A stretch of DNA of 64,000 nucleotides from Aeriscardovia aeriphila (GTDB lineage Bacteria; Actinomycetota; Actinomycetes; Actinomycetales; Bifidobacteriaceae): contig CASERW010000002.1 in NCBI GenBank assembly GCA_949290445.1, forward strand, positions 1 to 64,000. Direction: 5' to 3'. Positions within the stretch are counted from its first letter, which is position 1; each line of letters opens with the position of its first letter. Under the pieces are notes generated by a model. The model was given only the letters and a program-made list of their open reading frames with translations. It had not been told where the DNA came from and searched no databases. The position numbers and the translations under genes were made by a program. This document shows, one piece after another, positions 1 through 64,000 of the stretch.

Positions 1-453
1 ATTATGCAAGCTCCGACTGATATCTATCGCGTTGTTTTCTCTCCAGCAGCAGATACTTTGTGGTCTCTCATGCGCTCTGGTAAGCCTATCAACGTGGATC
101 TTTCTTCCGATGCGGAAAGTCAAGCAGATAAACTTGCACAAGAAAATGCCAATGAAAAGGCTCAGAGCGAGAAGAAGAACTCTGAAAATTCTGATTCTTC
201 GAACACTTCTTCCTCCGACTCGTCCAGCTCTTCGAATGACAATTCGAACAGTGATGAGAATAAGGCTGCGAAGCCTGACCCGATCACTGGCTTGATTTCC
301 GAGTCGGATGGCTCTTTGGTTGATCCTCGTACTGGCGGTGTGGTTGACCCAGAGACGGGTGTGATTCGTGATGCGCAGACGGGAAGCTTCATGGGCATCG
401 CCGATCGCTACCTGAACCACACGATCTGCGGAATTCCTGCGGACAAGCTGTGA
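1..453 (+). CDS. C-terminal part of an envelope protein (possibly LCP family), 5' end outside window
   Basis: The reading frame is already open at the first base, so this is the last ~150 residues of a longer protein. After a short ordered stretch (a segment reading DTLWSLMRSGKPI) comes a Ser/Asn/Asp/Glu-rich region of about 55 residues. A near-repeated tail follows, with GLISESDGSLVDPRTGGVVDP-like units and a final Cys-containing end. Position just upstream of an LCP gene and the tail style suggest the extracytoplasmic C-terminus of a second LytR-CpsA-Psr protein, but no catalytic domain is visible, so the family is an inference. The Ser/Asn-rich part is probably a disordered wall-spanning linker. 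Confidence 0.55.
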   Translation: MMQAPTDIYRVVFSPAADTLWSLMRSGKPINVDLSSDAESQADKLAQENANEKAQSEKKNSENSDSSNTSSSDSSSSSNDNSNSDENKAAKPDPITGLISESDGSLVDPRTGGVVDPETGVIRDAQTGSFMGIADRYLNHTICGIPADKL

Positions 454-460
454 TAGCGCG

Positions 461-470
461 CTGATAATCT
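461..470 (-). repeat. AGATTATCAG repeat copy (intergenic)
   Basis: A perfect copy of the window-wide 10-mer, 8 bases after the preceding stop codon. The rest of the 148-base spacer up to 601 holds no gene I can support, only the ribosome binding site of the next gene. Confidence 0.8.
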
Positions 471-601
471 AGGTGGCTTGTGCTGCCCAGATTCACCGGC
501 ATAGCCTTTCGGATTGCGAAGAAACAGCAAATTCTCGCGCTGGTGCACCTCCTGCTCTCGCGCAATGTTCTACAAAGGGAGAGGACGAGAAGGGAGATAT
601 T

Positions 602-2173
602 GTGGCTGCTTTTGATGATGATTTCGTACCGCCAAGCTTTACTCCCCATAATTCTCGGCGTCGCCCCTCCTCAGCTGCTCAGCGCGCTGATGGCTCTTAC
701 GCGCATAACTCAGGTCAGCAGGGTTCGAATGTTCAGAATTTCCACCACATTCAGAACTCTCAGCGCGTAGGAAACCCGCAGGCCCAGCGCGCGTCTCAGG
801 TTGGCCGCAATCCTCAAGCTAGCCGCTATTCTCAGCCTCAGCGCAACCCGCAAGCTCCGCGTCAGGTCAATTCTGCTCAGCCTCAGTCCCGTCAGTACCA
901 GCAGCCACAGGCACGTAACTCGCAGGCTCGCTTCTCTTCTGACCCCTACTCTCGCGCACCGCAGGCTCGCGGCGGCAATTACCCTTCTTTTGCTCCCTCT
1001 TCGCGCCGAGATTATCAGCCCGCACCTTCTTTTGCGCCGCGTAATTCGCGTGCCGCTCAAGGTTCTCGTGCCGCTCAAGGCTCTCGCTTTGCCGAAAACT
1101 CGCGCATTCCTCAAGGCTCTCGCTTTGCTGACAGCCAGCATCCTTCCTTTGAACCACGCTCTCCTCGCGGCCCGCACGCACCCCTCGACCCTCACTCGGG
1201 CAACCTTGCGGGTGAGTCTCTCACGAAAGCTCGCCCCAAGCGGCATATATTTTTGCGCGTTCTGGCAGTTCTGCTCGTGCTCATTCTGATTTTCTGCACG
1301 GGAGTGTACTTCTGGGCAAATTCCAAGCCGAAGCGCTTTGACGCTTTGAGCTCGCGCGCCGACGATTCTACTCATACTTGGCTGATCCTCGGTTCCGATG
1401 TGCGCGACGGTGCTCGCGGCACTGGCGCTGAAGATTCTGTTCCTGGCGAGCGTACCGACACGATCATGCTGTTAATCAAGCCGGCTTCTGGCCGCGCAGC
1501 TCTCATTTCCATTCCTCGCGACACTTTGGTCACTCAAGACGATGTGGATATGAAGATCAACGCTGTAGCAGAAAAGTACGGTTGGCCGGCATTGTCTGCC
1601 CAGGTGGAGAGCATTTCTAACATCAAGGTCGACCATGTGGTCAAGATCGGCTTCTCCGGCGTACAAAATGTTGTCGACGCTTTGGGCGGCGTGAATTTGT
1701 GCTACGACCAAAATGTTGATGACGCAAACTCGGGTATGAAGTGGACTGCTGGCTGCCACACGGTGAATGGCGAACAGGCTCTCTCCTTCTCGCGTATGCG
1801 CTACTCCGACCCGATGGGTGATTTTGGCCGTACGAAGCGTCAGCGTCAGGTTGTTGCTGCTATTGCCAAGCAGACGATGGCCCCGTCGACGATTTTCAAC
1901 CCGCATAAGCTCTTCTCGGTGGCGGGCGCTGGCCTCGATTCGCTCACCGTTGATAATTCAGTGAATCCGTTCAACTTGGCACAAATGGCTTTGGCTTTCC
2001 GTGAAGCGACCGGCCCGAGCGGTATCACTGGCTTGCCGGTGGTCAAGTCGATGGGTTATTACGTCGACGGCATCGGTTCGACGGTGTTGCTCAACTCGGA
2101 GGCTTCCCTCACTTTGTTTGCCAAGATTATCAATGGCGAAGAAGAGCCGGGCGTTGTGGGCGGCATCATCTGA
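602..2173 (+). CDS. LytR-CpsA-Psr (LCP) family cell wall ligase
   Basis: LCP proteins transfer undecaprenyl-linked glycopolymers onto peptidoglycan outside the membrane. I start at GTG 602, because AGGGAG sits five bases upstream; the frame is open back to 473. The 523-residue protein has a ~205-residue cytoplasmic N-terminus rich in Gln, Arg, Ser and Pro with repeated GSRAAQ/GSRFA units. A membrane segment follows at about 214-238, then an LCP domain at about 255-425. Visible family motifs are LILGSDVR, RTDTIMLL, ISIPRDTL and an Arg-rich SFSRMRYSD...GDFGRTKRQRQ stretch that contacts the pyrophosphate lipid. The N-terminal extension is long for the family. One AGATTATCAG copy lies inside at 1009-1018. 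Confidence 0.9.
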   Translation: MAAFDDDFVPPSFTPHNSRRRPSSAAQRADGSYAHNSGQQGSNVQNFHHIQNSQRVGNPQAQRASQVGRNPQASRYSQPQRNPQAPRQVNSAQPQSRQYQQPQARNSQARFSSDPYSRAPQARGGNYPSFAPSSRRDYQPAPSFAPRNSRAAQGSRAAQGSRFAENSRIPQGSRFADSQHPSFEPRSPRGPHAPLDPHSGNLAGESLTKARPKRHIFLRVLAVLLVLILIFCTGVYFWANSKPKRFDALSSRADDSTHTWLILGSDVRDGARGTGAEDSVPGERTDTIMLLIKPASGRAALISIPRDTLVTQDDVDMKINAVAEKYGWPALSAQVESISNIKVDHVVKIGFSGVQNVVDALGGVNLCYDQNVDDANSGMKWTAGCHTVNGEQALSFSRMRYSDPMGDFGRTKRQRQVVAAIAKQTMAPSTIFNPHKLFSVAGAGLDSLTVDNSVNPFNLAQMALAFREATGPSGITGLPVVKSMGYYVDGIGSTVLLNSEASLTLFAKIINGEEEPGVVGGII

Positions 2174-2238
2174 GCGAAAGTTTTCCACATTTTCTGAAAA
2201 ATCCTGTTCGCGCGTGACTGGTGCGTTGTGATGGAGGC

Positions 2239-4386
2239 ATGTCACTCCATCACTTCTCACACTGCACTCGTGCAGCTGACCGAGGCTCTTGTGCTGCTGC
2301 CACAGGCTCTTGTACTTCTGCGCGACGCTCTCCGACCTCTGCGCGACGCTCACCTGTCGCTGCAGGACCTTCTCCTGCTGAAACACGCCGCTCTGGCACT
2401 TCTGCTCGGCAACTTGCACTCACTCGATTGCTCGCTTTTCTGCGCTTCTTGCCTCTGCTCGCACAGTTTGCCATGGTAGGCATCGCCTGGTGGGCAGGGA
2501 ATATCCCATTCTTGGTCATGAGTATCGCTAACGCAGCCTTAAGCCTGACTTCCGTTCTCACCGAGATTATCAGAAAGAAAGATGCAGCAACTTTCAGCGA
2601 AGAGCAGCCCTCTCACACCCATGAGCCGCAAGTGGAAGATGAGAAAACGTGGATCCACCATCAGGTGGAGTTGCTCGCTACCGCTCCTAGTAACGCGAAC
2701 GCGCACACCAGTATGTTCGCAGCATCGCAGCCTTTCACTTCCTTCATGCCAGCGCAGCTCACATCACCCGACTGGCGATCAATTCTGCGCTACTGGCTAC
2801 GTGATTCTTCCTTCCTGCCTGATGGCAGTGTTCAGCTCACTTCTGCGGTAGATCTTCGTGTTCCTCTCGGCTCAACGCTGCTCTACCCTACTGCCCAGCT
2901 CGATGAGCTCACCGTAGACCTTGGCCAGCATGGCCCGCATGTGCTAATCGCAGGAACGACCGGCTCGGGCAAATCTGTTCTCTTACAAAGCTGGTGTGCA
3001 AGCTTAGCGTTACGCAATAGCCCTGAGCGTGTACAGTTCATCTTCCTCGACTTCAAAGGCGGAGCTACTTTCAATGATTTGAAACATCTGCCTCATGCTC
3101 GCGGTTGCGTATCCGACCTCTCGATTGCCCATGCGAAGCGAGCTCTGCGCGCAATCGAAGAAGAGCTGCATCGCCGAGAGCAGCTCGTTGCCCATCATCA
3201 CGTTTCGCAGATCACTCAGCTCAGCTCGCCTCCAGCACACCTGATTATTGTGGTGGATGAGTTCACAGCGCTGAAAAACCAGTTGCCCGACTACGTGCAG
3301 CGCCTCACCCGGATTGCCTCCCAGGGCCGATCTTTAGGCATGCACCTGATTTTGGCCACTCAGTCACCCCTAGGTCAGTTGAGCACAGATATGCGAGCAA
3401 ACCTCTCCCTGCTCGTGTGTTTGCGTTTGCGCGATAGCATGCAATCAACTGACCTCGTGGGTGTGCCGGATACGGCCCACCTGCCGAGCATTCCTGGCTT
3501 AGGCATTGTGGAGTATGGTCAAGGCCCTCAGCTTTTCCATGCGCCGCACCTCGATTCGTGTGCTACTTTGGTTCACCACTGTTCTCTCGCTGCGCAGTTT
3601 ATGGAAAATACTCCTGTACAGGAGCTCTTTTCTGCACCTTTGCCCCGCAATCTCCCCTGGGGTGGCCCTTCAACCTCGCTCAGCCTTCCCCCAACCCCAC
3701 TGAGCCTCCCTTCAAGTTCTCTCGGTCTCTCCACAACTGTGCACCAGCTTGCTCTTGGCCTACAGGATAGTGGGACTGCGCTGCTACCTGCTTGCGTCGA
3801 CCTCACTCACGGCAACATCGCTATCGTGGGCGGGCATGGCAGAGGCAAAACCAACCTGCTCACCCTCTTGCGCACCCAATACGAGGAAGCGCGCTCATCG
3901 CAAGAAAACCCTGAGATTACCACTGCTGATGACTCATCAGCTTTTACTGTGCGCTGGCGTGATGACGCTGACCAACTGTTGGATCCCACTCATTCAGACG
4001 CGCTGATAATCCGGGAAGAACTGCACAATCCGAAACTGAGGACCGTAATGTGCTTGACCAGTGCGAAATATGTGCGCCGAGCTGAGCAATTCGCTACGGT
4101 GATTTACTTTCCCACGGGCGAGCCCACTAGTGATGCTCTCGCCGGATTATCACGCCCAGCAGTGCAGGAATGGGAAGCTGCAGATTACACATGTCCCGGC
4201 CGCGCTGTGCTCATGACAGGCGCGCAGCAGCTTACCGTTCAGTGCTACCGCATGGGCGAAACCGCGCGCAGCACAGTACTGAGCTCATCACCGTCACCGT
4301 CGTTCGAGAGAAATGCCGACTCGGCGCAACGGTCAAAACAGCCTAGATGCGCTCCGCGTTCTGAGCTGCACGCAATGTCACCGTAA
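2239..4386 (+). CDS. FtsK/SpoIIIE-type (EssC/EccC-like) membrane ATPase
   Basis: A membrane-bound P-loop ATPase of about 715 residues. Two hydrophobic segments lie near residues 70-102. The first ATPase domain has Walker A GTTGSGKS near 237, DFKGGATF near 271, the Walker B segment VVDEF near 338 and a QGRSLGMHLILATQSP sensor segment. A second, weaker domain has GGHGRGKT near 531 but no convincing Walker B. Tandem domains of this kind are typical of type VII (ESX) secretion ATPases; FtsK itself has a single motor and a gamma domain, which is absent here. No WXG100 substrate gene is nearby. The start is uncertain: ATG 2239 has GGAGG only one base away, and GTG 2221 is also possible. The first 60 residues are Arg/Ser/Ala-rich low complexity. 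Its 3' end overlaps the convergent pdtaS by 44 bases. Confidence 0.8.
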   Translation: MSLHHFSHCTRAADRGSCAAATGSCTSARRSPTSARRSPVAAGPSPAETRRSGTSARQLALTRLLAFLRFLPLLAQFAMVGIAWWAGNIPFLVMSIANAALSLTSVLTEIIRKKDAATFSEEQPSHTHEPQVEDEKTWIHHQVELLATAPSNANAHTSMFAASQPFTSFMPAQLTSPDWRSILRYWLRDSSFLPDGSVQLTSAVDLRVPLGSTLLYPTAQLDELTVDLGQHGPHVLIAGTTGSGKSVLLQSWCASLALRNSPERVQFIFLDFKGGATFNDLKHLPHARGCVSDLSIAHAKRALRAIEEELHRREQLVAHHHVSQITQLSSPPAHLIIVVDEFTALKNQLPDYVQRLTRIASQGRSLGMHLILATQSPLGQLSTDMRANLSLLVCLRLRDSMQSTDLVGVPDTAHLPSIPGLGIVEYGQGPQLFHAPHLDSCATLVHHCSLAAQFMENTPVQELFSAPLPRNLPWGGPSTSLSLPPTPLSLPSSSLGLSTTVHQLALGLQDSGTALLPACVDLTHGNIAIVGGHGRGKTNLLTLLRTQYEEARSSQENPEITTADDSSAFTVRWRDDADQLLDPTHSDALIIREELHNPKLRTVMCLTSAKYVRRAEQFATVIYFPTGEPTSDALAGLSRPAVQEWEAADYTCPGRAVLMTGAQQLTVQCYRMGETARSTVLSSSPSPSFERNADSAQRSKQPRCAPRSELHAMSP

Positions 4387-5887
4387 GGTCCACGCGCGTG
4401 CCGCCTTCAGGCTTGGAACTCCTCGTCACCGTTCCTCCGAAGTCGGAAGAAATAAACGTATTGACAATCTGGGTGCCTAAGCCTGATTCACCGTCATCGT
4501 GCTCCATCTGCTGGCTTGCCTCCAGGCCGATGCCGTCGTCTTCCACGCTAATGTTCAGGTCGTTCTTCCAGCGCGCCACGGAAACCGTGATCGTACCCGA
4601 GGTGCGACCTTCAAAACCGTGCTCCACACAGTTTGTCACCAGCTCGTTCAACACCAGAGAAAGCGGAGTTGCATCTTGCGAAGGCATCTTACCGAACTTG
4701 CCCTCAAAAACGAGGGAAATATGCTGATCCGAACGCGCTTCCACGTCAATAGTCATGCGCAACAGTTCATGTAACACGGCGTCAAAGTCAACCATCTCAT
4801 CGGCCGATTGCGACAAAGACTCATGAACCATAGCGATAGCTTGAACACGCCTCTGAGCTTCAGAAAGCGCGCGCTTGACCACGTCATTCTTCGTGCGCCT
4901 GGCTTGAAGACGCAGCAGAGCCGAAACCGACTGCAAGTTATTCTTCACACGATGGTGAATCTCAGAAATCGTGGCATCCTTCGTCTTCAGCTGCTCGTCA
5001 CGACGGCGAAGCTCAGTAATGTCGCGGTAAAGAATGACGGCGCCAAAGTGACCGCGCGGCCCATTCAGCGGCAGGGTGCGGAAAGCAATAGCAGATCCGT
5101 TGACTTCCAAGGTGGTATCCGCAGGTTCCATACCCGAGTAAATCGGTTGCATCTGCTGAATAGCTTCTTTGTTATCGCCCAGCAATTCGCGGATCACATC
5201 GTCAAAACCGCGGCCTTCCAGCTCGTTGACAAAACCCAAGCGGCGCAGGCAGGAGATGGCATTAGGCGAAGAGCAGTTGATAACACCATGCGAATCCAGC
5301 ACGGTGAAACCATCAGAAACTCGAGGGTTATGCCTTTGCTTGTTCACGGCGACAGCGTACGGGAACTCACCGCGAGAAACCATGCTGAACAGGGCTTTGG
5401 CTGCCGTGATGCCTTCGCGCTCGTAGCGGCCAGCAATGCCGCGCATGGTGAGGTTGGTTTCTCTAATCAGAACGCCGATAGCGCGCCCGTTGTGCCAGAT
5501 TCCGGTGAAAGTGTCGCAGATGCGAGGAGTGGTATCGCGCTCTTCATCGTCGTCATCGTAGTAATCGTCGTCATCGTCCTCTTCTTCTTGGCGAGAACGG
5601 AAAATATCGTGCGAACCCATAGCGCGCATGAGCAAGGCGCGCATATCAGAATCGACAAGGTGGCCCACCAAGTCGTCTGGTCGAACGGACACACCAGTGG
5701 ACGGGCGGCACTGACCGGCGTAAATGAAGTGGCCGTCGGCGACGGGAATGACCAGCTGGAGGTCCATGTATCCCAGGTCAGCGATCACTTGCCAGTCAGC
5801 AACGAGCCTGTGCAACCAATCACGGTCAGAGTCGTCGAGGTTTGGTGCGTCCTTAATAATTCGAGCAAATTCGGCCATAATCTCCAT
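4343..5887 (-). CDS. pdtaS: PdtaS-like sensor histidine kinase (HisKA_2 family)
   Basis: Cytosolic sensor kinase of actinobacteria that in mycobacteria phosphorylates the antiterminator PdtaR. The N-terminal GAF-like domain has the family stretch DWQVIADLGYMDL followed by AGQCRPSTG. A PAS-like domain follows, then the HisKA_2 box EIHHRVKNNLQS with the phosphorylated His near residue 308, then an HATPase domain (NELVTNCVEHGF, DDGIGL). An Asp/Glu/Tyr tract at about 101-117 is unusual. The true start may be codon 4 (5878); the open frame extends to 5989, but that would add a hydrophobic leader unlike the family. The gene diverges from the hemolysin-III gene with about 50 bases between starts. 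No pdtaR is in the window. Confidence 0.85.
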   Translation of the reverse strand: MEIMAEFARIIKDAPNLDDSDRDWLHRLVADWQVIADLGYMDLQLVIPVADGHFIYAGQCRPSTGVSVRPDDLVGHLVDSDMRALLMRAMGSHDIFRSRQEEEDDDDDYYDDDDEERDTTPRICDTFTGIWHNGRAIGVLIRETNLTMRGIAGRYEREGITAAKALFSMVSRGEFPYAVAVNKQRHNPRVSDGFTVLDSHGVINCSSPNAISCLRRLGFVNELEGRGFDDVIRELLGDNKEAIQQMQPIYSGMEPADTTLEVNGSAIAFRTLPLNGPRGHFGAVILYRDITELRRRDEQLKTKDATISEIHHRVKNNLQSVSALLRLQARRTKNDVVKRALSEAQRRVQAIAMVHESLSQSADEMVDFDAVLHELLRMTIDVEARSDQHISLVFEGKFGKMPSQDATPLSLVLNELVTNCVEHGFEGRTSGTITVSVARWKNDLNISVEDDGIGLEASQQMEHDDGESGLGTQIVNTFISSDFGGTVTRSSKPEGGTRVDLTVTLRAAQNAERI

Positions 5888-5939
5888 GGTATTCGCTGGC
5901 CTAGCGCTATTGTGGTGGACAAGCGGAAAAAGGATGAGA

Positions 5940-6794
5940 ATGAGCGAGAAAAACACACCAAATATGCCAAACCCCGAGCTAGAGCACACGCTCGACCCTC
6001 TGGCAGCTCAGAGGCGCGCCGACGAGGCCAAAGCGCAGTGGAAATACCTCAAGCGCGTGGCCCGCCGAGAGAAGAAAATGTACAAGCATGGCATGCGAGT
6101 CGGCGCTATCAAGGAAGGGCCTTACCCGTGGAAGAAAGTTCGGCTGGATGTTCACGGAAGGCCGAAACCAGCGATGCGTGGTTGGATTCACGCGGGTACT
6201 GCTCCCCTGGCTCTCGCTGGCGGCATTGTAGCGATCAGCCTGGCGCATGGGCCAGCGATGAAATGGGCGTGTGCAGTGTATATGATCTGCTCACTCATCC
6301 TGTTCACCAACTCTGCCGTTTACCATATTGGCGACTGGAATGAGAAGGTGACAGACATTCTGCGCCGCATCGACCATGTTAATATTTTCCTGCTTATTGT
6401 GGGAACTTTTACACCGATCAGCTTCGCTTTGCCTGCTTCTGTGCGCCACATTGCCCTCACTGCTTTGTGGGTGGCGACGGCGGCTGCCATCATCCTGCAC
6501 GTGATCTTTATCAACGCACCACGCTGGCTCTATACGCTGGTCTACGTCATTTTCGGCGTCTCCGGTGGCCTGTTTATCCCCGCGCTGTGGGTTGCTCCTG
6601 CAGCAGGCCCGGTTGTGGTGTGGTTGATTGTCTCCGGTGGCTTGACGTATATTCTCGGCGCTGTGGTCTATGGCAAACGCTGGCCTGACCCCTGGCCGCG
6701 CGTCTACGGCTTCCACGAGATTTTCCACACGTGCACGACGCTGGCATATGCATGCCATATGGTGGCAATCTTCTTCGTCCTGCTGCGCCTGTAG
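5940..6794 (+). CDS. Hemolysin III / PAQR-family membrane protein
   Basis: A 284-residue integral membrane protein of the YqfA/hemolysin-III branch of the PAQR superfamily. Start ATG 5940 is chosen because AAAAAGGA lies five bases upstream (an in-frame ATG at 5934 is too close). A basic cytoplasmic N-terminus of about 80 residues precedes seven predicted membrane helices. Family residues are visible: the SAVYHIGDW segment (Ser and His), DHVNIFLLIVGTFTP, and the closing HEIFHTCTTLAYACH pattern whose His residues are thought to bind zinc. The biochemical role of bacterial members is unclear; the name does not imply a proven hemolysin. Confidence 0.88.
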   Translation: MSEKNTPNMPNPELEHTLDPLAAQRRADEAKAQWKYLKRVARREKKMYKHGMRVGAIKEGPYPWKKVRLDVHGRPKPAMRGWIHAGTAPLALAGGIVAISLAHGPAMKWACAVYMICSLILFTNSAVYHIGDWNEKVTDILRRIDHVNIFLLIVGTFTPISFALPASVRHIALTALWVATAAAIILHVIFINAPRWLYTLVYVIFGVSGGLFIPALWVAPAAGPVVVWLIVSGGLTYILGAVVYGKRWPDPWPRVYGFHEIFHTCTTLAYACHMVAIFFVLLRL

Positions 6795-6820
6795 GAGTCT
6801 TCTGTGCCTGTAACACCCTG

Positions 6821-6933
6821 TTGCGGACTGTAGCGGACTGTAGCGGACTGTTGCGGACTGTACGCATCCTGCGACTGTAACGCTCTCCTGCGCTTGTAAC
6901 ACCCTCCTGCGCTTGTAACACCCTCCTGCGGCT
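6821..6933. repeat. Two adjacent short tandem repeats in the spacer
   Basis: Four head-to-tail copies of a 10-bp unit T(A/T)GCGGACTG at 6821-6860 are followed by three copies of a 19-bp unit beginning TAACACCCTCCTGCG at 6878-6933. They fill most of the 205-base spacer between the hemolysin-III gene and greA. No open reading frame or RNA structure is evident. Confidence 0.9.
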
Positions 6934-6936
6934 ATG

Positions 6937-6970
6937 AAAAAAGGGTCGGACTGCAATGCAATCCGACTCT
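6937..6970 (-). terminator. Rho-independent terminator of greA
   Basis: Read on the minus strand, a GTCGGA/TCCGAC stem with an inner TGCA pairing is followed by CCTTTTTT. It lies 30 bases past the greA stop and may also serve the converging hemolysin-III gene. Confidence 0.8.
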
Positions 6971-6999
6971 TCTATGAATGTTCAAGCGCTGTGCGCTAG

Positions 7000-7494
7000 T
7001 CATTGAGACTGCTGAGCCTTGTAAGGCTGAGCATCCACAATCGTAGCCTGAATCTCACGGCCTGTTGGTGCAGTGTAAGTGACAGTATCACCCGTGTGAT
7101 GATCCATCACAGCCTGGCCAATCGGAGACTGTGGGCTGATAATCTGCTCGGAAGTGGCAATAGACAGGTCATGAGAACCCACCAAGTACTTGCCTTCCAT
7201 CGAGCCGATCTTCAAAGTGACCAGAGTGCCATTGCCCACGGTGCCTGCCTCAGGAGGGGTGATAATCTTCGAGTCGCGCAACTTGACGATCAACTCGTTG
7301 ATTCGACCCTCATTCTTCGCCTGTGCCTCACGAGCGGCGTGGTAACCGCCGTTCTCGGACAAATCGCCCTCAGCGCGCGCAGCGGAGATCTTCTGAACGA
7401 TCTCTTCGCGCAATGGGCCCTGACGATGCTCGAGCTCCTTACGCATCTCATCGTAAGCGTCCTGAGTCAGCAGATAGATCTTATCCTCTGCCAT
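7000..7494 (-). CDS. greA: Transcription elongation factor GreA
   Basis: GreA rescues backtracked RNA polymerase by stimulating transcript cleavage through the secondary channel. The 164-residue length is normal. The N-terminal coiled coil carries the acidic tip motif at SAARAEGDLSENGGYHAA, whose Asp-Leu-Ser-Glu positions the catalytic metal. The C-terminal FKBP-like globule includes SPIGQAVMDHHTGDTV. AAAGGAG precedes the ATG. The gene lies downstream of an FKBP gene in the same direction, separated by a hairpin. It carries one perfect AGATTATCAG copy (7136-7145) and a one-mismatch copy (7259-7268). Confidence 0.97.
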   Translation of the reverse strand: MAEDKIYLLTQDAYDEMRKELEHRQGPLREEIVQKISAARAEGDLSENGGYHAAREAQAKNEGRINELIVKLRDSKIITPPEAGTVGNGTLVTLKIGSMEGKYLVGSHDLSIATSEQIISPQSPIGQAVMDHHTGDTVTYTAPTGREIQATIVDAQPYKAQQSQ

Positions 7495-7532
7495 ATCACT
7501 CCTTTATAGGAAATACGCCGAACTCTCGGCAG

Positions 7533-7562
7533 TGGTAATCTCAAGAAATTTTGAGATTATCA
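7533..7562. repeat. Hairpin built from an inverted pair of the window repeat
   Basis: TGGTAATCTCAA (7533-7544) and TTGAGATTATCA (7551-7562) form a 12-bp stem with one G-T wobble and a GAAATT loop. The right arm holds a perfect AGATTATCAG (7554-7563), and the FKBP stop codon lies inside it. There is no U-tract, so a terminator role is only possible. Confidence 0.7.
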
Positions 7563-7976
7563 GCGAGAAGTGGTCGACACAATGTCAACGACGAACACCA
7601 AAGTGGCGCCGCCAGGAATGCCAGCAGACGGGATGCCACGAGAACCGTAGCCATACTCGGCTGGGATGGAAACCACGAGACGAGAACCAACGTTGTGGCC
7701 AGGAACGGTGTTATCCCAACCCTTAATGACCTGGCCAATGCCAATGCCGAAGGTTGCTGGCTGATGACGGTTGAAAGAAGAATCGAAGGGGACGTCAGAA
7801 CCCCACACGACACCGTGATAGTTCACAGTGACCATGTCACCAGGGCGCACGACTGGGCCGTCGCCTTCCACCAGCTCGACAGCCTTCAAACCTGCTGGAG
7901 CCTCAGCCTGTGGGAAGGAAATGGCTGGCATTTCGCCGAAGCCACCAGTGACCACTGGCATCTGTGCTTCACTCAT
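7560..7976 (-). CDS. FKBP-type peptidyl-prolyl cis-trans isomerase
   Basis: A single-domain FKBP of 138 residues without signal peptide, so probably cytosolic; it catalyses proline isomerisation. Typical elements are GDMVTVNYHGVVWGSDVPFDSSF, the FGIGIGQVIKGWDN loop and VVSIPAEYGYG, which form the active-site pocket. GGAGTAAAC precedes the ATG. Its stop codon is part of an AGATTATCAG repeat copy. It is likely co-transcribed with or just upstream of greA. Confidence 0.93.
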   Translation of the reverse strand: MSEAQMPVVTGGFGEMPAISFPQAEAPAGLKAVELVEGDGPVVRPGDMVTVNYHGVVWGSDVPFDSSFNRHQPATFGIGIGQVIKGWDNTVPGHNVGSRLVVSIPAEYGYGSRGIPSAGIPGGATLVFVVDIVSTTSR

Positions 7977-8110
7977 GTTTACTCCTTATACTTTTGCCGC
8001 TGAGCACATAGCTCGCGGGTTACCGGCTCTATGTTACCGGTGCGGCCGCCCAATTGAGCGCAACAAGCGTAAACTGTAAGCAAAAGGCTTACAGGCGGAA
8101 GGTGGGAAGC

Positions 8111-8830
8111 ATGGCTGAGAAATCTCCTCAGATGTTGCGTTTGGAACAAGCATGGAATTCAGTAGAACAGGCTCGCAACGAGTACGATCGCAACGTGAAA
8201 GCTGCGGAAGATTCTTTTAATCGCGTTTCCAAGCAGCACGCTAAGGCTGTCGACAAGGCGAAGGCTGCTCTCGAAGATGAGAAGAAGCGGTGGAACTCCC
8301 CTGTGGCCCAGTTCAAAACCGCTCGCCTCTACCGCGACCATGTGGCAGCAGAAGATGTGCAGATGTCACTGAGCTCAGCTGTGACCTCCACTATCCAGAC
8401 TTCCGGTGAGACTCTGGTGTTGACATTGACTAACGGTTCCACCGAGGTGAAGGTGAATGCTGGTTCTCAAGATGAGAGCGCCGCTCAGGAGTTTTCGCGT
8501 CAAGTGCGAGAGATGGGCCAGCATACGCAGTCAAATATTGCTGAGCATGAGAAGGCGCTGACCGAGCTTAATCAGAACTTGACTGCAGTGATCAACTCCA
8601 CGCAGGATATCGAGCAGGCGAAGAAAAACTTGGAGTATGCCCGCGCTCAGAAGGGTGCGATTCAGCGTGCGAGCTTGCAGTATGAGCAGGTTCGATCTGA
8701 GGTTCCGCAGGAAGTGCAGAAAGCTTTCGATAAGCACAATCAGAGGATGAAAGCTTCGTCGTGGGTTGTACCGATCGCCCTGGTGATTGTGATTATCATT
8801 TCGCTGATGCTTTTCATGCTCTTGCACTGA
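8111..8830 (+). CDS. Hypothetical coiled-coil protein with C-terminal membrane anchor
   Basis: A 239-residue protein of unknown function. Residues 1-70 are strongly helical with heptad spacing (LEQAWNSVEQARNEYDRNV and following). A beta-rich patch with a TLTNGSTEVKV strand comes next, then a second long coiled coil at about 140-215. A single hydrophobic segment ends the protein (WVVPIALVIVIIISLMLF), as in a tail-anchored topology with most of the protein inside the cell. I start at ATG 8111 because the homology-like helical pattern begins there; the frame is open to 8054 but upstream codons look like spacer. It diverges from the FKBP gene, and a weak GGTGGGAAG precedes it. Confidence 0.75.
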   Translation: MAEKSPQMLRLEQAWNSVEQARNEYDRNVKAAEDSFNRVSKQHAKAVDKAKAALEDEKKRWNSPVAQFKTARLYRDHVAAEDVQMSLSSAVTSTIQTSGETLVLTLTNGSTEVKVNAGSQDESAAQEFSRQVREMGQHTQSNIAEHEKALTELNQNLTAVINSTQDIEQAKKNLEYARAQKGAIQRASLQYEQVRSEVPQEVQKAFDKHNQRMKASSWVVPIALVIVIIISLMLFMLLH

Positions 8831-8921
8831 AAGAGTTCAAGGCGAGAGCACGGGAAGAAAAGAGCGCGGGAAGTACTCGCGACACTCGATCAGTGTCACG
8901 GAACACCCGACGGATATGTAG

Positions 8922-9005
8922 TACTCCGGATGGGTATCGAACCCACATGTCCTCAACGGACCGCGGGGTTTAAGCCCGCTGCGTCTACCATTCCGCCACC
9001 GGAGC
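8922..9005 (-). tRNA. tRNA-Leu (anticodon UAA)
   Basis: On the minus strand an 84-nt class II tRNA folds. The acceptor stem GCTCCGG pairs with CCGGAGT (one G-U). The anticodon stem GCGGG/CCCGC has loop CTTAAAC, giving anticodon TAA. A long variable arm (GGTCCGTTGAGGAC region) and the T-arm GGGTTCGATACCC follow. The discriminator is A. CCA is not encoded. It reads UUA codons. Confidence 0.95.
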
Positions 9006-9024
9006 AAAGCGACAAGCCTCACTT

Positions 9025-9053
9025 ATTGTATGCCAAAGCCGTGCAGAGTAAAA
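9025..9053 (-). promoter_or_regulatory. Possible promoter of tRNA-Leu
   Basis: Read on the minus strand, TTTTAC (9048-9053), a 17-base spacer and TACAAT (9025-9030) precede the tRNA 5' end by about 19 bases. The -35 match is modest. Confidence 0.4.
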
Positions 9054-9150
9054 CTCTGTGTCGCCTCAAGATTTGCGCGAGAGTAGCGTGCCTCTCCTCA
9101 GAGGACGCACCACCCTCGCACTCACTCCTTCGAACACTTACTTCTCGTGC

Positions 9151-10212
9151 TCACCTCGAAGCAAGCATACTTCGACCCGCGTCAAGAATAATTCCCTCCA
9201 GCAAGCCGCGCTCCGAAGCAGTGTAACTCGTAATCTCATGGCCTGCCTTACGAGTCAGTGCGTTGACCAGCGTCAAAAGCCTCGAGTAGACGAGCACGCC
9301 GCCGCCGATAACGTCGCGCCTACCGGGGTGAATGACCGGCCAGCTCTCCATATCCTTTGTGGAAAGCGACAGAATCATGTCAGCAGCCTTCTTCGCGTCC
9401 TCGATGCTCACCTGCGCACCGTCGACCAGCTCGCGCGAATACACCTTTTCGCCCTGAGCGGCGAGGCTGAGCGTCGTAATAGTTCCCGACACGCCGATGA
9501 GCGTCCGGGTTTTCTCAAGATTAACAGTGCGCAAGGCATCATGCAGAACGCCATCAATATCGTCCTGCGCCTGCGCAATCTGCTCGGCAGTGGCCGGGTC
9601 GGAGAGCAAATGCCTTTCGCTCATCCTCACCGAACCTATATTCATGCTGATCGACTGAGCAACTTCGCTGGCCTGCTCCCCTGTTCCGCCCAGCACCATT
9701 TCAGTCGAGCCACCGCCGAGGTCCACCACCAGCAACGGAGCTTTGTCGCGCAACTGCTGAGCACTCAAATGGGAGGTCGCTCCCAAGAAGCTCAAGCGCG
9801 CTTCCTCAGTGCCCGGGATCACTTCTGGGCGCGCGCCGAGAAGGCGTTCCACCTCGTCTTCAAACTCTTCACGGTTCGAGGCATCACGAGTAGCCGAAGT
9901 GGCAACGAAGCGGATGCGATCGACACCACCAGCCAGTCTGATAATCTCGGCAAATCGAGCAACAGACGCATAAGCACGCTCGAGAGCTTCCGGCGCAAAA
10001 GCGTGATTGCGGTCGACGTCCTGGCCTAGGCGGATCACGTCCATAATGCGCGGCACGCGAACGTGGAGACCGGCTTCGTCAACGTCGGCGATCATGAGGC
10101 GAATGCTGTTGGTGCCGCAGTCGATACCGGCCACGCGCACGCTGCCCTCAGGCCTCGGGGTTGCGGCAGCCTCACGGGCGAACTCGCGCTCCTGCTCAGT
10201 CAATTCCGTCAT
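9151..10212 (-). CDS. Ppx/GppA family phosphatase (exopolyphosphatase-like)
   Basis: An enzyme of the sugar kinase/Hsp70 fold that removes phosphate from polyphosphate or pppGpp. The 353-residue length matches the short, two-domain actinobacterial form (no HD domain). The first phosphate-binding loop GIDCGTNSIRLMI is near residue 30, FVATSATRDASNREEF supplies the catalytic Glu region, and the second loop is VVDLGGGSTEMVLGG. GGAG lies upstream of the ATG. It heads away from DUF501 and ftsB in the same direction with a repeat-filled spacer between. One AGATTATCAG copy lies inside (9938-9947). Confidence 0.93.
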   Translation of the reverse strand: MTELTEQEREFAREAAATPRPEGSVRVAGIDCGTNSIRLMIADVDEAGLHVRVPRIMDVIRLGQDVDRNHAFAPEALERAYASVARFAEIIRLAGGVDRIRFVATSATRDASNREEFEDEVERLLGARPEVIPGTEEARLSFLGATSHLSAQQLRDKAPLLVVDLGGGSTEMVLGGTGEQASEVAQSISMNIGSVRMSERHLLSDPATAEQIAQAQDDIDGVLHDALRTVNLEKTRTLIGVSGTITTLSLAAQGEKVYSRELVDGAQVSIEDAKKAADMILSLSTKDMESWPVIHPGRRDVIGGGVLVYSRLLTLVNALTRKAGHEITSYTASERGLLEGIILDAGRSMLASR

Positions 10213-10260
10213 CGTCTGCTCCTCACTTGTTATCGCACTTGTTAGCTGCGTTGCTCACAG

Positions 10261-10299
10261 CGCGTCCTCACAGCACATCCTCACAGCACGTCCTCACTG
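10261..10299. repeat. 13-bp tandem repeat, three copies
   Basis: Units CGCGTCCTCACAG, CACATCCTCACAG and CACGTCCTCACTG stand head to tail in the spacer between the DUF501 stop and the ppx start. Confidence 0.85.
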
Positions 10300-10326
10300 C
10301 ACAGGCTCGCTGTACTGAGTACCTTG

Positions 10327-11139
10327 TTAGCGCTCAAAATCGGCAACTTTCAGCGTGCAACGGCACACCGCAGGGTCGAACTCGTGCTTCATACGGCACA
10401 ACGCTTCATCGCCCACCGGGTTCACGCCTGGACCCATCGCCAGCGCATGACCGACGAGAGCGTGCAAGCACTTGACGCGGGTCGGCATGCCACCTGCAGA
10501 AATATTGAGAATATGCTCCTGCGAGTCACCGAGCTCGCGAGCCAGCTCATTTCTCACGGCAAGGTACATCTCATGGGCGCGAACATACTGGCGGTGGCGC
10601 TCCAGATTATCACCCTGCACCTCGCCAGAATCCGCAGTTTCAACAGCGTCCGAAGCAGCTGCACCTAAAGTTTGCGCAGCAGCAGCCTCGCCAGCAATCG
10701 CTTCCTCGCCGTACAGCCCCTGCAGCTCAACCATCACACCGGCCGATTCCAAATGTGATGCTGCCTTCACCGCCTCCGGGCTCGTCAAATAGAAAGTGGT
10801 CGGGAAAGGAGTAGGATGTTTGACGCGCTCGGTAATCAGCGGTCGAGTTGCCACAACCAGCGGGGTTCCGCACTGTTTGCAACGCGCTGCGACGGAGATA
10901 ATTCCACGCGGGTAACGTCCCAACTGCTCGGTGACGACGGCAATATCCGCTTGGCTCGCCCTCTCGGCCAGTAACTGCTGAGCTCTGCTACGGCAGATGC
11001 GCAGATCATCTTCGCTCAAGTGCGGCACATCATTCATCAGCGTTGCCGGATCAAGTGTTGCCGGATCAGCCTTAGCCTCAGTCGTTTCACTTCTCACGGC
11101 AGAGCCTTCGTTCATGGCGAGCTCGTCATTGGTTGGCAT
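10327..11139 (-). CDS. DUF501 family protein
   Basis: A conserved actinobacterial protein of unknown function (270 residues with this start). The start at 11139 has AAAAGGACCAG just upstream. It overlaps the end of ftsB by 14 bases, suggesting coupled translation. The DUF501 core runs from about residue 45: VVTEQLGRYPRGIISVAARCKQCGTPLVV, then the PTPFPTTFYLTSP motif and a C-terminal GMPTRVKCLHALVGHALAMG...NPVGDEAL segment. Six Cys residues in pairs (CKQC and CRC among them) suggest possible metal binding, which is inference. A ~45-residue Ala/Glu-rich insert interrupts the middle. Confidence 0.88.
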   Translation of the reverse strand: MPTNDELAMNEGSAVRSETTEAKADPATLDPATLMNDVPHLSEDDLRICRSRAQQLLAERASQADIAVVTEQLGRYPRGIISVAARCKQCGTPLVVATRPLITERVKHPTPFPTTFYLTSPEAVKAASHLESAGVMVELQGLYGEEAIAGEAAAAQTLGAAASDAVETADSGEVQGDNLERHRQYVRAHEMYLAVRNELARELGDSQEHILNISAGGMPTRVKCLHALVGHALAMGPGVNPVGDEALCRMKHEFDPAVCRCTLKVADFER

Positions 11140-11908
11140 TCTGGTCCTTTTCTTGTTGCTCTTGTTGCGCAGGCGGAACTGCTTGGGAGACCTTCTGATC
11201 GCGGCGTGCAGCCTTATCGGAACGCTTGAGCGAGCGCTGCCACAGCTTATACCATTCGCTCTTGGCTTTACCCGCATTCTGAGTTTTCGCCGTGGTGGTC
11301 GCGGTGCTCTGGTACTTTTCCTTGCCGATAACGCGCACACTCACTTCGCCGGGGTAAATAAAGCCCAGCCTGGTCCTCGCCTGGTCGACGACGTAATTGT
11401 TATCATCCCATCGCCCGATTTGCAGGTCCAGTTCTCGCTTCTGCTTACTCAGCTCTTCCGCTTTATCTTGCAAGCTCACCAGCTGACTGGAAGAGGCATT
11501 GTAGTCGCGCAAAGTCCCCATAAAAGGAACGAGGGCGACCAGCAAGATTACCACGGCGAGGGTTTGAAGGAGAATTCTGACGCCTACTCCCTGCTCTCTT
11601 TTGGTGTTTCGGCTTGTATTTGTCGAGCTCGACGTGCGTAAGGCCGAAGAAGAGTTCGGAGACGTTGAAGAAGAAGTAACAGGCCGCTGTGCTGAAGCAC
11701 GCTTTGTGCCGAAGTCGCGCAGTGCAGATGAGGAGCGTGATGGCGACACATTGCGTGCCGCATTCGACTGCCGCTGATTACGCCAGTTCAAGTGGTTACG
11801 CGAGCTGTTCTTGTCACGTGAACTCGTGTGGTTGCGTGGGTCACGCTGAGCACCGGAAGTGCGCGGGGAAGGCTCTCGTTTCGAGTCATGAGAACGAAAA
11901 CTAGGCAC
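11126..11908 (-). CDS. FtsB/DivIC-type septum formation initiator
   Basis: Bitopic division protein that bridges FtsL/FtsQ in the divisome. I choose GTG 11908 because GGAG lies five bases ahead; an in-frame GTG at 11914 overlaps that site. The ~105-residue cytoplasmic N-terminus is Ser/Arg/Asn-rich and disordered. The membrane helix at about 108-130 (VRILLQTLAVVILLVALVPF) is followed by an extracellular coiled coil (SLQDKAEELSKQKRELDLQI) and the family motif DDNNYVVDQARTRLGFIYPGE. The C-terminus is Lys/Gln-rich. The order eno - ftsB - DUF501 - ppx on one strand is common in actinobacteria. Confidence 0.9.
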   Translation of the reverse strand: MPSFRSHDSKREPSPRTSGAQRDPRNHTSSRDKNSSRNHLNWRNQRQSNAARNVSPSRSSSALRDFGTKRASAQRPVTSSSTSPNSSSALRTSSSTNTSRNTKREQGVGVRILLQTLAVVILLVALVPFMGTLRDYNASSSQLVSLQDKAEELSKQKRELDLQIGRWDDNNYVVDQARTRLGFIYPGEVSVRVIGKEKYQSTATTTAKTQNAGKAKSEWYKLWQRSLKRSDKAARRDQKVSQAVPPAQQEQQEKDQNANQ

Positions 11909-12187
11909 GTTCACTCCTCTCTCGCGTAACGCTCATTCATCTGATCATCACCGTCCGGCCACCACCATCTGGCCTTCACTGTCCAGCCTTCGCCGTCCGG
12001 TCATCAACCCGCACGGGCTGGCGTAGCCAAATTCCCAGTCTACTCTTTCCGACTGGAGGTGCGATGGGAAATAAAAAGCCGGCTGAGTAAAACTCAGCCG
12101 GCACAAGATTACCACTATGCTGTCAGCAGCAGTGACAATCTCAAACTATGAGCAAGCCAGCTACAGTAAGCCTGACCGCTCAGTAGC
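11909..12187. other. Spacer between ftsB and eno with degenerate repeats
   Basis: The 11945-12005 part repeats the element CCGTCCGGcca several times with errors. One near copy of the window 10-mer (AGATTACCA) lies at 12106. No gene is visible apart from the eno terminator. Confidence 0.5.
12074..12102 (-). terminator. Rho-independent terminator of eno
   Basis: A perfect 11-bp stem (GCCGGCTGAGT and its complement) with a three-base loop is followed on the minus strand by TTTTTA. Confidence 0.9.
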
Positions 12188-13517
<1,330 letters not shown>

Positions 13518-16500
13518 CTAAGGCCTCTCGACACTCGGATTCCCTGGCTCATGCTTCCACTGAAAATCTTGCAAAACTTGCTCAACCCACTCGATAACAC
13601 CTTGAGGGTCGAAACTCTCCGCCGCCTGCTCAGAGCGTTGGAATGGCGCAGGAATGAGCACCGTATGCGTTACCGGGCGATACAGGAAACCGCGATAAAT
13701 ACGCGACATCCTCATGCGCACCGACTCTGCAGGGTCAATCTTGGCAAAGCGAACGCGGCTACCCAAAGCCGAAATTTCCGTAATGCCAATCTTGCCAGCC
13801 TCCTGGCGCAAACGAGCGACCTCAAAGAGCAAGCGAACCTGCTGAGGAATAGCGCCGTAACGGTCCTCCAACTCTTCGCGCACATCCTCGAGGTCAGCCT
13901 GGGTCTTCGCCGCCGAGAGCTTACGGTACGCCTCCAAGCGCAACTTCTCCGAAGAAATATAAGAATCGGGAACAGAGGCCGGAATTGGAAGGTCGACCGT
14001 CACCGGCTCCTCTTCCTTCTCCTGCGGATGCTTGAACTGCTCGACCGCCTGGCTGACCATGCGAACGTAGAGGTCGAAGCCCACACCCTCAATATGGCCA
14101 GACTGTTCAGCACCCAGCAAGTTACCCGTACCGCGCAACTCCAGATCGCGCAAAGCAACGTCATAACCGGAGCCCAAAGCCGTGTTCTGAGCGATGGTTG
14201 CCAAGCGATCATGCGCCTCCTGAGTCATCGAATGCTCAGGGTCGTAGAGGAAGTAGGCGTAAGCGCGCTCACGGGAGCGGCCCACACGTCCACGAAGCTG
14301 GTGCAGCTGCGACAAGCCATAGCGCTGCGCGTCGTCGACGATGAGCGTGTTCGCGTTGGAAATATCCAAGCCCGTCTCAATAATCGTTGTGCACAGCAGC
14401 ACGTCAATCTCGCGGTTCCAAAAATCGCGAATCACCGTATCCAGCTGTTTCTCACCCATCTTGCCGTGGCCAATGCCAATGCGCGCTTCAGGGATGAGCT
14501 CATGCAACTTGGCAGCCACCTGGTCGATATCACGCACGCGGTTGTGCACGTAGAACACCTGGCCTCCGCGCAACAGCTCGCGGCGAATGGCAGCCACCAC
14601 TTGCGCATCCTCATAGGCTCCCACATAGGTGAGCACTGGCAAGCGGTCCTCTGGAGGGGTGGCAAGAGTCGACATTTGGCGAATGCCCGTCAGCGCCATC
14701 TCCAGCGTGCGAGGAATCGGGGTTGCGGACATGGAAAGCACGTCAACGTTGGGCTGCAGAGCCTTGAGCGTCTCCTTATGTTCCACGCCAAAGCGCTGCT
14801 CCTCGTCGATAATCACCAAGCCAAGCTTTTTGAACTTGATCTTGGAGTTGAGCAGCTTATGCGTGCCGATCACCACGTCAACTGTGCCTTCGCTCAACGC
14901 TTCCAAGGTTTTCTTGGTCGTTGCCGCCGACTGGAAGCGCGACAGAGGCTTGATGGTGACAGGGAAACCGGCGAAACGTTCGCTGAAGGTTTCAAAGTGC
15001 TGCTGAACGAGCAGGGTGGTCGGCACGAGAACAGCCACCTGGTAACCGTCCATCACTGCCTTGAAAGCTGCTCGCAATGCGATTTCTGTTTTTCCAAAGC
15101 CCACGTCTCCGGAGAGCAGGCGGTCCATGGGTCGCGGCGACTCCATATCCTGCTTGATTTCGTCAATCGTGCGCAGCTGGTCAGGCGTCTCCTGGTAGGG
15201 GAAGGCATCTTCCATCTCCCGCTGCCACGGGGTGTCGGGCGAGAAGGCGTGGCCTTTGACGCGCGAGCGTGCCGAGTAGAGCTTGACCAAGTCGGTGGCG
15301 ATTTCGCGCACATGCTTCTTGGCTTTAGCTTTCGTTTCTGCCCAGTCGGAACCGCCAAGTTTGTTGAGTTTGGGCTGCTCGGTGCCAAGATACTTGGTGA
15401 TGAGGTCCAGCTGGTCGGTCGGTACGAACAGGTGGTCAGCTGGAGCCCCTCTTCTGCTCGGCGCGTATTCGAGGACGATGTATTCGCGGTCGGCTTTCAT
15501 TGCCCCGGAGCCGACGGTTCTCTTCTCGAGCTTGACGAATTTGGCGATACCGTGCTGCTCGTGGACGACGTAATCGCCTGGTTTCAGGTCGACGAGGTCG
15601 ATGTGGTGGCGACGTCTGCGCGCCGTCTTGTTGCCTGAGTAAGCGGAGGTGGCTGAGGTTCGTCCCAGAATGTCAGCTTCGGTGATGATGGCAAAGTTGG
15701 CAGCTGGCCAGAGGAATCCGTGCTGTGCTTTGGAGCACACGTAGGTGATGTCGGAATAGTTTGCCCCAAGATTATCAGTGTCATTGACGCTTTGCTTCAA
15801 TCGCGTCAATGTGCCATGTCCCGCGGCGGTAATCACCGTTGTCGTCTGTGTGCTCAGCAAATCCTTGAGCAGGGAGAGGATTGCCTTTTCATCTCCCCTC
15901 TCCTGCTGTGCTGGTTCGACGTCGAGCTCAACATTCGACTCGTCTTCGGTGTCGACGGAGAATTCGGTGAGCTCCCAGACGGGATGTTGCGAGCTCCTCA
16001 GCTTGTTCATCGTGTCCATGAGGTCGAGGAAGCTTGCTCGGCCAAAGTCGAGAGGAGCTCCAGCACCGCGGCCGGATGCGGCAACATGCCAGGATGCAGC
16101 GAGGAATTCGTCGGCAGTTTTCGTCAGGTCGTCACTGGCTCGGCGCAGACGGTCTGGCTCGTTCATCACGACGAGAGCGCCGTGTGGGAGCAGGCTAGGC
16201 ACGGTTTCCAAGTTGTCGACGAGGACGGGAAGCAGGGATTCCATTCCTTCGACTGCAATGCCGTTGCTGATGTTTTCCAGCATTTCGTCGGCGTTCTCAA
16301 TGCGGCCGATGAGAGCTTTCGCCCTGCTTTTCACTTGTTCGGTCAGCTGGATTTCACGGCAGGGGGTTGCCCACAAGCTGGGCAGTGTTCCGCCGAAGGT
16401 GCGCTGGTCAGAGGCGTTGAATTCTTTAATAGAATCAATTTCGTCGCCAAAGAATTCGATGCGCACCGGGTGTGGTGCGGTTGGTGCGAAGACGTCGAGC

Positions 16501-17168
16501 AGGTCACCGCGCACAGCAAATTGGCCGCGTTCCATGACGAGGTCGACTCGCTGGTAGGAGTTGACGGCAAGCTGCTTGACGGCCTGGGTCATGTCCATTT
16601 CTCGGCCTTGGACGAATAAGAGTGGTTCGATTTCACCAAGGCCTTGGGCTACTGGCTGCAACAGCGCGCGGATGGGCATGATGAGCACGCGGATGGGACC
16701 AAACTGGTCGTCGCTCTCGCCTGTTTCTTCTTCCTCTTCTTCTGCCGTTTGTGGGTGAGCGAGACGGCGGAACACTGATAATCTCGTGGCCACCGTGTCG
16801 GCGCGCGGTGAGAGGCGTTCGTGCGGCAAGGTTTCCCAACCGGGAAGAATGGCGATTTCTTGCGGCTTTCCCGGCCACCAGGAGCGCACGTCGTCCGCGA
16901 ATTCTTGTGCGTCGCGGTCGGAGGCGGTGATGATGACGGTCTGGTTGACTTGGCCGGCTGCTGCCATGAGGGCTGCTCGTGCGGCGGAGATGACGCGGAT
17001 TTTCCTGTCGGAACCGATGACGGCGGCCTGCTTGTCGTGTGGGATGGCGCGCAGGTTGTCGAGCAGATTTTTTACTTGCTCGTTGTGAGAAATGTGGGTG
17101 AGGTAGGTGGCTAGCGTGCCCACCCAGGAATCTCGGTGTTGTTGGCGCTCGCTTGTCGTTTCAGCCAT
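13518..17168 (-). CDS. mfd: Transcription-repair coupling factor Mfd
   Basis: SF2 translocase that removes stalled RNA polymerase and recruits UvrA. The start at 17168 (MAETTSERQ) has GAGGAAGAG upstream; the frame is open to 17210. The 1216-residue protein shows the UvrB-homology module (LPGWETLPHERLSPRADTVATRL), the RNA polymerase-interaction domain (PGDYVVHEQHGIAKF) and the helicase core with Walker A GDVGFGKTEIA near 686. DEEQRFGVEHKE, SATPIPRTLEMAL and QLRGRVGRS follow, then the C-terminal TRCF domain. It is full length. Two AGATTATCAG copies lie within it on opposite strands (15769-15778 and 16775-16784); the first encodes Thr-Asp-Asn-Leu. Confidence 0.97.
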   Translation of the reverse strand: MAETTSERQQHRDSWVGTLATYLTHISHNEQVKNLLDNLRAIPHDKQAAVIGSDRKIRVISAARAALMAAAGQVNQTVIITASDRDAQEFADDVRSWWPGKPQEIAILPGWETLPHERLSPRADTVATRLSVFRRLAHPQTAEEEEEETGESDDQFGPIRVLIMPIRALLQPVAQGLGEIEPLLFVQGREMDMTQAVKQLAVNSYQRVDLVMERGQFAVRGDLLDVFAPTAPHPVRIEFFGDEIDSIKEFNASDQRTFGGTLPSLWATPCREIQLTEQVKSRAKALIGRIENADEMLENISNGIAVEGMESLLPVLVDNLETVPSLLPHGALVVMNEPDRLRRASDDLTKTADEFLAASWHVAASGRGAGAPLDFGRASFLDLMDTMNKLRSSQHPVWELTEFSVDTEDESNVELDVEPAQQERGDEKAILSLLKDLLSTQTTTVITAAGHGTLTRLKQSVNDTDNLGANYSDITYVCSKAQHGFLWPAANFAIITEADILGRTSATSAYSGNKTARRRRHHIDLVDLKPGDYVVHEQHGIAKFVKLEKRTVGSGAMKADREYIVLEYAPSRRGAPADHLFVPTDQLDLITKYLGTEQPKLNKLGGSDWAETKAKAKKHVREIATDLVKLYSARSRVKGHAFSPDTPWQREMEDAFPYQETPDQLRTIDEIKQDMESPRPMDRLLSGDVGFGKTEIALRAAFKAVMDGYQVAVLVPTTLLVQQHFETFSERFAGFPVTIKPLSRFQSAATTKKTLEALSEGTVDVVIGTHKLLNSKIKFKKLGLVIIDEEQRFGVEHKETLKALQPNVDVLSMSATPIPRTLEMALTGIRQMSTLATPPEDRLPVLTYVGAYEDAQVVAAIRRELLRGGQVFYVHNRVRDIDQVAAKLHELIPEARIGIGHGKMGEKQLDTVIRDFWNREIDVLLCTTIIETGLDISNANTLIVDDAQRYGLSQLHQLRGRVGRSRERAYAYFLYDPEHSMTQEAHDRLATIAQNTALGSGYDVALRDLELRGTGNLLGAEQSGHIEGVGFDLYVRMVSQAVEQFKHPQEKEEEPVTVDLPIPASVPDSYISSEKLRLEAYRKLSAAKTQADLEDVREELEDRYGAIPQQVRLLFEVARLRQEAGKIGITEISALGSRVRFAKIDPAESVRMRMSRIYRGFLYRPVTHTVLIPAPFQRSEQAAESFDPQGVIEWVEQVLQDFQWKHEPGNPSVERP

Positions 17169-17231
17169 TTTCTCTTCCTCGCAAAACTTTGTGTTCCGTT
17201 GTGTGCGCAACCTAGGTTGCCGTATGCCTGA

Positions 17232-17276
17232 AGATTATCAGTGCGTTTCAGCGCTCAAGCTGCTGGTGATTATCAG
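17232..17276 (+). repeat. Two same-direction AGATTATCAG copies in the mfd-pth spacer
   Basis: A perfect copy (17232-17241) and a one-mismatch copy TGATTATCAG (17267-17276) stand 35 bases apart between the pth stop and the mfd start. Confidence 0.8.
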
Positions 17277-17281
17277 CGTTG

Positions 17282-17881
17282 TCAGCGCGCGTTGAAATGC
17301 TCTTGTGCTGCAGCTAAGCCTTTGGTGGCGAGCATTTCGACTGCGTCAGCACCGTCGGCGAGAACGGTGGGCAGCTGTTTGCGCTGGGCTGGTGGGAAGC
17401 CTCCCAGTACCCAGTCGATGGTGTTTTCGTGTGCGTGAGCTCCGCGCTGGGCGTGACCAGTTCCCATGCGTACGCGATTGTATTTGTTGGTCCCTAGCGA
17501 CTTGTCGATAGATTTGATGCCGTTGTGCCCGCCTGCTGAGCCGCCGTTCTTTACTTTGATGCGGCCAAAGTCGAGATCCATGTCGTCGTGAATGATGATG
17601 ACGTGTTCTGGGGCGATGTCGTAATACTCGCATAGGGAGCTTACTGCTGCTCCGGAGTCATTCATGTAGGTGAGTGGCTTGGCGAAGAAGGTTTTGAGCA
17701 TCTGGCCGTTGAGGCTGATCATTCCTCGGCCGGCGAGTGCGAGGCCTTTGTGGTCGGAGAGACTGACGTTCCAGCGTTGCGCGAGTTCGTCGAGAACCAT
17801 GAAGCCCATGTTGTGGCGTGTGTCTTCATACTTCTTTCCTGGGTTGCCAAGACCGGCGATGAGCCAGAAATCTGATGCCAT
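17282..17881 (-). CDS. pth: Peptidyl-tRNA hydrolase
   Basis: Cleaves peptidyl-tRNA released from stalled ribosomes. The 199-residue length is normal. Catalytic and binding elements are visible: IAGLGNPGKKYEDTRHNMGF with the catalytic His, KPLTYMNDSG with the tRNA-binding Asn, IIHDDMDL with the Asp that activates His, and GGHNGIKSI. GGAAGGTAAAT precedes the ATG. It lies just upstream of mfd in the same direction, an arrangement common in actinobacteria. Confidence 0.97.
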   Translation of the reverse strand: MASDFWLIAGLGNPGKKYEDTRHNMGFMVLDELAQRWNVSLSDHKGLALAGRGMISLNGQMLKTFFAKPLTYMNDSGAAVSSLCEYYDIAPEHVIIIHDDMDLDFGRIKVKNGGSAGGHNGIKSIDKSLGTNKYNRVRMGTGHAQRGAHAHENTIDWVLGGFPPAQRKQLPTVLADGADAVEMLATKGLAAAQEHFNAR

Positions 17882-17945
17882 ATTTACCTTCCCAACACAA
17901 CGGCCACCCTGGCGGTGGCACCTTTATGAGATTAGTCGGGGCTAG

Positions 17946-17983
17946 GAAAAACGGGCAGAAACTATGCTTATGGATCCTGCCCG
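17946..17983 (-). terminator. Rho-independent terminator of the UPF0182 gene
   Basis: A CGGGCAG/CTGCCCG stem with an 18-base loop is followed by TTTTT on the minus strand. It separates the UPF0182 gene from pth. Confidence 0.75.
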
Positions 17984-18023
17984 CTTCCTGACGCCGTGAG
18001 TGTCAGCTTTTATCAGTGGTGGT

Positions 18024-21000
18024 TTACTGTTCTTGTGCGGCGCGCTTGATGGCTTCCTTCAACGCTTCCTGAGCCTTGCCATAAGCACTCCAGTCGCCTG
18101 CTTTGAGTGCTGCATCAGCATCATTCAATGCCTTATTTGCATCATTCAAAGCATCGGTGAGTTGCTTATCCTTCTGCTGCGTTTGAGCGTTGCTTTGCTC
18201 GCCATTCTGGCCGTTCTGGCCGTCTTGGACACTATTCGCGTCACCATTCTGGCCATTTTGACCGTTTTGACCAGTCTTCTTGGTGATGGCCTTGTTATCA
18301 GCATCGCCTGCCAAAGCACCCGAATCACCGCCAAACACTTGGTCCAGCGCCTCATCCAAGGTGTCCGCAAATCCAATATGCTCACCAAAGGCAACGAGAA
18401 CCTTCTTGAGCAGTGGGAAGCGCGTGGTACCCGAGCTTTCCACATACACCGGCTGAATGTAGATCAAACCACCGCCGATTGGCAGGGTGAGCAGATTACC
18501 ACGAACAACATTGGTAGAACCCGACTCCAACAGGTTCAACTCTCGAGACACGGTTGCTGAAGCGTTGAAATTATTCTGTGCCTGGCCAGGGCCTGGAACA
18601 TTCGTGGACTTCGGCAGCTCCAGCAAACGCAAGGTTCCATAGTTCTTACCGATCACGCCCGCCTTATTTCCTGCATCCGAATCGGCGGAAAGGTAGCCAG
18701 TGAGAATCTCACGCGTATCACGACCTGCTGGAATGAAGGAGGTGTACAGCGAGAAAGTCGGGCTCTTGCGGTTTGGCGTTTGCATGGTCAGGTAGTACGG
18801 AGATTGCAATGCTGCACTCACCTGCTTACCTGATTCTGCAGCGTTTGCCTTGAGAGTCGGGTCGGTAGGCACCTGCCAGAAATCCTCACCCGAGAAGAAC
18901 TGAGCAGCATCCGTCACGTGATATGTGCTCAGAAGTTTCCTCTGCACCTTGAAGAGGGATTCTGGGTAGCGCATATGGCTCATCAAATCGCCAGAAATCT
19001 TCGACAACGGCTTGTAAGCGTGAGGGAAGATCGACTGCCATGCCTTGAGAACCGGGTCGCTGGGATCCCACGCATACAAATCCACATGGCCGTCATAGGC
19101 GTCCACGGTTGCCTTCACTGAATTGCGCATGTAGTTGGCTTCACCAGAAACCAAGGTCTTCATCGTCTTCGAACTCTGCGTGAGAGCATCCTGAGTGGAG
19201 TTATGCAAATCCACCTTCTGCGAGTACGGGTACTGGTCGGAAACCGTGTAGGCGTCCAACACCCATTTGACTCGTCCATCCACCACCGCTGGGTACACGC
19301 GAGAGTCAATCTCCAAGTACGGTGCCACACGGTGAACGCGCTCAACTGGCGAGCGACGGTAGAGAATCTGGGAGTTCGAGTTGACGCGATCGGAGAAGAA
19401 CATCTGCAACGAGCCGAACTTAATCGAATAGATGAGCTTCAAGAACGGGTTGGAAATCTTTGGACCACCATTACCCGTGAACTCGGTAAGCTTACCCTCC
19501 GAACCGGATGGGTAGTCAAACTCCCAATCTTTCTGACCCTTCTCGTGGCCCACAATCGAATACTCGGGAGCATTCGGGCTGAAGTAAATTCGCGGCTCGT
19601 AATGCTGAGAATCGGTGAGCTTACCCTGAGTTGGGATGCCCTTCTCAAAGAAGACCGGCTGGCCGTCCTTGCTGATGCGGTTACCATAGGCTGCCACCAC
19701 ACCATAACCGTGGGTGTACACGGTGTGATCATTCACCCAGTTGCGCGAATCATTGCCATCCAAGTTGAGCTCGCGAGCGCCGATCACCGTGTCGTAGCTC
19801 TTGCCGTCGATCATGTATTTATCGACCATTTGAGTGTCTTGGAAGGAGTAATACTGCTTGCTCTGCTGCAGCTGGCGGAAGGTTGGTGCCACCACTTGCG
19901 GGTCGAGAAGGCGGATTTGCGCGGTCGTCTCCGCATCCGAGGCCAAAGCTCCAGCCTTACCGGTAGTTGTGGCGTTGTAGTTGACTTTCTCGACTTTATC
20001 GAGGCCGAAAGCCTTCTGCGTAGCGCTGATATTACGCTGAATATACGTGCTTTCCAGCTCTTGCTGGTTAGGATTCACCACGAGGCTTTGCAGCAGCTTT
20101 GGTGCTGCTACTTGAGCGATCAAGCCCAGAACAACAAAGATTGCCAGCACGATAACCGGTGTCTTCCATGCCGTCATAGCCTTCTTGAAGCCTACCTTCT
20201 CGCCCATTGGCTCAGCAATCGCCTTGGTCGTGTTAAGCCAGATGGCGAAGAAGAGCGCGAAGGCGAACACCAGAACAGCGGCAAAGATGATGGCGGGAAT
20301 GGTGACGTGCGTTCCGGTATAGCCGGCGCCGGTGAACTTATCGTCTGTTTGGGTCAGCGAGTCAAAGGCACCCAGCAAGATTTGCACTGCGGTAAAGCCG
20401 AGCAAGAAGAATGCCCAGAATGCGAGCTGACGGCGCGCTGACTTCGTCATCGCAAACAGCGAGCGGTGTTTATCCGGCACGCTGAAGCGAATTCCACCCG
20501 AAACCAGGTGTGCAACAACGCTGGCGATGAGCGCAAGGAAGAGCAAACGCTGCATACCAGCGATCAGAGCGCGCAAACCTGGCAGGACGAAAACGTAGAA
20601 GCCCACGTCGAAGCCGAATTGTGGGTCGCGTTGGTGGAAGGGCTGGGCGTGGAACATGAGCAGAATATCGTTCCAGTTATCCATCAGTTGTGAGCCGAAG
20701 ATAATGCCGATAATCAAGCTCACCCACAGGCTGATATGACGCAGACGGCGTGAGGTCATGGAATGAGTGGCGATGATGGTCACTCCATCCTTGTCATATT
20801 TGTAAGAGTCGCCATTTTCGTCAGCAGGGCGTTTGACGATTGCCCAGTTTGCGGCGAGGAAGCCGACAATTCCGACGAGCAAGGCGTAGACGACCCACAG
20901 GCCGATTTTCATGAACCACGTCACCCACAGCACTGAGGAGAAGCCGAGTTGGTTGTACCACAGCAGGTCAGTGCCAAAGCTCACGCCCGCCCAGATTATC

Positions 21001-21470
21001 AGTGCGATAACGGCGAGAACGGCAATGATAATCCAGAGCCATTTGCCCCAGAAACCGGAACCCCAGCCGAGTTCTTTGAGCTCGTGAGTGATGTCCTTGA
21101 CCAGGCCGATTTGTTGAGCAAACTCCGATTCGCCGCGACGAGAAGACTTACGCGCTTTTTTCTTGCCCTTGTCAGCGTACTTGTCATCGTGTTTATCGGA
21201 GTGCTTATCAGAGTGCTTGCCATCGTCGCTCTTATCGCCACCCATATCGCTGGCGTTATCAGCATCGCCATGAGCGCGCGAGGAAGCAGACGACTCGTAC
21301 GTGTAGTCACTCGTGTGACCATCATCATCCGAACCGTCTGCAGGATGAGGATGCATGCTGGAATAAGGGGATGTGAAGTCAGCATCATCCGCATCGTTGA
21401 GGAACTCCTTCTTAAAAGCCTCCCATTGGCTCAAGAAATCGTTGCTCTGATCATCATTGTTTTTCGACAT
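18024..21470 (-). CDS. UPF0182 family large membrane protein
   Basis: A conserved actinobacterial protein of unknown function, 1148 residues, slightly longer than usual (~1000). Residues 1-125 form an Asp/Ser/His/Lys-rich hydrophilic head with repeated HSDKHSDKHDDK units. Seven or so membrane helices occupy about 140-480. The large extracellular domain carries family stretches such as NWVNDHTVYTHGYG, IYFSPNAPEYSIVG and YLEIDSRVYPAVVDGRVKWVLDAYT. The C-terminal ~100 residues hold QNGQNGQNG repeats and a helical Ala/Lys tail. Its hydrophilic ends are probably disordered. One AGATTATCAG copy lies at 20994-21003. Confidence 0.93.
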   Translation of the reverse strand: MSKNNDDQSNDFLSQWEAFKKEFLNDADDADFTSPYSSMHPHPADGSDDDGHTSDYTYESSASSRAHGDADNASDMGGDKSDDGKHSDKHSDKHDDKYADKGKKKARKSSRRGESEFAQQIGLVKDITHELKELGWGSGFWGKWLWIIIAVLAVIALIIWAGVSFGTDLLWYNQLGFSSVLWVTWFMKIGLWVVYALLVGIVGFLAANWAIVKRPADENGDSYKYDKDGVTIIATHSMTSRRLRHISLWVSLIIGIIFGSQLMDNWNDILLMFHAQPFHQRDPQFGFDVGFYVFVLPGLRALIAGMQRLLFLALIASVVAHLVSGGIRFSVPDKHRSLFAMTKSARRQLAFWAFFLLGFTAVQILLGAFDSLTQTDDKFTGAGYTGTHVTIPAIIFAAVLVFAFALFFAIWLNTTKAIAEPMGEKVGFKKAMTAWKTPVIVLAIFVVLGLIAQVAAPKLLQSLVVNPNQQELESTYIQRNISATQKAFGLDKVEKVNYNATTTGKAGALASDAETTAQIRLLDPQVVAPTFRQLQQSKQYYSFQDTQMVDKYMIDGKSYDTVIGARELNLDGNDSRNWVNDHTVYTHGYGVVAAYGNRISKDGQPVFFEKGIPTQGKLTDSQHYEPRIYFSPNAPEYSIVGHEKGQKDWEFDYPSGSEGKLTEFTGNGGPKISNPFLKLIYSIKFGSLQMFFSDRVNSNSQILYRRSPVERVHRVAPYLEIDSRVYPAVVDGRVKWVLDAYTVSDQYPYSQKVDLHNSTQDALTQSSKTMKTLVSGEANYMRNSVKATVDAYDGHVDLYAWDPSDPVLKAWQSIFPHAYKPLSKISGDLMSHMRYPESLFKVQRKLLSTYHVTDAAQFFSGEDFWQVPTDPTLKANAAESGKQVSAALQSPYYLTMQTPNRKSPTFSLYTSFIPAGRDTREILTGYLSADSDAGNKAGVIGKNYGTLRLLELPKSTNVPGPGQAQNNFNASATVSRELNLLESGSTNVVRGNLLTLPIGGGLIYIQPVYVESSGTTRFPLLKKVLVAFGEHIGFADTLDEALDQVFGGDSGALAGDADNKAITKKTGQNGQNGQNGDANSVQDGQNGQNGEQSNAQTQQKDKQLTDALNDANKALNDADAALKAGDWSAYGKAQEALKEAIKRAAQEQ

Positions 21471-21532
21471 AGAACCATCTTAACTGGTCTTATCGATGAG
21501 CCGATACGGCTCAGAAGGCATCAAAAACGGTG

Positions 21533-22900
21533 TTATTTCAAGGTTTTTGCTTTGCACCCTTCCACAACAATGCGCGAAATTGCGAGAGCACCACCCACGG
21601 CAATACCAAACGGAGCAATCAGCGAAACAGGCAGATGAGAAATCTCGATAATCATCGCCGTAGCCATCAAAGGAGCCTTCTGCGCCGAAGCAAGTACGGC
21701 TACCGCGCCAATCATCGCACACTGCCACACAGGAATAAAACCAGGAGCAATCATCTGCGCGATCACACCCAGAGCTGCGCCCATGCACGCGCCAATGGAA
21801 ATGGCCGGGGTGAGCGTACCACCAGAAGCACCGGCACGAATGGTGAGCAACGTCACTGCCATTTTGAGTGCTGCTAATCCTAAGAGGCCCAGAACGGCCA
21901 GCCAACCAGAGAGCGAAACCTTATCGAGGAACTCAAACGGAACGTTCATCGCCGACTGTGCCAAAGCGCGACCATTGCCCATAATTTGCGGGAAAAACGC
22001 GGCGATCGCACCCGTGAGAACAGCCGTGAGAGGAAGAGCGAAGAGGATGCGCTTATCAGTGATCATCTTCTTATTCGCCCTCGAAGTGAGCCAGCGGAAC
22101 CAGCCACCCACAAAACCAGTCAGAGGGGCGAGAATGAGCGCAATAATGACGCCTGCCACAGGGAAATTCTCATGACCCACCGAGTAATAAGGGTGCGTGC
22201 CCATAATCATGCCACCCACGAGAGTGGAAATTGAGCTCATACCCAGGCACACGCCCACCACTTCAAAGCTCGTCTGGCCCAGCAGCATTTCGATACCGAA
22301 AAAGGCGCCAGCAAGTGGGGAAATATACACTCCGGCGAAACCCGCGCCAGCACCGGCGGCAGTGAAAAGAGGAAGGTCGGAGCGGCGCAAACCAATCTTC
22401 AGGCCGACTTTCTCCCACCAATACTGGCTGAGCATGGAGCCAGCCTCACGCGGGGCAACTTCACGGCCAATAGAGCCGCCGGAACCGACGTAGAAAATCT
22501 GGAGAACGTCGTGCACTAAAGTTTGCCACCAAGGAAGCCTTGCGCCTTTCACAGCCTTGGCAACGCTAGGGACTTTCGTCGTCTTATTGCGCAAGAAATA
22601 CCAGGCAATGGCCACCACAAGGCCGCCGACACTCACCGACAGAAAGCGGCGCAAAGCTCCAGAATTCCAGGCGATGGGTGAACCACCTGTTTCGTGGTAG
22701 CCCAGCATAAGCCCTTCGAAAACGCCCAAAAGCTTGCCCAGACATCCGGCAACAGCGCCGACAAGAACTCCTAACACGAGGGTAGAGAGGATGAGCGCAA
22801 ACAGGTGACGTGCCGAAAAGGCTTCTTGACGGCTATCTTCAGCATCCCTGGCGACAGTCTCGCTTGCTTGACGCTGAGGTGAAGCTGCCGGTGCGCTCAT
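21533..22900 (-). CDS. ClC-family chloride channel / H+ exchanger
   Basis: A 455-residue membrane protein with about ten hydrophobic helices. ClC signatures are present: GSGGSIGREVAPRE, combining the chloride-binding loop and the gating Glu, and GASGGTLTPAISIGACMG in the second half. The conserved Glu in GRE suggests gated transport; the proton glutamate cannot be assigned by eye. GGAGGAGTGC precedes the ATG. No regulatory CBS domains are present. It sits between UPF0182 and ychF on the same strand. Confidence 0.92.
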   Translation of the reverse strand: MSAPAASPQRQASETVARDAEDSRQEAFSARHLFALILSTLVLGVLVGAVAGCLGKLLGVFEGLMLGYHETGGSPIAWNSGALRRFLSVSVGGLVVAIAWYFLRNKTTKVPSVAKAVKGARLPWWQTLVHDVLQIFYVGSGGSIGREVAPREAGSMLSQYWWEKVGLKIGLRRSDLPLFTAAGAGAGFAGVYISPLAGAFFGIEMLLGQTSFEVVGVCLGMSSISTLVGGMIMGTHPYYSVGHENFPVAGVIIALILAPLTGFVGGWFRWLTSRANKKMITDKRILFALPLTAVLTGAIAAFFPQIMGNGRALAQSAMNVPFEFLDKVSLSGWLAVLGLLGLAALKMAVTLLTIRAGASGGTLTPAISIGACMGAALGVIAQMIAPGFIPVWQCAMIGAVAVLASAQKAPLMATAMIIEISHLPVSLIAPFGIAVGGALAISRIVVEGCKAKTLK

Positions 22901-22965
22901 GCACTCCTCCTTAAACCCGCAGGTTTCTTCAGATTTTCACTATGCTGATTGTTTCCGCGTCATGC

Positions 22966-24084
22966 TTACTTGCTGACGTTGAAGCGGAACTCAGCGATAT
23001 CGCCATCCTGCATCACGTAGTCCTTGCCTTCGAGATGCAGCTTGCCCGCTTCCTTCACCTTCTCATAAGAGCCGAGCTCAATCAGATCGTCATACTTGAC
23101 GATTTCTGCCTTAATGAAGCCCTTCTCGAAGTCCGTGTGAATAACGCCTGCAGCCTGTGGAGCAGTCCAACCCTTGTGAATCGTCCAAGCGCGCACTTCC
23201 TTCTCACCAGCAGTGAGGAAAGTCTGCAAGCCCAAGGTTTCAAAGCCCACGCGAGCCAAGGCATCCAAGCCAGATTCGCTCAAGCCATCCGCCTCGAGCA
23301 TTTCTTTGACGTCTTCTTCGCTCAAATCTGGGTCGTTGAGTTGCGACTCGAAATCAGCGTTAATGAACAGTGCAGGGGCAGGAGCAACGAGCTTGGAAAG
23401 CTTGACGTGCAAGGCCTCATCGTGCAACTGATCGTCGTCGACGTTGAACACGTAGATGAACGGCTTTGCCGTCAACAAGTGCAGGTCGTACAAATCGTCC
23501 TTGTTAATCTTGCCGGCCTTATCGGCGTGGAAAATGGTTTCTCCATCTTCCAAAATCTTCTGAGCAGCTTCGACAGCGTCATAATACTCTTGTTTGATCT
23601 TCTTACCGCGAAGGTCCTTTTGCAGCTTAGGCAAAGCCTTCTCAATGGTTTGCAGATCGGCGAGGATCAGCTCAGTGTTAATCGTGTCGATATCCTGAGC
23701 AGGGTCGATCTTGCCGCCTGTTGCAGCCATCGTCTGATCATCGCGCACGATGTCCGGGTTGGAGAACACGCGCGTGACTTCGCAAATGGCGTTGGCTTCG
23801 CGAATATTGGCGAGGAACTGGTTGCCGAGGCCTTCACCCTGTGAAGCGCCCTTCACAATGCCTGCAATATCAACGAAACTAACGGTTGCAGGGACAATCT
23901 TTTCCGTCTTGACCAGTGGAGCGAGCTTCTTCAATCGCTCATCAGGAAGAGCAACAACACCCGTGTTCGGATCAATCGTTGCGAACGGGTAATTTGCTGC
24001 CAGCGCGTTGTTCTTGGTCAGCGCGTTAAAAAGCGTGGACTTACCGACGTTTGGCAGTCCAACAATTCCAATCGTAAGAGCCAT
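22966..24084 (-). CDS. ychF: Ribosome-associated GTPase/ATPase YchF
   Basis: Obg-family P-loop protein that preferentially hydrolyses ATP and associates with ribosomes. The 372-residue length is usual. G1 is GLPNVGKSTLFNALT at residue 8, G3 is DIAGIVKGASQGEGLGNQFL, and G4 reads FNVDDD in place of the usual NxxE. The coiled-coil arm lies around 130-200 and the C-terminal TGS domain ends with DYVMQDGDIAEFRFNV. GGGGAGTT precedes the ATG. Confidence 0.97.
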   Translation of the reverse strand: MALTIGIVGLPNVGKSTLFNALTKNNALAANYPFATIDPNTGVVALPDERLKKLAPLVKTEKIVPATVSFVDIAGIVKGASQGEGLGNQFLANIREANAICEVTRVFSNPDIVRDDQTMAATGGKIDPAQDIDTINTELILADLQTIEKALPKLQKDLRGKKIKQEYYDAVEAAQKILEDGETIFHADKAGKINKDDLYDLHLLTAKPFIYVFNVDDDQLHDEALHVKLSKLVAPAPALFINADFESQLNDPDLSEEDVKEMLEADGLSESGLDALARVGFETLGLQTFLTAGEKEVRAWTIHKGWTAPQAAGVIHTDFEKGFIKAEIVKYDDLIELGSYEKVKEAGKLHLEGKDYVMQDGDIAEFRFNVSK

Positions 24085-24235
24085 AACTCCCCACTCTACT
24101 GGTCAATCGTGACGGCGAGAGGCGCGAGGAAGCCACACCACGCGCCAAAAACGCGCCCATCACGCACTTACCACGCGCCCCGCTTATATCTCCAGTCACG
24201 TAGGCGGCGCGGGCAAGCCACACACCGCGGCTGCA

Positions 24236-25666
24236 TCACATGCCGAGCTCTTCCAAAGCTCCGCGCGCACTCGCCAGCTCCAACAAGTGTGCAAACACGC
24301 TCGACGTCTCGCGCACACCATCATGCTGGTACGAGTTCGTCACCCACGCCTGACTATTCGGAATATGCGAAAGCGTGCGCAAACTCAACTCCTGCGGCAC
24401 ATACATATCCTCGAAGTACACGGCGCTGGTGAGCGGAACCTCATTGTGCGCCAACTGGTTCTCGTCGTAAATCTTTCCCCAGTTGGTAGAAGCCTGCAAA
24501 AGCTGCTCCGCCTGTGCAAACGGCTTCAAAGCGCTATCTTCCTCGAACATCCACGGCAAAGCCATCTCCCCCGTGAACATCAGCGGATCATGCTCCGGCG
24601 CATACAAATCAGCATGCTCGTTGAGCACACGCTGGGCAGCCCAATTCGTCGGCTCGCACCTTCCCGAATCGGAACCGTCCTGGTAAATGCCTTCCTGCAA
24701 AGTCCAGTACAGCTCGTCGCCATAGCTCGTCGTACGCGCAAACACGCCTTGCAAGAACTGGGTAGAGAGGTTTCCATCCGCGTCGAAAGCATCATCGAGC
24801 AGCCAGTGCAACTGTTCGAAAGATGGCTTCATACCAAAGCTCGAACCCAGCGATTGCAAACGCTTGACGGAGAGAATATCGCCGTTGGGCAGCTTCACAT
24901 CCCCACGAGCAACGCGAGCCGCAACCCGCGCCAGAATTTCTTTATCCTGCGGGTAGCGCTCATAGAAAGTGTTAATCTTGAGCTGCAATTTTTCATAGGT
25001 GTGGCGGTACAACTCTTCAGCTTGCGCGGGGACGGCTGGAATTCCGCCCGTCGTAAAGCTCGCCACCAGAGCCTCCGGGAAGAGCGAGAGGTAGGTCAAG
25101 GTCAGGAAGCCACCGTAAGACTGGCCCAAAGTCACCCATTTACGCGCGCCGAAATCCGCACGACGCACCCACTCGAAGTCGCGAACAATAGAGTCGGCGA
25201 AGAAGCGTTGCAAATAGTCCGCCTGCGCCTGGGCACCACTCAAGCCGTGGAAACCGACAGCTCCCACACGCTCGATCACGCCGCCAGAGACGGAGGATGA
25301 ACGGCCAGTACCACGCTGGTCAGGAAGCACAATACGGAAATCCTTCGCAGCCTCACTAATCCACGCCACCGAATCGGCAGACTCAGGTCGCGGCGACTTT
25401 CCACCTGGACCGCCTTGCAAAAACACGAGAGTTGGCACATCACGATGGCGATTTTGCGCAGCGGTCACCACGCGGTAGAACAAAGTGAGAGAACGGGAAT
25501 CGCGCGCGGCCAGCACTTGCGCCGGGTCGTTAATATCCACACCTCGCCAATCCAACGGCACTGCAATCTCGTGGTCCTCCACATACAGGCCAGGCACCAT
25601 ATAGCTGGCAACCATACGCCCGCCCGCTTGGGTGGGAGCCGCATTAAAAGTCGTCACTGCACTCAT
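24236..25666 (-). CDS. Prolyl iminopeptidase (S33 alpha/beta hydrolase)
   Basis: A cytosolic serine peptidase that releases N-terminal proline; 476 residues without signal peptide, the large form of the family. The oxyanion motif FLQGGPGGKSPRP lies near residue 85 and DQRGTGRSS near 117. The nucleophile elbow GQSYGGFLT holds the catalytic Ser near 180. The C-terminal His lies in QHDGVRETS. GAGGAGG is upstream of the ATG. It follows sdaA on the same strand, separated by the inverted repeat at 25688-25709. Specificity for proline is inferred from family resemblance. Confidence 0.88.
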   Translation of the reverse strand: MSAVTTFNAAPTQAGGRMVASYMVPGLYVEDHEIAVPLDWRGVDINDPAQVLAARDSRSLTLFYRVVTAAQNRHRDVPTLVFLQGGPGGKSPRPESADSVAWISEAAKDFRIVLPDQRGTGRSSSVSGGVIERVGAVGFHGLSGAQAQADYLQRFFADSIVRDFEWVRRADFGARKWVTLGQSYGGFLTLTYLSLFPEALVASFTTGGIPAVPAQAEELYRHTYEKLQLKINTFYERYPQDKEILARVAARVARGDVKLPNGDILSVKRLQSLGSSFGMKPSFEQLHWLLDDAFDADGNLSTQFLQGVFARTTSYGDELYWTLQEGIYQDGSDSGRCEPTNWAAQRVLNEHADLYAPEHDPLMFTGEMALPWMFEEDSALKPFAQAEQLLQASTNWGKIYDENQLAHNEVPLTSAVYFEDMYVPQELSLRTLSHIPNSQAWVTNSYQHDGVRETSSVFAHLLELASARGALEELGM

Positions 25667-25687
25667 TTTTTCCTCCTCAACGCCTCC

Positions 25688-25709
25688 AGATTATCAGTGC
25701 TGATAATCT
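25688..25709. repeat. Perfect inverted pair of AGATTATCAG
   Basis: AGATTATCAG (25688-25697) and CTGATAATCT (25700-25709) are separated by two bases, so the two copies can form a cruciform or RNA hairpin. The pair sits 27 bases after the sdaA stop and upstream of the iminopeptidase gene. No U-tract follows. Confidence 0.9.
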
Positions 25710-25736
25710 CACTTCATTCCTCGTGAGCCGCCAGCC

Positions 25737-27350
25737 TCAGCATTCCGGGATGCGCACCGTGACAGCGAGGCCGCCAGTACTGGTTTCCTTATACGAGCTC
25801 ATCATGTCAGCGCCCGTGCGTTTCATCGTTGCAATCGCATCATCCAGGCTGACCAAATGCGAGCCGTCACCCAGCAGCGAGACTCGAGCGGCATTGACGG
25901 CGGTGTTCGACGCGATGGCGTTGCGCTCGATGCACGGAATTTGGACGAGGCCAGCGATCGGGTCGCAGGTCAGGCCCAGATTATGCTCAATGCCAATCTC
26001 AGCAGCGTTTTCAATTTGGTGAGGAGTGCCACCCATCACCGCGCACAAGCCCGCCGCAGCCATCGAGCAGGCGCTACCCACCTCACCTTGGCAGCCGACC
26101 TCAGCGCCAGAAATCGAAGCGTTGTGCTTGAACAGGTAGCCGATGGCGTGAGCGGTGAGCAGGAAGCGCTTCACACCCTCCCAGTTGCCGTCCATGAAGG
26201 CGTAATAGTAGTGCAAAACCGCGGGAATAATGCCCGCAGACCCATTCGTCGGAGCCGTGACGATGCGCCCACCGTCCGCGTTTTCTTCGTTGACGGCGAG
26301 GGCGAAGAGGGAAATCCAGTTGGCCTCGCATGTTCCTGGAGTCATGGAAAGGCACGTGCTCTGCGTGGCTTGTGCGGCCTTCTTGAGGTTTTCTGGCTCG
26401 GCATTGATCACGTCGACACTGCCCACCAGCTCGTGGTAGACGTTCGGTGCGCGCCGCTTGACCTTGAGGATTCCTGGCAGGGTGTCGCGGCTGGTGTGCG
26501 TGCCGTTGTAGACGCACTCGCGCATGGCTTCCCATGCGGTTTTGAGCCCCTCGTTTACCTCGGCTTCGCTATGCATGGCCATTTCGTTGGCCCAGACTAC
26601 TTCGTCGATGCTCAGGCCTGTCGAATCGCAGATTTGCATGAGTTCTTGAGCCGATTCGAAGTTGTAAGGGACACCTGAAGTTGCCTTGGCTGCAGCGCTT
26701 GGGTTAGCTTGTGCACTCTCGGATATATTGCGTACGCTTACCGTGTGAGCCTGCTGTGCTTTATGCTCAGCCTCTCGGTTCGCCTCGTACTTGCTTTCCT
26801 GCGTTCCCGTTTTCCTAAATCCGTCGTCGGTCACGCTTGGCGCTGCAACCACATTGTTCGCGCCGGGCAGCTGAGCCTCAAGCTCCTCTTGAGTGGCAAT
26901 AAAGCCACCGCCGATCGAGTACATCACTTGTTGCTTCACCAGATTATCAGCGCTGTCAAAGGCAGAGAATTTCATCCCATTGGGGTGCAAGGGCAGGCTT
27001 TCGTGCATGTTGAACACGATGTCCGACTGGTGGAAAGCGATCTTCCTTGTGCCGGCAAGGTTGAGCTCGCCAGTTTCCCACGCTCGGTGGAGGTCGAAGC
27101 GTACGGCGTCGGTCGAGCCAGTGGCGGGGTCAAGGCCTTCGAGGCCTGCAAATGCTGCTCTGTCTGTTCCGTGGCCTTCGCCGGTCAGTGACAGCGAGCC
27201 GTAGAGGTCGACGCGAACTCGCTCTACTGCGGCCAGCAGGTTGTTGTGCTCCAGATTATCAACGAAGGCTTTGGCTGCTCGCATAGGTCCGACGGTGTGT
27301 GAGGACGACGGGCCAATTCCGACGCTGAACATTTCCAATGCACTGAGCAT
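25737..27350 (-). CDS. sdaA: L-serine ammonia-lyase, iron-sulfur type
   Basis: Converts L-serine to pyruvate and ammonia with a [4Fe-4S] cluster. The start at 27350 ([19 protein letters not shown]) matches family N-termini. The beta domain has [16 protein letters not shown]. The alpha domain carries the cluster cysteines in [20 protein letters not shown] and [14 protein letters not shown], and [17 protein letters not shown]. At 537 residues it is ~75 longer than usual. The excess is a Ser/Ala/Glu-rich insert at about 155-225, right at the domain junction. A perfect window repeat (26941-26950) encodes Ala-Asp-Asn-Leu. Confidence 0.94.
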
Positions 27351-27483
27351 GATGACCACTTTCTCCAAGTGACGTGAGCTACGCTGTTGTCGATTTTAGG
27401 GCCTGCCGGTAACGAAAACGCTGAAGTTTCCGAGAAATGGCACGCGCGGCTTCCTCACAGGTTTCTCTGTTCATTGTGCAGCT

Positions 27484-27510
27484 ACTTTCATTCTTACGAA
27501 TGATGAAAGT
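27484..27510. promoter_or_regulatory. Nested palindrome upstream of the histidine kinase gene
   Basis: Outer arms ACTTTCAT and ATGAAAGT enclose an inner palindrome TCATTC-N4-GAATGA. It lies 27 bases before the kinase start and 134 bases from the divergent sdaA start. A 6-4-6 palindrome like this could be an operator, for example of the neighbouring NarL-type regulator; this is inference. Confidence 0.5.
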
Positions 27511-27537
27511 GCTCGGCTGAGCTTCTAGCATGGACTT

Positions 27538-30423
27538 ATGAGCACTCACAACCGGGCCAGTTCACACAACGCGGAGCGCAGTAACCATCAGCACGACAGC
27601 CACGAGCACAGCGCCACTCAGCACCTCAACGTTGAACACACTGATGCTGAACATAGCGATGCTGTTCGCGCCGAGCTACTACATAACTATGCGCAAACGC
27701 ATCCGAACCTGCGCTTGGATAACGCTCAACCCATTGCTGATAATCCACCGCTATGGCGCACCATCTGGGCTTTCTTACACGCCAACAAGCTTCCTTCCTG
27801 CACTATCGAAGCGCTTTTCGCCCTCTTCTTTACCTTGGCTTTGCAACCAAGTACGGACCTTATCGGCTTTCTGCCTTTCACCGCGAACCTCAATTATGTA
27901 CTGGTGTGGACCGCGCTGCTGTGCGTTCCTGTGGCTACTCGCAAGTGGAAGCCCGATGAGAGCGCATGGGCTTTCGCCGCACTGGTAATCTTGCAATGCC
28001 TTTTCGGCCCGATGCTGACGATGAGCGACCCTCTGGCCCTCGTTTTGCTCTACGACGGGCTGGTGTTGGGGCGTCGAGAGAGTAAATCGCGCTTTATTTC
28101 CGCAGGATTAGCAATTATCGCATTCTGGGGTGTACTCATGATTACCGGCCCGCTGCTGCCGCGTAACGTCCGGATTCTCACCAATTTCAATGATTGGAGC
28201 CTCTCTGCGTCCCTCTCCATGTCACTGATGGGCGCGCTGCTCGTCGTCGCCACCATTGTTGCTGGCTTGTACCGTCGCACGAGCATCGAGCAGATGGCAC
28301 TGATGCGCGAACACAATGACATGCTTGCCCGTTCTCAGGAGGAAAGCCGTACTGCCGCGCGTGTGGCGGAGAGGGCTCGTTTGGCGCGCGATATGCATGA
28401 TGTGGTGGCGCATACGCTGTCCATCATCATTATTCAGTCGGATGCTGGTCGATATGCGGGTGTCACCAATCCGCAGGTGGCTGTGCAAACCTTGCGCACT
28501 ATTGAGTCGGAAACGCATGAGGCTTTAGCTCAAATGGGTGAGATTTTCACTACAAGCTCCTCGCCTGCTTCCAACGCCGTCTCCGCTGCGTCTCCTCAGC
28601 AGATGCCAACCCGAGTGTTGTCGAAACACGATGCCCCTACCCTTCCTCTTCCTCTACAGTCGGCGCAGACGGGCAAAACTCTGGCGATCACCAGGGTGAT
28701 GCCACAAACAGCAGGTGTGAAAACAGGAGCAGGTTCTCGACGAGGGCCTGCTCTGGGAGGCGAATATGCCGGAAAGTCTCCTGTTTCCACGGTTCCCAGC
28801 TATGTGGGCATTGAAAATCTGGTGCAAGAAGCGAGAAATGTGAGCCAGGGGCTTTATACCGTTTCGTACACCGTCCACGGCGAGCCGGAGCCTGACATGA
28901 GCGAGAGGCTGCAAACGGTGCTGTACCGCACGGTTCAGGAAAGCTTGAGCAATGTGAGGAAATACGCTGTCAACACGCCGTCACCAGCGGGCAGCGCCAC
29001 CGCACCGACCCGTGGCGCCGCCACATCGCCAGCCAAGCCGTTGACGCCAGTGCACGTGAGTATTGTGGAAACCTGGGGTGTGGAATCGGGAATCCGAGTC
29101 GTTGACCTTCTCATCAGCGACGATGGACGCGGTTCTGAGGCTAGCGAAGATGGACACCGCACCGGCTATGGCCTGATCGGCATGCGCGAGAGAATCCGCG
29201 CGCTGGGTGGAACACTGGCCTATGGGCCTAACTCGCAGGGCCATGGCTTCTCTCTTCACGCGCAAATCCCCACCCAGCCTGGCATCGACCTGCTCGCACT
29301 AGCCCAGCAGCACACCCACAAGGCTGATGGAACTGATGGCACGCAAGAGGAAAGGCAAGCGGGAGGTAGCACGTCTCGGACGGCTGGTGGCCAGGCAAAC
29401 GACCCAGCACACAGCCCAGCCCGTCGTTCAGCGAAAAACCACGCTGATAATCTGGCGCATTTCTTCAGCAAACTGTGGAGCAACGTGATCGCAGGCCTGA
29501 GCACGCTCTCCCAGCGCCTCGAGCGGTTTATTTCGTGGAAAGCACGCCATTCCCTCATCAATTCGCTTCCCATGGTGCTGCTGCTCGCAGTGCTCGCTCT
29601 GTACACTTACGACGCTCCCACAGTGCACACTCATGAGCTGCACGTGCTCGGCTTACTGTGCGTGCCGCTGATGATCCTTCCTTTGCTGTGGCGTCAACGC
29701 TTCCCGATCATCGTGGGCACCTGGGTGGCGTGCATGAGCATCACTTTCAGCGTGTGGAGCGCAGCACGCGGTCTTCGCTTCTTCTTCGTCGCTTTCCCTG
29801 ATCTGGTCGCTTTCTCGGCAGCGCTGCTCTATGGCGAGAAGAAGTATCGTCCGCTGCTCATCAGCCTGTGCGTACCCGTTGTTCTGACCGACGCTTTCCA
29901 AGAGGTGATGTGGTCGCTCAACTACCGCACCCATCACCAGGGGGATACCACCATCTGGCTCACCCTCATTTTCTACATCGTGGGAGATTCCGTCGTTGCA
30001 GCCATTGTGGGCAATCTTGCGCTGCTCAAGAGGGCTCGGGGTAACGACCTGGCTTTGCTACACCAAAAAGAGCAGGCTTTGCTGGCAGCTCGTGCAAAAG
30101 AGGCTGAGCTGGCCGCCCGCCACGAGCGCGAACGTATTTCTGAGCAGATGCACGAAGAGATTCGCGAAACTCTCCACGCCGTTCTCGAAGCCTGTGCAAG
30201 CTCTGCCCCGCAGTTAGAGACGCTGGCTGCTCGCTACCCTGATGGCCAGTGTACCGTCACTGAGCAGGATCAAGCTCTCATTTCCTCACTCTTTGCTCAA
30301 CTTGCCCAGATTGGCAGGAAGGCTTTGGCCGACATGCGCGCCCTGCTCGACATTTTGCGCAGGAACGAGGCGGCAGAGCAGCGCACGTCTGCCCCACTGC
30401 GCCCATTGAATGGCACGCACTAG
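27538..30423 (+). CDS. Duplicated NarL/DesK-type sensor histidine kinase
   Basis: A 961-residue membrane sensor kinase made of two kinase-like halves. After a His/Asn/Ser-rich cytoplasmic head, six membrane helices (about 85-245) lead to a HisKA_3 box with RDMHDVVAHTLS (His near 286). A Pro/Ser-rich insert follows, then an HATPase domain at about 460-578 (ISDDGRG, YGLIGMRERI). A ~95-residue linker leads to a second helix block (about 675-830) and a second HisKA_3-like box, ERISEQMHEEIRE (His near 870), with a coiled helix but no ATPase domain. No strong ribosome binding site precedes ATG 27538. Its partner regulator follows 53 bases downstream. Confidence 0.88.
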   Translation: MSTHNRASSHNAERSNHQHDSHEHSATQHLNVEHTDAEHSDAVRAELLHNYAQTHPNLRLDNAQPIADNPPLWRTIWAFLHANKLPSCTIEALFALFFTLALQPSTDLIGFLPFTANLNYVLVWTALLCVPVATRKWKPDESAWAFAALVILQCLFGPMLTMSDPLALVLLYDGLVLGRRESKSRFISAGLAIIAFWGVLMITGPLLPRNVRILTNFNDWSLSASLSMSLMGALLVVATIVAGLYRRTSIEQMALMREHNDMLARSQEESRTAARVAERARLARDMHDVVAHTLSIIIIQSDAGRYAGVTNPQVAVQTLRTIESETHEALAQMGEIFTTSSSPASNAVSAASPQQMPTRVLSKHDAPTLPLPLQSAQTGKTLAITRVMPQTAGVKTGAGSRRGPALGGEYAGKSPVSTVPSYVGIENLVQEARNVSQGLYTVSYTVHGEPEPDMSERLQTVLYRTVQESLSNVRKYAVNTPSPAGSATAPTRGAATSPAKPLTPVHVSIVETWGVESGIRVVDLLISDDGRGSEASEDGHRTGYGLIGMRERIRALGGTLAYGPNSQGHGFSLHAQIPTQPGIDLLALAQQHTHKADGTDGTQEERQAGGSTSRTAGGQANDPAHSPARRSAKNHADNLAHFFSKLWSNVIAGLSTLSQRLERFISWKARHSLINSLPMVLLLAVLALYTYDAPTVHTHELHVLGLLCVPLMILPLLWRQRFPIIVGTWVACMSITFSVWSAARGLRFFFVAFPDLVAFSAALLYGEKKYRPLLISLCVPVVLTDAFQEVMWSLNYRTHHQGDTTIWLTLIFYIVGDSVVAAIVGNLALLKRARGNDLALLHQKEQALLAARAKEAELAARHERERISEQMHEEIRETLHAVLEACASSAPQLETLAARYPDGQCTVTEQDQALISSLFAQLAQIGRKALADMRALLDILRRNEAAEQRTSAPLRPLNGTH

Positions 30424-30476
30424 CCACATGAAGCTTCCTCCTTTGCCATGCGCTATTCTGAGAGTAAGGAGGAACT

Positions 30477-31162
30477 ATGGCCATTTCTGTTGTGATCGCT
30501 GACGATCAGGCGCTCGTACGCACCGGTTTTTCTATGGTCATCAACACTCAGCCGGATATGACAGTTGTTGGTGAGGCCAGCGATGGCAGTGAAGCCGTAG
30601 CTCTCGTCGAACAGCTCCACCCTGATATCGTGCTCATGGACGTGCGCATGCCCCACATGGATGGTATTGCTGCAACTGGTAAGATCGCCGCTCTCGACGA
30701 CGCTTACCACACCTCTCATCCCGACTCTGCTCAGCGCACGCGCGTGATTATTTTGACGACTTTCGACCTCGATGAGTACGTTCTCTCGGCGATTCGTGAA
30801 GGTGCGTCGGGCTTTTTGTTGAAAGACACCTCTCCGGAGCAGATGCTCGACTCTCTTCGCCAGGTGTACGCGGGAAACGCCATTATTGCGCCGTCGGCAA
30901 CTCGCCGTCTCATTTCGCGCTTGGCACAAGGTCCTGCCGTGAGCAAAAAGAGCGTGAGGAGATTCTGGAAAGCCTGACACAGCGCGAAATCTTGATTTTG
31001 AAAGAAGTGGCACACGGGTTAAGTAATCAGGAAATCGCCGATAAGTTATTTATTTCCGTGCCCACCGTAAAGACTCATATCGGCCATATTCTGGCAAAAA
31101 CAGGCAGTCGCGACCGCGTTCAAGCTGTCGTTTTCGCCTACGAATCGGGTTTGGTTTCTTAA
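30477..31162 (+). pseudogene. NarL-family response regulator, interrupted by a -1 frameshift
   Basis: Partner of the upstream kinase. AAGGAGG lies four bases before ATG 30477. The receiver domain has IADDQALVRTGF and the phospho-acceptor Asp in VLMDVRMPHMDG (near residue 55), then TTFDLDEY and GFLLKD. The frame stops at 30977 after SKKSVRRFWKA. The missing LuxR-type HTH (LTQREILILKEVAHGLSNQEIADKL, then VKTHIGHIL) continues in the -1 frame to TAA 31160-31162. The switch falls at C AAA AAG (30944-30950): one extra A, or a -1 ribosomal slip on AAA AAG, would join both parts into a normal ~228-residue regulator. It could be a sequencing error, a phase-variable tract or programmed frameshifting. 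Confidence 0.88.
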
Positions 31163-31239
31163 AAAATCTACCCGGTGTGCTTATACTGGCATCAATCACG
31201 TTGGTTGAGTCTTTCCTGGCGTGGTTGACTGTTTACATA

Positions 31240-31275
31240 AAAATCCCGTGTGAGGTTTTCCTCACACGGGATTTT
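31240..31275. terminator. Bidirectional rho-independent terminator
   Basis: A perfect 16-bp stem AAAATCCCGTGTGAGG with a TTTT loop, flanked by T-rich ends on both strands. It lies between the convergent response regulator and ABC permease genes. Confidence 0.95.
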
Positions 31276-31308
31276 GCATTTCGCAGCTTGATAATCTCAA
31301 GCCACTAT

Positions 31309-34266
31309 TTATGCCTCAGCAAGCGCTTCGACCGGAGGCGTCTTAATAGCCCGGCGAGCAGGAGCCACCGAGGAGATCAACGCCGCAACCAGAGCGACCA
31401 CCACAATGATGGTGGAAATCGTCCAGTTGATCATCAAGGTCGTCTTACCAAAGGCACTTTGCAACACCACCCAGGCTCCGAAGCCACCGAAAGTCGTGCC
31501 CAAAATAATGCCCGCCAGAGAGGCGACAATCGAAATGATGAGCGCCTCAACAGCCAAACTGCGCTTGAGCTGGCCGCGAGTCATACCCACAGCCCTCAAC
31601 GTTGCCGACTCACGAGTACGTTCGATCACCGACAGCGACAAGGTGTTCGCCACGCCGACCAAAGCGATCAGAACAGCCACGGCGAGCAGGGCGATCAGCG
31701 AGATCATCATGCGGTCGATAATCAGGTTCATCAACTGACGTTGGACGGCTGGGCTCATCACATAAGCCTCACCATCGCCGAACTCGTCAGAAAGATCCGA
31801 CATGAGCTGAACAATGTTGATGTTTTCGCTAATCTTGGCCCACATTTGAGCGTTACTGGCCACCTTGACCGACTGAGGAAGGTCTTCCGGGTTGACCAGC
31901 AGCACCGGAGACCCGCTCGCGCCATCAGGCAGACGGAAGTCGACGATTTTCACCGTAAAGGTGAGCTGATCCTTCTTCACTGTGCCATCGGCCTGAACAT
32001 CGCCGTCGACGGTAAGGGTAATCTTATCGCCGCTCTTGAGCTGCTTCTTACCCCACTTCTTGACCTTATCGGAGGACATCAGAGCACTACCGCGAGGAAG
32101 TGGGGCCGTTGCTGCAGCACCGCGGATCACATCGCGACGGTCCTTAGCCGAAATGGAGATGACGGTTGCCGAATCGTCTTGCAAAGCTGGCTTATCCACC
32201 TCAGCGGAAGTCTTGTACACCAAGCCAGCGCCTTCCACGCCGTCCACCGAGCGAACCGACTTCACCTTGCTTGCCGTGAGCTTCGAGTAGACGACGTTCA
32301 TATCCACCGAGAACTTATTGTCCAGAATCGAGTTCATTGTCGTCTTCACCGTGGCAGCGCCCGTAGCGATCGTCGACACCAGCGTGACGCCAATGAGCAG
32401 AGCGACACCAGTAGAGGCAACTCGGCGAGGGTTACGCGACACGTTTGCCGCAGCCACACGCGAAGCAGGTCCCACATGCGAGGCAACCGCATTGCCAATC
32501 TTCATGAGAACAGGCATCCACCAAATAGCGGAAATAATCAAGCCGACCAGCAAGAGTGCGCAACCCAAAACTGCCAGGCCGATCACCGTCATAGCCATCT
32601 GGTTGATGTTCTTGGCCTTCATCACCATGTTGTTGTTTGTGGCGTAGACCACCCAGGCCACCAGCGCGCCGCCGATGAGCAGGAGCAGAACAGAGAGAGC
32701 AGCCCTGAGGAACCCAGCCTTCTTGGTCGGAATCTGATCCATCGGGCGCAAAGCCTCCAAAGGAGTAACCTTCGTGGCCAGGCGGGCAGCCGTCAAGCTG
32801 GCGATCAGGGTGATCACCGTGCCAGCGATCATCGGCACGCTGAACACGAGATTGCTCGGGATGAAGAAGAACTGAACGCCGCTTTGCACCTCGTTGGCGC
32901 CAAAGGTGACGTTCGTGGCATCCAAGATGAAGATGATGAGGCAGGCGACGCCCACACCCAAAGCAGAACTCACCAAACTGAGGGCAATAGCCTCCCACTC
33001 CACCATGTGGTAGAGCTGCTTCTTCTTCGCACCCATGGCTCGCAACAATGCCAAGGTCCTGCGCCTTTGAGCGACGAGAACCTGGAAAGTATTCGAGATT
33101 ACCAGTGCGGCGACGAAGAGAGCGAGCAGGCCGAAGGTGAGCAGGAAGATGCGCACAAAGTCAGTGCCGTTGCCCAGGTTATCCATCGTCTTCTTTTCCG
33201 AGGCGCTGCGCGTGGTCACCTTCCACAGCTTCTTGGGGAAGATCTGCGCAAGCTGAGCCGTGGTCACGCCAGCTTTGGCACGCAGGTACAAGCCGTTGAT
33301 GGAGAAGTCGCGCGTGTTGTACGTGTTAGCGTCTGGAGTGATTTCATGCGCCTTGTATTGAGTGAGCCAGGCTTGGGCTTGCATAAAGTCCATACCCGTT
33401 TCCTTGACGCTGTCGTTGTAGTAACCTTCCGTCTCTTTCACGTCATTTTCCGTGACAAGGCTCGTCTCATCGGCGTTCTTGAACTTCTCGGGGTTCGCCT
33501 TCTGCTCCTCGAGCTGCTGCTTTTGCTGAGCCAAGCTCTGGTAGGTGGACACAACGCCGGCAATGTCAAGCTTGTGGATCGATTCGACGCTGGCTGCAAC
33601 GAAATCACCCTGAGAAGCCACAGAAACAGAAGCGGCGAGAGGGAAAGCGTGGGTGGGGTCACTGACGAAGCCCACCACTGTGGCCTTCACGTAGGATTCT
33701 TGGGCTGACGTGCTGTCAGGGCCTGCCCAGGTTTGCAGGGCGTAAGTGACTTCATCGCCCAATTTCCAGCCTTGCTTGGCTACACGACGCTGGTCGAGGG
33801 CAATTTCACCTGGCTTGGTTGGGTAACGGCCTTTCACCAGTTTGAGCGGCATGATCGAAGCATCACTACCCATCGGGATCATGGTCGAGGTTGCCGTCTT
33901 ATTCGTGCGCTTCGTGGTGACGACAGCTACCGAGCTCGTATCCAAACGGTAGGAGGTGATTTTCTCGTTGCGAGCTTGCTCGATAACATCGCTCAGCACA
34001 GGATTATCAATGTTTTCCTGCTCTTGCGATGCTGCTTTGGCTTCCTCTTTCGTCGCATAGGTTTGCTCGTTGGCGTAACGGTTATCCTCAACAATGAAGT
34101 TAGCAGTGCCGTAAGCTGCGGAAACCTGATCGCGCATCGAGCGGTCCAGAGAGTTGCCAAACAAGAAGGTTGCCGCTAAGAAGGCGGTGCCGACAATGAT
34201 GGCAATTCCTGCAGGAATGAGTTGACGCACATTTTTGCGCATCATTTTCAGTGCAATACGAATCAT
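31309..34266 (-). CDS. ABC transporter permease, FtsX/MacB type
   Basis: A 985-residue permease with two FtsX-like modules. The first helix (residues ~18-40) is followed by a large extracytoplasmic domain to ~370. Three helices follow at about 375-500 (LALLRAMGAKKKQLYHMV coupling segment), then a linker, a second periplasmic-type domain with DDSATVISISAKDRRDV, and three C-terminal helices with ATLRAVGMTRGQLKRSL. This layout is typical of efflux or lipoprotein-release permeases in Gram-positives. ATG 34266 is chosen because GAGG lies upstream; the ATPase stop is 10 bases before it. The substrate is unknown. A near copy of the window repeat (33096-33105) is inside. Confidence 0.9.
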   Translation of the reverse strand: MIRIALKMMRKNVRQLIPAGIAIIVGTAFLAATFLFGNSLDRSMRDQVSAAYGTANFIVEDNRYANEQTYATKEEAKAASQEQENIDNPVLSDVIEQARNEKITSYRLDTSSVAVVTTKRTNKTATSTMIPMGSDASIMPLKLVKGRYPTKPGEIALDQRRVAKQGWKLGDEVTYALQTWAGPDSTSAQESYVKATVVGFVSDPTHAFPLAASVSVASQGDFVAASVESIHKLDIAGVVSTYQSLAQQKQQLEEQKANPEKFKNADETSLVTENDVKETEGYYNDSVKETGMDFMQAQAWLTQYKAHEITPDANTYNTRDFSINGLYLRAKAGVTTAQLAQIFPKKLWKVTTRSASEKKTMDNLGNGTDFVRIFLLTFGLLALFVAALVISNTFQVLVAQRRRTLALLRAMGAKKKQLYHMVEWEAIALSLVSSALGVGVACLIIFILDATNVTFGANEVQSGVQFFFIPSNLVFSVPMIAGTVITLIASLTAARLATKVTPLEALRPMDQIPTKKAGFLRAALSVLLLLIGGALVAWVVYATNNNMVMKAKNINQMAMTVIGLAVLGCALLLVGLIISAIWWMPVLMKIGNAVASHVGPASRVAAANVSRNPRRVASTGVALLIGVTLVSTIATGAATVKTTMNSILDNKFSVDMNVVYSKLTASKVKSVRSVDGVEGAGLVYKTSAEVDKPALQDDSATVISISAKDRRDVIRGAAATAPLPRGSALMSSDKVKKWGKKQLKSGDKITLTVDGDVQADGTVKKDQLTFTVKIVDFRLPDGASGSPVLLVNPEDLPQSVKVASNAQMWAKISENINIVQLMSDLSDEFGDGEAYVMSPAVQRQLMNLIIDRMMISLIALLAVAVLIALVGVANTLSLSVIERTRESATLRAVGMTRGQLKRSLAVEALIISIVASLAGIILGTTFGGFGAWVVLQSAFGKTTLMINWTISTIIVVVALVAALISSVAPARRAIKTPPVEALAEA

Positions 34267-34276
34267 TACTATCACC

Positions 34277-35191
34277 TCAGGCCTGGGAAGCGTTCAGCGA
34301 GTGAACAGAGTGTTCGGCAAGGTGATGAGCACTCGCCTGCTTTCCTACAATCTCTTGCATGATGGAGGTGAGCAGGTCGCTCATTTCCTGAGCTTGCGGA
34401 TGCTCGCGGTCGGCAACAATCTGGCCGTCAGCCAAAATGATGGCGCGGTCAGTGTAACTTGCTGCGGTGGCATCGTGAGTGACCATGACGATCGTCTGAC
34501 CCAGTTCCTTGACGAGGTCGCGCATCAGCGTGAGCACCTCTGCCGAGGAGACGGAGTCGAGGTTTCCGGTTGGCTCATCGGCGAAAATCACCGACGGCTT
34601 GGAAATGAGCGCGCGGGCGATGGCAACGCGCTGCTGCTGGCCACCAGACATTTCTGCTGGGCGGTGCGTAAGGCGATCTTGCAAGCCCAAGGTGTTGACG
34701 AGAAGGTCGAACCATTCCTTATCCACGCGCTTGTTGGCCAAAGTCAGTGGCATGAGAATGTTCTGGCGAGCGTCGAACATCGGCAGCAGGTTGAAGCTTT
34801 GGAAGATGAATCCCACCTTTTCGCGACGCAGCAAGGTCAGCTGCTTATCGTTAAAATTGGTGATATCTTGGCCATCGAAAATAATCTGGCCGGAGGTGAT
34901 GGAATCCAAGCCGGCGAGAGTGTGCATAAGCGTTGACTTACCTGAGCCGGAAGGGCCCATAATGGCGGTGAAAGCTCCTCGCTCGAAGCTCACCGACACG
35001 TCACGCAGGGCGTGAACAAGATTTTCACCCTTGCCGTAATCCTTGACGAGGTCGACGGCTCGCAGTGCGATGGGGCGCTCGCCCATGGGCGAGCTTGCGC
35101 CGGCAGCGGTGGTATTGACTGCGCCATCGGCATGTAGTGCGTTGTTGTTGACGCCACCAGCAGGTGTGGCGAGAGAGTCCATGCTTTCCAT
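34277..35191 (-). CDS. ABC transporter ATP-binding protein, MacB/LolD type
   Basis: ATPase of the adjacent FtsX-type permease. The start at 35191 (MESMDSLATP) has GAGGAG upstream; the open frame reaches 35257. After a ~45-residue disordered N-terminus come Walker A GPSGSGKST, the Q-loop FQSFNLLP, signature MSGGQQQRVAIARAL, Walker B VIFADEPTGNLD and the H-loop VTHD. The FNLLP and TGNLDS details are typical of the LolD/MacB group. A His/Ser-rich C-terminal tail follows. The gene is 10 bases upstream of the permease, forming an operon. Confidence 0.95.
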   Translation of the reverse strand: MESMDSLATPAGGVNNNALHADGAVNTTAAGASSPMGERPIALRAVDLVKDYGKGENLVHALRDVSVSFERGAFTAIMGPSGSGKSTLMHTLAGLDSITSGQIIFDGQDITNFNDKQLTLLRREKVGFIFQSFNLLPMFDARQNILMPLTLANKRVDKEWFDLLVNTLGLQDRLTHRPAEMSGGQQQRVAIARALISKPSVIFADEPTGNLDSVSSAEVLTLMRDLVKELGQTIVMVTHDATAASYTDRAIILADGQIVADREHPQAQEMSDLLTSIMQEIVGKQASAHHLAEHSVHSLNASQA

Positions 35192-35282
35192 TTCACATTC
35201 TCCTCTATCGTTACTTTTCGATGGTTTCACTGTAGAAAAAACGCGCCTAGTTTCCATCGTTCGCGAGAATGATTTTGCTGCG

Positions 35283-35292
35283 CTGATAATCT
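35283..35292 (-). repeat. AGATTATCAG repeat copy (intergenic)
   Basis: A perfect copy in the 214-base divergent spacer between the ABC ATPase and pdxY genes. It is the last perfect copy before a gap of more than 10 kb. Confidence 0.8.
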
Positions 35293-35405
35293 GGAGAACT
35301 TCGTAACACTAGTTGCGAGGCTTTGAGTTAGTATCGAGGGGAAGCTCCGGCATGCATGCAGGCCTGCCGGTTCACGTAAGGCCACTGGCCACGAAAGGAT
35401 TATCA

Positions 35406-36323
35406 ATGACGACTCAAACCTTGTACAATCGTCCTGCCAAATACATTCCGCGTGTCGCTGCCGTCCACGATATGTGCGGTTACGGCAAATGCTCTCTGAC
35501 CGCTGCAATCCCGATTCTTTCTGCGGCTGGTTGCGATGTGTGCCCTGTTCCTACCTCGCTGTTTAGCTCACATACCCTTTTCCCGCATTTTGAAATGCTC
35601 GACACCACTGATTTCTTGGATCGTTACCTCGATTCGTGGAAGCAGATTGGCGTGGAATTGGATGCCGTGTACTCCGGCTTCTTGGGTTCTGCAGAGCAGG
35701 TGGACCTCATTCAGCGTATTGACCGCGAATATCCTCAGGCTTTGCGCTTTGTTGACCCGGTGATGGGCGATGGCGGCTCAATGTACCCGACGTACACGCA
35801 GGAAATGTGTGAGGCGACGAAGAAGCTCGTCGACGGTGCGGATGTGTTGATGCCGAACCTCACGGAGGCAAGCCTTTTGACGGGTATGGCGTATGAAGGC
35901 CAGGACGTTTCAGACGATTATGTTGCCGAGATTATCGACCGTCTGTTGGAGATGGGCGCGAAGGCAGTGATTGTGAAGGGAATCGACCATAACGACGGTT
36001 TCCTGCGCAATTTTGTGGCGACTGCTGGTGACGATGCTCGCGTTGCTGGCGTTGCTGGCGCTCCATCGCACTCCGCCCACCCTGAAATTCATGAGCTCAA
36101 GCATGCCAAGCTGGCTCATATGATCCACGGCACGGGTGATGCGTTTGCTTCTGCGGTGTGCGCTGCCATCATGGCTGGTAAGAGCTTGACTGAGGCCGCT
36201 TCTTTGGCTGGTGAGTTTGTGCGTGACGCCATGATTAGCACTCTGGATCAGCCTGATTTCGCGCGTCGTGGCGTGAACTTTGAGCTGGTTCTGGACCGCA
36301 TGACCGCGCTCATTCCTCGTTGA
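35406..36323 (+). CDS. Pyridoxal/pyridoxamine kinase (PdxY-like)
   Basis: Ribokinase-fold enzyme that phosphorylates B6 vitamers. ATG 35406 is preceded by AAAGGA with the spacer TTATCA, so the site overlaps an 8-base match to the window repeat (35398-35405). The 305-residue protein shows VAAVHDMCGYGKCSLTAAIP at the start, FVDPVMGDGG near 115, ADVLMPNLTEASLLTG, and the anion-hole motif HGTGDAFASAV with the catalytic Asp near 240. B6 salvage is the likely role, and PdxK-like specificity cannot be excluded. Confidence 0.9.
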   Translation: MTTQTLYNRPAKYIPRVAAVHDMCGYGKCSLTAAIPILSAAGCDVCPVPTSLFSSHTLFPHFEMLDTTDFLDRYLDSWKQIGVELDAVYSGFLGSAEQVDLIQRIDREYPQALRFVDPVMGDGGSMYPTYTQEMCEATKKLVDGADVLMPNLTEASLLTGMAYEGQDVSDDYVAEIIDRLLEMGAKAVIVKGIDHNDGFLRNFVATAGDDARVAGVAGAPSHSAHPEIHELKHAKLAHMIHGTGDAFASAVCAAIMAGKSLTEAASLAGEFVRDAMISTLDQPDFARRGVNFELVLDRMTALIPR

Positions 36324-36570
36324 TTGCACCGAGTCGCTCGTTGATCGCGACGCGGATCGCAACCTCAATTGCCCACTAACCCGCGCTGATTCCACCGAGT
36401 CACTAGCGAATTCTGAGGCGTACGACTTATCCACAGCCGTACGCCTTTATTTATGCCTGCTCAGCCCGATTCACCTCTCATACTTCGGTATGATTACGTC
36501 AGCTGAAGCAAGTTTTCCACAGTTTGAACTTTTTTCTTTCTGCCCTCGCAATTTCTGTCATGCTGAGGCC

Positions 36571-37035
36571 ATGATCACATTCCCAGAAACATTTATTCAA
36601 CCGCACAGTTGTACGAACGATTGCCTTCCAGCACTGCCAGCGAGCAGCTTGCACGTCGATATGAACGTGACCCAGCAATGTTTGGGAGCGCTCGGCGAAT
36701 CGCTCGCTGCTCGCCACCTGATGCATGACGGGTGGAAGATTATTGCGCGCAACTTCCGCACACGCTACGGAGAGCTCGACCTCATCGCTTTAGAACCGCA
36801 TAATCAGCTGGTTTTCATTGAGGTAAAGACTCGCCGTGCAAATCGCTCTGCTGAGTTTGGCTACCCCGAGGAGGCTGTTACTCGAACTAAGCAGATTCAC
36901 CTTCGCCGCGCTGAGAGCGTGTGGCTGAGTACTCATCCGCGTACTTTCTTCTCTCCTGAGGTGCGCAATGATGTGGTTTCTATCACTGTTTTCCCTGATC
37001 GCATTGCGTTGCGCCACCTTCGTGGGGCTTTTTGA
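36571..37035 (+). CDS. YraN / UPF0102 family protein
   Basis: A small nuclease-fold protein of unknown role, often next to comM/dprA. With ATG 36571 (GAGG just upstream) it has 154 residues; the frame is open from 36490, and another start at 36661 is possible. The family core begins at LGALGESLAARHLMHDGWKIIARNFRTRYGELDLIA and includes VFIEVKTR, a PD-(D/E)XK-like pattern with Glu-Leu-Asp and Glu-Val-Lys. Fifteen bases separate its stop from the comM start, so both are likely co-transcribed. Confidence 0.9.
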   Translation: MITFPETFIQPHSCTNDCLPALPASSLHVDMNVTQQCLGALGESLAARHLMHDGWKIIARNFRTRYGELDLIALEPHNQLVFIEVKTRRANRSAEFGYPEEAVTRTKQIHLRRAESVWLSTHPRTFFSPEVRNDVVSITVFPDRIALRHLRGAF

Positions 37036-37050
37036 GGTCAAGGAGGAATA

Positions 37051-38757
37051 ATGCGTATCGGTACCAGCCAGTCGATTGGCCTGATTGGCCTCTCCCCTTT
37101 TCTGGTGACAATTCAAACCTTCTTAAGCCCTGGTTTGCCCAGTATTTCCCTCATAGGATTACCAGACGCTTCCCTTGCAGAGTCGAAGGAACGAGTCAAA
37201 TCTGCGATTACCGCGTTGGGTGTTCGCTGGCCTCAAACTCGCATCGTGGTGAACCTTTCGCCGGCAAGTTTGCCTAAGCATGGTTCCACGCATGATTGTG
37301 CAATCGCTATCTCCCTTTTGGGGGCTATTGGTGTAGTTGACCCGATGAAGAACAAGGATGTTTTAGTTGTGGGAGAGCTGAACCTTGATGGCACTTTACT
37401 GCCTATTTCTGGTTTGCTTCCCATCTTGCTCTATGCCAAGCGCAAAGGCTTGCATACCGCGATTGTTCCCGAGGCTAACGCGGATGAAGCGCGCTTGGTC
37501 GATGGCATCAGCGTTCATACCGCTCGAAGTTTAGCCAATGTGGTTCAACTGTTGGGCGGTACTCTTCCTCGGCAGGAGTCTATCCCTCAATCAATATCCG
37601 CCCCTCTGCCCGTTTCCTTCTCTCATTCCTCTCCCTCTTCAGCACCTCCATCATCCTCTCACCCTGCGCAATCTTCTGCGGCTGCGTCCTCCGCTCACCT
37701 TGCGTACTCTTCTGCGGCTGCATCCTCCGCTCACCCTGCGCACTCTTGCGAACGCGCAGCTTCGCTGGATGCTGATTCACTGTCTGATTCACTACTCGGC
37801 ACCAACGCAGACGAGTGCGTCGATATGGCTGATGTTATCGGTCAACACAGTGCGAAACGAGCACTGGAAATCTGCGCCGCAGGCCACCATCACGCCCTTC
37901 TCTACGGTCCACCCGGAACCGGAAAAAGCATGCTCGCCCACCGTTTAACCAGCATCATGTCGCCCTTAGAGGAGCGTGAAAAATTGGAGGTTGCTTCCAT
38001 CCGCTCTGTCTGCGGCACACTTGCCCGCTACGGTGTCACCTCTGTTCCGCCTTTCGAAGCTCCGCATCACACGGTCAGTGTCGCCGCTATGGCAGGAGGA
38101 GGAACAGGAATTGCCCATCCGGGTGCGGTCACGAAAGCTCATGATGGCGTGCTGTTTTTGGACGAAGCTCCCGAGTTTTCTGCCCGTGCTCTGCAGGTGT
38201 TGCGGGAGCCTCTAGAAACCAGTGAGATTATTCTTTCTCGCTCCCAAGCTACTGCCGTCTACCCTGCTCACTTCTTACTACTCATGGCTGCAAACCCTTG
38301 CCCGTGTGGGAAAGGATGGGGTAACGCGCGTGATTGTACGTGTACCTCACAGCAGAGAAAACGCTATTTCGGTCGCCTTTCTGGCCCGCTGCTCGACCGC
38401 ATTGATATGCAGATTGAGGTTCCTCCAGTTCACCTGAGCATGAATAGCAGGGAGGAAAGTTCAGCGAGCATTCGTGCGCGGGTGATTCAGGCTCGTGGCG
38501 CCTACCGTGAATTATTCGGCACGTCCGATACCGCCACTCGCCCTCACCAGCGTGTGAAATGGCTGCGCGCGAGAACTTCCCGCGCCTGCCTCGCGCTCCT
38601 GTCCTCTGCCGTTGACAGAGGAACGCTCAGCTTGCGCGGCGCCGACCGTAGTTTGCGCGTTGCCTGGACGATTGCTCTACTCGATGGGCGCATGTCACCC
38701 AACCCCGAAAATGTCGCAGAAGCGATGAGCTTGCGTCCTCGCCACAACGTCGTCTAG
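37051..38757 (+). CDS. comM: ComM/YifB AAA+ helicase (Mg chelatase-like)
   Basis: ComM is a hexameric helicase that promotes branch migration during natural transformation. AAGGAGG precedes ATG 37051. The N-terminal ChlI-like domain (FLSPGLPSISLIGLPDASLAESKERV; VGELNLDG) spans ~1-170. An insert at 174-247 is Ser/Pro/Ala/His-rich with a 12-residue repeat. The AAA+ core has Walker A GPPGTGKS near 290, LFLDEAPEF and NPCPCG with a zinc-type Cys cluster (CTC). The arginine finger region LLDRIDMQIEVP and the C-terminal Mg-chelatase domain end the protein. It is followed by dprA. Confidence 0.94.
   Translation: MRIGTSQSIGLIGLSPFLVTIQTFLSPGLPSISLIGLPDASLAESKERVKSAITALGVRWPQTRIVVNLSPASLPKHGSTHDCAIAISLLGAIGVVDPMKNKDVLVVGELNLDGTLLPISGLLPILLYAKRKGLHTAIVPEANADEARLVDGISVHTARSLANVVQLLGGTLPRQESIPQSISAPLPVSFSHSSPSSAPPSSSHPAQSSAAASSAHLAYSSAAASSAHPAHSCERAASLDADSLSDSLLGTNADECVDMADVIGQHSAKRALEICAAGHHHALLYGPPGTGKSMLAHRLTSIMSPLEEREKLEVASIRSVCGTLARYGVTSVPPFEAPHHTVSVAAMAGGGTGIAHPGAVTKAHDGVLFLDEAPEFSARALQVLREPLETSEIILSRSQATAVYPAHFLLLMAANPCPCGKGWGNARDCTCTSQQRKRYFGRLSGPLLDRIDMQIEVPPVHLSMNSREESSASIRARVIQARGAYRELFGTSDTATRPHQRVKWLRARTSRACLALLSSAVDRGTLSLRGADRSLRVAWTIALLDGRMSPNPENVAEAMSLRPRHNVV
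37672..37743 (+). repeat. 36-bp in-frame tandem repeat within comM
   Basis: Two head-to-tail copies of a 36-bp unit (12 codons, giving SSAAASSAHxAx) with four base differences. The length keeps the frame, so copy number changes would only alter the linker. Confidence 0.85.
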
Positions 38758-38847
38758 CGCTGCAGTACTTCCCCTCTCAGGGTCCGAAACCACTTCTCTC
38801 ACCATCCCGGCCCCGCTATTTCCCACCCCTGTTACAAAAGGAATCAT

Positions 38848-40368
38848 ATGAACTCTCAATCAGCAAACACACATCATGTGCTCACACCCTCTGTGTCTTC
38901 TCTTTCCTCGCCTCCCTCCTCTCCGCAGGCCTTCTCCTCCTTGTCTTCGTCTTCTACGCCCGCGTCACCTACCACTGCGTCCAGCTCTCCTCCGAGCCTC
39001 TCAATTTCTGCCGCTCGTCAGCCCTCTCAGGAGATGTTGTGGGCTCAACTGAGCTATATCGCCAATGGTCCTAGCTCAGGGATGTCAGCACTGATCAGCA
39101 CTCACGGAGCACGAGAAACTTGGGATCGGCTTATTCATCTCTCCCAGCAGGAATCGGAGCAAGATTCGTGTGAGCAATTGGCTTCCCTGGTGATTTCTGC
39201 CCTGCAAAACCACATGTCCGACGATGATTCAGCGCACTCTTCACCACAACCGCCCGCTTCCTCTCGCTCCACCGCTTCCTCTCGCCCGTCCACTGTCTCT
39301 CGCTCCTCGGCACAATTGCGCGCCAACGTTGTTGCAACCGCACATACCTGGTATCGCAGGCTGCTCGAACTGCTCAGCTTCCCCGCTGACGTGCTTGAGA
39401 TGCGACTCACTGCCAATAAGCGCTTGCACATCCTCTACCCCGCTCATCCCTGTTGGCCAGCCGAGAAACTCGAACGCTTGCTACTACCCTCCTGCTCTTC
39501 CGTCATGCCAATCTGCTTGTGGGTCGAAGGCGATGCAAGCCTTCTCATTGAACCGCACATCAGTGGCATCGTGGGTTCTCGCCAAATGAGCGACTATGGC
39601 AAGCGCTGCACACAAGAGGTGACTCGAGCCTGCTATAACGCCGGTTCTGTGGTCATCACTGGTGGAGCTTTCGGTGTCGACGCGCAGGCGAATGCCACCG
39701 CTTTGAGCATGAACCAGCCCAGCATTGCCATGATGGCTGGTGGCTTGGCAAACCCCACTCCCAGCGCTAATAAGCCTTTATTCTCCGAGATTGTCAGTAC
39801 GGGTGGAGCACTGGTGAGTGAGGTGCCACCCTACAGTGTTCCCTTCTCTTCTCGCTTCTTGGAGAGAAACCGGATTATTGCAGCCTTGAGTGATGTTCTC
39901 ATCGTTGCACAAGCGCGCTACCGTTCAGGTGCGTTAAATACAGCTCGTTGGGCTGAAGAAATGTATCGTCCAGTTCTGGCAATTCCGGGGAATATTGATG
40001 AGCCGAGTAATGCAGGCTGCAATCGCCTCCTGCGCTCTCAAAAGGCGACCATTGTCACGGATATCAGCGATCTGAGTGGTTTCTTGAGCCCTACACTGAG
40101 TTTGAACCTGAGCAAGCCCAACCCTGATGCTCCCACTTCTGAACATGCTGCCTCTCGCACTGACAAGCACGCCCCTGAGCCTCTCAGCCTCGAAGAAGAG
40201 ATTCTCCACCTCACCGCTCGGCAAGGAAAAACGGTAGATGAGTTAGTCAGCAAGCTGCAACCGCGCTATCTTGCTCGCGAAGTGAGCCAAAGCATGGGTC
40301 TGCTCGAAGCACAAGGCCATCTCATTCGCCTTCCTACCGGAAAATTTGTACATGCCCAGCACCCATAA
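38848..40368 (+). CDS. dprA: DNA processing protein DprA
   Basis: DprA binds incoming single-stranded DNA and loads RecA during transformation. AAAAGGAATCAT precedes ATG 38848. The 506-residue protein starts with a long Ser/Pro-rich segment. A second Ser-rich insert lies at about 130-160. The Rossmann core carries GIVGSRQMSDYGKRC, VVITGGAFGVDAQANATAL, MAGGLANPTPSANKPLF and SRFLERNRIIAALSDVLIVAQA with the conserved Arg-Asn-Arg, then PGNIDEPSNAGCNRLL. A C-terminal winged helix (EEEILHLTARQGKTVDELV) ends it. The gene lies 90 bases after comM on the same strand. Confidence 0.95.
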   Translation: MNSQSANTHHVLTPSVSSLSSPPSSPQAFSSLSSSSTPASPTTASSSPPSLSISAARQPSQEMLWAQLSYIANGPSSGMSALISTHGARETWDRLIHLSQQESEQDSCEQLASLVISALQNHMSDDDSAHSSPQPPASSRSTASSRPSTVSRSSAQLRANVVATAHTWYRRLLELLSFPADVLEMRLTANKRLHILYPAHPCWPAEKLERLLLPSCSSVMPICLWVEGDASLLIEPHISGIVGSRQMSDYGKRCTQEVTRACYNAGSVVITGGAFGVDAQANATALSMNQPSIAMMAGGLANPTPSANKPLFSEIVSTGGALVSEVPPYSVPFSSRFLERNRIIAALSDVLIVAQARYRSGALNTARWAEEMYRPVLAIPGNIDEPSNAGCNRLLRSQKATIVTDISDLSGFLSPTLSLNLSKPNPDAPTSEHAASRTDKHAPEPLSLEEEILHLTARQGKTVDELVSKLQPRYLAREVSQSMGLLEAQGHLIRLPTGKFVHAQHP

Positions 40369-40437
40369 GCCACGAGAGATGAAAAATACTGGTTTTCGCT
40401 GAGCGTGTGTTGGAGTGTGCACGGTAGAGTAAAAGGC

Positions 40438-41634
40438 GTGAATAGTGATGAGTACGAGAGCATCTCCCGCAGTTGGGAGTTTATCGAGCGACAAGTGGAA
40501 TCACACCAGTCGCGCGAGCTTTCCCGCATGCGCCGTCTGGCGAAGCGCGCAGGAGTGTCTTTAAGCTCTACCAGCCAAACTCGTTTCATCACTTTCCTCG
40601 CCCAGCTTCTCCACGCTCGTCATGTTGTTCTTATTGGCGACGGATTAGCAATGGAGGCTGTTTCTCTTCTGCCGGTTCTTCCTGCTCAGGGCAGCTTGGT
40701 TGTCGTGGATCAAGACCTTCACGGCATTAGCTTCATTCGTGATTATTTTGCCCACCAGTCCAGCCAGGTGAAGGCGAAAGCTTTTAGTGCAACAGTGAGC
40801 ACGTACTTGTCTCACTTGAACACGGCTAGTTACGACATGATTGTTGTGTCGGGTAGTGCGATGAATTATCGTGCTGCGCGCCTTCATGCTCGCGAATTGT
40901 TAAGCGCTCATGGCGTGTTGATTTATACCAACGTGCTGGGAACTGCTCATCAGCCGCGTTTCGGCGTGACTAACCCTGCTGACCGCAGTGCAAAAACGGT
41001 GGAATTGCGCAAAGTACTGTCCAGTGCTGACAGCGATGCTAATCTTGATTCCTCCCTGCTCTCTATTGGTACAGGGTTGCTCATCTGCTCGAATCGTTCG
41101 GTTCCGAAGCCCGCCGAGCTCAAGGAGACTCTCGACCACGAGCATGCTGTTGTCACGCCAGTTCAGGCTCAAGCCCAACATCAGGCGAGTCAAGCAGTGA
41201 TTGAGAAGGCTCGCGCTCTGCACCACCTCGACGAAATACTCTTCGCCCAGCAGGAAGGTTCTGCTATCACGGCCCAGCCTAGTGAAGAAACGCAGATTCT
41301 CTCCCCTGCTTCTGAGGATTCACGCTTAGCATCGCGTCATTCTCATACGGCAAGTGCTCAAGAGGCCGCTACCGCACGCTATGAAACAGTGCCTGCAGAT
41401 GCTGACACGTCTGGCGAATTTGAGGAAGTTTCGGGCCCGATGAGCGAAGATGACGCTGAACACACCTCTGCTGAACACAGTTCGACTAAACGCACATCGA
41501 CTGAGTACACTTCGGAAGCGCAAGAACCAGATGAGCAGACGCGCTCGATTGACTCGCTGACTTTTGTCACCACACAGGAACTGCTCAAACAAAAAAGGAG
41601 AGCACAGCACCCGTCCGATGCTGCACTCTCCTAA
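40438..41634 (+). CDS. O-methyltransferase-like protein with disordered tail
   Basis: A 398-residue protein starting at GTG 40438 (AAAAGG upstream; frame open to 40405). The N-terminal ~210 residues resemble class I SAM-dependent O-methyltransferases. A helical lead-in EFIERQVESHQSRELSRMRRLAKRAGVS precedes a glycine-containing strand-loop VVLIGDGLAMEAVSLLP, an acidic strand end VVVDQD and IVVSGSAMNYRAARLHARELLSAHGVLIYTN. The canonical GxGxG is degenerate (GDGLA), so activity is uncertain. The last ~180 residues are Ser/Thr/Glu/Gln-rich and low complexity. The 3' end contains the terminator of the opposing SDR gene. Confidence 0.7.
   Translation: MNSDEYESISRSWEFIERQVESHQSRELSRMRRLAKRAGVSLSSTSQTRFITFLAQLLHARHVVLIGDGLAMEAVSLLPVLPAQGSLVVVDQDLHGISFIRDYFAHQSSQVKAKAFSATVSTYLSHLNTASYDMIVVSGSAMNYRAARLHARELLSAHGVLIYTNVLGTAHQPRFGVTNPADRSAKTVELRKVLSSADSDANLDSSLLSIGTGLLICSNRSVPKPAELKETLDHEHAVVTPVQAQAQHQASQAVIEKARALHHLDEILFAQQEGSAITAQPSEETQILSPASEDSRLASRHSHTASAQEAATARYETVPADADTSGEFEEVSGPMSEDDAEHTSAEHSSTKRTSTEYTSEAQEPDEQTRSIDSLTFVTTQELLKQKRRAQHPSDAALS
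41591..41631 (-). terminator. Terminator of the SDR gene, inside the opposing gene's 3' end
   Basis: GGAGAG/CTCTCC plus CAGCA/TGCTG pairing, followed on the minus strand by TTTTTTG. Confidence 0.75.
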
Positions 41635-41699
41635 CAACTCAGCCTTAGCAAAATCTGGCCGCAGCCGATCGCACGGTGTCTACCATGCACAGGCAATGA

Positions 41700-42389
41700 T
41701 CACACATAGTTGCGGTCGATGCGGATATCCGACACTGTCAAGTTTGCCTCGTTAACCAGGTTGAAGAGCAGAACTTCAGCGAGATCATGCGCATTCATGA
41801 AAGTGTGCTGCTTCTCCACGGACACATAGTCGTGGCTTTCCTTGTAGAACGGGGTGTCAATACCACCAGGGTAAATACCCACCACGAGCACAGAAGTGCC
41901 CTTGTAGGCGGCCTTCAAGCTCTCGGTGTAGCCCTTCTCGCCCCACTTGGCAGCGCAGTATACCGACTCGTTCGCATTACCGCGGGTTGCAGCCGTGCTC
42001 ATCACGTTGGCAATCTTGAGGTTTTTCTCCTCATCAGCCTTCAAAGTGGCCACGCTGAAGAGCATCATGCCCTTCAAACCCTTGAGGGTCTTGTCCATAT
42101 CTGCGCCCACGTAAGCGGTAGGAGCCTTGAAGGAAGGCTGACCAGCGTTGTTAATCAGCAAGTCAATATGGCCTAGCTCGTGAGCCTTCGTGACAGCAGA
42201 ATTGACGAATTCTTCATCGCTGATATCGCCAACGAGTGGCAGGTACTTCTCACCCCACTTTTCGGCGAGTTCCTGCTGCTTGGCAGCGTTGAAATCGACG
42301 CCAGCAACCGTCCAACCGCGCTCGATCAGCCCGGCGGTCAGCTCGTAGCCCAGACCGTTGGCAGTGCCAGTAACCAGTGCGAGTGGCAT
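41700..42389 (-). CDS. Short-chain dehydrogenase/reductase
   Basis: A 229-residue NAD(P)-dependent oxidoreductase of the classical SDR fold. The cofactor loop TGTANGLG is at residue 7, and the acidic VDFN end of strand two suggests NAD preference. DLLINNAGQPSF and a catalytic Tyr-Lys pair in YCAAKWGEKG follow, with Ser/Thr in MSTAATRG upstream, and PGGIDTPF after the active site. GAGGAGATG lies before the ATG. The substrate is unknown and there is no operon partner. Confidence 0.92.
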   Translation of the reverse strand: MPLALVTGTANGLGYELTAGLIERGWTVAGVDFNAAKQQELAEKWGEKYLPLVGDISDEEFVNSAVTKAHELGHIDLLINNAGQPSFKAPTAYVGADMDKTLKGLKGMMLFSVATLKADEEKNLKIANVMSTAATRGNANESVYCAAKWGEKGYTESLKAAYKGTSVLVVGIYPGGIDTPFYKESHDYVSVEKQHTFMNAHDLAEVLLFNLVNEANLTVSDIRIDRNYV

Positions 42390-42658
42390 ACGCCATCTCC
42401 TCTCACGTTCAATAACTTCTAGAGTTTCAGTAACTTCAATAGCTTCAGTAACCGTATAACTTCAATAGCTTCAGTACCTGTACAGCCTCTGTCACTTGAA
42501 TACTTCAGCTCGCTCTTTACTTTCCTGTTCCCTAGTGCCAGCTTTGAAGTTGCACGTGACATTTCATTGAGAGATTAAAGTGCATTCCAGCATCTGCTGC
42601 TCGACACACCGTTCCCACTACTTGTGAGCTCTCAGCGCACACTCACCGTTCAGGCGCC
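42390..42658. repeat. Spacer with 20-bp direct repeats
   Basis: An exact 20-bp sequence beginning TAACTTCAATAGC occurs at 42431-42450 and 42457-42476, with shorter degenerate copies (AACTTC, GTTTCAGTAAC) on either side. The remaining part to 42658 shows no gene or structured RNA. Confidence 0.8.
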
Positions 42659-43426
42659 CTACTGTTCGCACGCCCAATCCACCGCCTGCTGAGGGTCGTC
42701 AGTCACGCGAATCAAGTCGAGGTCGGAAGCAGAAATCATGTGCGCTTCCAACGCCGTCGTCCTCACCCAATCGAGCAAACCCTGCCAGTAGCGCGAGCCG
42801 ACCAGAACGACAGGCGAGCGGCGCGTCTTATGTGTTTGACTCAGCGTGAGCATCTCAAACATTTCATCGAGGGTACCGAAGCCGCCGGGTGTGACGATCA
42901 AGCCGCGGGCATACTTGGCAAACATCACCTTGCGCACAAAGAAGTATTGGAATTTCAACCCGAGATTAACATACTGGTTTAATTCCTTTTCGTGCGGCAG
43001 CTCAATACCCAAGCCCACTGATACGCCTCCGGCCAGCGCTGCTCCCTTATTGGCAGCTTCCATGCAGCCGGGACCACCTCCGGTGATCACTCCCATACCG
43101 CGTTCAGCCAATGTGCGTCCAATCTGTTCGCACAGTTCATACACCTCATCACCCGGCTTGGTTCGAGCGGAGCCAAAAACGGCAACGGCAGGGCCAAGTT
43201 CGGCGAGAGTGGAAAAGCCGTCGACGAACTCCGACTGAATTTTGAGCACTCGCCACGGGTCTTCATGAAGCCAGTTTGTTGATGATTCTTCTCCCAGAAG
43301 CCTACTGGTTGCGGTTTCGTGAGGAATCATGCGTCCGCGCATGAGCACAGGGCCTGCGTAATAGGTTTCACCCATGCTGTTTTGCGCGGCATCACGCTGG
43401 GGAGAAGAGTTATTTACTGCGTCCAT
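42659..43426 (-). CDS. LOG family protein (TIGR00730, lysine decarboxylase-like)
   Basis: A Rossmann-fold protein of the LOG group, whose characterised members are nucleoside 5'-monophosphate phosphoribohydrolases that make cytokinin-type bases. The motif PGGFGTLDEMFE is present with its catalytic Glu, and ITGGGPGCMEAANKGA forms the nucleotide loop. GIELPHE and the FFVRKVMFAKYA helix match the family. I start at 43426 (MDAVNNSS); the frame is open to 43507 and other starts are possible. The 255-residue length is usual for the actinobacterial form. The role in bacteria is not settled. Confidence 0.9.
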   Translation of the reverse strand: MDAVNNSSPQRDAAQNSMGETYYAGPVLMRGRMIPHETATSRLLGEESSTNWLHEDPWRVLKIQSEFVDGFSTLAELGPAVAVFGSARTKPGDEVYELCEQIGRTLAERGMGVITGGGPGCMEAANKGAALAGGVSVGLGIELPHEKELNQYVNLGLKFQYFFVRKVMFAKYARGLIVTPGGFGTLDEMFEMLTLSQTHKTRRSPVVLVGSRYWQGLLDWVRTTALEAHMISASDLDLIRVTDDPQQAVDWACEQ

Positions 43427-43609
43427 AGCCCCCTCATTTCCTTGACTCATTTCGTTGAGCAGAAAGCGACATACTTCTTTCATACTAGCGAAACAAAGAG
43501 CTTGCACGCGAGTCGCACGAGCGGCGCACCAGCCCCGCGCACACTAATTCCGTGCACACGATCAGCACGTAAGCTCACGCGCCCGTGCGCAGTAAGCGAG
43601 CACGATCGG

Positions 43610-45088
43610 CTACTGCTGCCAGCGCTGCTTGGGGTGGCGCGATTGAATCGTCAACACCACAGCGGCGACAACAGCGGAGAGGACGGAGCCCAACAGCACT
43701 GCTAATCTTGATTCCTCCACCAAAATAGGGTGAGAGAAGGCGAGCGAGGCGATGAGGAAGGACACCGTAAAGCCAATTCCGCACGCGCACGCCATGCCAA
43801 TCATGTCGCGAATTTTCAGGCCACCAGCAAGCTCCAAATTGAACAGGTGCACGGAAATCCACGAGGCGACCATCACGCCCAGAGGCTTGCCAATGACGAG
43901 TGCCAAAACAATGCCGAGCACGATCGGGGAAATGAGCACCGACCAGTTCATGCCGTCAAACGGGATGGCCGTGGCGAACAGGGCGAAAAGCGGGACGGCG
44001 AAGAGCGCGGAAATCGGGTTCAAACGAGTGGCCCAGCGGTGAGCGCGCGTCGTCCTCTCCCCATGCATGCGCTTGCTTGGCACAAGAAGGCCGAAGATCA
44101 CGCCAGAAAGGGTGGGGTGAATTCCCGCTTCGAAAGTCATCGACCACATCACTATGCCGAGCAGCGCGACCAGCGGCCACGGCACCTTCTTGAGGCGCGA
44201 CATCCACGCCCACAGCAGTGCGCACGCACCCATGAGCACGAACCAATACCACTGGTTCACCGAAGTGAACAGGAAGGCGATGAGCAAAATACCGAGCAGG
44301 TCGTCCACCGTGGCCAGAGTGAGCAGGAAGCCACGAATCTCGGAGGGCAGGCCCTTCGAAAAGATTGCCAGAACGGCGAGAGAAAACGCGATATCGGTAG
44401 CCGTCGGAACAGCCCAGCCACTTAACGCCTGTGGGTTGAGCGCGGTGGCGTCACCGGCAGCTTTCATCAGCGAGACCACAGTGAGATAGACGATGGGTGG
44501 CGCGACCATTCCGCCCACTGCGGCGATCATCGGCACGGCAGCGCGCTTGGGGTTGGACAGCGAGCCGTGGGTGAGCTCTTGCTTGAGCTCGAGGCCGACG
44601 ACGAGGAAGAACAGGGTCAGCACGCCGTCTTGCACCCAGTCAGCGATGTCGAGGCGAATGTTGGTGAACGGCACGTTGATGACAAACTCGCGCAGGTGCT
44701 CGAAGGCTGGGCCGATGACCGGAAGATTAGCAATGAGCAATCCTGCAGCCGCGAAGCAGAGCATGATGATGCCTGCGATGCGGTCGGAGTTAGCCCAGTG
44801 CGTGAGCGTTTTGCCAAACTGCGACTGGCGAGTTTTCTTCGTCTGACGACGCTTGCGAGGTGCGCGAGCCTGAGCAGATGCAGATGACGGCTTGCGCGTT
44901 GAAGAAGTTGGTGCTTCAGCGGCTTCATCCTTCAGGCGCTGCTGATGGGCGGCATAGCTCACCTGGTCGGTCACGTCGATCATGTCAACGCTTCCGACGC
45001 GATGGGCACGACGAGTGCGAAAACGCGCTTGACCCTTTCCACGCCCGCGCTCAACCTTCGCATTCTCCTCGCTCACCTTTTTCGCCAC
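43610..45088 (-). CDS. nhaA: Na+/H+ antiporter NhaA
   Basis: An integral membrane antiporter that expels sodium in exchange for protons. GTG 45088 has AAGGACGAC upstream. After an unusually long basic N-terminus of ~95 residues (Arg/Lys/Ser-rich) the NhaA core begins at HWANSDRIAGIIMLCFAAAGLLIAN. The ion-binding Asp pair lies in LATVDDLLGI, and ATDIAFSLAVLA and LKQELTHGSLS are typical. About eleven helices follow. The gene is transcribed away from DUF1801 and toward the LOG gene, with a 183-base spacer after it that holds no gene. Confidence 0.95.
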   Translation of the reverse strand: MAKKVSEENAKVERGRGKGQARFRTRRAHRVGSVDMIDVTDQVSYAAHQQRLKDEAAEAPTSSTRKPSSASAQARAPRKRRQTKKTRQSQFGKTLTHWANSDRIAGIIMLCFAAAGLLIANLPVIGPAFEHLREFVINVPFTNIRLDIADWVQDGVLTLFFLVVGLELKQELTHGSLSNPKRAAVPMIAAVGGMVAPPIVYLTVVSLMKAAGDATALNPQALSGWAVPTATDIAFSLAVLAIFSKGLPSEIRGFLLTLATVDDLLGILLIAFLFTSVNQWYWFVLMGACALLWAWMSRLKKVPWPLVALLGIVMWSMTFEAGIHPTLSGVIFGLLVPSKRMHGERTTRAHRWATRLNPISALFAVPLFALFATAIPFDGMNWSVLISPIVLGIVLALVIGKPLGVMVASWISVHLFNLELAGGLKIRDMIGMACACGIGFTVSFLIASLAFSHPILVEESRLAVLLGSVLSAVVAAVVLTIQSRHPKQRWQQ

Positions 45089-45212
45089 GTCGTCCTTCTT
45101 TCTTCCGTCCTCACAACTGTGAGAGGCAACACGCCTGCCTGCATCTATTTAGCCTTGCTTGCAACCTTCGCCGCTTTTGCCGCTTTCCTTTCATCAGCAG
45201 ATCGGCGGTTAC

Positions 45213-45686
45213 CTACCACCTTGTCACGCAACTCTTGTGGCAGTCGCCAAGATCACGAAACTCACGATGATCCCAGAAACTGGTAATCTCGCGCTTATCC
45301 TCCAGGGTTTCGCTCACGATGCGCTCGAGCAAGGCATAGTCAAACGACTTGTCAAAAGGCTGCTGGTACGTTTTGGTGCCGTGCTTAATTTTCTTGGTGC
45401 TAATCTCGCCCAACACCCTCATAAACGCCCTCGGCTCCGGGCCTATATTGATGTGATGCGTCGCAACGGTGAAGCCGATGATGAAGGTGCCGTGATGCAA
45501 AAACATCGGCTGGTTCCACTTGATGACGGGCTCGAGCTGCGGGAACTTCTCGAGCAGCCAGTCGCAGAGCTCAATGAATTGCTCACGGTGCTCATCGTTG
45601 GAAATCGCATCAAAATAAGGAGCGAGTGGGCTCAAGTCGAATTTCTTGAGATTATCACTGCGCTGCGAATCGGGAGCAGTGGCCAT
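45213..45686 (-). CDS. DUF1801 / YdhG-like protein
   Basis: A small soluble protein of the DUF1801 family (157 residues), sometimes called iron-chaperone-like by analogy with frataxin-type folds. Family features are FDLSPLAPYFDAI, EPVIKWNQPMFLHHGTFIIGF and the VATHHINIGPEPRAFMR strand. Second ATG 45686 is preferred because GAAGGAG is better spaced. A one-mismatch window repeat (45649-45658) overlaps its beginning. The molecular function is unknown. Confidence 0.85.
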   Translation of the reverse strand: MATAPDSQRSDNLKKFDLSPLAPYFDAISNDEHREQFIELCDWLLEKFPQLEPVIKWNQPMFLHHGTFIIGFTVATHHINIGPEPRAFMRVLGEISTKKIKHGTKTYQQPFDKSFDYALLERIVSETLEDKREITSFWDHREFRDLGDCHKSCVTRW

Positions 45687-45721
45687 CATTTCTCCTTCAG
45701 CGGACTTCTCCTGATATTGGA

Positions 45722-45755
45722 AAAGGCCTTGGGACTATGCAGTTCCAAGGCCTTT
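45722..45755 (-). terminator. Terminator after tRNA-Arg
   Basis: An 11-bp stem AAAGGCCTTGG/CCAAGGCCTTT with a 12-base loop directly follows the tRNA on the minus strand, ending in TTTT. Confidence 0.85.
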
Positions 45756-45757
45756 GG

Positions 45758-45831
45758 TGCGCGAGACAGGATTCGAACCTGCAACCTTCTGATCCGTAGT
45801 CAGATGCTCTAATCCGTTGGGCTACTCGCGC
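45758..45831 (-). tRNA. tRNA-Arg (anticodon ACG)
   Basis: A 74-nt tRNA on the minus strand. The acceptor GCGCGAG pairs with CTCGCGC. The D-arm GCCCAACGGATTAGAGC is followed by the anticodon stem TCTGA/TCAGA with loop CTACGGA, giving anticodon ACG (deaminated to ICG, reading CGU, CGC and CGA). The T-arm GCAGGTTCGAATCCTGT is standard. CCA is not encoded. Confidence 0.96.
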
Positions 45832-46173
45832 AACATCACCGTCAGCCCGGAAGAACCGAACCTCAAGCAACGAATGATTACTTTACACCATCTCAGCTTT
45901 CGCGCAAGCCCTTTCGGCGTTTTCCTCTTATTTGAGGCGTGTCTCACACCGCAAAACAGAGTCGTAGAGCCGAAAGGCGAGGGTCAAAGGACTGATAATC
46001 TGGGGAAATTTCTTGGCCACCGGCGTGTCATACAAGAAAGGGAGCAGAACCACAAGCCCCACTCCCCTCGTACGCTGGAACGGTTGTCAATCGCGCATTA
46101 CCTCGATCGCGTCACACCAGGTCAGCATCACGCCACCGTCACGACAGAATGCCTCTGCAACATCCCGCCCACA
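45832..46173. other. 342-base spacer without a supported gene
   Basis: This holds the presumed tRNA-Arg promoter side, a perfect CTGATAATCT at 45992-46001, and otherwise unstructured sequence. Open frames here are short shadows or lack ribosome binding sites. Confidence 0.6.
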
Positions 46174-47079
46174 TCACGCCAACATTGCCCCAGCACCCAA
46201 AATGGCCAGCTGCGCCCAATAGAGAACGTAGAACAGGTACTTCGTCACCGGCGAGCGATAACCGAGCTGATCGTTGTGGTAATGCACCGCGGCCATACCC
46301 AAGCCAGGCGTGAGCCCCATGAAAGCGCCGAGCATAGCAGCCGTATACGTCATCGTGTTCTCATGGCGATGCAGCAGCTCAAACACCACCACAAACATGA
46401 GCAGAACCAAGCCCTCGTTCATCATGCCTAGGCGCATACCAAAGTGGCCGAAGAACATCCACAAAGCAGCCGCGAGAATCACCACCGCGCGCACCACATT
46501 CGCTTCGGCAGGAGCCAAGTGGTAGACCGGGCCAGAATACGAATCTCGCACCGGGTTGGCCTCCACCGCGCGCATCACCGTGAGCACGACGATGCAGATT
46601 GCCACCGCCCACACCGGGTTGTTATTGTGCCAGTCGAGGAACTTCTGCGTCGTCGCCATATCGTACGGCACTTCGCTCAGCGCTGCGAGCAAGACCACAC
46701 GAGCCAAATAGCGACCCAGATGCGCCGAGTGGTGCACACCCATCAGCACAGCCCACGCGTACAGCGGGATGGCGAACCAACTGACGAAGTCGAGAAGCAC
46801 GCTGATCGTCAGATCGCTCATATTTTTCGTGTCGAGGTGCGGCATGATCAGCGCTGTGTTGAGCGTGCCGAGAATGACGAACACGAGGCCAGTCACCTTG
46901 AACTGGTACATGCTTAAGCCGCGCGGTTTGCGCACTACCCCGTCCTCGCGCTGCCGGTAAGCCTCACTGCGCGTCTCACTGGCCGCAGGATCCTGCTCGT
47001 TCACACGAGCCTGGCGCATGGCGTTGTTCCTGCGTGCCTTATCACTCTGCGGTTGCTGGAAATTCTTCTGAGAAGCCAC
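46174..47079 (-). CDS. TraX-like integral membrane protein
   Basis: A 301-residue membrane protein that resembles the TraX family (named after the F-pilin acetylase, with broader acyltransferase-like members). GTG 47079 is chosen because AAGGAG lies five bases upstream. A basic hydrophilic N-terminus of ~55 residues is followed by seven or eight helices. The segment DFVSWFAIPLYAWAVLMG followed by RVVLLAALSEVPYDMA is the best family match (the RxxLLALxSEhPYD pattern). The C-terminal half has HRHENTMTYTAAMLG. The physiological role in this group is unknown. Confidence 0.7.
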   Translation of the reverse strand: MASQKNFQQPQSDKARRNNAMRQARVNEQDPAASETRSEAYRQREDGVVRKPRGLSMYQFKVTGLVFVILGTLNTALIMPHLDTKNMSDLTISVLLDFVSWFAIPLYAWAVLMGVHHSAHLGRYLARVVLLAALSEVPYDMATTQKFLDWHNNNPVWAVAICIVVLTVMRAVEANPVRDSYSGPVYHLAPAEANVVRAVVILAAALWMFFGHFGMRLGMMNEGLVLLMFVVVFELLHRHENTMTYTAAMLGAFMGLTPGLGMAAVHYHNDQLGYRSPVTKYLFYVLYWAQLAILGAGAMLA

Positions 47080-47136
47080 TCTCACTCCTTGTTTGGGTAC
47101 TTACCGCTCACTTTCCGCTTGCTTGCTTACTACGGC

Positions 47137-47946
47137 TCAGTTGTGCGGCAGATACTCGTCGATCATCGCTACCTGCTCGTCACTCAACTCGTTGCAGCGC
47201 GCTATGAAATATGCCAGATTACGGTAGTCAGCGCCTGCAAAGCTCATCACAGCCGTCGGAGAAATATACGGCTGTCCCCACTCAGGCTTCAGCGTTTGCA
47301 GGTAAGCGGCATCCATCCCCACCTTTTTGGCTCCTACGATGTCGTTGAGCTCCTCATTTCCCACCATGAGCACACTTTCCGATTGGCACTGCACCAACTG
47401 CAGAGCGCGCTGGAAGAATTGTTTCCCCGGTTTTCTCACTCCCTGCTCAGAAGAGATCAAAATATGCGTGAAGCTATGCGCCAACCCGCATTCTTCCAAC
47501 TCGGGGCGGGTATACAGCGCCTGTGCATTCGACACGAGCACGGTGGGAATCTCCCATGCCTTGAGAAGTGCCAGCAATTTCGCCGCACCGGGGAATGCCC
47601 TCATTCTGCGGTTCGACGCCATGCGGAAGTTCCAGGCTGCGCGAGCAACAAACTTCTCAGAAATCTGAGAATCACCGAAGCCCCCGGCACGTAAAATTCG
47701 TGCAAACACAGGGGCTACATCGAATTCGTGGTCGAGATCTTCCTTTCCGCCAGGAAGGGCAGCCTGAACTTGGGCAAGAGCCTGCGAGTAGACGTTATGC
47801 ACTTCTTCAGGAGTAGAAAATTGTGCTCCTTGAGAATTGAGCCAAGTAAAGAAGGTTTCAAAGGTAAGATCCGCCTCTTCTTCGGTCCATACGTCAATCA
47901 GCGTTCCATACAAATCGAAGAAGATTGCCTTGTAGTGTTTATCCAT
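47137..47946 (-). CDS. HAD-superfamily hydrolase
   Basis: A 269-residue phosphatase-like protein. The nucleophile motif FFDLYGTLIDVW begins at residue 9; the usual second Asp of DxD is replaced by Tyr (DLYGT), which is common in this subgroup (YjjG-like). Motif II is VLVSNAQ, motif III has Lys in VRKPGKQFF, and motif IV is LMVGNEELNDIVGAKKVG, where the usual Asp after Gly is Asn, so metal coordination may rely on the following Glu/Asp. AAGGAGGAG is upstream of the ATG. The substrate is unknown. Confidence 0.88.
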   Translation of the reverse strand: MDKHYKAIFFDLYGTLIDVWTEEEADLTFETFFTWLNSQGAQFSTPEEVHNVYSQALAQVQAALPGGKEDLDHEFDVAPVFARILRAGGFGDSQISEKFVARAAWNFRMASNRRMRAFPGAAKLLALLKAWEIPTVLVSNAQALYTRPELEECGLAHSFTHILISSEQGVRKPGKQFFQRALQLVQCQSESVLMVGNEELNDIVGAKKVGMDAAYLQTLKPEWGQPYISPTAVMSFAGADYRNLAYFIARCNELSDEQVAMIDEYLPHN

Positions 47947-47988
47947 TTTCTCCTCCTTACTGCATACCAGCTTAGCGAAATTGGGCAG

Positions 47989-48020
47989 AAAAAAGGCCGC
48001 TTCGCGAGGAAACGGCCTTT
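47989..48020 (-). terminator. Terminator of the malEFG-type operon
   Basis: An AAGGCCG/CGGCCTT stem is followed by TTTTTT on the minus strand, between malG and the HAD gene. Confidence 0.85.
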
Positions 48021-48040
48021 CATCATTCAGCAGAACCGGC

Positions 48041-48076
48041 TGACATGCAGCTCACACGGTGACATGCAGCTCACAC
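48041..48076. repeat. 17-bp direct repeat, two copies
   Basis: TGACATGCAGCTCACAC occurs at 48041-48057 and 48060-48076, between the terminator and the malG stop. Confidence 0.9.
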
Positions 48077-48113
48077 ATCAAACCATTCAAACACAGAGAA
48101 CGCGCCCAAGGCA

Positions 48114-49037
48114 TCAGCCCTTGGTTGCACCAGACATGGACTCCTGGTAGAAGCGCTGCATGATCATGAACAGAACTGCAATCGGGATCGACACCAGAAC
48201 AGCGCCTGCTGCGAAGCGAGCATAGTAGGTGTGGATGTATTCCTTCTGCAGCATGGACCACAAGCCGAGGGACACAGTGTAACCATCAGCCGAGGTAGCG
48301 ATTGCCTTTGCCAGAACGAAGTCCAGCCATGGTCCCAAGAAGGAGACGATTGCCTGGTAAACGATCATCGGGCGAGCAATCGGAATGATAATCTTGGTGA
48401 AAACCTGCCAGTTATTGCAGCCATCGAGGCGAGCAGCCTCATCAAGGGAGAAGGGAATGGTATCCATATAACCCTTCATCACATAGAAGCCAGCGCCAGA
48501 ACCTGCAGAGTAGACGAGAATCAGGGCGATAATCGTCGTGTTGGAAGAGGTCAGGCCAACTGCCTTCAAAATGAAGTAGATGGCGACAACTGCCATAATG
48601 GCTGGGAACATACCCAAGATCAATACGATGTTCATGAAGGTGCGACGCATGCGGAAGCGCAGACGCGACATGCAGTATGCGACAGCGAGCACGAAGAACA
48701 CGGAGATCACGCAGGTGAAGATTGCGATGATGAGAGTGTTCATGTACATGTGTGGGAAGTCCAAGCTGGAGGTATCCGTGAACAGCTTCACGTAGTTATC
48801 CAGCGAGAACTCTTTGGGGAAGAAGCTCGTCTGGTATGGCTGTGGATTCTTGTTGAAAGATTCCATAAACACCCATACGATTGGCACGATCCAAATAATG
48901 CCGAGAATGGTCAGCAAAGCATAGCTGGCGATATCACCGGCGAGACGACGGCCATAGACGTTCTTCTCGGGAACTTGGCTCGACTGGGCAGCGCTAGTCT
49001 TTGTGGAAGCCTTGGAAGAAACAGTTGCACTACTCAC
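48114..49037 (-). CDS. malG: Oligosaccharide ABC permease, MalG type
   Basis: Inner permease of a carbohydrate importer (CUT1 family). GTG 49037 overlaps the malF stop (GTGA), and GAGGAGG lies seven bases upstream, so translation is coupled. The 307-residue protein has six helices. The coupling EAA loop reads YMDTIPFSLDEAARLDGCNNWQVFTKIIIPIARP. The first ~35 residues are Ser/Thr-rich. No ATPase gene is adjacent; CUT1 systems of bifidobacteria commonly use a shared MsmK-type ATPase encoded elsewhere. The substrate is probably a maltose- or isomaltose-type glucoside, inferred from the GH13 neighbour. Confidence 0.92.
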   Translation of the reverse strand: MSSATVSSKASTKTSAAQSSQVPEKNVYGRRLAGDIASYALLTILGIIWIVPIVWVFMESFNKNPQPYQTSFFPKEFSLDNYVKLFTDTSSLDFPHMYMNTLIIAIFTCVISVFFVLAVAYCMSRLRFRMRRTFMNIVLILGMFPAIMAVVAIYFILKAVGLTSSNTTIIALILVYSAGSGAGFYVMKGYMDTIPFSLDEAARLDGCNNWQVFTKIIIPIARPMIVYQAIVSFLGPWLDFVLAKAIATSADGYTVSLGLWSMLQKEYIHTYYARFAAGAVLVSIPIAVLFMIMQRFYQESMSGATKG

Positions 49038-50452
49038 CTAAATGCCTCCTCATTCTTGTAGGAGCCGCTGGAGCGATAAGTAATCAAAGAGACAACGGCC
49101 AGGACGATGAAGGTGAAGATACCGATCACAGCGCCCATGTTGTAGTTGTTCTTATCCACCGTCAGCTTGTACAGCCAGGTAATCAGCAAATCGGTCTTAC
49201 CAGCAGAAGCGCCAACAGGTGTTGGAGCACCACCAGAGAGCAGGTAGATCACGTTGAAGTTGTTGACGTTACCCGTGAAGGTGGTGATCAGGTATGGCGT
49301 GAGCACGAAGATGATGTATGGCATGGTCACGTTCATGAAACGCTGCCACCAGTTAGCACCATCGAGCTTTGCTGCTTCGTACAGCTCGGCAGGAATGTTC
49401 TCCAAAATACCGGTGATCTGCATGATGGTGAATGGAATACCCACCCACAGGTTGATGATGATCACGGTGGTACGAGCCCAGGTCACATCCGTGAAGAATG
49501 GCAGCGGCTGAGAGATCCAGCCCCAGTTCTTCAGAAGGCGGTTGATAGCGCCGTCCTGCTGCAGCATCTGGTTCATCACCAAGAGGGAGACGAACTGTGG
49601 AACAGCGATGGACATGGAGAACAGGCCGCGCCAGAAGCTCTTGAGCTTCGTAGTTGGTCGTTCAATAACCATGGCCAAGAACATTCCGAGGAAGAAGTTG
49701 AGGAAGGTGGCGAAGAATGCCCACACGAGCGTCCACACCAACACATCCATGAACATCGGCAGATTAACGGTGGTTCCCTTGGTTGAGAAGAGTGTGCCGA
49801 AGTTCTTCAAACCAACCCAGTCGAACTTGGACGGGTGTTCTGCGTCATAGCTGGTGAATGCCATCGAGATCATGAAGACCAATGGCAACACGGTGAAGAT
49901 GAAGATGCCCAGCGTTGGCAGGGTCATCAGAGTTAGCCATGCACGGCCAGAGAGCAGGTCACTGCAATCTTCCTTGAAGGTTGGAGCGTGACCTTCGCTC
50001 TGCTCAAGCATCTGAGCCTTATAGGCGGAGCGGATGGCGACCGACCAGAACCAGATGATCAACACAATCAGGACGACGGATGAGACGCCGTAGAGAAGAA
50101 TAACCACGGATGGGGTTGGCACTTTAGTCTGCCAGAAGCCATCGGCATCCTTGACTTTAATGACCTTGCCGGTACCCAAGCCTGGCAACTCTTTGAGTGC
50201 TGGAGCAGCACCGAGAATGATCCACACGATGGAAGCAACCTCAGCAGCCAAGAAGCAGATGCCCTTGAAGAACTGCTTGCGTACGAGGTTACCCAATCCC
50301 CAGATCACAACGGAAAGACGAGTGAAAATGTCACCATGTGAAAGAGCTGCACGTACCGTCCATGGGTCAGGAGGGATGTATCCCTTCCCCATCTTCTTTG
50401 ATTTACGAACACGTGCGTGCCCAGTCTTTGGCGCAACTGCAGTTTCAGCCAT
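49034..50452 (-). CDS. malF: Oligosaccharide ABC permease, MalF type
   Basis: Partner permease (472 residues). It has eight or so helices, including two extra N-terminal ones around 60-140 as in enterobacterial MalF. The EAA loop is AELYEAAKLDGANWWQRFMNVTMP, followed by the family-typical NNFNVIYLLSGGAPTP periplasmic motif. AAAGGTCTGAT precedes the ATG. Two hairpins lie between malE and this gene and may lower its expression relative to the binding protein. Confidence 0.94.
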   Translation of the reverse strand: MAETAVAPKTGHARVRKSKKMGKGYIPPDPWTVRAALSHGDIFTRLSVVIWGLGNLVRKQFFKGICFLAAEVASIVWIILGAAPALKELPGLGTGKVIKVKDADGFWQTKVPTPSVVILLYGVSSVVLIVLIIWFWSVAIRSAYKAQMLEQSEGHAPTFKEDCSDLLSGRAWLTLMTLPTLGIFIFTVLPLVFMISMAFTSYDAEHPSKFDWVGLKNFGTLFSTKGTTVNLPMFMDVLVWTLVWAFFATFLNFFLGMFLAMVIERPTTKLKSFWRGLFSMSIAVPQFVSLLVMNQMLQQDGAINRLLKNWGWISQPLPFFTDVTWARTTVIIINLWVGIPFTIMQITGILENIPAELYEAAKLDGANWWQRFMNVTMPYIIFVLTPYLITTFTGNVNNFNVIYLLSGGAPTPVGASAGKTDLLITWLYKLTVDKNNYNMGAVIGIFTFIVLAVVSLITYRSSGSYKNEEAFR

Positions 50453-50544
50453 ATCAGACCTTTCACGCAGGAGTGGGAGTGCGAACGAACTTCCTTGGTT
50501 CTCCCACTCTTCAGATTAATCACAATACTATTACAAAACAGAAG

Positions 50545-50600
50545 AGGCACGCCACTGCTGTGACGTGCCTTTCCTCACTGCTTCACTGAAAAAGTGAAGC
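50545..50600 (-). terminator. Two consecutive hairpins between malE and malF
   Basis: AGTGAAGC pairs with GCTTCACT (50580-50600), and AGGCACG pairs with CGTGCCT (50545-50570). The second is followed by TCTTC on the minus strand rather than a full U-tract. They may stabilise the malE mRNA or attenuate malFG transcription. Confidence 0.6.
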
Positions 50601-50640
50601 CTGCAGAGGTGTGAGAATCACAGCTTGAGCTGTGAAGTGT

Positions 50641-51873
50641 TCACTTCTTGTTGAGCTGGTTGACCCAGTCCTCAGTCTTCTGGGCTGCATTGTCCACGGT
50701 GACGGACTTTGCAACGAGAGCCTGACCGAAGTTCTGGGTTGGATCCCAGAAGTTGGACATCTCAGTGATGGTTGGCTGCAACACGGAAGTGTTAGCAATA
50801 GTATCAGCCTGTGCCTTAGCAGCGAGATCTCCCTTCACCTTGTCGTTGTCCAGCAGGGACTTGATGGTCGGAACAACACCACGCATCTCGTAGTGATCAA
50901 GCTGAGCATCCTTGGAGCCGAGGAATGCTGCGAACTGAGCAGCAGCCTTCTGGAACTTCGAGGATGGGTTGTAAGCAACAGCCTTGGAACCAGCAAAGCT
51001 CTTCATCTGCTCTTCCTTGCCATCGATGGTGACTGTTGGAAGCTGAGCTGCTGCATAGTTGTCACCCAGAGCCTTCTTGACGTTCTCTGCATCCCAGGTA
51101 CCGGAGAAGATCACGTCAATGGAGCCGTTGGCCAAGCCTGCGAGGCCAGAGCCATCCTTATCATTGACAAGCTTGCCGTTAGCAATGTTCTCAGCCAAGA
51201 ACTTGGTGACTGCTGCACCCTTGTCGCCGCCGAAGTCTGCACCGGCCTTACCGTCGTTGCCCTTTGGACCATACAGGGAGCCGCCGTTTGCATAGTAGAA
51301 TGCTGGCATGTACCACGAGTTATCGATTGGGAAGGAAACCTTTGCCTTATCCATGATGGTGTTGAGGTTCTTTGCGTCAGCCTCGCTCACCTTGGACTTG
51401 TTGTAATACATGAACCAGGTGTTACCAGTGAATGGAACACCATAAAGCTTGCCATTGTTGGTCACAGAGTCAACCATGGACTGGTCGTTATCGCTCTTGA
51501 CCTGCTGAGCAACAGAATCAGCGAGCTCGCCAATTGCGTTGCTGTCAACCAAAGCACCGAGCTGATCGTTTGCGAAGAGGTACACATCTGCTGCAGCAGC
51601 TGGATCCTTCTTCACCGTGTTACCAGTGTCGCCCTCGGAGACAACCTTGTTGCTCCACGTGATCTTGTACTCAGGGTGAGCCTTCTCGAAGGCCTTCTCT
51701 TCCTTCTGGATCCAGCCAGCCTTCTGGTCCTCCTGAGGAGTCCACACCAAAAGCTTGACGTCCTTGGATTCACCGCCATTGCCACCCTTGGCATCGGAGT
51801 TACCGCAAGCAGCAAGACCAACGAGCATTGCAGAAGAAGCGAGCAAGGCAACGATCTTCTTAGAATTGATCAT
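50641..51873 (-). CDS. malE: Extracellular sugar-binding lipoprotein, MalE type
   Basis: Solute-binding protein of the importer (410 residues). A lipoprotein signal peptide ends in LVGLAAC with the lipidated Cys at residue 23. The mature family-1 binding protein has LLVWTPQEDQKAGWI, EKAHPEYKITW, VYLFANDQLGALVDSNAIG, GKLYGVPFTGNTWFMYYNK and a C-terminal PTITEMSNFWDP segment, all typical of maltose/maltodextrin binding proteins. GGAGATCAGAG precedes the ATG. It is first in the operon, behind two LacI-type operators. Confidence 0.95.
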   Translation of the reverse strand: MINSKKIVALLASSAMLVGLAACGNSDAKGGNGGESKDVKLLVWTPQEDQKAGWIQKEEKAFEKAHPEYKITWSNKVVSEGDTGNTVKKDPAAAADVYLFANDQLGALVDSNAIGELADSVAQQVKSDNDQSMVDSVTNNGKLYGVPFTGNTWFMYYNKSKVSEADAKNLNTIMDKAKVSFPIDNSWYMPAFYYANGGSLYGPKGNDGKAGADFGGDKGAAVTKFLAENIANGKLVNDKDGSGLAGLANGSIDVIFSGTWDAENVKKALGDNYAAAQLPTVTIDGKEEQMKSFAGSKAVAYNPSSKFQKAAAQFAAFLGSKDAQLDHYEMRGVVPTIKSLLDNDKVKGDLAAKAQADTIANTSVLQPTITEMSNFWDPTQNFGQALVAKSVTVDNAAQKTEDWVNQLNKK

Positions 51874-51928
51874 CTCTGATCTCCAACCTCTCGTTCACCG
51901 AGAATAAATAACCTTTCCGTTCCCTGAG

Positions 51929-51942
51929 GCAATCGTTTGCAA
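51929..51942. promoter_or_regulatory. LacI-family operator near malE
   Basis: GCAATCGTTTGCAA resembles the GCAAacGTTTGC palindromes bound by MalR/LacI-type regulators. It lies about 55 bases upstream of the malE start, where binding would block transcription. Confidence 0.7.
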
Positions 51943-52068
51943 CTCTGCCGGATAACCTCCGGGAAAACACTTGTAATGATAATGGATTTTTTCGTAAAAA
52001 TATACCGTTTGCGTCGTCAATTTTTCTTGGAATTTCACAAATGTCGGTCAAGTATCGCCTTTTGCATT

Positions 52069-52082
52069 GCAATTGTTTGCAG
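52069..52082. promoter_or_regulatory. LacI-family operator near the GH13 gene
   Basis: GCAATTGTTTGCAG matches the other operator at 12 of 14 positions. It lies about 190 bases before the GH13 start and 127 bases from the first operator, close to 12 helical turns, which would allow looping. Confidence 0.65.
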
Positions 52083-52272
52083 TCGAACTATTTATAGAGT
52101 GTTCAACAAGAAATAATCTTCACAATTGCTCTGTTCACTTCTGGGCGTGTCGAGCTCAAAGGAGCATCGCATCGCCCTTTCACTTACATCACCAGCCCAA
52201 CCCACTCCCACGGTTCATATAGTCTTCGTAAACTGGTTATCACTACATCCCTCCAATGATGAAAGGGCTTTC

Positions 52273-53934
52273 ATGACTTCTCCAACTACCCCAGCGAGCG
52301 ATTTCGTGCGCCCCGATCAGCGTGCAGCTCTCAGCCACCACGCCAACTGGCTCAACGACGCTGTTTTCTACGAAATCTACCCGCAGAGCTTTGCTGACTC
52401 GAACGGCGATGGCATCGGCGACATCCCCGGCATCATTGACCACCTCGATTACATTTCCAGCCTGGGCTTCACCGCTTTGTGGATTAACCCGTGCTTCTCC
52501 TCCCCCTTCCAAGACGCTGGCTACGACGTCGACGACTTTATGAAGGTTGCCCCACGCTACGGCACCAATGACGACCTCGTGCGCCTGTTCGACGAAGCCC
52601 ACCGTCGTAACATCAAGGTTTTGCTCGACCTCGTTCCTGGCCACACTTCTCTCAACCACCCCTGGTTCAAGGCCTCCCAAAACCCAGACCCTGCTGCTCG
52701 CGGCGAGTTCTCCGAGCGTTATATTTGGACTGGTAGCGCGTTCGAAAATGGCGATGGCATGCCTTTCATCTCCGGCACCACCCAGCGTGACGGCGCTTAT
52801 ATTGTCAACTTCTTCGCCTTCCAGCCCGCTCTTAACTATGGCTATCGCAACCCGAGCAAGCCGTGGCAAAAGGACATCAATGATGATGCTCCTACCGCCA
52901 CTCGTGAGGCAATGCGTGAAGTGATGCGCTTCTGGCTGAGCAAGGGTGCTGACGGCTTCCGCGTCGATATGGCTGATTCTCTGGTCAAGAATGACGATAA
53001 TGAGAAGTCGCAGACGGTGGAGAGCTGGCGCCGTATGCTCGCCCCGATTAAGTCGGAATTCCCTGAGGCTGCTTTTGTTTCGGAATGGTCGCGCCCGTGG
53101 CAGTCGCTCAAGGCTGGTTTTGACATGGACTTCTACCTCGATTGGGGTTGGGTTCCTAATGGTTACAACATTTTGTTGCGTCGCGCTTCTGACCAGCTGG
53201 ACCACAATAACGACTTGAGTTACTTCAATGCTGACTCTGGCCGCTCCCCTCTCGAGTTTTTGGCAGATTATCAGCCTCAATATGAGAACACGAAGGATTT
53301 GGGCTTCTTCAGCTTCATCACCTGCAACCATGACTCTCCTCGTCTCGCTCCTCGTTTGAGTGAGAGGGAGAGGCGTGTTGCTTTGGCCTTCTTGTTGCTC
53401 ATGCCTGGTGTTCCTTTCGTCTATTACGGCGATGAGATTGGCATGAACTTCAGAAAGCTCGTCTCTAAGGAGGGTGGTTTCGCTCGTACTGGTTCTCGCA
53501 CGCCGATGCAGTGGGATCGCACTGATAATCTGGGGTTCTCCTCTGCACCTGCCGACCAGCTGTACTTGCCAGTAGACCCAAGCGAAGATGCGCCGACGGT
53601 TGCCGAGCAGATTGATGATGAGGATTCTCTGCTGAGCTATGTCAAGCAGATCATTTTCTTGCGCCACTCGCATTCGGCTCTGAAGGCGGCGAGCGACATG
53701 CAGATCGTCTTTGCTCAGGAAGGTTACCGTTCTTTGGCCGTGTTGCGTGAGGATGGTACGCAGAGGATGCTTCTGGTGGTCAACCCTGGTCGCGACACCG
53801 AGCAGTTTGAGCTTCAGGGCGTTGAGTTGGGCGATATGTCGCACGTCACCGCGCTCGTCGGTTCGGGAATTTGCGATGAGGAAAGCTCTTCGGTTCGCAT
53901 TTCTGGCCAGTCAGCTCTGCTTATCAGTTTCTAA
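52273..53934 (+). CDS. GH13 alpha-glucosidase/alpha-amylase-family enzyme
   Basis: A cytosolic glycoside hydrolase (553 residues, no signal peptide) that probably degrades the imported oligosaccharide. ATG 52273 has AAAGGG five bases upstream. The four GH13 regions are visible. Region I is DLVPGHTS (near 119), with Pro-Gly replacing the usual Val-Asn. Region II is DGFRVDMADS with the nucleophile Asp near 232. Region III is VSEWSRP with the acid/base Glu near 271, and region IV is CNHDSPR with the transition-state Asp near 353. NGDGIGDIPGI near 40 is typical of alpha-glucosidases. The exact subfamily and substrate are uncertain. Two perfect window repeats lie inside (53265-53274, 53522-53531). 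Confidence 0.9.
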   Translation: MTSPTTPASDFVRPDQRAALSHHANWLNDAVFYEIYPQSFADSNGDGIGDIPGIIDHLDYISSLGFTALWINPCFSSPFQDAGYDVDDFMKVAPRYGTNDDLVRLFDEAHRRNIKVLLDLVPGHTSLNHPWFKASQNPDPAARGEFSERYIWTGSAFENGDGMPFISGTTQRDGAYIVNFFAFQPALNYGYRNPSKPWQKDINDDAPTATREAMREVMRFWLSKGADGFRVDMADSLVKNDDNEKSQTVESWRRMLAPIKSEFPEAAFVSEWSRPWQSLKAGFDMDFYLDWGWVPNGYNILLRRASDQLDHNNDLSYFNADSGRSPLEFLADYQPQYENTKDLGFFSFITCNHDSPRLAPRLSERERRVALAFLLLMPGVPFVYYGDEIGMNFRKLVSKEGGFARTGSRTPMQWDRTDNLGFSSAPADQLYLPVDPSEDAPTVAEQIDDEDSLLSYVKQIIFLRHSHSALKAASDMQIVFAQEGYRSLAVLREDGTQRMLLVVNPGRDTEQFELQGVELGDMSHVTALVGSGICDEESSSVRISGQSALLISF

Positions 53935-53944
53935 AGATTATCAG
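53935..53944 (+). repeat. AGATTATCAG repeat immediately after the GH13 stop codon
   Basis: The perfect copy begins on the base after TAA. It is the third perfect copy within 680 bases. Confidence 0.85.
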
Positions 53945-54022
53945 TGCTACCTCGCCGCCGCTGCGGTGGTGAATTCAGTTCAACGGCTGAATCACGGCAG
54001 CGGACGGAACAACGGAAAAGGA

Positions 54023-54056
54023 AAGTGCCCTGATACCGCGTGGTACCAGGGCACTT
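54023..54056. terminator. Terminator-like hairpin between convergent genes
   Basis: A 10-bp stem AAGTGCCCTG/CAGGGCACTT with a 14-base loop between the convergent GH13 and CE4 genes. U-tracts are poor on both strands. Confidence 0.6.
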
Positions 54057-54072
54057 GTCTTATGCGGCTGCG

Positions 54073-54172
54073 AGTCACTTTCACACAGTCACTTTCACAC
54101 AGTCACTTTCACACAGGTGCTGTCACACAGGCTTTTCGTGCGCATCATTTTTGCGCGCATCATTTTTACGCA
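54073..54172. repeat. Two tandem repeats downstream of the CE4 gene
   Basis: Three exact copies of the 14-bp unit AGTCACTTTCACAC at 54073-54114 are followed by two copies of GCGCATCATTTTT (54140, 54155) and a third degenerate one. Confidence 0.9.
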
Positions 54173-54174
54173 CA

Positions 54175-55512
54175 TCACTCCATCGGCAGGGCTTCAGCAA
54201 CATTCTTCGGGAATCGAGAATCCTTAGCGAGCATCTCCTTCATCGTGACGAACTCATAGCCTTGCTGCTTCAGCCGAGGAATCAGAATGGACAAGGCCTG
54301 CGGAACCTGAGCGCCACCACCGTTATCGTGCAAAACGAAGATAGAACCATTGTGAGCGCGGCTGATCACCGTATTGGCAATCGTCTGCGCACCAATAGCC
54401 GACAAATCACCGGTATCAACATCCCACATGACGATTGAGGACGTCGTCTTGTGGATCGCCTGCCATACTTCCTTGGAATACGAGCCATAAGGAACGCGGA
54501 TCATGCGATTCGTCTTCTTATAGCCGGCAGCCTTACTCGTCTGCTCCTCGCCCTTACTCACCTCTTCAGCAACACCCTTCGGGTTATCCTGCATGACGAC
54601 GAGGTCCTGGTTGCTCCAGGTGTGCGAAGCAACCTGGTTGCCTTCGCTCGCAGCTCGCTTTTCGATGTTTGGGTCGTCTTTGGACAGCACGCCGTTGTCA
54701 AAGAAGGTGGCATGAGCGCCGTTTTGCTTCAAAACATCCAAAATGGCAGGAGTGTTCGAGGGATCGGGGCCGTCAGTGAAGGTGAGAGCGATGTACATCT
54801 TGTCGCCTTCAGGATTGGGGTTGAGCGAGTCAATAATCGTATCGACAGGCTTCTTCACCTCGCCCTTATCCACCTTTTCATGGGAAAGCTTACCCACCCA
54901 CACTTCGTGGTAGCCCGGCTTTCCTTGCACCTTCACGTATTGCACCGTGCCACCGGGGTTAAATTGCAAGCCCGGTTCGATCGGCGTGCGCGTCACATCA
55001 TGGTCTTCGGTGTAATTGCCGCCGGCAGACAAGCTCAACTCGTCTCCACGCTGCAATTTCGTGGTTTTGGCTGTGGCGTCACTGATAATCTGGCCGTTTA
55101 AAACAACCTCAGGAGCCGAGCCAGCGCCTTTCTTCAACACCTGGCCCGTAATAGAGAGCAGATCGCCATGAGCAACACCAAAGTAGTTATTCTTGGTCAG
55201 CAGCTCAGAAACCGTTGTGGACGCAGGAACAGAAACATCCTTATCGTCAACAACAACAGAAATATGGCGCTTATAGGTGAACCAATACCAGCCGCCGCCC
55301 ATAGCCAGGGCGATTACCAGCACGACGATGATGAGCTTGACGAGTTCAGGGACGCTTCTGCGCCGCGTTTCGACTGTTGCATACAGGTCGCCGCTCGCTT
55401 GAGCACTGAGCATCTCACGCTCTTCATCAGAACCCGGAACCATTCCGCGCGTGGGCACGGTTGAATTCGAGTTGGTGTACTCGTCATTCCAATCTCGAGC
55501 GCTCATGTTCAC
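54175..55512 (-). CDS. CE4 polysaccharide deacetylase-like protein, degenerate active site
   Basis: A membrane-anchored extracellular protein (445 residues). The cytoplasmic head (~52 residues) and one helix (about 55-77) are followed by a small ubiquitin-like DUF348-type domain (ISVVVDDKDVSVPASTTVSELL) and a linker. A NodB homology domain follows at about 235-440. CE4 motif 1 is TFTDGPDP, where TFDDGP is usual, so the catalytic base Asp is Thr. Motif 2 is SHTWSN, where the second metal His is replaced by Asn. Motif 3, RVPYGSY, is normal, as are MWDVDTGD and LHDNGG. It may be inactive as a deacetylase and act by binding wall glycan. One window repeat lies at 55082-55091. Confidence 0.88.
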   Translation of the reverse strand: MNMSARDWNDEYTNSNSTVPTRGMVPGSDEEREMLSAQASGDLYATVETRRRSVPELVKLIIVVLVIALAMGGGWYWFTYKRHISVVVDDKDVSVPASTTVSELLTKNNYFGVAHGDLLSITGQVLKKGAGSAPEVVLNGQIISDATAKTTKLQRGDELSLSAGGNYTEDHDVTRTPIEPGLQFNPGGTVQYVKVQGKPGYHEVWVGKLSHEKVDKGEVKKPVDTIIDSLNPNPEGDKMYIALTFTDGPDPSNTPAILDVLKQNGAHATFFDNGVLSKDDPNIEKRAASEGNQVASHTWSNQDLVVMQDNPKGVAEEVSKGEEQTSKAAGYKKTNRMIRVPYGSYSKEVWQAIHKTTSSIVMWDVDTGDLSAIGAQTIANTVISRAHNGSIFVLHDNGGGAQVPQALSILIPRLKQQGYEFVTMKEMLAKDSRFPKNVAEALPME

Positions 55513-55689
55513 TTCCCTCTCTGCACTGTTTACTCTGCTTAATTGTAATGAGGCATGTTACGAGAGCACGCTTCACCACGCTAGCTTGTCGAGCCTTCAC
55601 TGAACTTTCATGCACGCCGGGCCGCATGACGAAAGCCTTCTGGCTGACGAACTAGCATAGGAAAGAAGCCAAAGGGGAGGATTATCAGC

Positions 55690-56544
55690 ATGAAAACTCT
55701 GAGCTTTGCTGGCAGAGAAATGCCTGTCATCGGCGCAGGCCTGTGGGGTATCGGCGAGGGTATCGATGCTCACGCACAACGCCGCGCTCTCGACGCCGCT
55801 TTCGACGCGGGCCTAGTGCTGCTCGATACGGCAGAAATGTACGGCAATGGTGCTTCGGAGCGTGTGGCGGGTGCTGCTGCTCGTTCTGCTCGCGCGCAAG
55901 GCAAGGATGTTTTCGTCGTTTCGAAGGTTTTGCCCTCGAATGCCCGCCCGCAGCTGATGCGCACGGCTCTGACCCGCTCGTTGCACAATTTGGACTTAGA
56001 TTATCTGGATATGTACCTGCTGCATTGGCGCTCCACGGCAGATCTCGCTTTTGTTGCCCAGCAGATGCACGAGTTTGTGCAGGAGGGTTTGATCCGTCAT
56101 TGGGGTGTGTCCAACTTTGATGTCGCGGATATGCAAGAGTTGCTAGCCGTGCCCTATGGCGAGGAGTGCGCGTGTGACCAGAACCTGTATAACTTGGCGA
56201 ATCGCGGCGTGGATTATGACCTCATGCCTTGGCTTCGCGACCATCACATCCCTTTGATGGCTTACTCTCCGTTGGGCGACGGCGGCCCTGCAGGTACGCG
56301 CGTGATGGTGAACAACACTGAAGTGAAGAAGGTTGCTGCTCGTCATCACACTTCTGCCCAGCAGGTGATGTTGGCCTGGTGTGTGCGCGATGGCAACACT
56401 CTCGCCATTCCTCAGAGCGCTAACCCAGAGCATTTGGTCCAAGATTTTCACTCCGGCTCACTCGAGCTCGACGAACAAGACCTCGCTGCTCTGGATTCTG
56501 CCTTCCCTGCCCCGACGAGCAAGCAAAGGTTGGCGAAGCTGTAA
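55690..56544 (+). CDS. Aldo/keto reductase
   Basis: An NADPH-dependent oxidoreductase with TIM-barrel fold, 284 residues. The AAGGGGAGG ribosome binding site runs into a one-mismatch copy of the window repeat (55679-55688) that ends just before ATG 55690. The catalytic tetrad is visible: Asp-Tyr in LLDTAEMYGNG (Asp ~46, Tyr ~51), Lys in VVSKVLP, and His in MYLLHWRS. WGVSNFDVADM and the cofactor segment AIPQSANPEHLVQ complete the family. The physiological substrate is unknown. Confidence 0.93.
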   Translation: MKTLSFAGREMPVIGAGLWGIGEGIDAHAQRRALDAAFDAGLVLLDTAEMYGNGASERVAGAAARSARAQGKDVFVVSKVLPSNARPQLMRTALTRSLHNLDLDYLDMYLLHWRSTADLAFVAQQMHEFVQEGLIRHWGVSNFDVADMQELLAVPYGEECACDQNLYNLANRGVDYDLMPWLRDHHIPLMAYSPLGDGGPAGTRVMVNNTEVKKVAARHHTSAQQVMLAWCVRDGNTLAIPQSANPEHLVQDFHSGSLELDEQDLAALDSAFPAPTSKQRLAKL

Positions 56545-56559
56545 GGCTACGCAAACACT

Positions 56560-56653
56560 TACACCACCGCCAGCATCGCCAGCTACTCCAGCACCGCCAG
56601 CACCTCTAACACCGCCAGACCGTCAATACCAAATACCGAATGCCGAATGCCGA
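56560..56653. repeat. Short tandem repeats before the tsaD stop
   Basis: Degenerate GCACCGCCA units are followed by ATACCGA-ATGCCGA-ATGCCGA (7-bp unit, 56633-56653). Confidence 0.8.
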
Positions 56654-56655
56654 AT

Positions 56656-57702
56656 TCAGTGCATCACAATCTGGTCAAGAGCCATGGCCGAGTCGATCGA
56701 GAAATCTAGCGGGGATGGTTCAACACCGGCGTTCATGAGGTTCGAACCGAGCATGGCAACCATGGAACCGTTGTCCGTGCACAATTCTCGACGTGGTAAT
56801 CTCACTTCGACATGCTGCTGTTTGCCCTTGGCCAGCAAGGCTTCGCGCAACTGAGAGTTCGCCGAGAAGCCGCCACCCACGATGAGAGTGTCCGAGCCGA
56901 GGGCCTTGCATGCTTTCATCGCCTTACCGGAGAGCACGTCTGCCACCGAATCAGCCAAGGAAGCGCACACGTCATCGACGGGAATTGGCTCACCTTGCTC
57001 CTGGCGCTGTTCGATCCAGCGAGCCACGGCGGTTTTCACACCAGAGAAGGAAAAATCATACGGGTGTTGCTTGCCCGCGTTTCCTTTCGTTAAACCTTGA
57101 GGAACGCGCAGAGCATTCTTATCGCCGAGCTTCGCGTGACGGTCAACATGAGGGCCGCCAGGGTACGGGAAGCCCAGAAGGCGGGCGATTTTGTCGAAGC
57201 ACTCGCCTGCTGCATCATCCAACGTCGTGCCCACAATACGCACATCGCGAGCGATATCTTTCACCTGCAACAGCGAAGTATGCCCGCCCGAAACAATGAG
57301 TGCCAGCGCATTTTCTGGGATTGCTCCAAACTGCAACTGGGTGACGGAAATATGGCCGATCACATGGTTGATACCGTAAATCGGCTTATTCGCAGCCAAG
57401 GCGAGGGTTTTCGCACCAGAAACTCCCACAGCCAAGCAGCCGGCCAAGCCAGGGCCTGCGGACACAGCAATGCCGTCGATATCACTCAAATCGAGATTTG
57501 CTGACTCGAGTGCCTTCTGCACCACCGGCACGAAAGCTTCTGCGTGCGCGCGCGAGGCGATTTCCGGTATCACGCCGCCGTAACGGGCGTGCATATCCAT
57601 GGAGCTTGCCACCACGTTGGCGAGAAGAGTGTTTCCTTGCACGATTCCTGCTGCAGTTTCATCGCAGGTTGATTCAATGCCCAGAATGATTGGCTCAGCC
57701 AT
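56656..57702 (-). CDS. tsaD: tRNA threonylcarbamoyladenosine transferase TsaD
   Basis: Catalytic subunit that transfers threonylcarbamoyl to A37 of ANN-decoding tRNAs. The 348-residue length is usual. The N-terminal GIESTCDETAAGI lies at residue 8, and the metal-binding pair of His residues is in INHVIGHI. The ASKHA loops VSGGHTSLLQV and FSGVKTAVAR are present, with VGGGFSANSQLR near the end. The ATG shares one base with the tsaB-rimI stop codon, so translation is coupled. It is the last gene of the operon. Confidence 0.98.
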   Translation of the reverse strand: MAEPIILGIESTCDETAAGIVQGNTLLANVVASSMDMHARYGGVIPEIASRAHAEAFVPVVQKALESANLDLSDIDGIAVSAGPGLAGCLAVGVSGAKTLALAANKPIYGINHVIGHISVTQLQFGAIPENALALIVSGGHTSLLQVKDIARDVRIVGTTLDDAAGECFDKIARLLGFPYPGGPHVDRHAKLGDKNALRVPQGLTKGNAGKQHPYDFSFSGVKTAVARWIEQRQEQGEPIPVDDVCASLADSVADVLSGKAMKACKALGSDTLIVGGGFSANSQLREALLAKGKQQHVEVRLPRRELCTDNGSMVAMLGSNLMNAGVEPSPLDFSIDSAMALDQIVMH

Positions 57703-59426
57703 CAGTTCTCCTCCCCCTTCTCATCAGCGTTTTGAGCGGCGTTTCCAGCGGTATCGTTTCCCTCATCTGCACCGCTTACCTCAGCGTGGCGCGTGTCAGC
57801 TTGAGCTTCGCGAATCGGATTGCCCTGCCCCGGCGTGCAGTCGCTAGCAAGCTGAACGTTTACCGCAAATTGTGCGCGCTCTTGCTGCCACGAATCCAAA
57901 CTGCGGCTCATCTCAAAAGCATCCACATCCTCATAAGGCAGGTAATAATGCTCAATGATTTTGCCCACCATGAAGCCGAACTTGCGGTACAGCTTCTGAG
58001 CAGCATCATTTTTCACGCTCACCTGCAGAACCATCTGCTTTTGCCCCTTGGCAACAGCATCGTCCAGCAGCCACACCATGAGAGCCTGAGCAACGTGCTG
58101 ACCTTGGAAAGCCTTGAAAACACATACGTCCAAAACCATGGACTCGCCGTGCTGCCTCGTCCAAGAAGCGGCAAAACCAGCAATTTCACCGTTTACCGTG
58201 AGCACGATGCGGTCCTGATCCGGCTTGGAAAGCTCCTTGTCCAAGAACTGCGCATCCCAGCCGACCGGGCCGAAAGCCTCAGCCTCCAACTGCTGGATGC
58301 GTGGAATATCAGCGTACGTAGCGCGACGGATCACGCGCTGCACACCGTCACGCTTGCCGTCGTGCTGAATACTGTTGCTCATCTCATCACTGAACTGATC
58401 CGCGCCGGCTTGTGAACTCTTCTTCGAAAAGGTTTCCAACTCGTCCGGATCATCCGGATCATCCACACCAGGGTCGGTCTTCGTGGCGAAACGCTTGAGA
58501 TCATCCTTATCCCACTCGCTCCACGCCAAATCACGCGCCTCTTGAGCCGCCTGCTTCTGCGTCTGCGGCGCCTCCGCCCTCAAATTCTGAGGCAACAGCT
58601 CGTCAGCAGTGGCCTGGCCAGCCTCACGATTCTTACCCTCCAACACCGGCTTCGGAACTCCCGGAAGCTCAGCATCAGGTCGGCGCAAATACAAAGGCTC
58701 GCTGCTCAGCGGCTGCTCACCCCTCGCCTCACGGTTATCCGCCTCAGCAACAGCCAGCTGGGCCATAAACTCCAGCGAATCGGCGCTTTCTTGCGTCAGC
58801 GACTGGTCAGTATCAATAACCACTGCGAGATTATCACTGCTCACCTTTTCAAATTCGGCAGCATACTTTGCACTGCCATGCCCCACGACCACCAAGCGCG
58901 CAGGCGAAGACGGCAAAACAAAGCCAATCTGCTGGTCAGCATCGTGCTGGGCTTTGGCAATGGTCGAGCTCACCTGCTGCGCAATATCCGCAGGGTAAGC
59001 AATATCCATCACTGATGAGGCAAGCGCTTGGCCATCCACCACTTGGAAGAGCTGCCAATACAGCTGCTTCCTGCGAGCATCGTTGAGCGAAAGCACATAG
59101 TAGGGCGTGTTTTCGCGGTTTTGGTAGGCATACCAGCTTGCTTGAACAGGAATAATCGACTGACCAATCAAACGCGCACCCGTGGCAAATGCGAGAGCAC
59201 GAGCCGCCACAATGCCCGCGCGCAAGCCGGTGAAAGGCCCGGGGCCAGTGCACACGACGATATCGCTCAACTGGCTTGGCTCAAGGCCAGCTTGCTGCAA
59301 GGCGCTGGCAATGCTGGGCGCGATTTGCTCGACGTGTTTGCGCGAGTCGGTGAGGGTGAGCGGCTCATGGCCGGCCACTCCCACGCTCAATCCGTAGGAA
59401 GTATCGATGACGAGAACATTCTTCAT
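57702..59426 (-). CDS. TsaB-RimI fusion protein
   Basis: Combines TsaB (scaffold partner of TsaD in t6A synthesis) with a RimI-type N-acetyltransferase. TsaB spans about residues 1-245 (VLVIDTSYGLSVGV, VVCTGPGPFTGLRAGIVAARALA). A ~110-residue acidic, Gln-rich linker with DDPDDPDELE follows. The GNAT domain lies at about 362-505 (RRATYADIPRIQQLEAEAF, VLDVCVFKAFQGQHVAQALMVWLL, NDAAQKLYRKFGF). The C-terminal ~55 residues are Ala/Gly/Glu/Asn-rich. Such fusions are known in bifidobacteria and relatives. ATG 59426 or GTG 59435 are both possible starts; the tsaE stop lies at 59428. Confidence 0.95.
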   Translation of the reverse strand: MKNVLVIDTSYGLSVGVAGHEPLTLTDSRKHVEQIAPSIASALQQAGLEPSQLSDIVVCTGPGPFTGLRAGIVAARALAFATGARLIGQSIIPVQASWYAYQNRENTPYYVLSLNDARRKQLYWQLFQVVDGQALASSVMDIAYPADIAQQVSSTIAKAQHDADQQIGFVLPSSPARLVVVGHGSAKYAAEFEKVSSDNLAVVIDTDQSLTQESADSLEFMAQLAVAEADNREARGEQPLSSEPLYLRRPDAELPGVPKPVLEGKNREAGQATADELLPQNLRAEAPQTQKQAAQEARDLAWSEWDKDDLKRFATKTDPGVDDPDDPDELETFSKKSSQAGADQFSDEMSNSIQHDGKRDGVQRVIRRATYADIPRIQQLEAEAFGPVGWDAQFLDKELSKPDQDRIVLTVNGEIAGFAASWTRQHGESMVLDVCVFKAFQGQHVAQALMVWLLDDAVAKGQKQMVLQVSVKNDAAQKLYRKFGFMVGKIIEHYYLPYEDVDAFEMSRSLDSWQQERAQFAVNVQLASDCTPGQGNPIREAQADTRHAEVSGADEGNDTAGNAAQNADEKGEEN

Positions 59427-59427
59427 A

Positions 59428-60063
59428 TCAGTCACTCACTTCTTGTAAAGCCCGCTTGAGATTATCAAAGCGCTCACCCCAGCCCACGCCAACAATGGAG
59501 ACCACGCGCTCTCCATCAGCACTGAGCTCTGTACTGTTTTCTTCTTCGTCGTTTCCTTCGCTGCGGTGAATATGAACTTCGAGGCGTGTATCAGCCAAAA
59601 TTCCAGCCATATGCTCGCCCCATTCCATCAGCACCACCGTGCCTTCGGAAGGGTCTTCGAGCTCTTCATCCAAACCTAAGGATTCGAGCTCATCCATCAG
59701 CGCACCCATCGTGTCGTTACCCGGCGCATGCATGACACCGCCAATGCGATACGCATCCACATGCACCAAGTGTGCAGGAGCACCGGAGGCGAAATGCCCA
59801 TCCAGTTCGCGAGCAATAGTGAAGGTAGGCGACACGATTGGCTCGTCAATTCCCAGGCCTTTGCCAATTCCTTGGGCGAAGGTGGTTTTCCCCGCGCCCA
59901 GTGGCCCAGACAGCAGCACAACATCTTGGCTTGTGAGCTGGCGAGCAAGCGCAGTGCCAATCTGGCGCATTGCGTCGGCGGTAGGGGCGGAAAGCATAAG
60001 AACGGGAGTGCCTGCCGGCAATTCCTCACTGACCACAAAACCATTGGCATCAAACTGTGCCAT
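59428..60063 (-). CDS. tsaE: tRNA threonylcarbamoyladenosine biosynthesis ATPase TsaE
   Basis: ATPase that drives turnover of the TsaB-TsaD complex. Walker A LLSGPLGAGKTTFAQGI is near residue 52, SPTFTIARELDG near 78, HVDAYRIGG near 98 and the Walker B-like VVLMEWGEHM near 145. At 211 residues it is longer than the usual ~155, because of a ~25-residue insert (MHAPGNDTMGALMDELESLG) and a C-terminal extension. Four bases separate it from holA, pointing to one transcript. A 9/10 window repeat lies at 59459-59468. Confidence 0.96.
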   Translation of the reverse strand: MAQFDANGFVVSEELPAGTPVLMLSAPTADAMRQIGTALARQLTSQDVVLLSGPLGAGKTTFAQGIGKGLGIDEPIVSPTFTIARELDGHFASGAPAHLVHVDAYRIGGVMHAPGNDTMGALMDELESLGLDEELEDPSEGTVVLMEWGEHMAGILADTRLEVHIHRSEGNDEEENSTELSADGERVVSIVGVGWGERFDNLKRALQEVSD

Positions 60064-60066
60064 TTT

Positions 60067-61008
60067 CTACCTTCCCTTACGAGCAATCAGTTCCACAGCA
60101 CTCTCTAAACGATAAAGAGGGTCTGCACCAGAAGATTTTGCATCACTATCCGCCTGCGCGAGAGCTTGGAAACAGGCGATAATCCCCTGGCTCGTCCAGC
60201 CTTGCGACTCCTTGCGATAGCGGTTTCTCACCCAATCGGAGCGAAACACCCCGTTCGGCAGCTTGCGCGGGTCGACGGCGCTCAACGTGAGCTGACGCAA
60301 ATGTGCAGCAAGCGCTCCAATAATGGCAGCAGGAGCAATGCCGTGAGAAAACCCATCGCGTAAAGCCACGATCGCTTGAGCAGCATTACCCGAAAATGCG
60401 GCGTCGCTGATCTGGAAGCCGGTGACCTCAGGAGAGCCTTCCAACACTTGGTCAACCTGGGCAATATCGACGGGGTTGGCATCCGTATCGTCACACAACT
60501 GGTCAACCAGAGCAGCCATCGCACCCGAATCGGAGCCCAGAACATCGCGAATTCGCTGCGCTGCCTGCGCGGTCACCGTCCGCTGATGTGCGGCAAACTC
60601 GGCGTTGACGTCAAAGTCAGCCACAGCGATAACCTGAGCGCCTGCGCGAGAAAGCTGGTTGAGAATACCCTGCCCCTTTTGGCCTTGGGGTTTGCGCGCA
60701 ATCACGCGGTTATCGAGGTTGTGCGTTTTCTTCGCTTCCTGGGCGAAACTCACGAGCGCGTCAACCAGTTCGTCGCTGGCTTTGTCCAGATTATCAATGA
60801 TGACAATCGACTGCGTGGAGAGTAGGGATGGTGATGCTGCTTCCCACAGGTCTGCAGCGCTGGCATCTTGTGCGTCGAGGGAGATGATCTCTGCTTCGGG
60901 CATGTCGCCGCGTAAGTGGTCACGTAATTGCCGTGCTTGACGTGAATTGAGGAACTCATCCCCACCGTTGATCACGCTCAAGGCTGGTGTTTGCACTGTT
61001 TGAGCCAT
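60067..61008 (-). CDS. holA: DNA polymerase III subunit delta
   Basis: Clamp-loader subunit that opens the beta ring. ATG 61008 is preferred because GAAGGGAG is better spaced than for the adjacent ATG at 61011. The 313-residue protein has the AAA+-like fold: LSVINGGDEFLNSRQARQLRDHL at the start, SPSLLSTQSIVIIDNLD near 65, VIAVADFDVNAEF, and the third-domain region with LRQLTLSAVDPRKLPNGVF. No ATP-binding motif is expected or seen. It sits between comEC and tsaE, as in many Gram-positives where holA follows comEC. Confidence 0.94.
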   Translation of the reverse strand: MAQTVQTPALSVINGGDEFLNSRQARQLRDHLRGDMPEAEIISLDAQDASAADLWEAASPSLLSTQSIVIIDNLDKASDELVDALVSFAQEAKKTHNLDNRVIARKPQGQKGQGILNQLSRAGAQVIAVADFDVNAEFAAHQRTVTAQAAQRIRDVLGSDSGAMAALVDQLCDDTDANPVDIAQVDQVLEGSPEVTGFQISDAAFSGNAAQAIVALRDGFSHGIAPAAIIGALAAHLRQLTLSAVDPRKLPNGVFRSDWVRNRYRKESQGWTSQGIIACFQALAQADSDAKSSGADPLYRLESAVELIARKGR

Positions 61009-61109
61009 CATTCTCCCTTCTTTCTCTATGGTAATTCGACCGGGGTTACAAGCAGCTGACGGCGTGATTCCCTCTCTCAGTGCGCGTTCGATGTGCCTTC
61101 ACTGTGCGT

Positions 61110-62798
61110 TCAGTGTGGCAGCGACACAGCGAAGTGCGCCACCCACGCCATCACCTCACAACAGACACCACTAACTGCCGCAAACGCGAAACCCAACCAC
61201 GGAAGAAGCCAACTGGTGAGCAAGGAAAGCAATCCCGCAATAGTGGCCACGCTCACCACCGGTGTGACGAGAAAATTTGCGAGCACAGCAATAAGCATCG
61301 AACTTCCCATCTGGCCGAGCATGAGCATCTGCACAGGGAGTATCGCCACCTGCGCGCTCATGGTGAGAGCCAAGCTTTCACTGAGTTTCTCTCGGCTTTT
61401 CGCACTGAAACCCAGCGCACGCAAGAGCCACGTTTTACTCATCAGCTGTGCCCAGTGATGAGCGAGCAGGATGATTCCACCGACTGCAGCGCAAGAGAAG
61501 GCGAAACCCACACTGAGAGCCAAATATGGCGCACAGATTAACACCCCCATGACACTCCAGCACAGAGCAGAGAGGCTTTGCGCGGGGCGACCTCTGAGGA
61601 GTGCCACGCTGGTGAAGCAGGCCATGACCACAGCTCTGAGCAAAGAATCAGAGGGAAAGAGCAGGCTTGCGCATGCTAGTACCAGCGCGAGGCTGATCAT
61701 CACTTTCATGCTTGCCCACAGGCGGGAACACGCTAAGCGTCTTTTTGCCCACTCTCTGATCAATGCCAAGTGCCCGCCTGAGACGGCGAGAAGGTGGATG
61801 ATTCCTGCTTCGCGAAACCATTGCGAGAGCTCTTCTTCTCGTTCGTGCAGGTCAGCATGGTGGGAGCTCAGCACATCTGCCCCACTGATTCCCATCGTGA
61901 CACCAGGTACGAGAATCGCTTGTGTGGGTGGGAGCTTCCGCGTTTGGCGAAGGAAGGCAGTGTTCAGTGAGGCGATGAGAGTACGAAAGGCTGGTGCTGC
62001 TCGCACTCGGTAGGAAAGCGGTTGAGTTGCACTACCAGCAAAACTGCCCGTTGAACTGCTCGCTGAACTATTCTCTGAGCTACTCCCCTGTGCTGTTAAA
62101 GCAGATGTTTTCGCTTCTTTTTGCATGGCCCAGGCGTCTTGATTTCCATATTGGGGAAGGCTGAGCTTCGCTGGCATACTCCACACTTGCGCACCTCCTG
62201 CCTGGCACAGCGCTCCTGTTGCAAAGATTCGGATTCGAGCTGAGGACGGAGTGACAATCTGGGCGCGTTGAAGGCTGAGAGCTCGGGCATCGGCATAGCA
62301 GTCGAAGCCTTTCTTCGCCGTTGCCAGAGCTGGAGTAGTGAGTTCAAAGTCGATCCGCACCGGCTCGCGCGCAGTTGATGCTTTCTTGCGCTGTGTGGCG
62401 AATTGGGCTGAATATCGCCACGAATTGTGCGCAGTTTGTTGCACCGTGTCGTGAGAGGCTTGTTGTGAAGAACTGGTGACAAGCTGGATGAGCGGGTCGG
62501 AACGTTGGTTCATCAGCAATACTTCACAGCTGATGAGCATGATCACCAGTGCAAGCGCCGTGACAGCCAGCTGGGAGCTCAGCATGTGAGTAAACCAGGC
62601 GGTGAAAGGTGTGCGGTGAGAATGACGCGTCCTGATAATCTCGAGGGCTACGGGGATGAGCAGGAAGCTGAGCGCGATGAAAAGGCCAAATTTGAGCGAG
62701 AGGATGTGGCTTAGGCGCAGGGCGGCGACCAGCCACAGGGCGAGTGCGGGTGGCAGGAGGCGGTAATCGCGGGAGCCGTTTTCGTTAACGCACGACAA
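61110..62798 (-). CDS. comEC: ComEC competence channel protein without metallo-beta-lactamase domain
   Basis: Forms the inner membrane channel for single-stranded DNA during transformation. I start at TTG 62798 because GGAGGG lies six bases upstream. That gives a 14-base overlap with comEA and excludes a non-homologous extension antisense in style to comEA. The ~562-residue protein has N-terminal helices and an OB-like DUF4131 region. The competence domain carries HLLAVSGGHLALI, SDSLLRAVVMACF and FAFSCAAVGGIILLAHHW. It ends right after the last helix, so the C-terminal nuclease-like MBL domain of B. subtilis ComEC is absent. One window repeat lies at 62632-62641. Confidence 0.92.
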   Translation of the reverse strand: MSCVNENGSRDYRLLPPALALWLVAALRLSHILSLKFGLFIALSFLLIPVALEIIRTRHSHRTPFTAWFTHMLSSQLAVTALALVIMLISCEVLLMNQRSDPLIQLVTSSSQQASHDTVQQTAHNSWRYSAQFATQRKKASTAREPVRIDFELTTPALATAKKGFDCYADARALSLQRAQIVTPSSARIRIFATGALCQAGGAQVWSMPAKLSLPQYGNQDAWAMQKEAKTSALTAQGSSSENSSASSSTGSFAGSATQPLSYRVRAAPAFRTLIASLNTAFLRQTRKLPPTQAILVPGVTMGISGADVLSSHHADLHEREEELSQWFREAGIIHLLAVSGGHLALIREWAKRRLACSRLWASMKVMISLALVLACASLLFPSDSLLRAVVMACFTSVALLRGRPAQSLSALCWSVMGVLICAPYLALSVGFAFSCAAVGGIILLAHHWAQLMSKTWLLRALGFSAKSREKLSESLALTMSAQVAILPVQMLMLGQMGSSMLIAVLANFLVTPVVSVATIAGLLSLLTSWLLPWLGFAFAAVSGVCCEVMAWVAHFAVSLPH

Positions 62799-63996
62799 GG
62801 GAATCCCTCCATTTCTCCAGCATTTTCGGGCCGACGCCGGGGATGCTGTCGAGCTGGTCGAGGCTGGTGAGTTTGCCGGTTTGGTTGCGGAATGTGATGA
62901 TCTTGCTGGCCAGCTGCGGGCCGATGCCTTTGACCGTTTGCAATTGCTGCTCGTTTGCGGTGTTGAGGTTGACTTTGCCGTCCACGCAGATGCCTGTTGT
63001 GCATGGGTCTGCGGGCTGCGAAGCTGATTCTTTCGAAGAGGGCGCTTGCGAAGACTGTTGCTGCGGAGACTGTTGTGAAGGCGACTGCGAAGGCGCTTGC
63101 TGCGAGGACGACTTCGGTTCAGATTGTGCAGAAGGAATAGCTGAGGAACTTTCTTCAGAGCCGGAGCCGGGAGAATTGTCTTCACCATAGCCAATCGTGC
63201 CAGGCCGTGTTTTCGTTTCTCCAGCAGAAATTTCAGCAGTGGAGATCAGGAAATCCGTATTATTGCGCGCTTGAATGAGCAGCAACGTGAGCGAGCAGGT
63301 TAAAGCGAGAGTGAGCAAGCAGATGAGTGCGAGTGCGCTGGGAGCTCGCCAACTCAGGCGCGGAAGAAGATGCGTGCGTTCCCTAGTCGAGTGTGACGAC
63401 GCTGAACGCTCAAGAGCCACAGTTTGGGCAGATGAAGGTTTGACATCTGAGAGTTGAGCGTGCGAGGGTGTGGCGTATGGGGACTTGGCGTACGAAGGTG
63501 GTGCTTCTGAATGCTCGATGCGCGCATTCACGCCCCGACGCAGGAAGAAGCGAGAGTGGCCAGCACGATGAGAACCTCGTGGAACTGCGCTGCGAAAGGC
63601 AGATGTGCACCTCGCCAAATTCCATGAAGAATGCGAGCCCCACGAAGAATGCGAACCGCGCGAAGAAGCAGAACGACGCACCGAGCGTGAACCGTGTGGC
63701 GAGAGGTAGGGGCTGCGCGAGGGCGGAGAATTGCGAAGCGTAGAGGCTTGCGACTCGGCATCGTGCACAGCAGAGGAACGCCCCACGCGAGAAAGACTCG
63801 ACGAAAGAGCAGTGAAATCGCACGCAGAAGCGTCGGAGCTGTTCACAGCAGAAGCGAGCTGCGCAGAAGGAACAGCCTGCGAAGCCGAAGCAACGTGCGA
63901 AGCTGCAACAACAGCATCAAGGGCTGCGGAAAGGTCAGTGTGAGGATGCGCGTCCTGCCACGCGCCCAGTTCAGCGCGAGAGTCCTCGCTGCACAC
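62785..63996 (-). CDS. comEA: ComEA-like DNA receptor with long N-terminal extension, 5' end near window edge
   Basis: Membrane-anchored DNA-binding protein that delivers DNA to ComEC. The visible frame begins at GTG 63996, but the gene may start beyond the window. About 220 Ser/Arg/Ala-rich residues precede a single helix (LALICLLTLALTCSLTLLLI). After it come a Ser/Gln/Pro-rich spacer and a C-terminal helix-hairpin-helix pair. The pair reads VNLNTANEQQLQTVKGIGPQLASKI and LTSLDQLDSIPGVGPKMLEKW, which are the DNA-contacting hairpins. Typical ComEA proteins are ~200-250 residues, so the cytoplasmic extension is unusual. Confidence 0.92.
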   Translation of the reverse strand: MCSEDSRAELGAWQDAHPHTDLSAALDAVVAASHVASASQAVPSAQLASAVNSSDASACDFTALSSSLSRVGRSSAVHDAESQASTLRNSPPSRSPYLSPHGSRSVRRSASSRGSHSSWGSHSSWNLARCTSAFRSAVPRGSHRAGHSRFFLRRGVNARIEHSEAPPSYAKSPYATPSHAQLSDVKPSSAQTVALERSASSHSTRERTHLLPRLSWRAPSALALICLLTLALTCSLTLLLIQARNNTDFLISTAEISAGETKTRPGTIGYGEDNSPGSGSEESSSAIPSAQSEPKSSSQQAPSQSPSQQSPQQQSSQAPSSKESASQPADPCTTGICVDGKVNLNTANEQQLQTVKGIGPQLASKIITFRNQTGKLTSLDQLDSIPGVGPKMLEKWRDSLVVR

Positions 63997-64000
63997 CCCC

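Follow-up and report, generated by a model that had tools for sequence, protein, structure and literature searches.

The 64-kb stretch of bifidobacterial DNA analysed here (the window) raises the question of why one 10-bp word, AGATTATCAG, should occur along it in 21 exact copies, when 0.04 are expected and 100 dinucleotide shuffles yielded at most one copy each. A sequence-only reading had proposed that the word is a DNA uptake sequence, and its count (ten copies on the plus and 11 on the minus strand) was confirmed by recounting, as were 20 of its 21 positions, the remaining copy starting one base earlier than given (20993, not 20994). Its observation that 13 of the 21 copies continue with YG on the 3' side was also exactly reproduced. 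Copies are located within a LytR-CpsA-Psr gene (1009..1018, +), a gene with an FtsK/SpoIIIE-family domain (2564..2573, +), a GreA/GreB-family gene (7136..7145, −), a Ppx/GppA-family gene (9938..9947, −), an mfd-like gene (16775..16784, −, and, opposite to the gene's strand, 15769..15778, +), a UPF0182 gene (20993..21002, +), a serine dehydratase gene (26941..26950, +), a histidine kinase gene (29444..29453, −), an alpha-amylase-family gene (53265..53274, + and 53522..53531, −), a polysaccharide deacetylase gene (55082..55091, −) and comEC (62632..62641, −). The spacer copies are found at 461..470 (−), 7554..7563 (+), 17232..17241 (+) and 45992..46001 (−), in a divergent spacer (35283..35292, −), in a convergent spacer directly after a stop codon (53935..53944, +), and as the left (25688..25697, +) and right (25700..25709, −) arms of an intergenic inverted pair with a 2-bp spacer.

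When one mismatch is allowed the window holds 43 sites, against 2.4 expected. All of the at least 13 outer-base variants listed previously are present, while a further one at 2124 had been overlooked (14 in total), and eight more sites differ from AGATTATCAG at an inner base. Enriched variants include AGATTATCAA (2124..2133, +; 27253..27262, +; 31288..31297, −; 59459..59468, +; 60788..60797, +) and GGATTATCAG (4003..4012, −; 27737..27746, −; 55679..55688, +), with AGATTATCAT mildly enriched (48385..48394, −), and the second commonest form is AGATTATCAC (7259..7268, −; 10604..10613, +; 45649..45658, +; 58828..58837, +). The list is completed by AGATTAACAG (9518..9527, +), AGATTTTCAG (13560..13569, −), TGATTATCAG (17267..17276, +), AGATTACCAG (27982..27991, −; 33096..33105, +; 45280..45289, −), AGATTGTCAG (39788..39797, +, within dprA) and AGATTAGCAG (43699..43708, −); a match at 55998 was omitted because its type shows no enrichment.

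The enrichment extends well beyond the window. Its own genome carries 367 exact copies, balanced between the strands (180/187), and its close relative Aeriscardovia aeriphila (Bifidobacteriaceae), with which it was compared as one of two species, carries 376 (196/180), while the remaining 187 genomes of the family hold 0–16 each. Chance would provide about one copy per 0.45–0.54 Mb of the DNA sampled, and a reversed control word is absent from the whole genome of the window. The hundreds of copies, balanced strands and restriction to close relatives that the sequence-only reading had set as checks were thus all observed, and AGATTATCAG resembles known uptake sequences, which are words of 9–12 bp that are hugely over-represented genome-wide.

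A longer graded motif surrounds AGATTATCAG, which forms its core: approximately G..ATTTCTCV-AGATTATCAG-YGCG, with A+T-rich tracts on both sides. Within the core, G2, A3, T4, T5, C8 and A9 are nearly fixed and positions 1, 6, 7 and 10 are variable; NGATTNNCAN occurs 2621 times in 1.41 Mb, against 794 expected. The flank preferences cover about 10 bp on each side and fade outside a total span of approximately 30 bp, and many of those seen at exact spacer sites recur, above shuffled words, at coding sites and weaker variants, although some positions do not exceed the controls in some coding frames and some variants. A rigid core within an extended motif bearing A+T tracts is characteristic of uptake sequences.

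In the DNA sampled from the two species, 157 of the 330 exact sites are in spacers, which make up 14.4% of the DNA, corresponding to a 5.4-fold higher density there. For the window, the earlier statement that about a third of the copies lie in spacers agrees with our count (8 of 21; binomial P = 0.0014), whereas spacers occupy 11.3% of it by our own gene calls rather than under a tenth. Density depends on the type of spacer (P = 2e-7), being 0.19 per kb in divergent (promoter) spacers (9 sites in 47.8 kb), 0.78 in tandem and 0.99 in convergent ones. Slightly more than half (173) of the 330 sites are inside coding DNA, in three main frame/strand combinations that each encode different peptides. 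The coding-strand orientation is slightly favoured (106 of 173, P = 0.004), in agreement with an in-gene orientation bias described for uptake sequences (PMC2346458). The suggested placement towards gene ends was not borne out within genes, as the 173 coding sites are spread evenly over gene deciles (16, 21, 15, 20, 17, 19, 18, 19, 12, 16); since such a bias is reported for all Pasteurellaceae and not for Neisseria (PMC2346458), it was not taken to define the class. The spacing of sites is near random rather than even.

Although it favours permissive places, the word is conserved: 71 of 76 aligned sites are identical between the two species, compared to 1989 of 2795 local 10-mers (71%; P = 3e-6, a value that is optimistic because 10-mer windows overlap), and third codon positions are conserved in 143 of 147 cases within sites against 3370 of 3692 nearby. 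A 37-kb prophage contains neither AGATTATCAG (9.1 expected) nor AGATTATCA (15.1 expected) and only five relaxed matches (25.2 expected); the P values for this region are optimistic because it was chosen as the largest hole. Nine non-overlapping collinear gaps in the two-species alignment, a small set whose ~33.5 kb are either specific to one lineage or diverged, are not depleted, with nine sites against the 7.8 expected from shared DNA.

All four competence-related genes named in the sequence-only reading were matched in the window: the open reading frame with comEA (62785..63996, −; HHH_3, with a membrane anchor, a Ser/Gln-rich linker and a C-terminal helix-hairpin-helix), whose actual start probably lies close to 63.4 kb judging from the position of the anchor; comEC, the DNA channel (61110..62798, −; Competence family), the longest reading frame of which begins at 63194 and overlaps comEA; dprA (39037..40368, +; DNA_processg_A); and comM, as a comM-like Mg-chelatase-family ATPase gene (37051..38757, +). 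A Tad locus outside the window (L051, 7079-11606) has T2SSE, T2SSF and TadE families and includes the sole T2SSF-family match of the host. Like hosts of uptake sequences, this one combines genes for competence with those for a type IV filament. However, relatives without the motif likewise have com and Tad genes, whose presence is thus unspecific and does not explain it.

Among the known systems, AGATTATCAG matches, at the genome level, most published properties of the neisserial DUS and the Pasteurellaceae USS. The DUS of Neisseriaceae is described in PMC2397512 as a highly conserved 10–12 bp word present in many copies at permissive sites of the core genome, missing from recently acquired genes and frequently forming close inverted pairs. 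AGATTATCAG is like it in word length, copy number, permissive sites, conservation and the occurrence of close inverted pairs; nevertheless, the DUS word GCCGTCTGAA, whose receptor is the minor pilin ComP, is unrelated, and its hosts are Gram-negative with type IVa pili, whereas the present host is a Gram-positive bifidobacterial relative whose T2SSF match is confined to the Tad locus. The USS (AAGTGCGGT; proposed receptor PpdA/ComN) is likewise an unrelated word, yet it shares a rigid inner core, tolerant outer positions, flanking A+T tracts and, with variants included, a density of the same order (PMC7811141 and PMC12616744). The AGATTATCAG motif differs in having A+T-rich tracts on both sides of the core, and its perfect copies (0.24 per kb in the window's genome) reach about a quarter of the density given for the H. 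influenzae USS, one per ~1,000 bp. When compared by eye, AGATTATCAG did not resemble a dialect of GCCGTCTGAA or AAGTGCGGT. Micrococcus luteus, of the same phylum, carries tad genes and comEA/comEC but lacks a comG cluster, and its transformation depends on the Tad/Flp pilus (PMC4322843, PMC6370729); the term 'uptake sequence' is absent from PMC4322843, and no preference is so named there.

The main rivals to an uptake sequence are Chi-like sites and the sites of an architectural protein. A Chi-like word would be read by a nuclease-helicase of the RecBCD, AddAB or AdnAB type and switch it from DNA destruction to repair, the chromosome being selected to carry the word and phages being without it. 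Chi is indeed an over-represented host word that is missing from phage DNA, and AGATTATCAG shares these traits, along with lineage specificity and conservation. However, Chi sites are usually skewed with replication, and AGATTATCAG has no such polarity, with strand counts of 60/53 and 45/30 on either side of the GC-skew switch (P = 0.37), consistent with the roughly equal orientations of uptake sequences and with the earlier expectation of no replication-fork bias. Moreover, Chi words are short and mostly G-rich, unlike this longer graded motif with two-sided A+T tracts, and neither spacer enrichment nor avoidance of divergent spacers is expected of them, which makes this explanation quite unlikely. 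The same balance, genome-wide and on both sides of the switch, disfavours a polar segregation signal of the FtsK KOPS type to the point of being scarcely credible, even though the word is short and frequent and a gene with an FtsK/SpoIIIE-family domain lies in the window; the word does not point to the terminus on both arms.

An abundant, lineage-specific chromosome-architecture or regulatory protein would fit the graded motif with A+T flanks on both sides, the spacer enrichment and the conservation. It is nonetheless unlikely, as the promoter-bearing divergent spacers are depleted, the coding sites fall in several frames, and no regional distribution is apparent across 800 kb of A. aeriphila outside the prophage, whereas matS, SlmA and Noc sites are regionally distributed. 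A restriction-modification or epigenetic methylation mark, with self-protection rather than uptake driving the enrichment, would account for the lineage restriction, but restriction sites are usually avoided and not enriched, and four tolerant positions with flanks on each side are unlike a methylase target; we consider it very improbable. Equally improbable and disfavoured is an origin of the copies in dispersed repeats or hairpins, of the MITE/REP kind or acting as transcription terminators: exact copies do face each other across 2 bp as inverted pairs at six places in 1.41 Mb, but these hold just 12 of the 330 exact sites, the flank preferences fade outside the total span given above, over half of the sites are within genes, and the transcribed strand of the window's pair (25688..25709) leads into a ribosome-binding region and has no T-run.

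We regard it as distinctly probable that the A. aeriphila lineage has a DNA uptake sequence with AGATTATCAG as its core, bound by a receptor and causing preferential uptake. This remains the best explanation, its main genome-level predictions having been observed together with further ones (the extended motif, the scarcity in divergent spacers, the conservation and the word-free prophage), yet it is only partly supported because the com/Tad genes are unspecific, an end bias within genes is absent and the gaps are not depleted. A DNA receptor at the cell surface or in the envelope, belonging to the competence apparatus, would bind AGATTATCAG so that tagged DNA is preferentially imported, possibly via a Tad/Flp-type pilus with minor pilins, then ComEA, ComEC, and finally DprA and RecA; candidate receptors, suggested by analogy, are the TadE protein, the Flp-like and TadE-like products encoded in the Tad locus, and ComEA. 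Own-kind fragments would recombine into the chromosome, so that chance perfect copies would spread to neighbours more often than they are lost; such copying, outpacing loss, would yield hundreds of copies where they are tolerated (spacers and permissive codons) and none in a newly arrived prophage.

It is fairly probable that this is a third DNA uptake sequence of independent evolutionary origin and the first in a Gram-positive (Actinomycetota), with a Tad-pilus- or ComEA-based receptor; on the best reading it is the first outside the Neisseriaceae and Pasteurellaceae within the literature searched. No paper there mentions Aeriscardovia together with DNA uptake, and those that mention it together with competence are, by title, gut, microbiota or feeding studies. 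If so, transforming bacteria would have evolved sequence-specific recognition of their own DNA on three or more occasions, and this would be possible without an outer membrane or ComP-type pilins; confirmation in a monoderm gut relative of Bifidobacterium would mean that the trait is bound neither to an outer-membrane secretin nor to type IVa pili, and would provide an independent replicate for asking why uptake specificity evolves. The cultured strain A. aeriphila LMG 21773 would serve as a test bed, and the motif might offer a tag for DNA delivery into the bifidobacterial group, which is hard to engineer. Among the papers found on the family none demonstrates natural transformation; a 2010 paper on Gardnerella reports comEA, comEC and cinA and refers to natural competence as a way of transferring genes (PMC2928729). 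An uptake sequence would point to natural transformation within the bifidobacterial family.

All 21 exact copies of the ten-letter word AGATTATCAG that the sequence-only reading had counted in the window were recovered, ten on the plus and 11 on the minus strand, as was the reported YG bias 3' of the word (13 of 21 copies); their coordinates were likewise correct, save for a single copy that had been placed one base off and lies at 20993. Dinucleotide shuffles of the window predict 0.04 copies, with at most one copy in any shuffle, and when up to one mismatch was allowed 43 copies were present versus 2.4 expected. Genome-wide, the word occurs 180 and 187 times on the two strands of the source genome, G000 (a 1.52-Mb draft assembly of 71 contigs, 84% complete, in which the window represents bases 1-64000 of contig 2), where the reversed control word is absent, and 196 and 180 times in Aeriscardovia aeriphila LMG 21773. 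The other 187 of the 189 family genomes contain between 0 and 16 copies each. The longer form AGATTATCAGYGCG was found 49 times in G000 and once in each of three others among 396 genomes of the order, a set that does not include A. aeriphila LMG 21773.

These two genomes are 95.5% identical over aligned DNA, and the window's ComEC frame is 89% identical to ComEC of A. aeriphila LMG 21773. The latter is a member of the Bifidobacteriaceae from the pig caecum and constitutes the deepest branch of the family, according to PMC5540593. Two further genomes listed under the same genus (G002 and G003, sampled as L085-L088) encode ComEC proteins whose identity within the aligned portion is 30 and 36%, and Ppk proteins that are 73-75% identical, while the G003 sample has a G+C content of 65%. 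The grouping of these genomes with that of the window looks very loose, and the absence of the motif from them thus says little about its time of origin. A search for other uptake-like words in 20-140 kb from each of 11 more Bifidobacteriaceae genomes, where a sparsely occurring word could escape a 20-kb sample, gave none that scored near the motif: the top 9- and 10-mers reached log-likelihood scores of at most 37 (DnaA-box words) or 22 (all remaining words), and the motif words scored 79-128 in both samples of Aeriscardovia. The highest DnaA-box scores, up to 37, were observed in genomes G018, G053 and G117, and in the contig starts of these genomes (L092-L097) the DnaA-box words GTTATCCACA and its overlaps ranked first or near the top of all repeated 9- and 10-mers, as expected close to a replication origin.

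To describe the motif, 1.41 Mb of DNA from the two species was sampled (0.45 Mb of G000 and 0.96 Mb of A. aeriphila), in which 330 exact copies (97 and 233, respectively) were found versus 3.0 expected under a third-order model. Substitutions were common at core positions 1, 6, 7 and 10, and at or close to chance level at positions 2, 3, 4, 5, 8 and 9. The variants AGATTATCAC, AGATTACCAG and AGATTGCCAC were thus counted 146, 77 and 72 times (2.8, 3.3 and 3.9 expected, respectively), and the full class NGATTNNCAN 2621 times (794 expected). Solitary exact sites (n = 196) are preceded by approximately G..ATTTCTCV and followed by YGCGC and then an A+T-rich stretch, and many of these flank preferences exceed those of shuffled control words in spacer sites, coding sites and weaker variants alike. 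For example, the frequency of C at -4 is 0.71 for spacer sites, ranges over 0.42-0.80 across the three common coding frames and over 0.31-0.62 around seven variants, and is 0.26 in controls. Not every preference recurred: T at -3 was not above controls (0.20) in the coding frames same1 (0.16) and same0 (0.00, eight sites), nor was there an excess of T at -7 around AGATTGCCAC (0.19 versus 0.21) or of Y at +10 around AGATTGCCAG (0.45 versus 0.47). Given this graded core and its recurrent flanks, the sequence-only reading had captured only the centre of a longer motif of about 24-30 bp.

The claimed excess of sites in spacers was upheld, as 8 of the 21 window copies lie in spacers, which by our own gene calls make up 11.3% of the window rather than under a tenth. 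In the larger sample, 157 of the 330 sites (a count that tolerates an overlap of under 6 bp with a called gene) fall in the 14.4% of DNA that is spacer, a 5.4-fold difference in density, where the fractions depend on genes called by a home-made hexamer model and not by a standard gene finder. When the count was restricted to the 135 sites contained entirely in spacers longer than 10 bp with a called gene on either side, density was 0.99 per kb in convergent spacers (32 sites in 32.5 kb), 0.78 per kb in tandem spacers (94 sites in 120.9 kb) and 0.19 per kb in divergent spacers (nine sites in 47.8 kb; P = 2e-7), in which promoters necessarily sit. The proposed placement at gene ends was not borne out inside genes, along which site positions are flat. 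Coding sites, 106 with the gene and 67 against it, occur mainly in three frame and strand combinations encoding Ile-Ile, Asp-Tyr-Gln or Asp-Asn; since different peptides are thus produced from both strands and several frames, the pressure acts on the DNA and not on the peptide. Even spacing is sometimes claimed for uptake sequences; regular spacing was looked for here and not found, the sites being spaced near randomly.

Of 76 sites aligned between the two genomes, 71 show no difference, compared to 1989 of 2795 10-mers located 30-120 bp away (P = 3e-6, an optimistic value as the comparison windows overlap). At third codon positions, 143 of 147 bases within sites are unchanged versus 3370 of 3692 nearby (P = 0.006), and a smaller comparison with a shuffled-word control gave 53 of 57 sites versus 46 of 61 control words.

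Exact copies form inverted pairs separated by 2 bp at six places in the sampled DNA of both species, at 25688-25709 in the window, at 109307 on contig 2 of G000, and at 24298, 146665, 219169 and 451193 on contig 5 of A. aeriphila. On the transcribed strand, the hairpin of the window pair leads into a ribosome-binding region and lacks a T-run, and this pair may therefore affect the leader of the next gene rather than act as a terminator.

Across 800 kb of A. aeriphila, 50-kb bins contain 6 to 17 sites, except for one bin with two sites that holds a prophage. This tailed-phage type element of approximately 37 kb (contig 5, about 401.9-438.95 kb; L105 1900 to L106 18950) is the largest hole in the A. 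aeriphila sample, and a scan of ten of its proteins identified terminase, major head, major tail, tape measure and other tail proteins, in addition to anti-repressor, RecE-like, Erf-like and polymerase-exonuclease families. It contains no exact site (9.1 expected, P = 1e-4), no AGATTATCA (15.1 expected, P = 3e-7) and five relaxed sites (25.2 expected, P = 1e-6), although these P values are optimistic because the region was picked for being a hole. The word is also absent from an 11-kb stretch of 21 co-directional called genes (L063 5924-17048), which is the S10/spc ribosomal-protein cluster (identities of the four genes tested, S10, L3, L2 and SecY, were confirmed), with no exact (2.6 expected) and no relaxed sites (7.4 expected). 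Nine non-overlapping collinear alignment gaps (a tenth, nested in another, was left out) spanning approximately 33.5 kb, a mixture of true inserts and diverged shared DNA, carry nine sites versus 7.8 expected from shared DNA and so show no depletion; this set supersedes a smaller one (0 sites in 10.9 kb), which is not counted as evidence. Within L049 2111-9597, two stretches specific to the lineage when set against A. aeriphila, 3.7 and 2.4 kb long, are devoid of motif copies. The absence of the motif from acquired DNA is an observation on a single prophage.

The competence genes of the window comprise comEA (HHH_3), dprA, a ComM-like gene and comEC (Competence family). The comEA open frame (62785-63996, minus strand) includes approximately 200 Ser/Arg-rich codons upstream of the membrane anchor, a part that is probably not translated. 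A Tad-type pilus locus (L051 7079-11606) encodes a T2SSE ATPase, a T2SSF protein, a TadE protein and, in the place of TadZ, a CbiA/ParA-family protein; it contains the only T2SSF-family match in G000, and A. aeriphila likewise has one. Two small genes of this locus were called Flp-like and TadE-like by position and look alone: the former (L051 8042-8458, minus strand) matches only DUF4244 in Pfam, which may be an actinobacterial Flp pilin family, while the match of the latter is unrelated and sub-threshold. In Micrococcus luteus, also an actinobacterium, transformation requires tad genes, according to PMC4322843. The presence of com and Tad genes was rejected as a discriminating test since relatives without the motif carry them too: ComEC was detected in 13 of the 15 other genomes scanned, and of five correctly translated Tad-locus proteins, a set without the Flp-like one, four have matches in each of G002, G003 and G007. 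These genes are therefore necessary background and not the source of specificity. By likeness to ComP, a minor pilin, the proposed candidate readers of the motif are ComEA, the TadE protein and the pair of small pilin-like proteins.

Were the motif a Chi-like site, its absence from phages would also be expected; such sites are usually polar, however, and the strand counts do not switch at the sign change of GC skew (60/53 on one side, 45/30 on the other; P = 0.37), leaving the motif without replication polarity. Avoidance of promoter spacers, as seen for this motif, would be unexpected for sites of an architectural or regulatory protein. Four further readings, namely KOPS, macrodomain signals, terminators and dispersed repeats, were weighed and set aside. 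The motif shows most of the properties published for DNA uptake sequences; no bias towards gene ends was found, and absence from acquired DNA was seen in one prophage. Judged by titles and the starts of abstracts, none of the papers listed in searches of the open-access literature describes an uptake sequence in this phylum; nothing was found there that pairs Aeriscardovia with DNA uptake, and papers on Aeriscardovia and competence are, by title, gut, microbiota or feeding studies. We consider it likely that the Aeriscardovia motif is a DNA uptake sequence, with uptake itself being predicted from the genome data.
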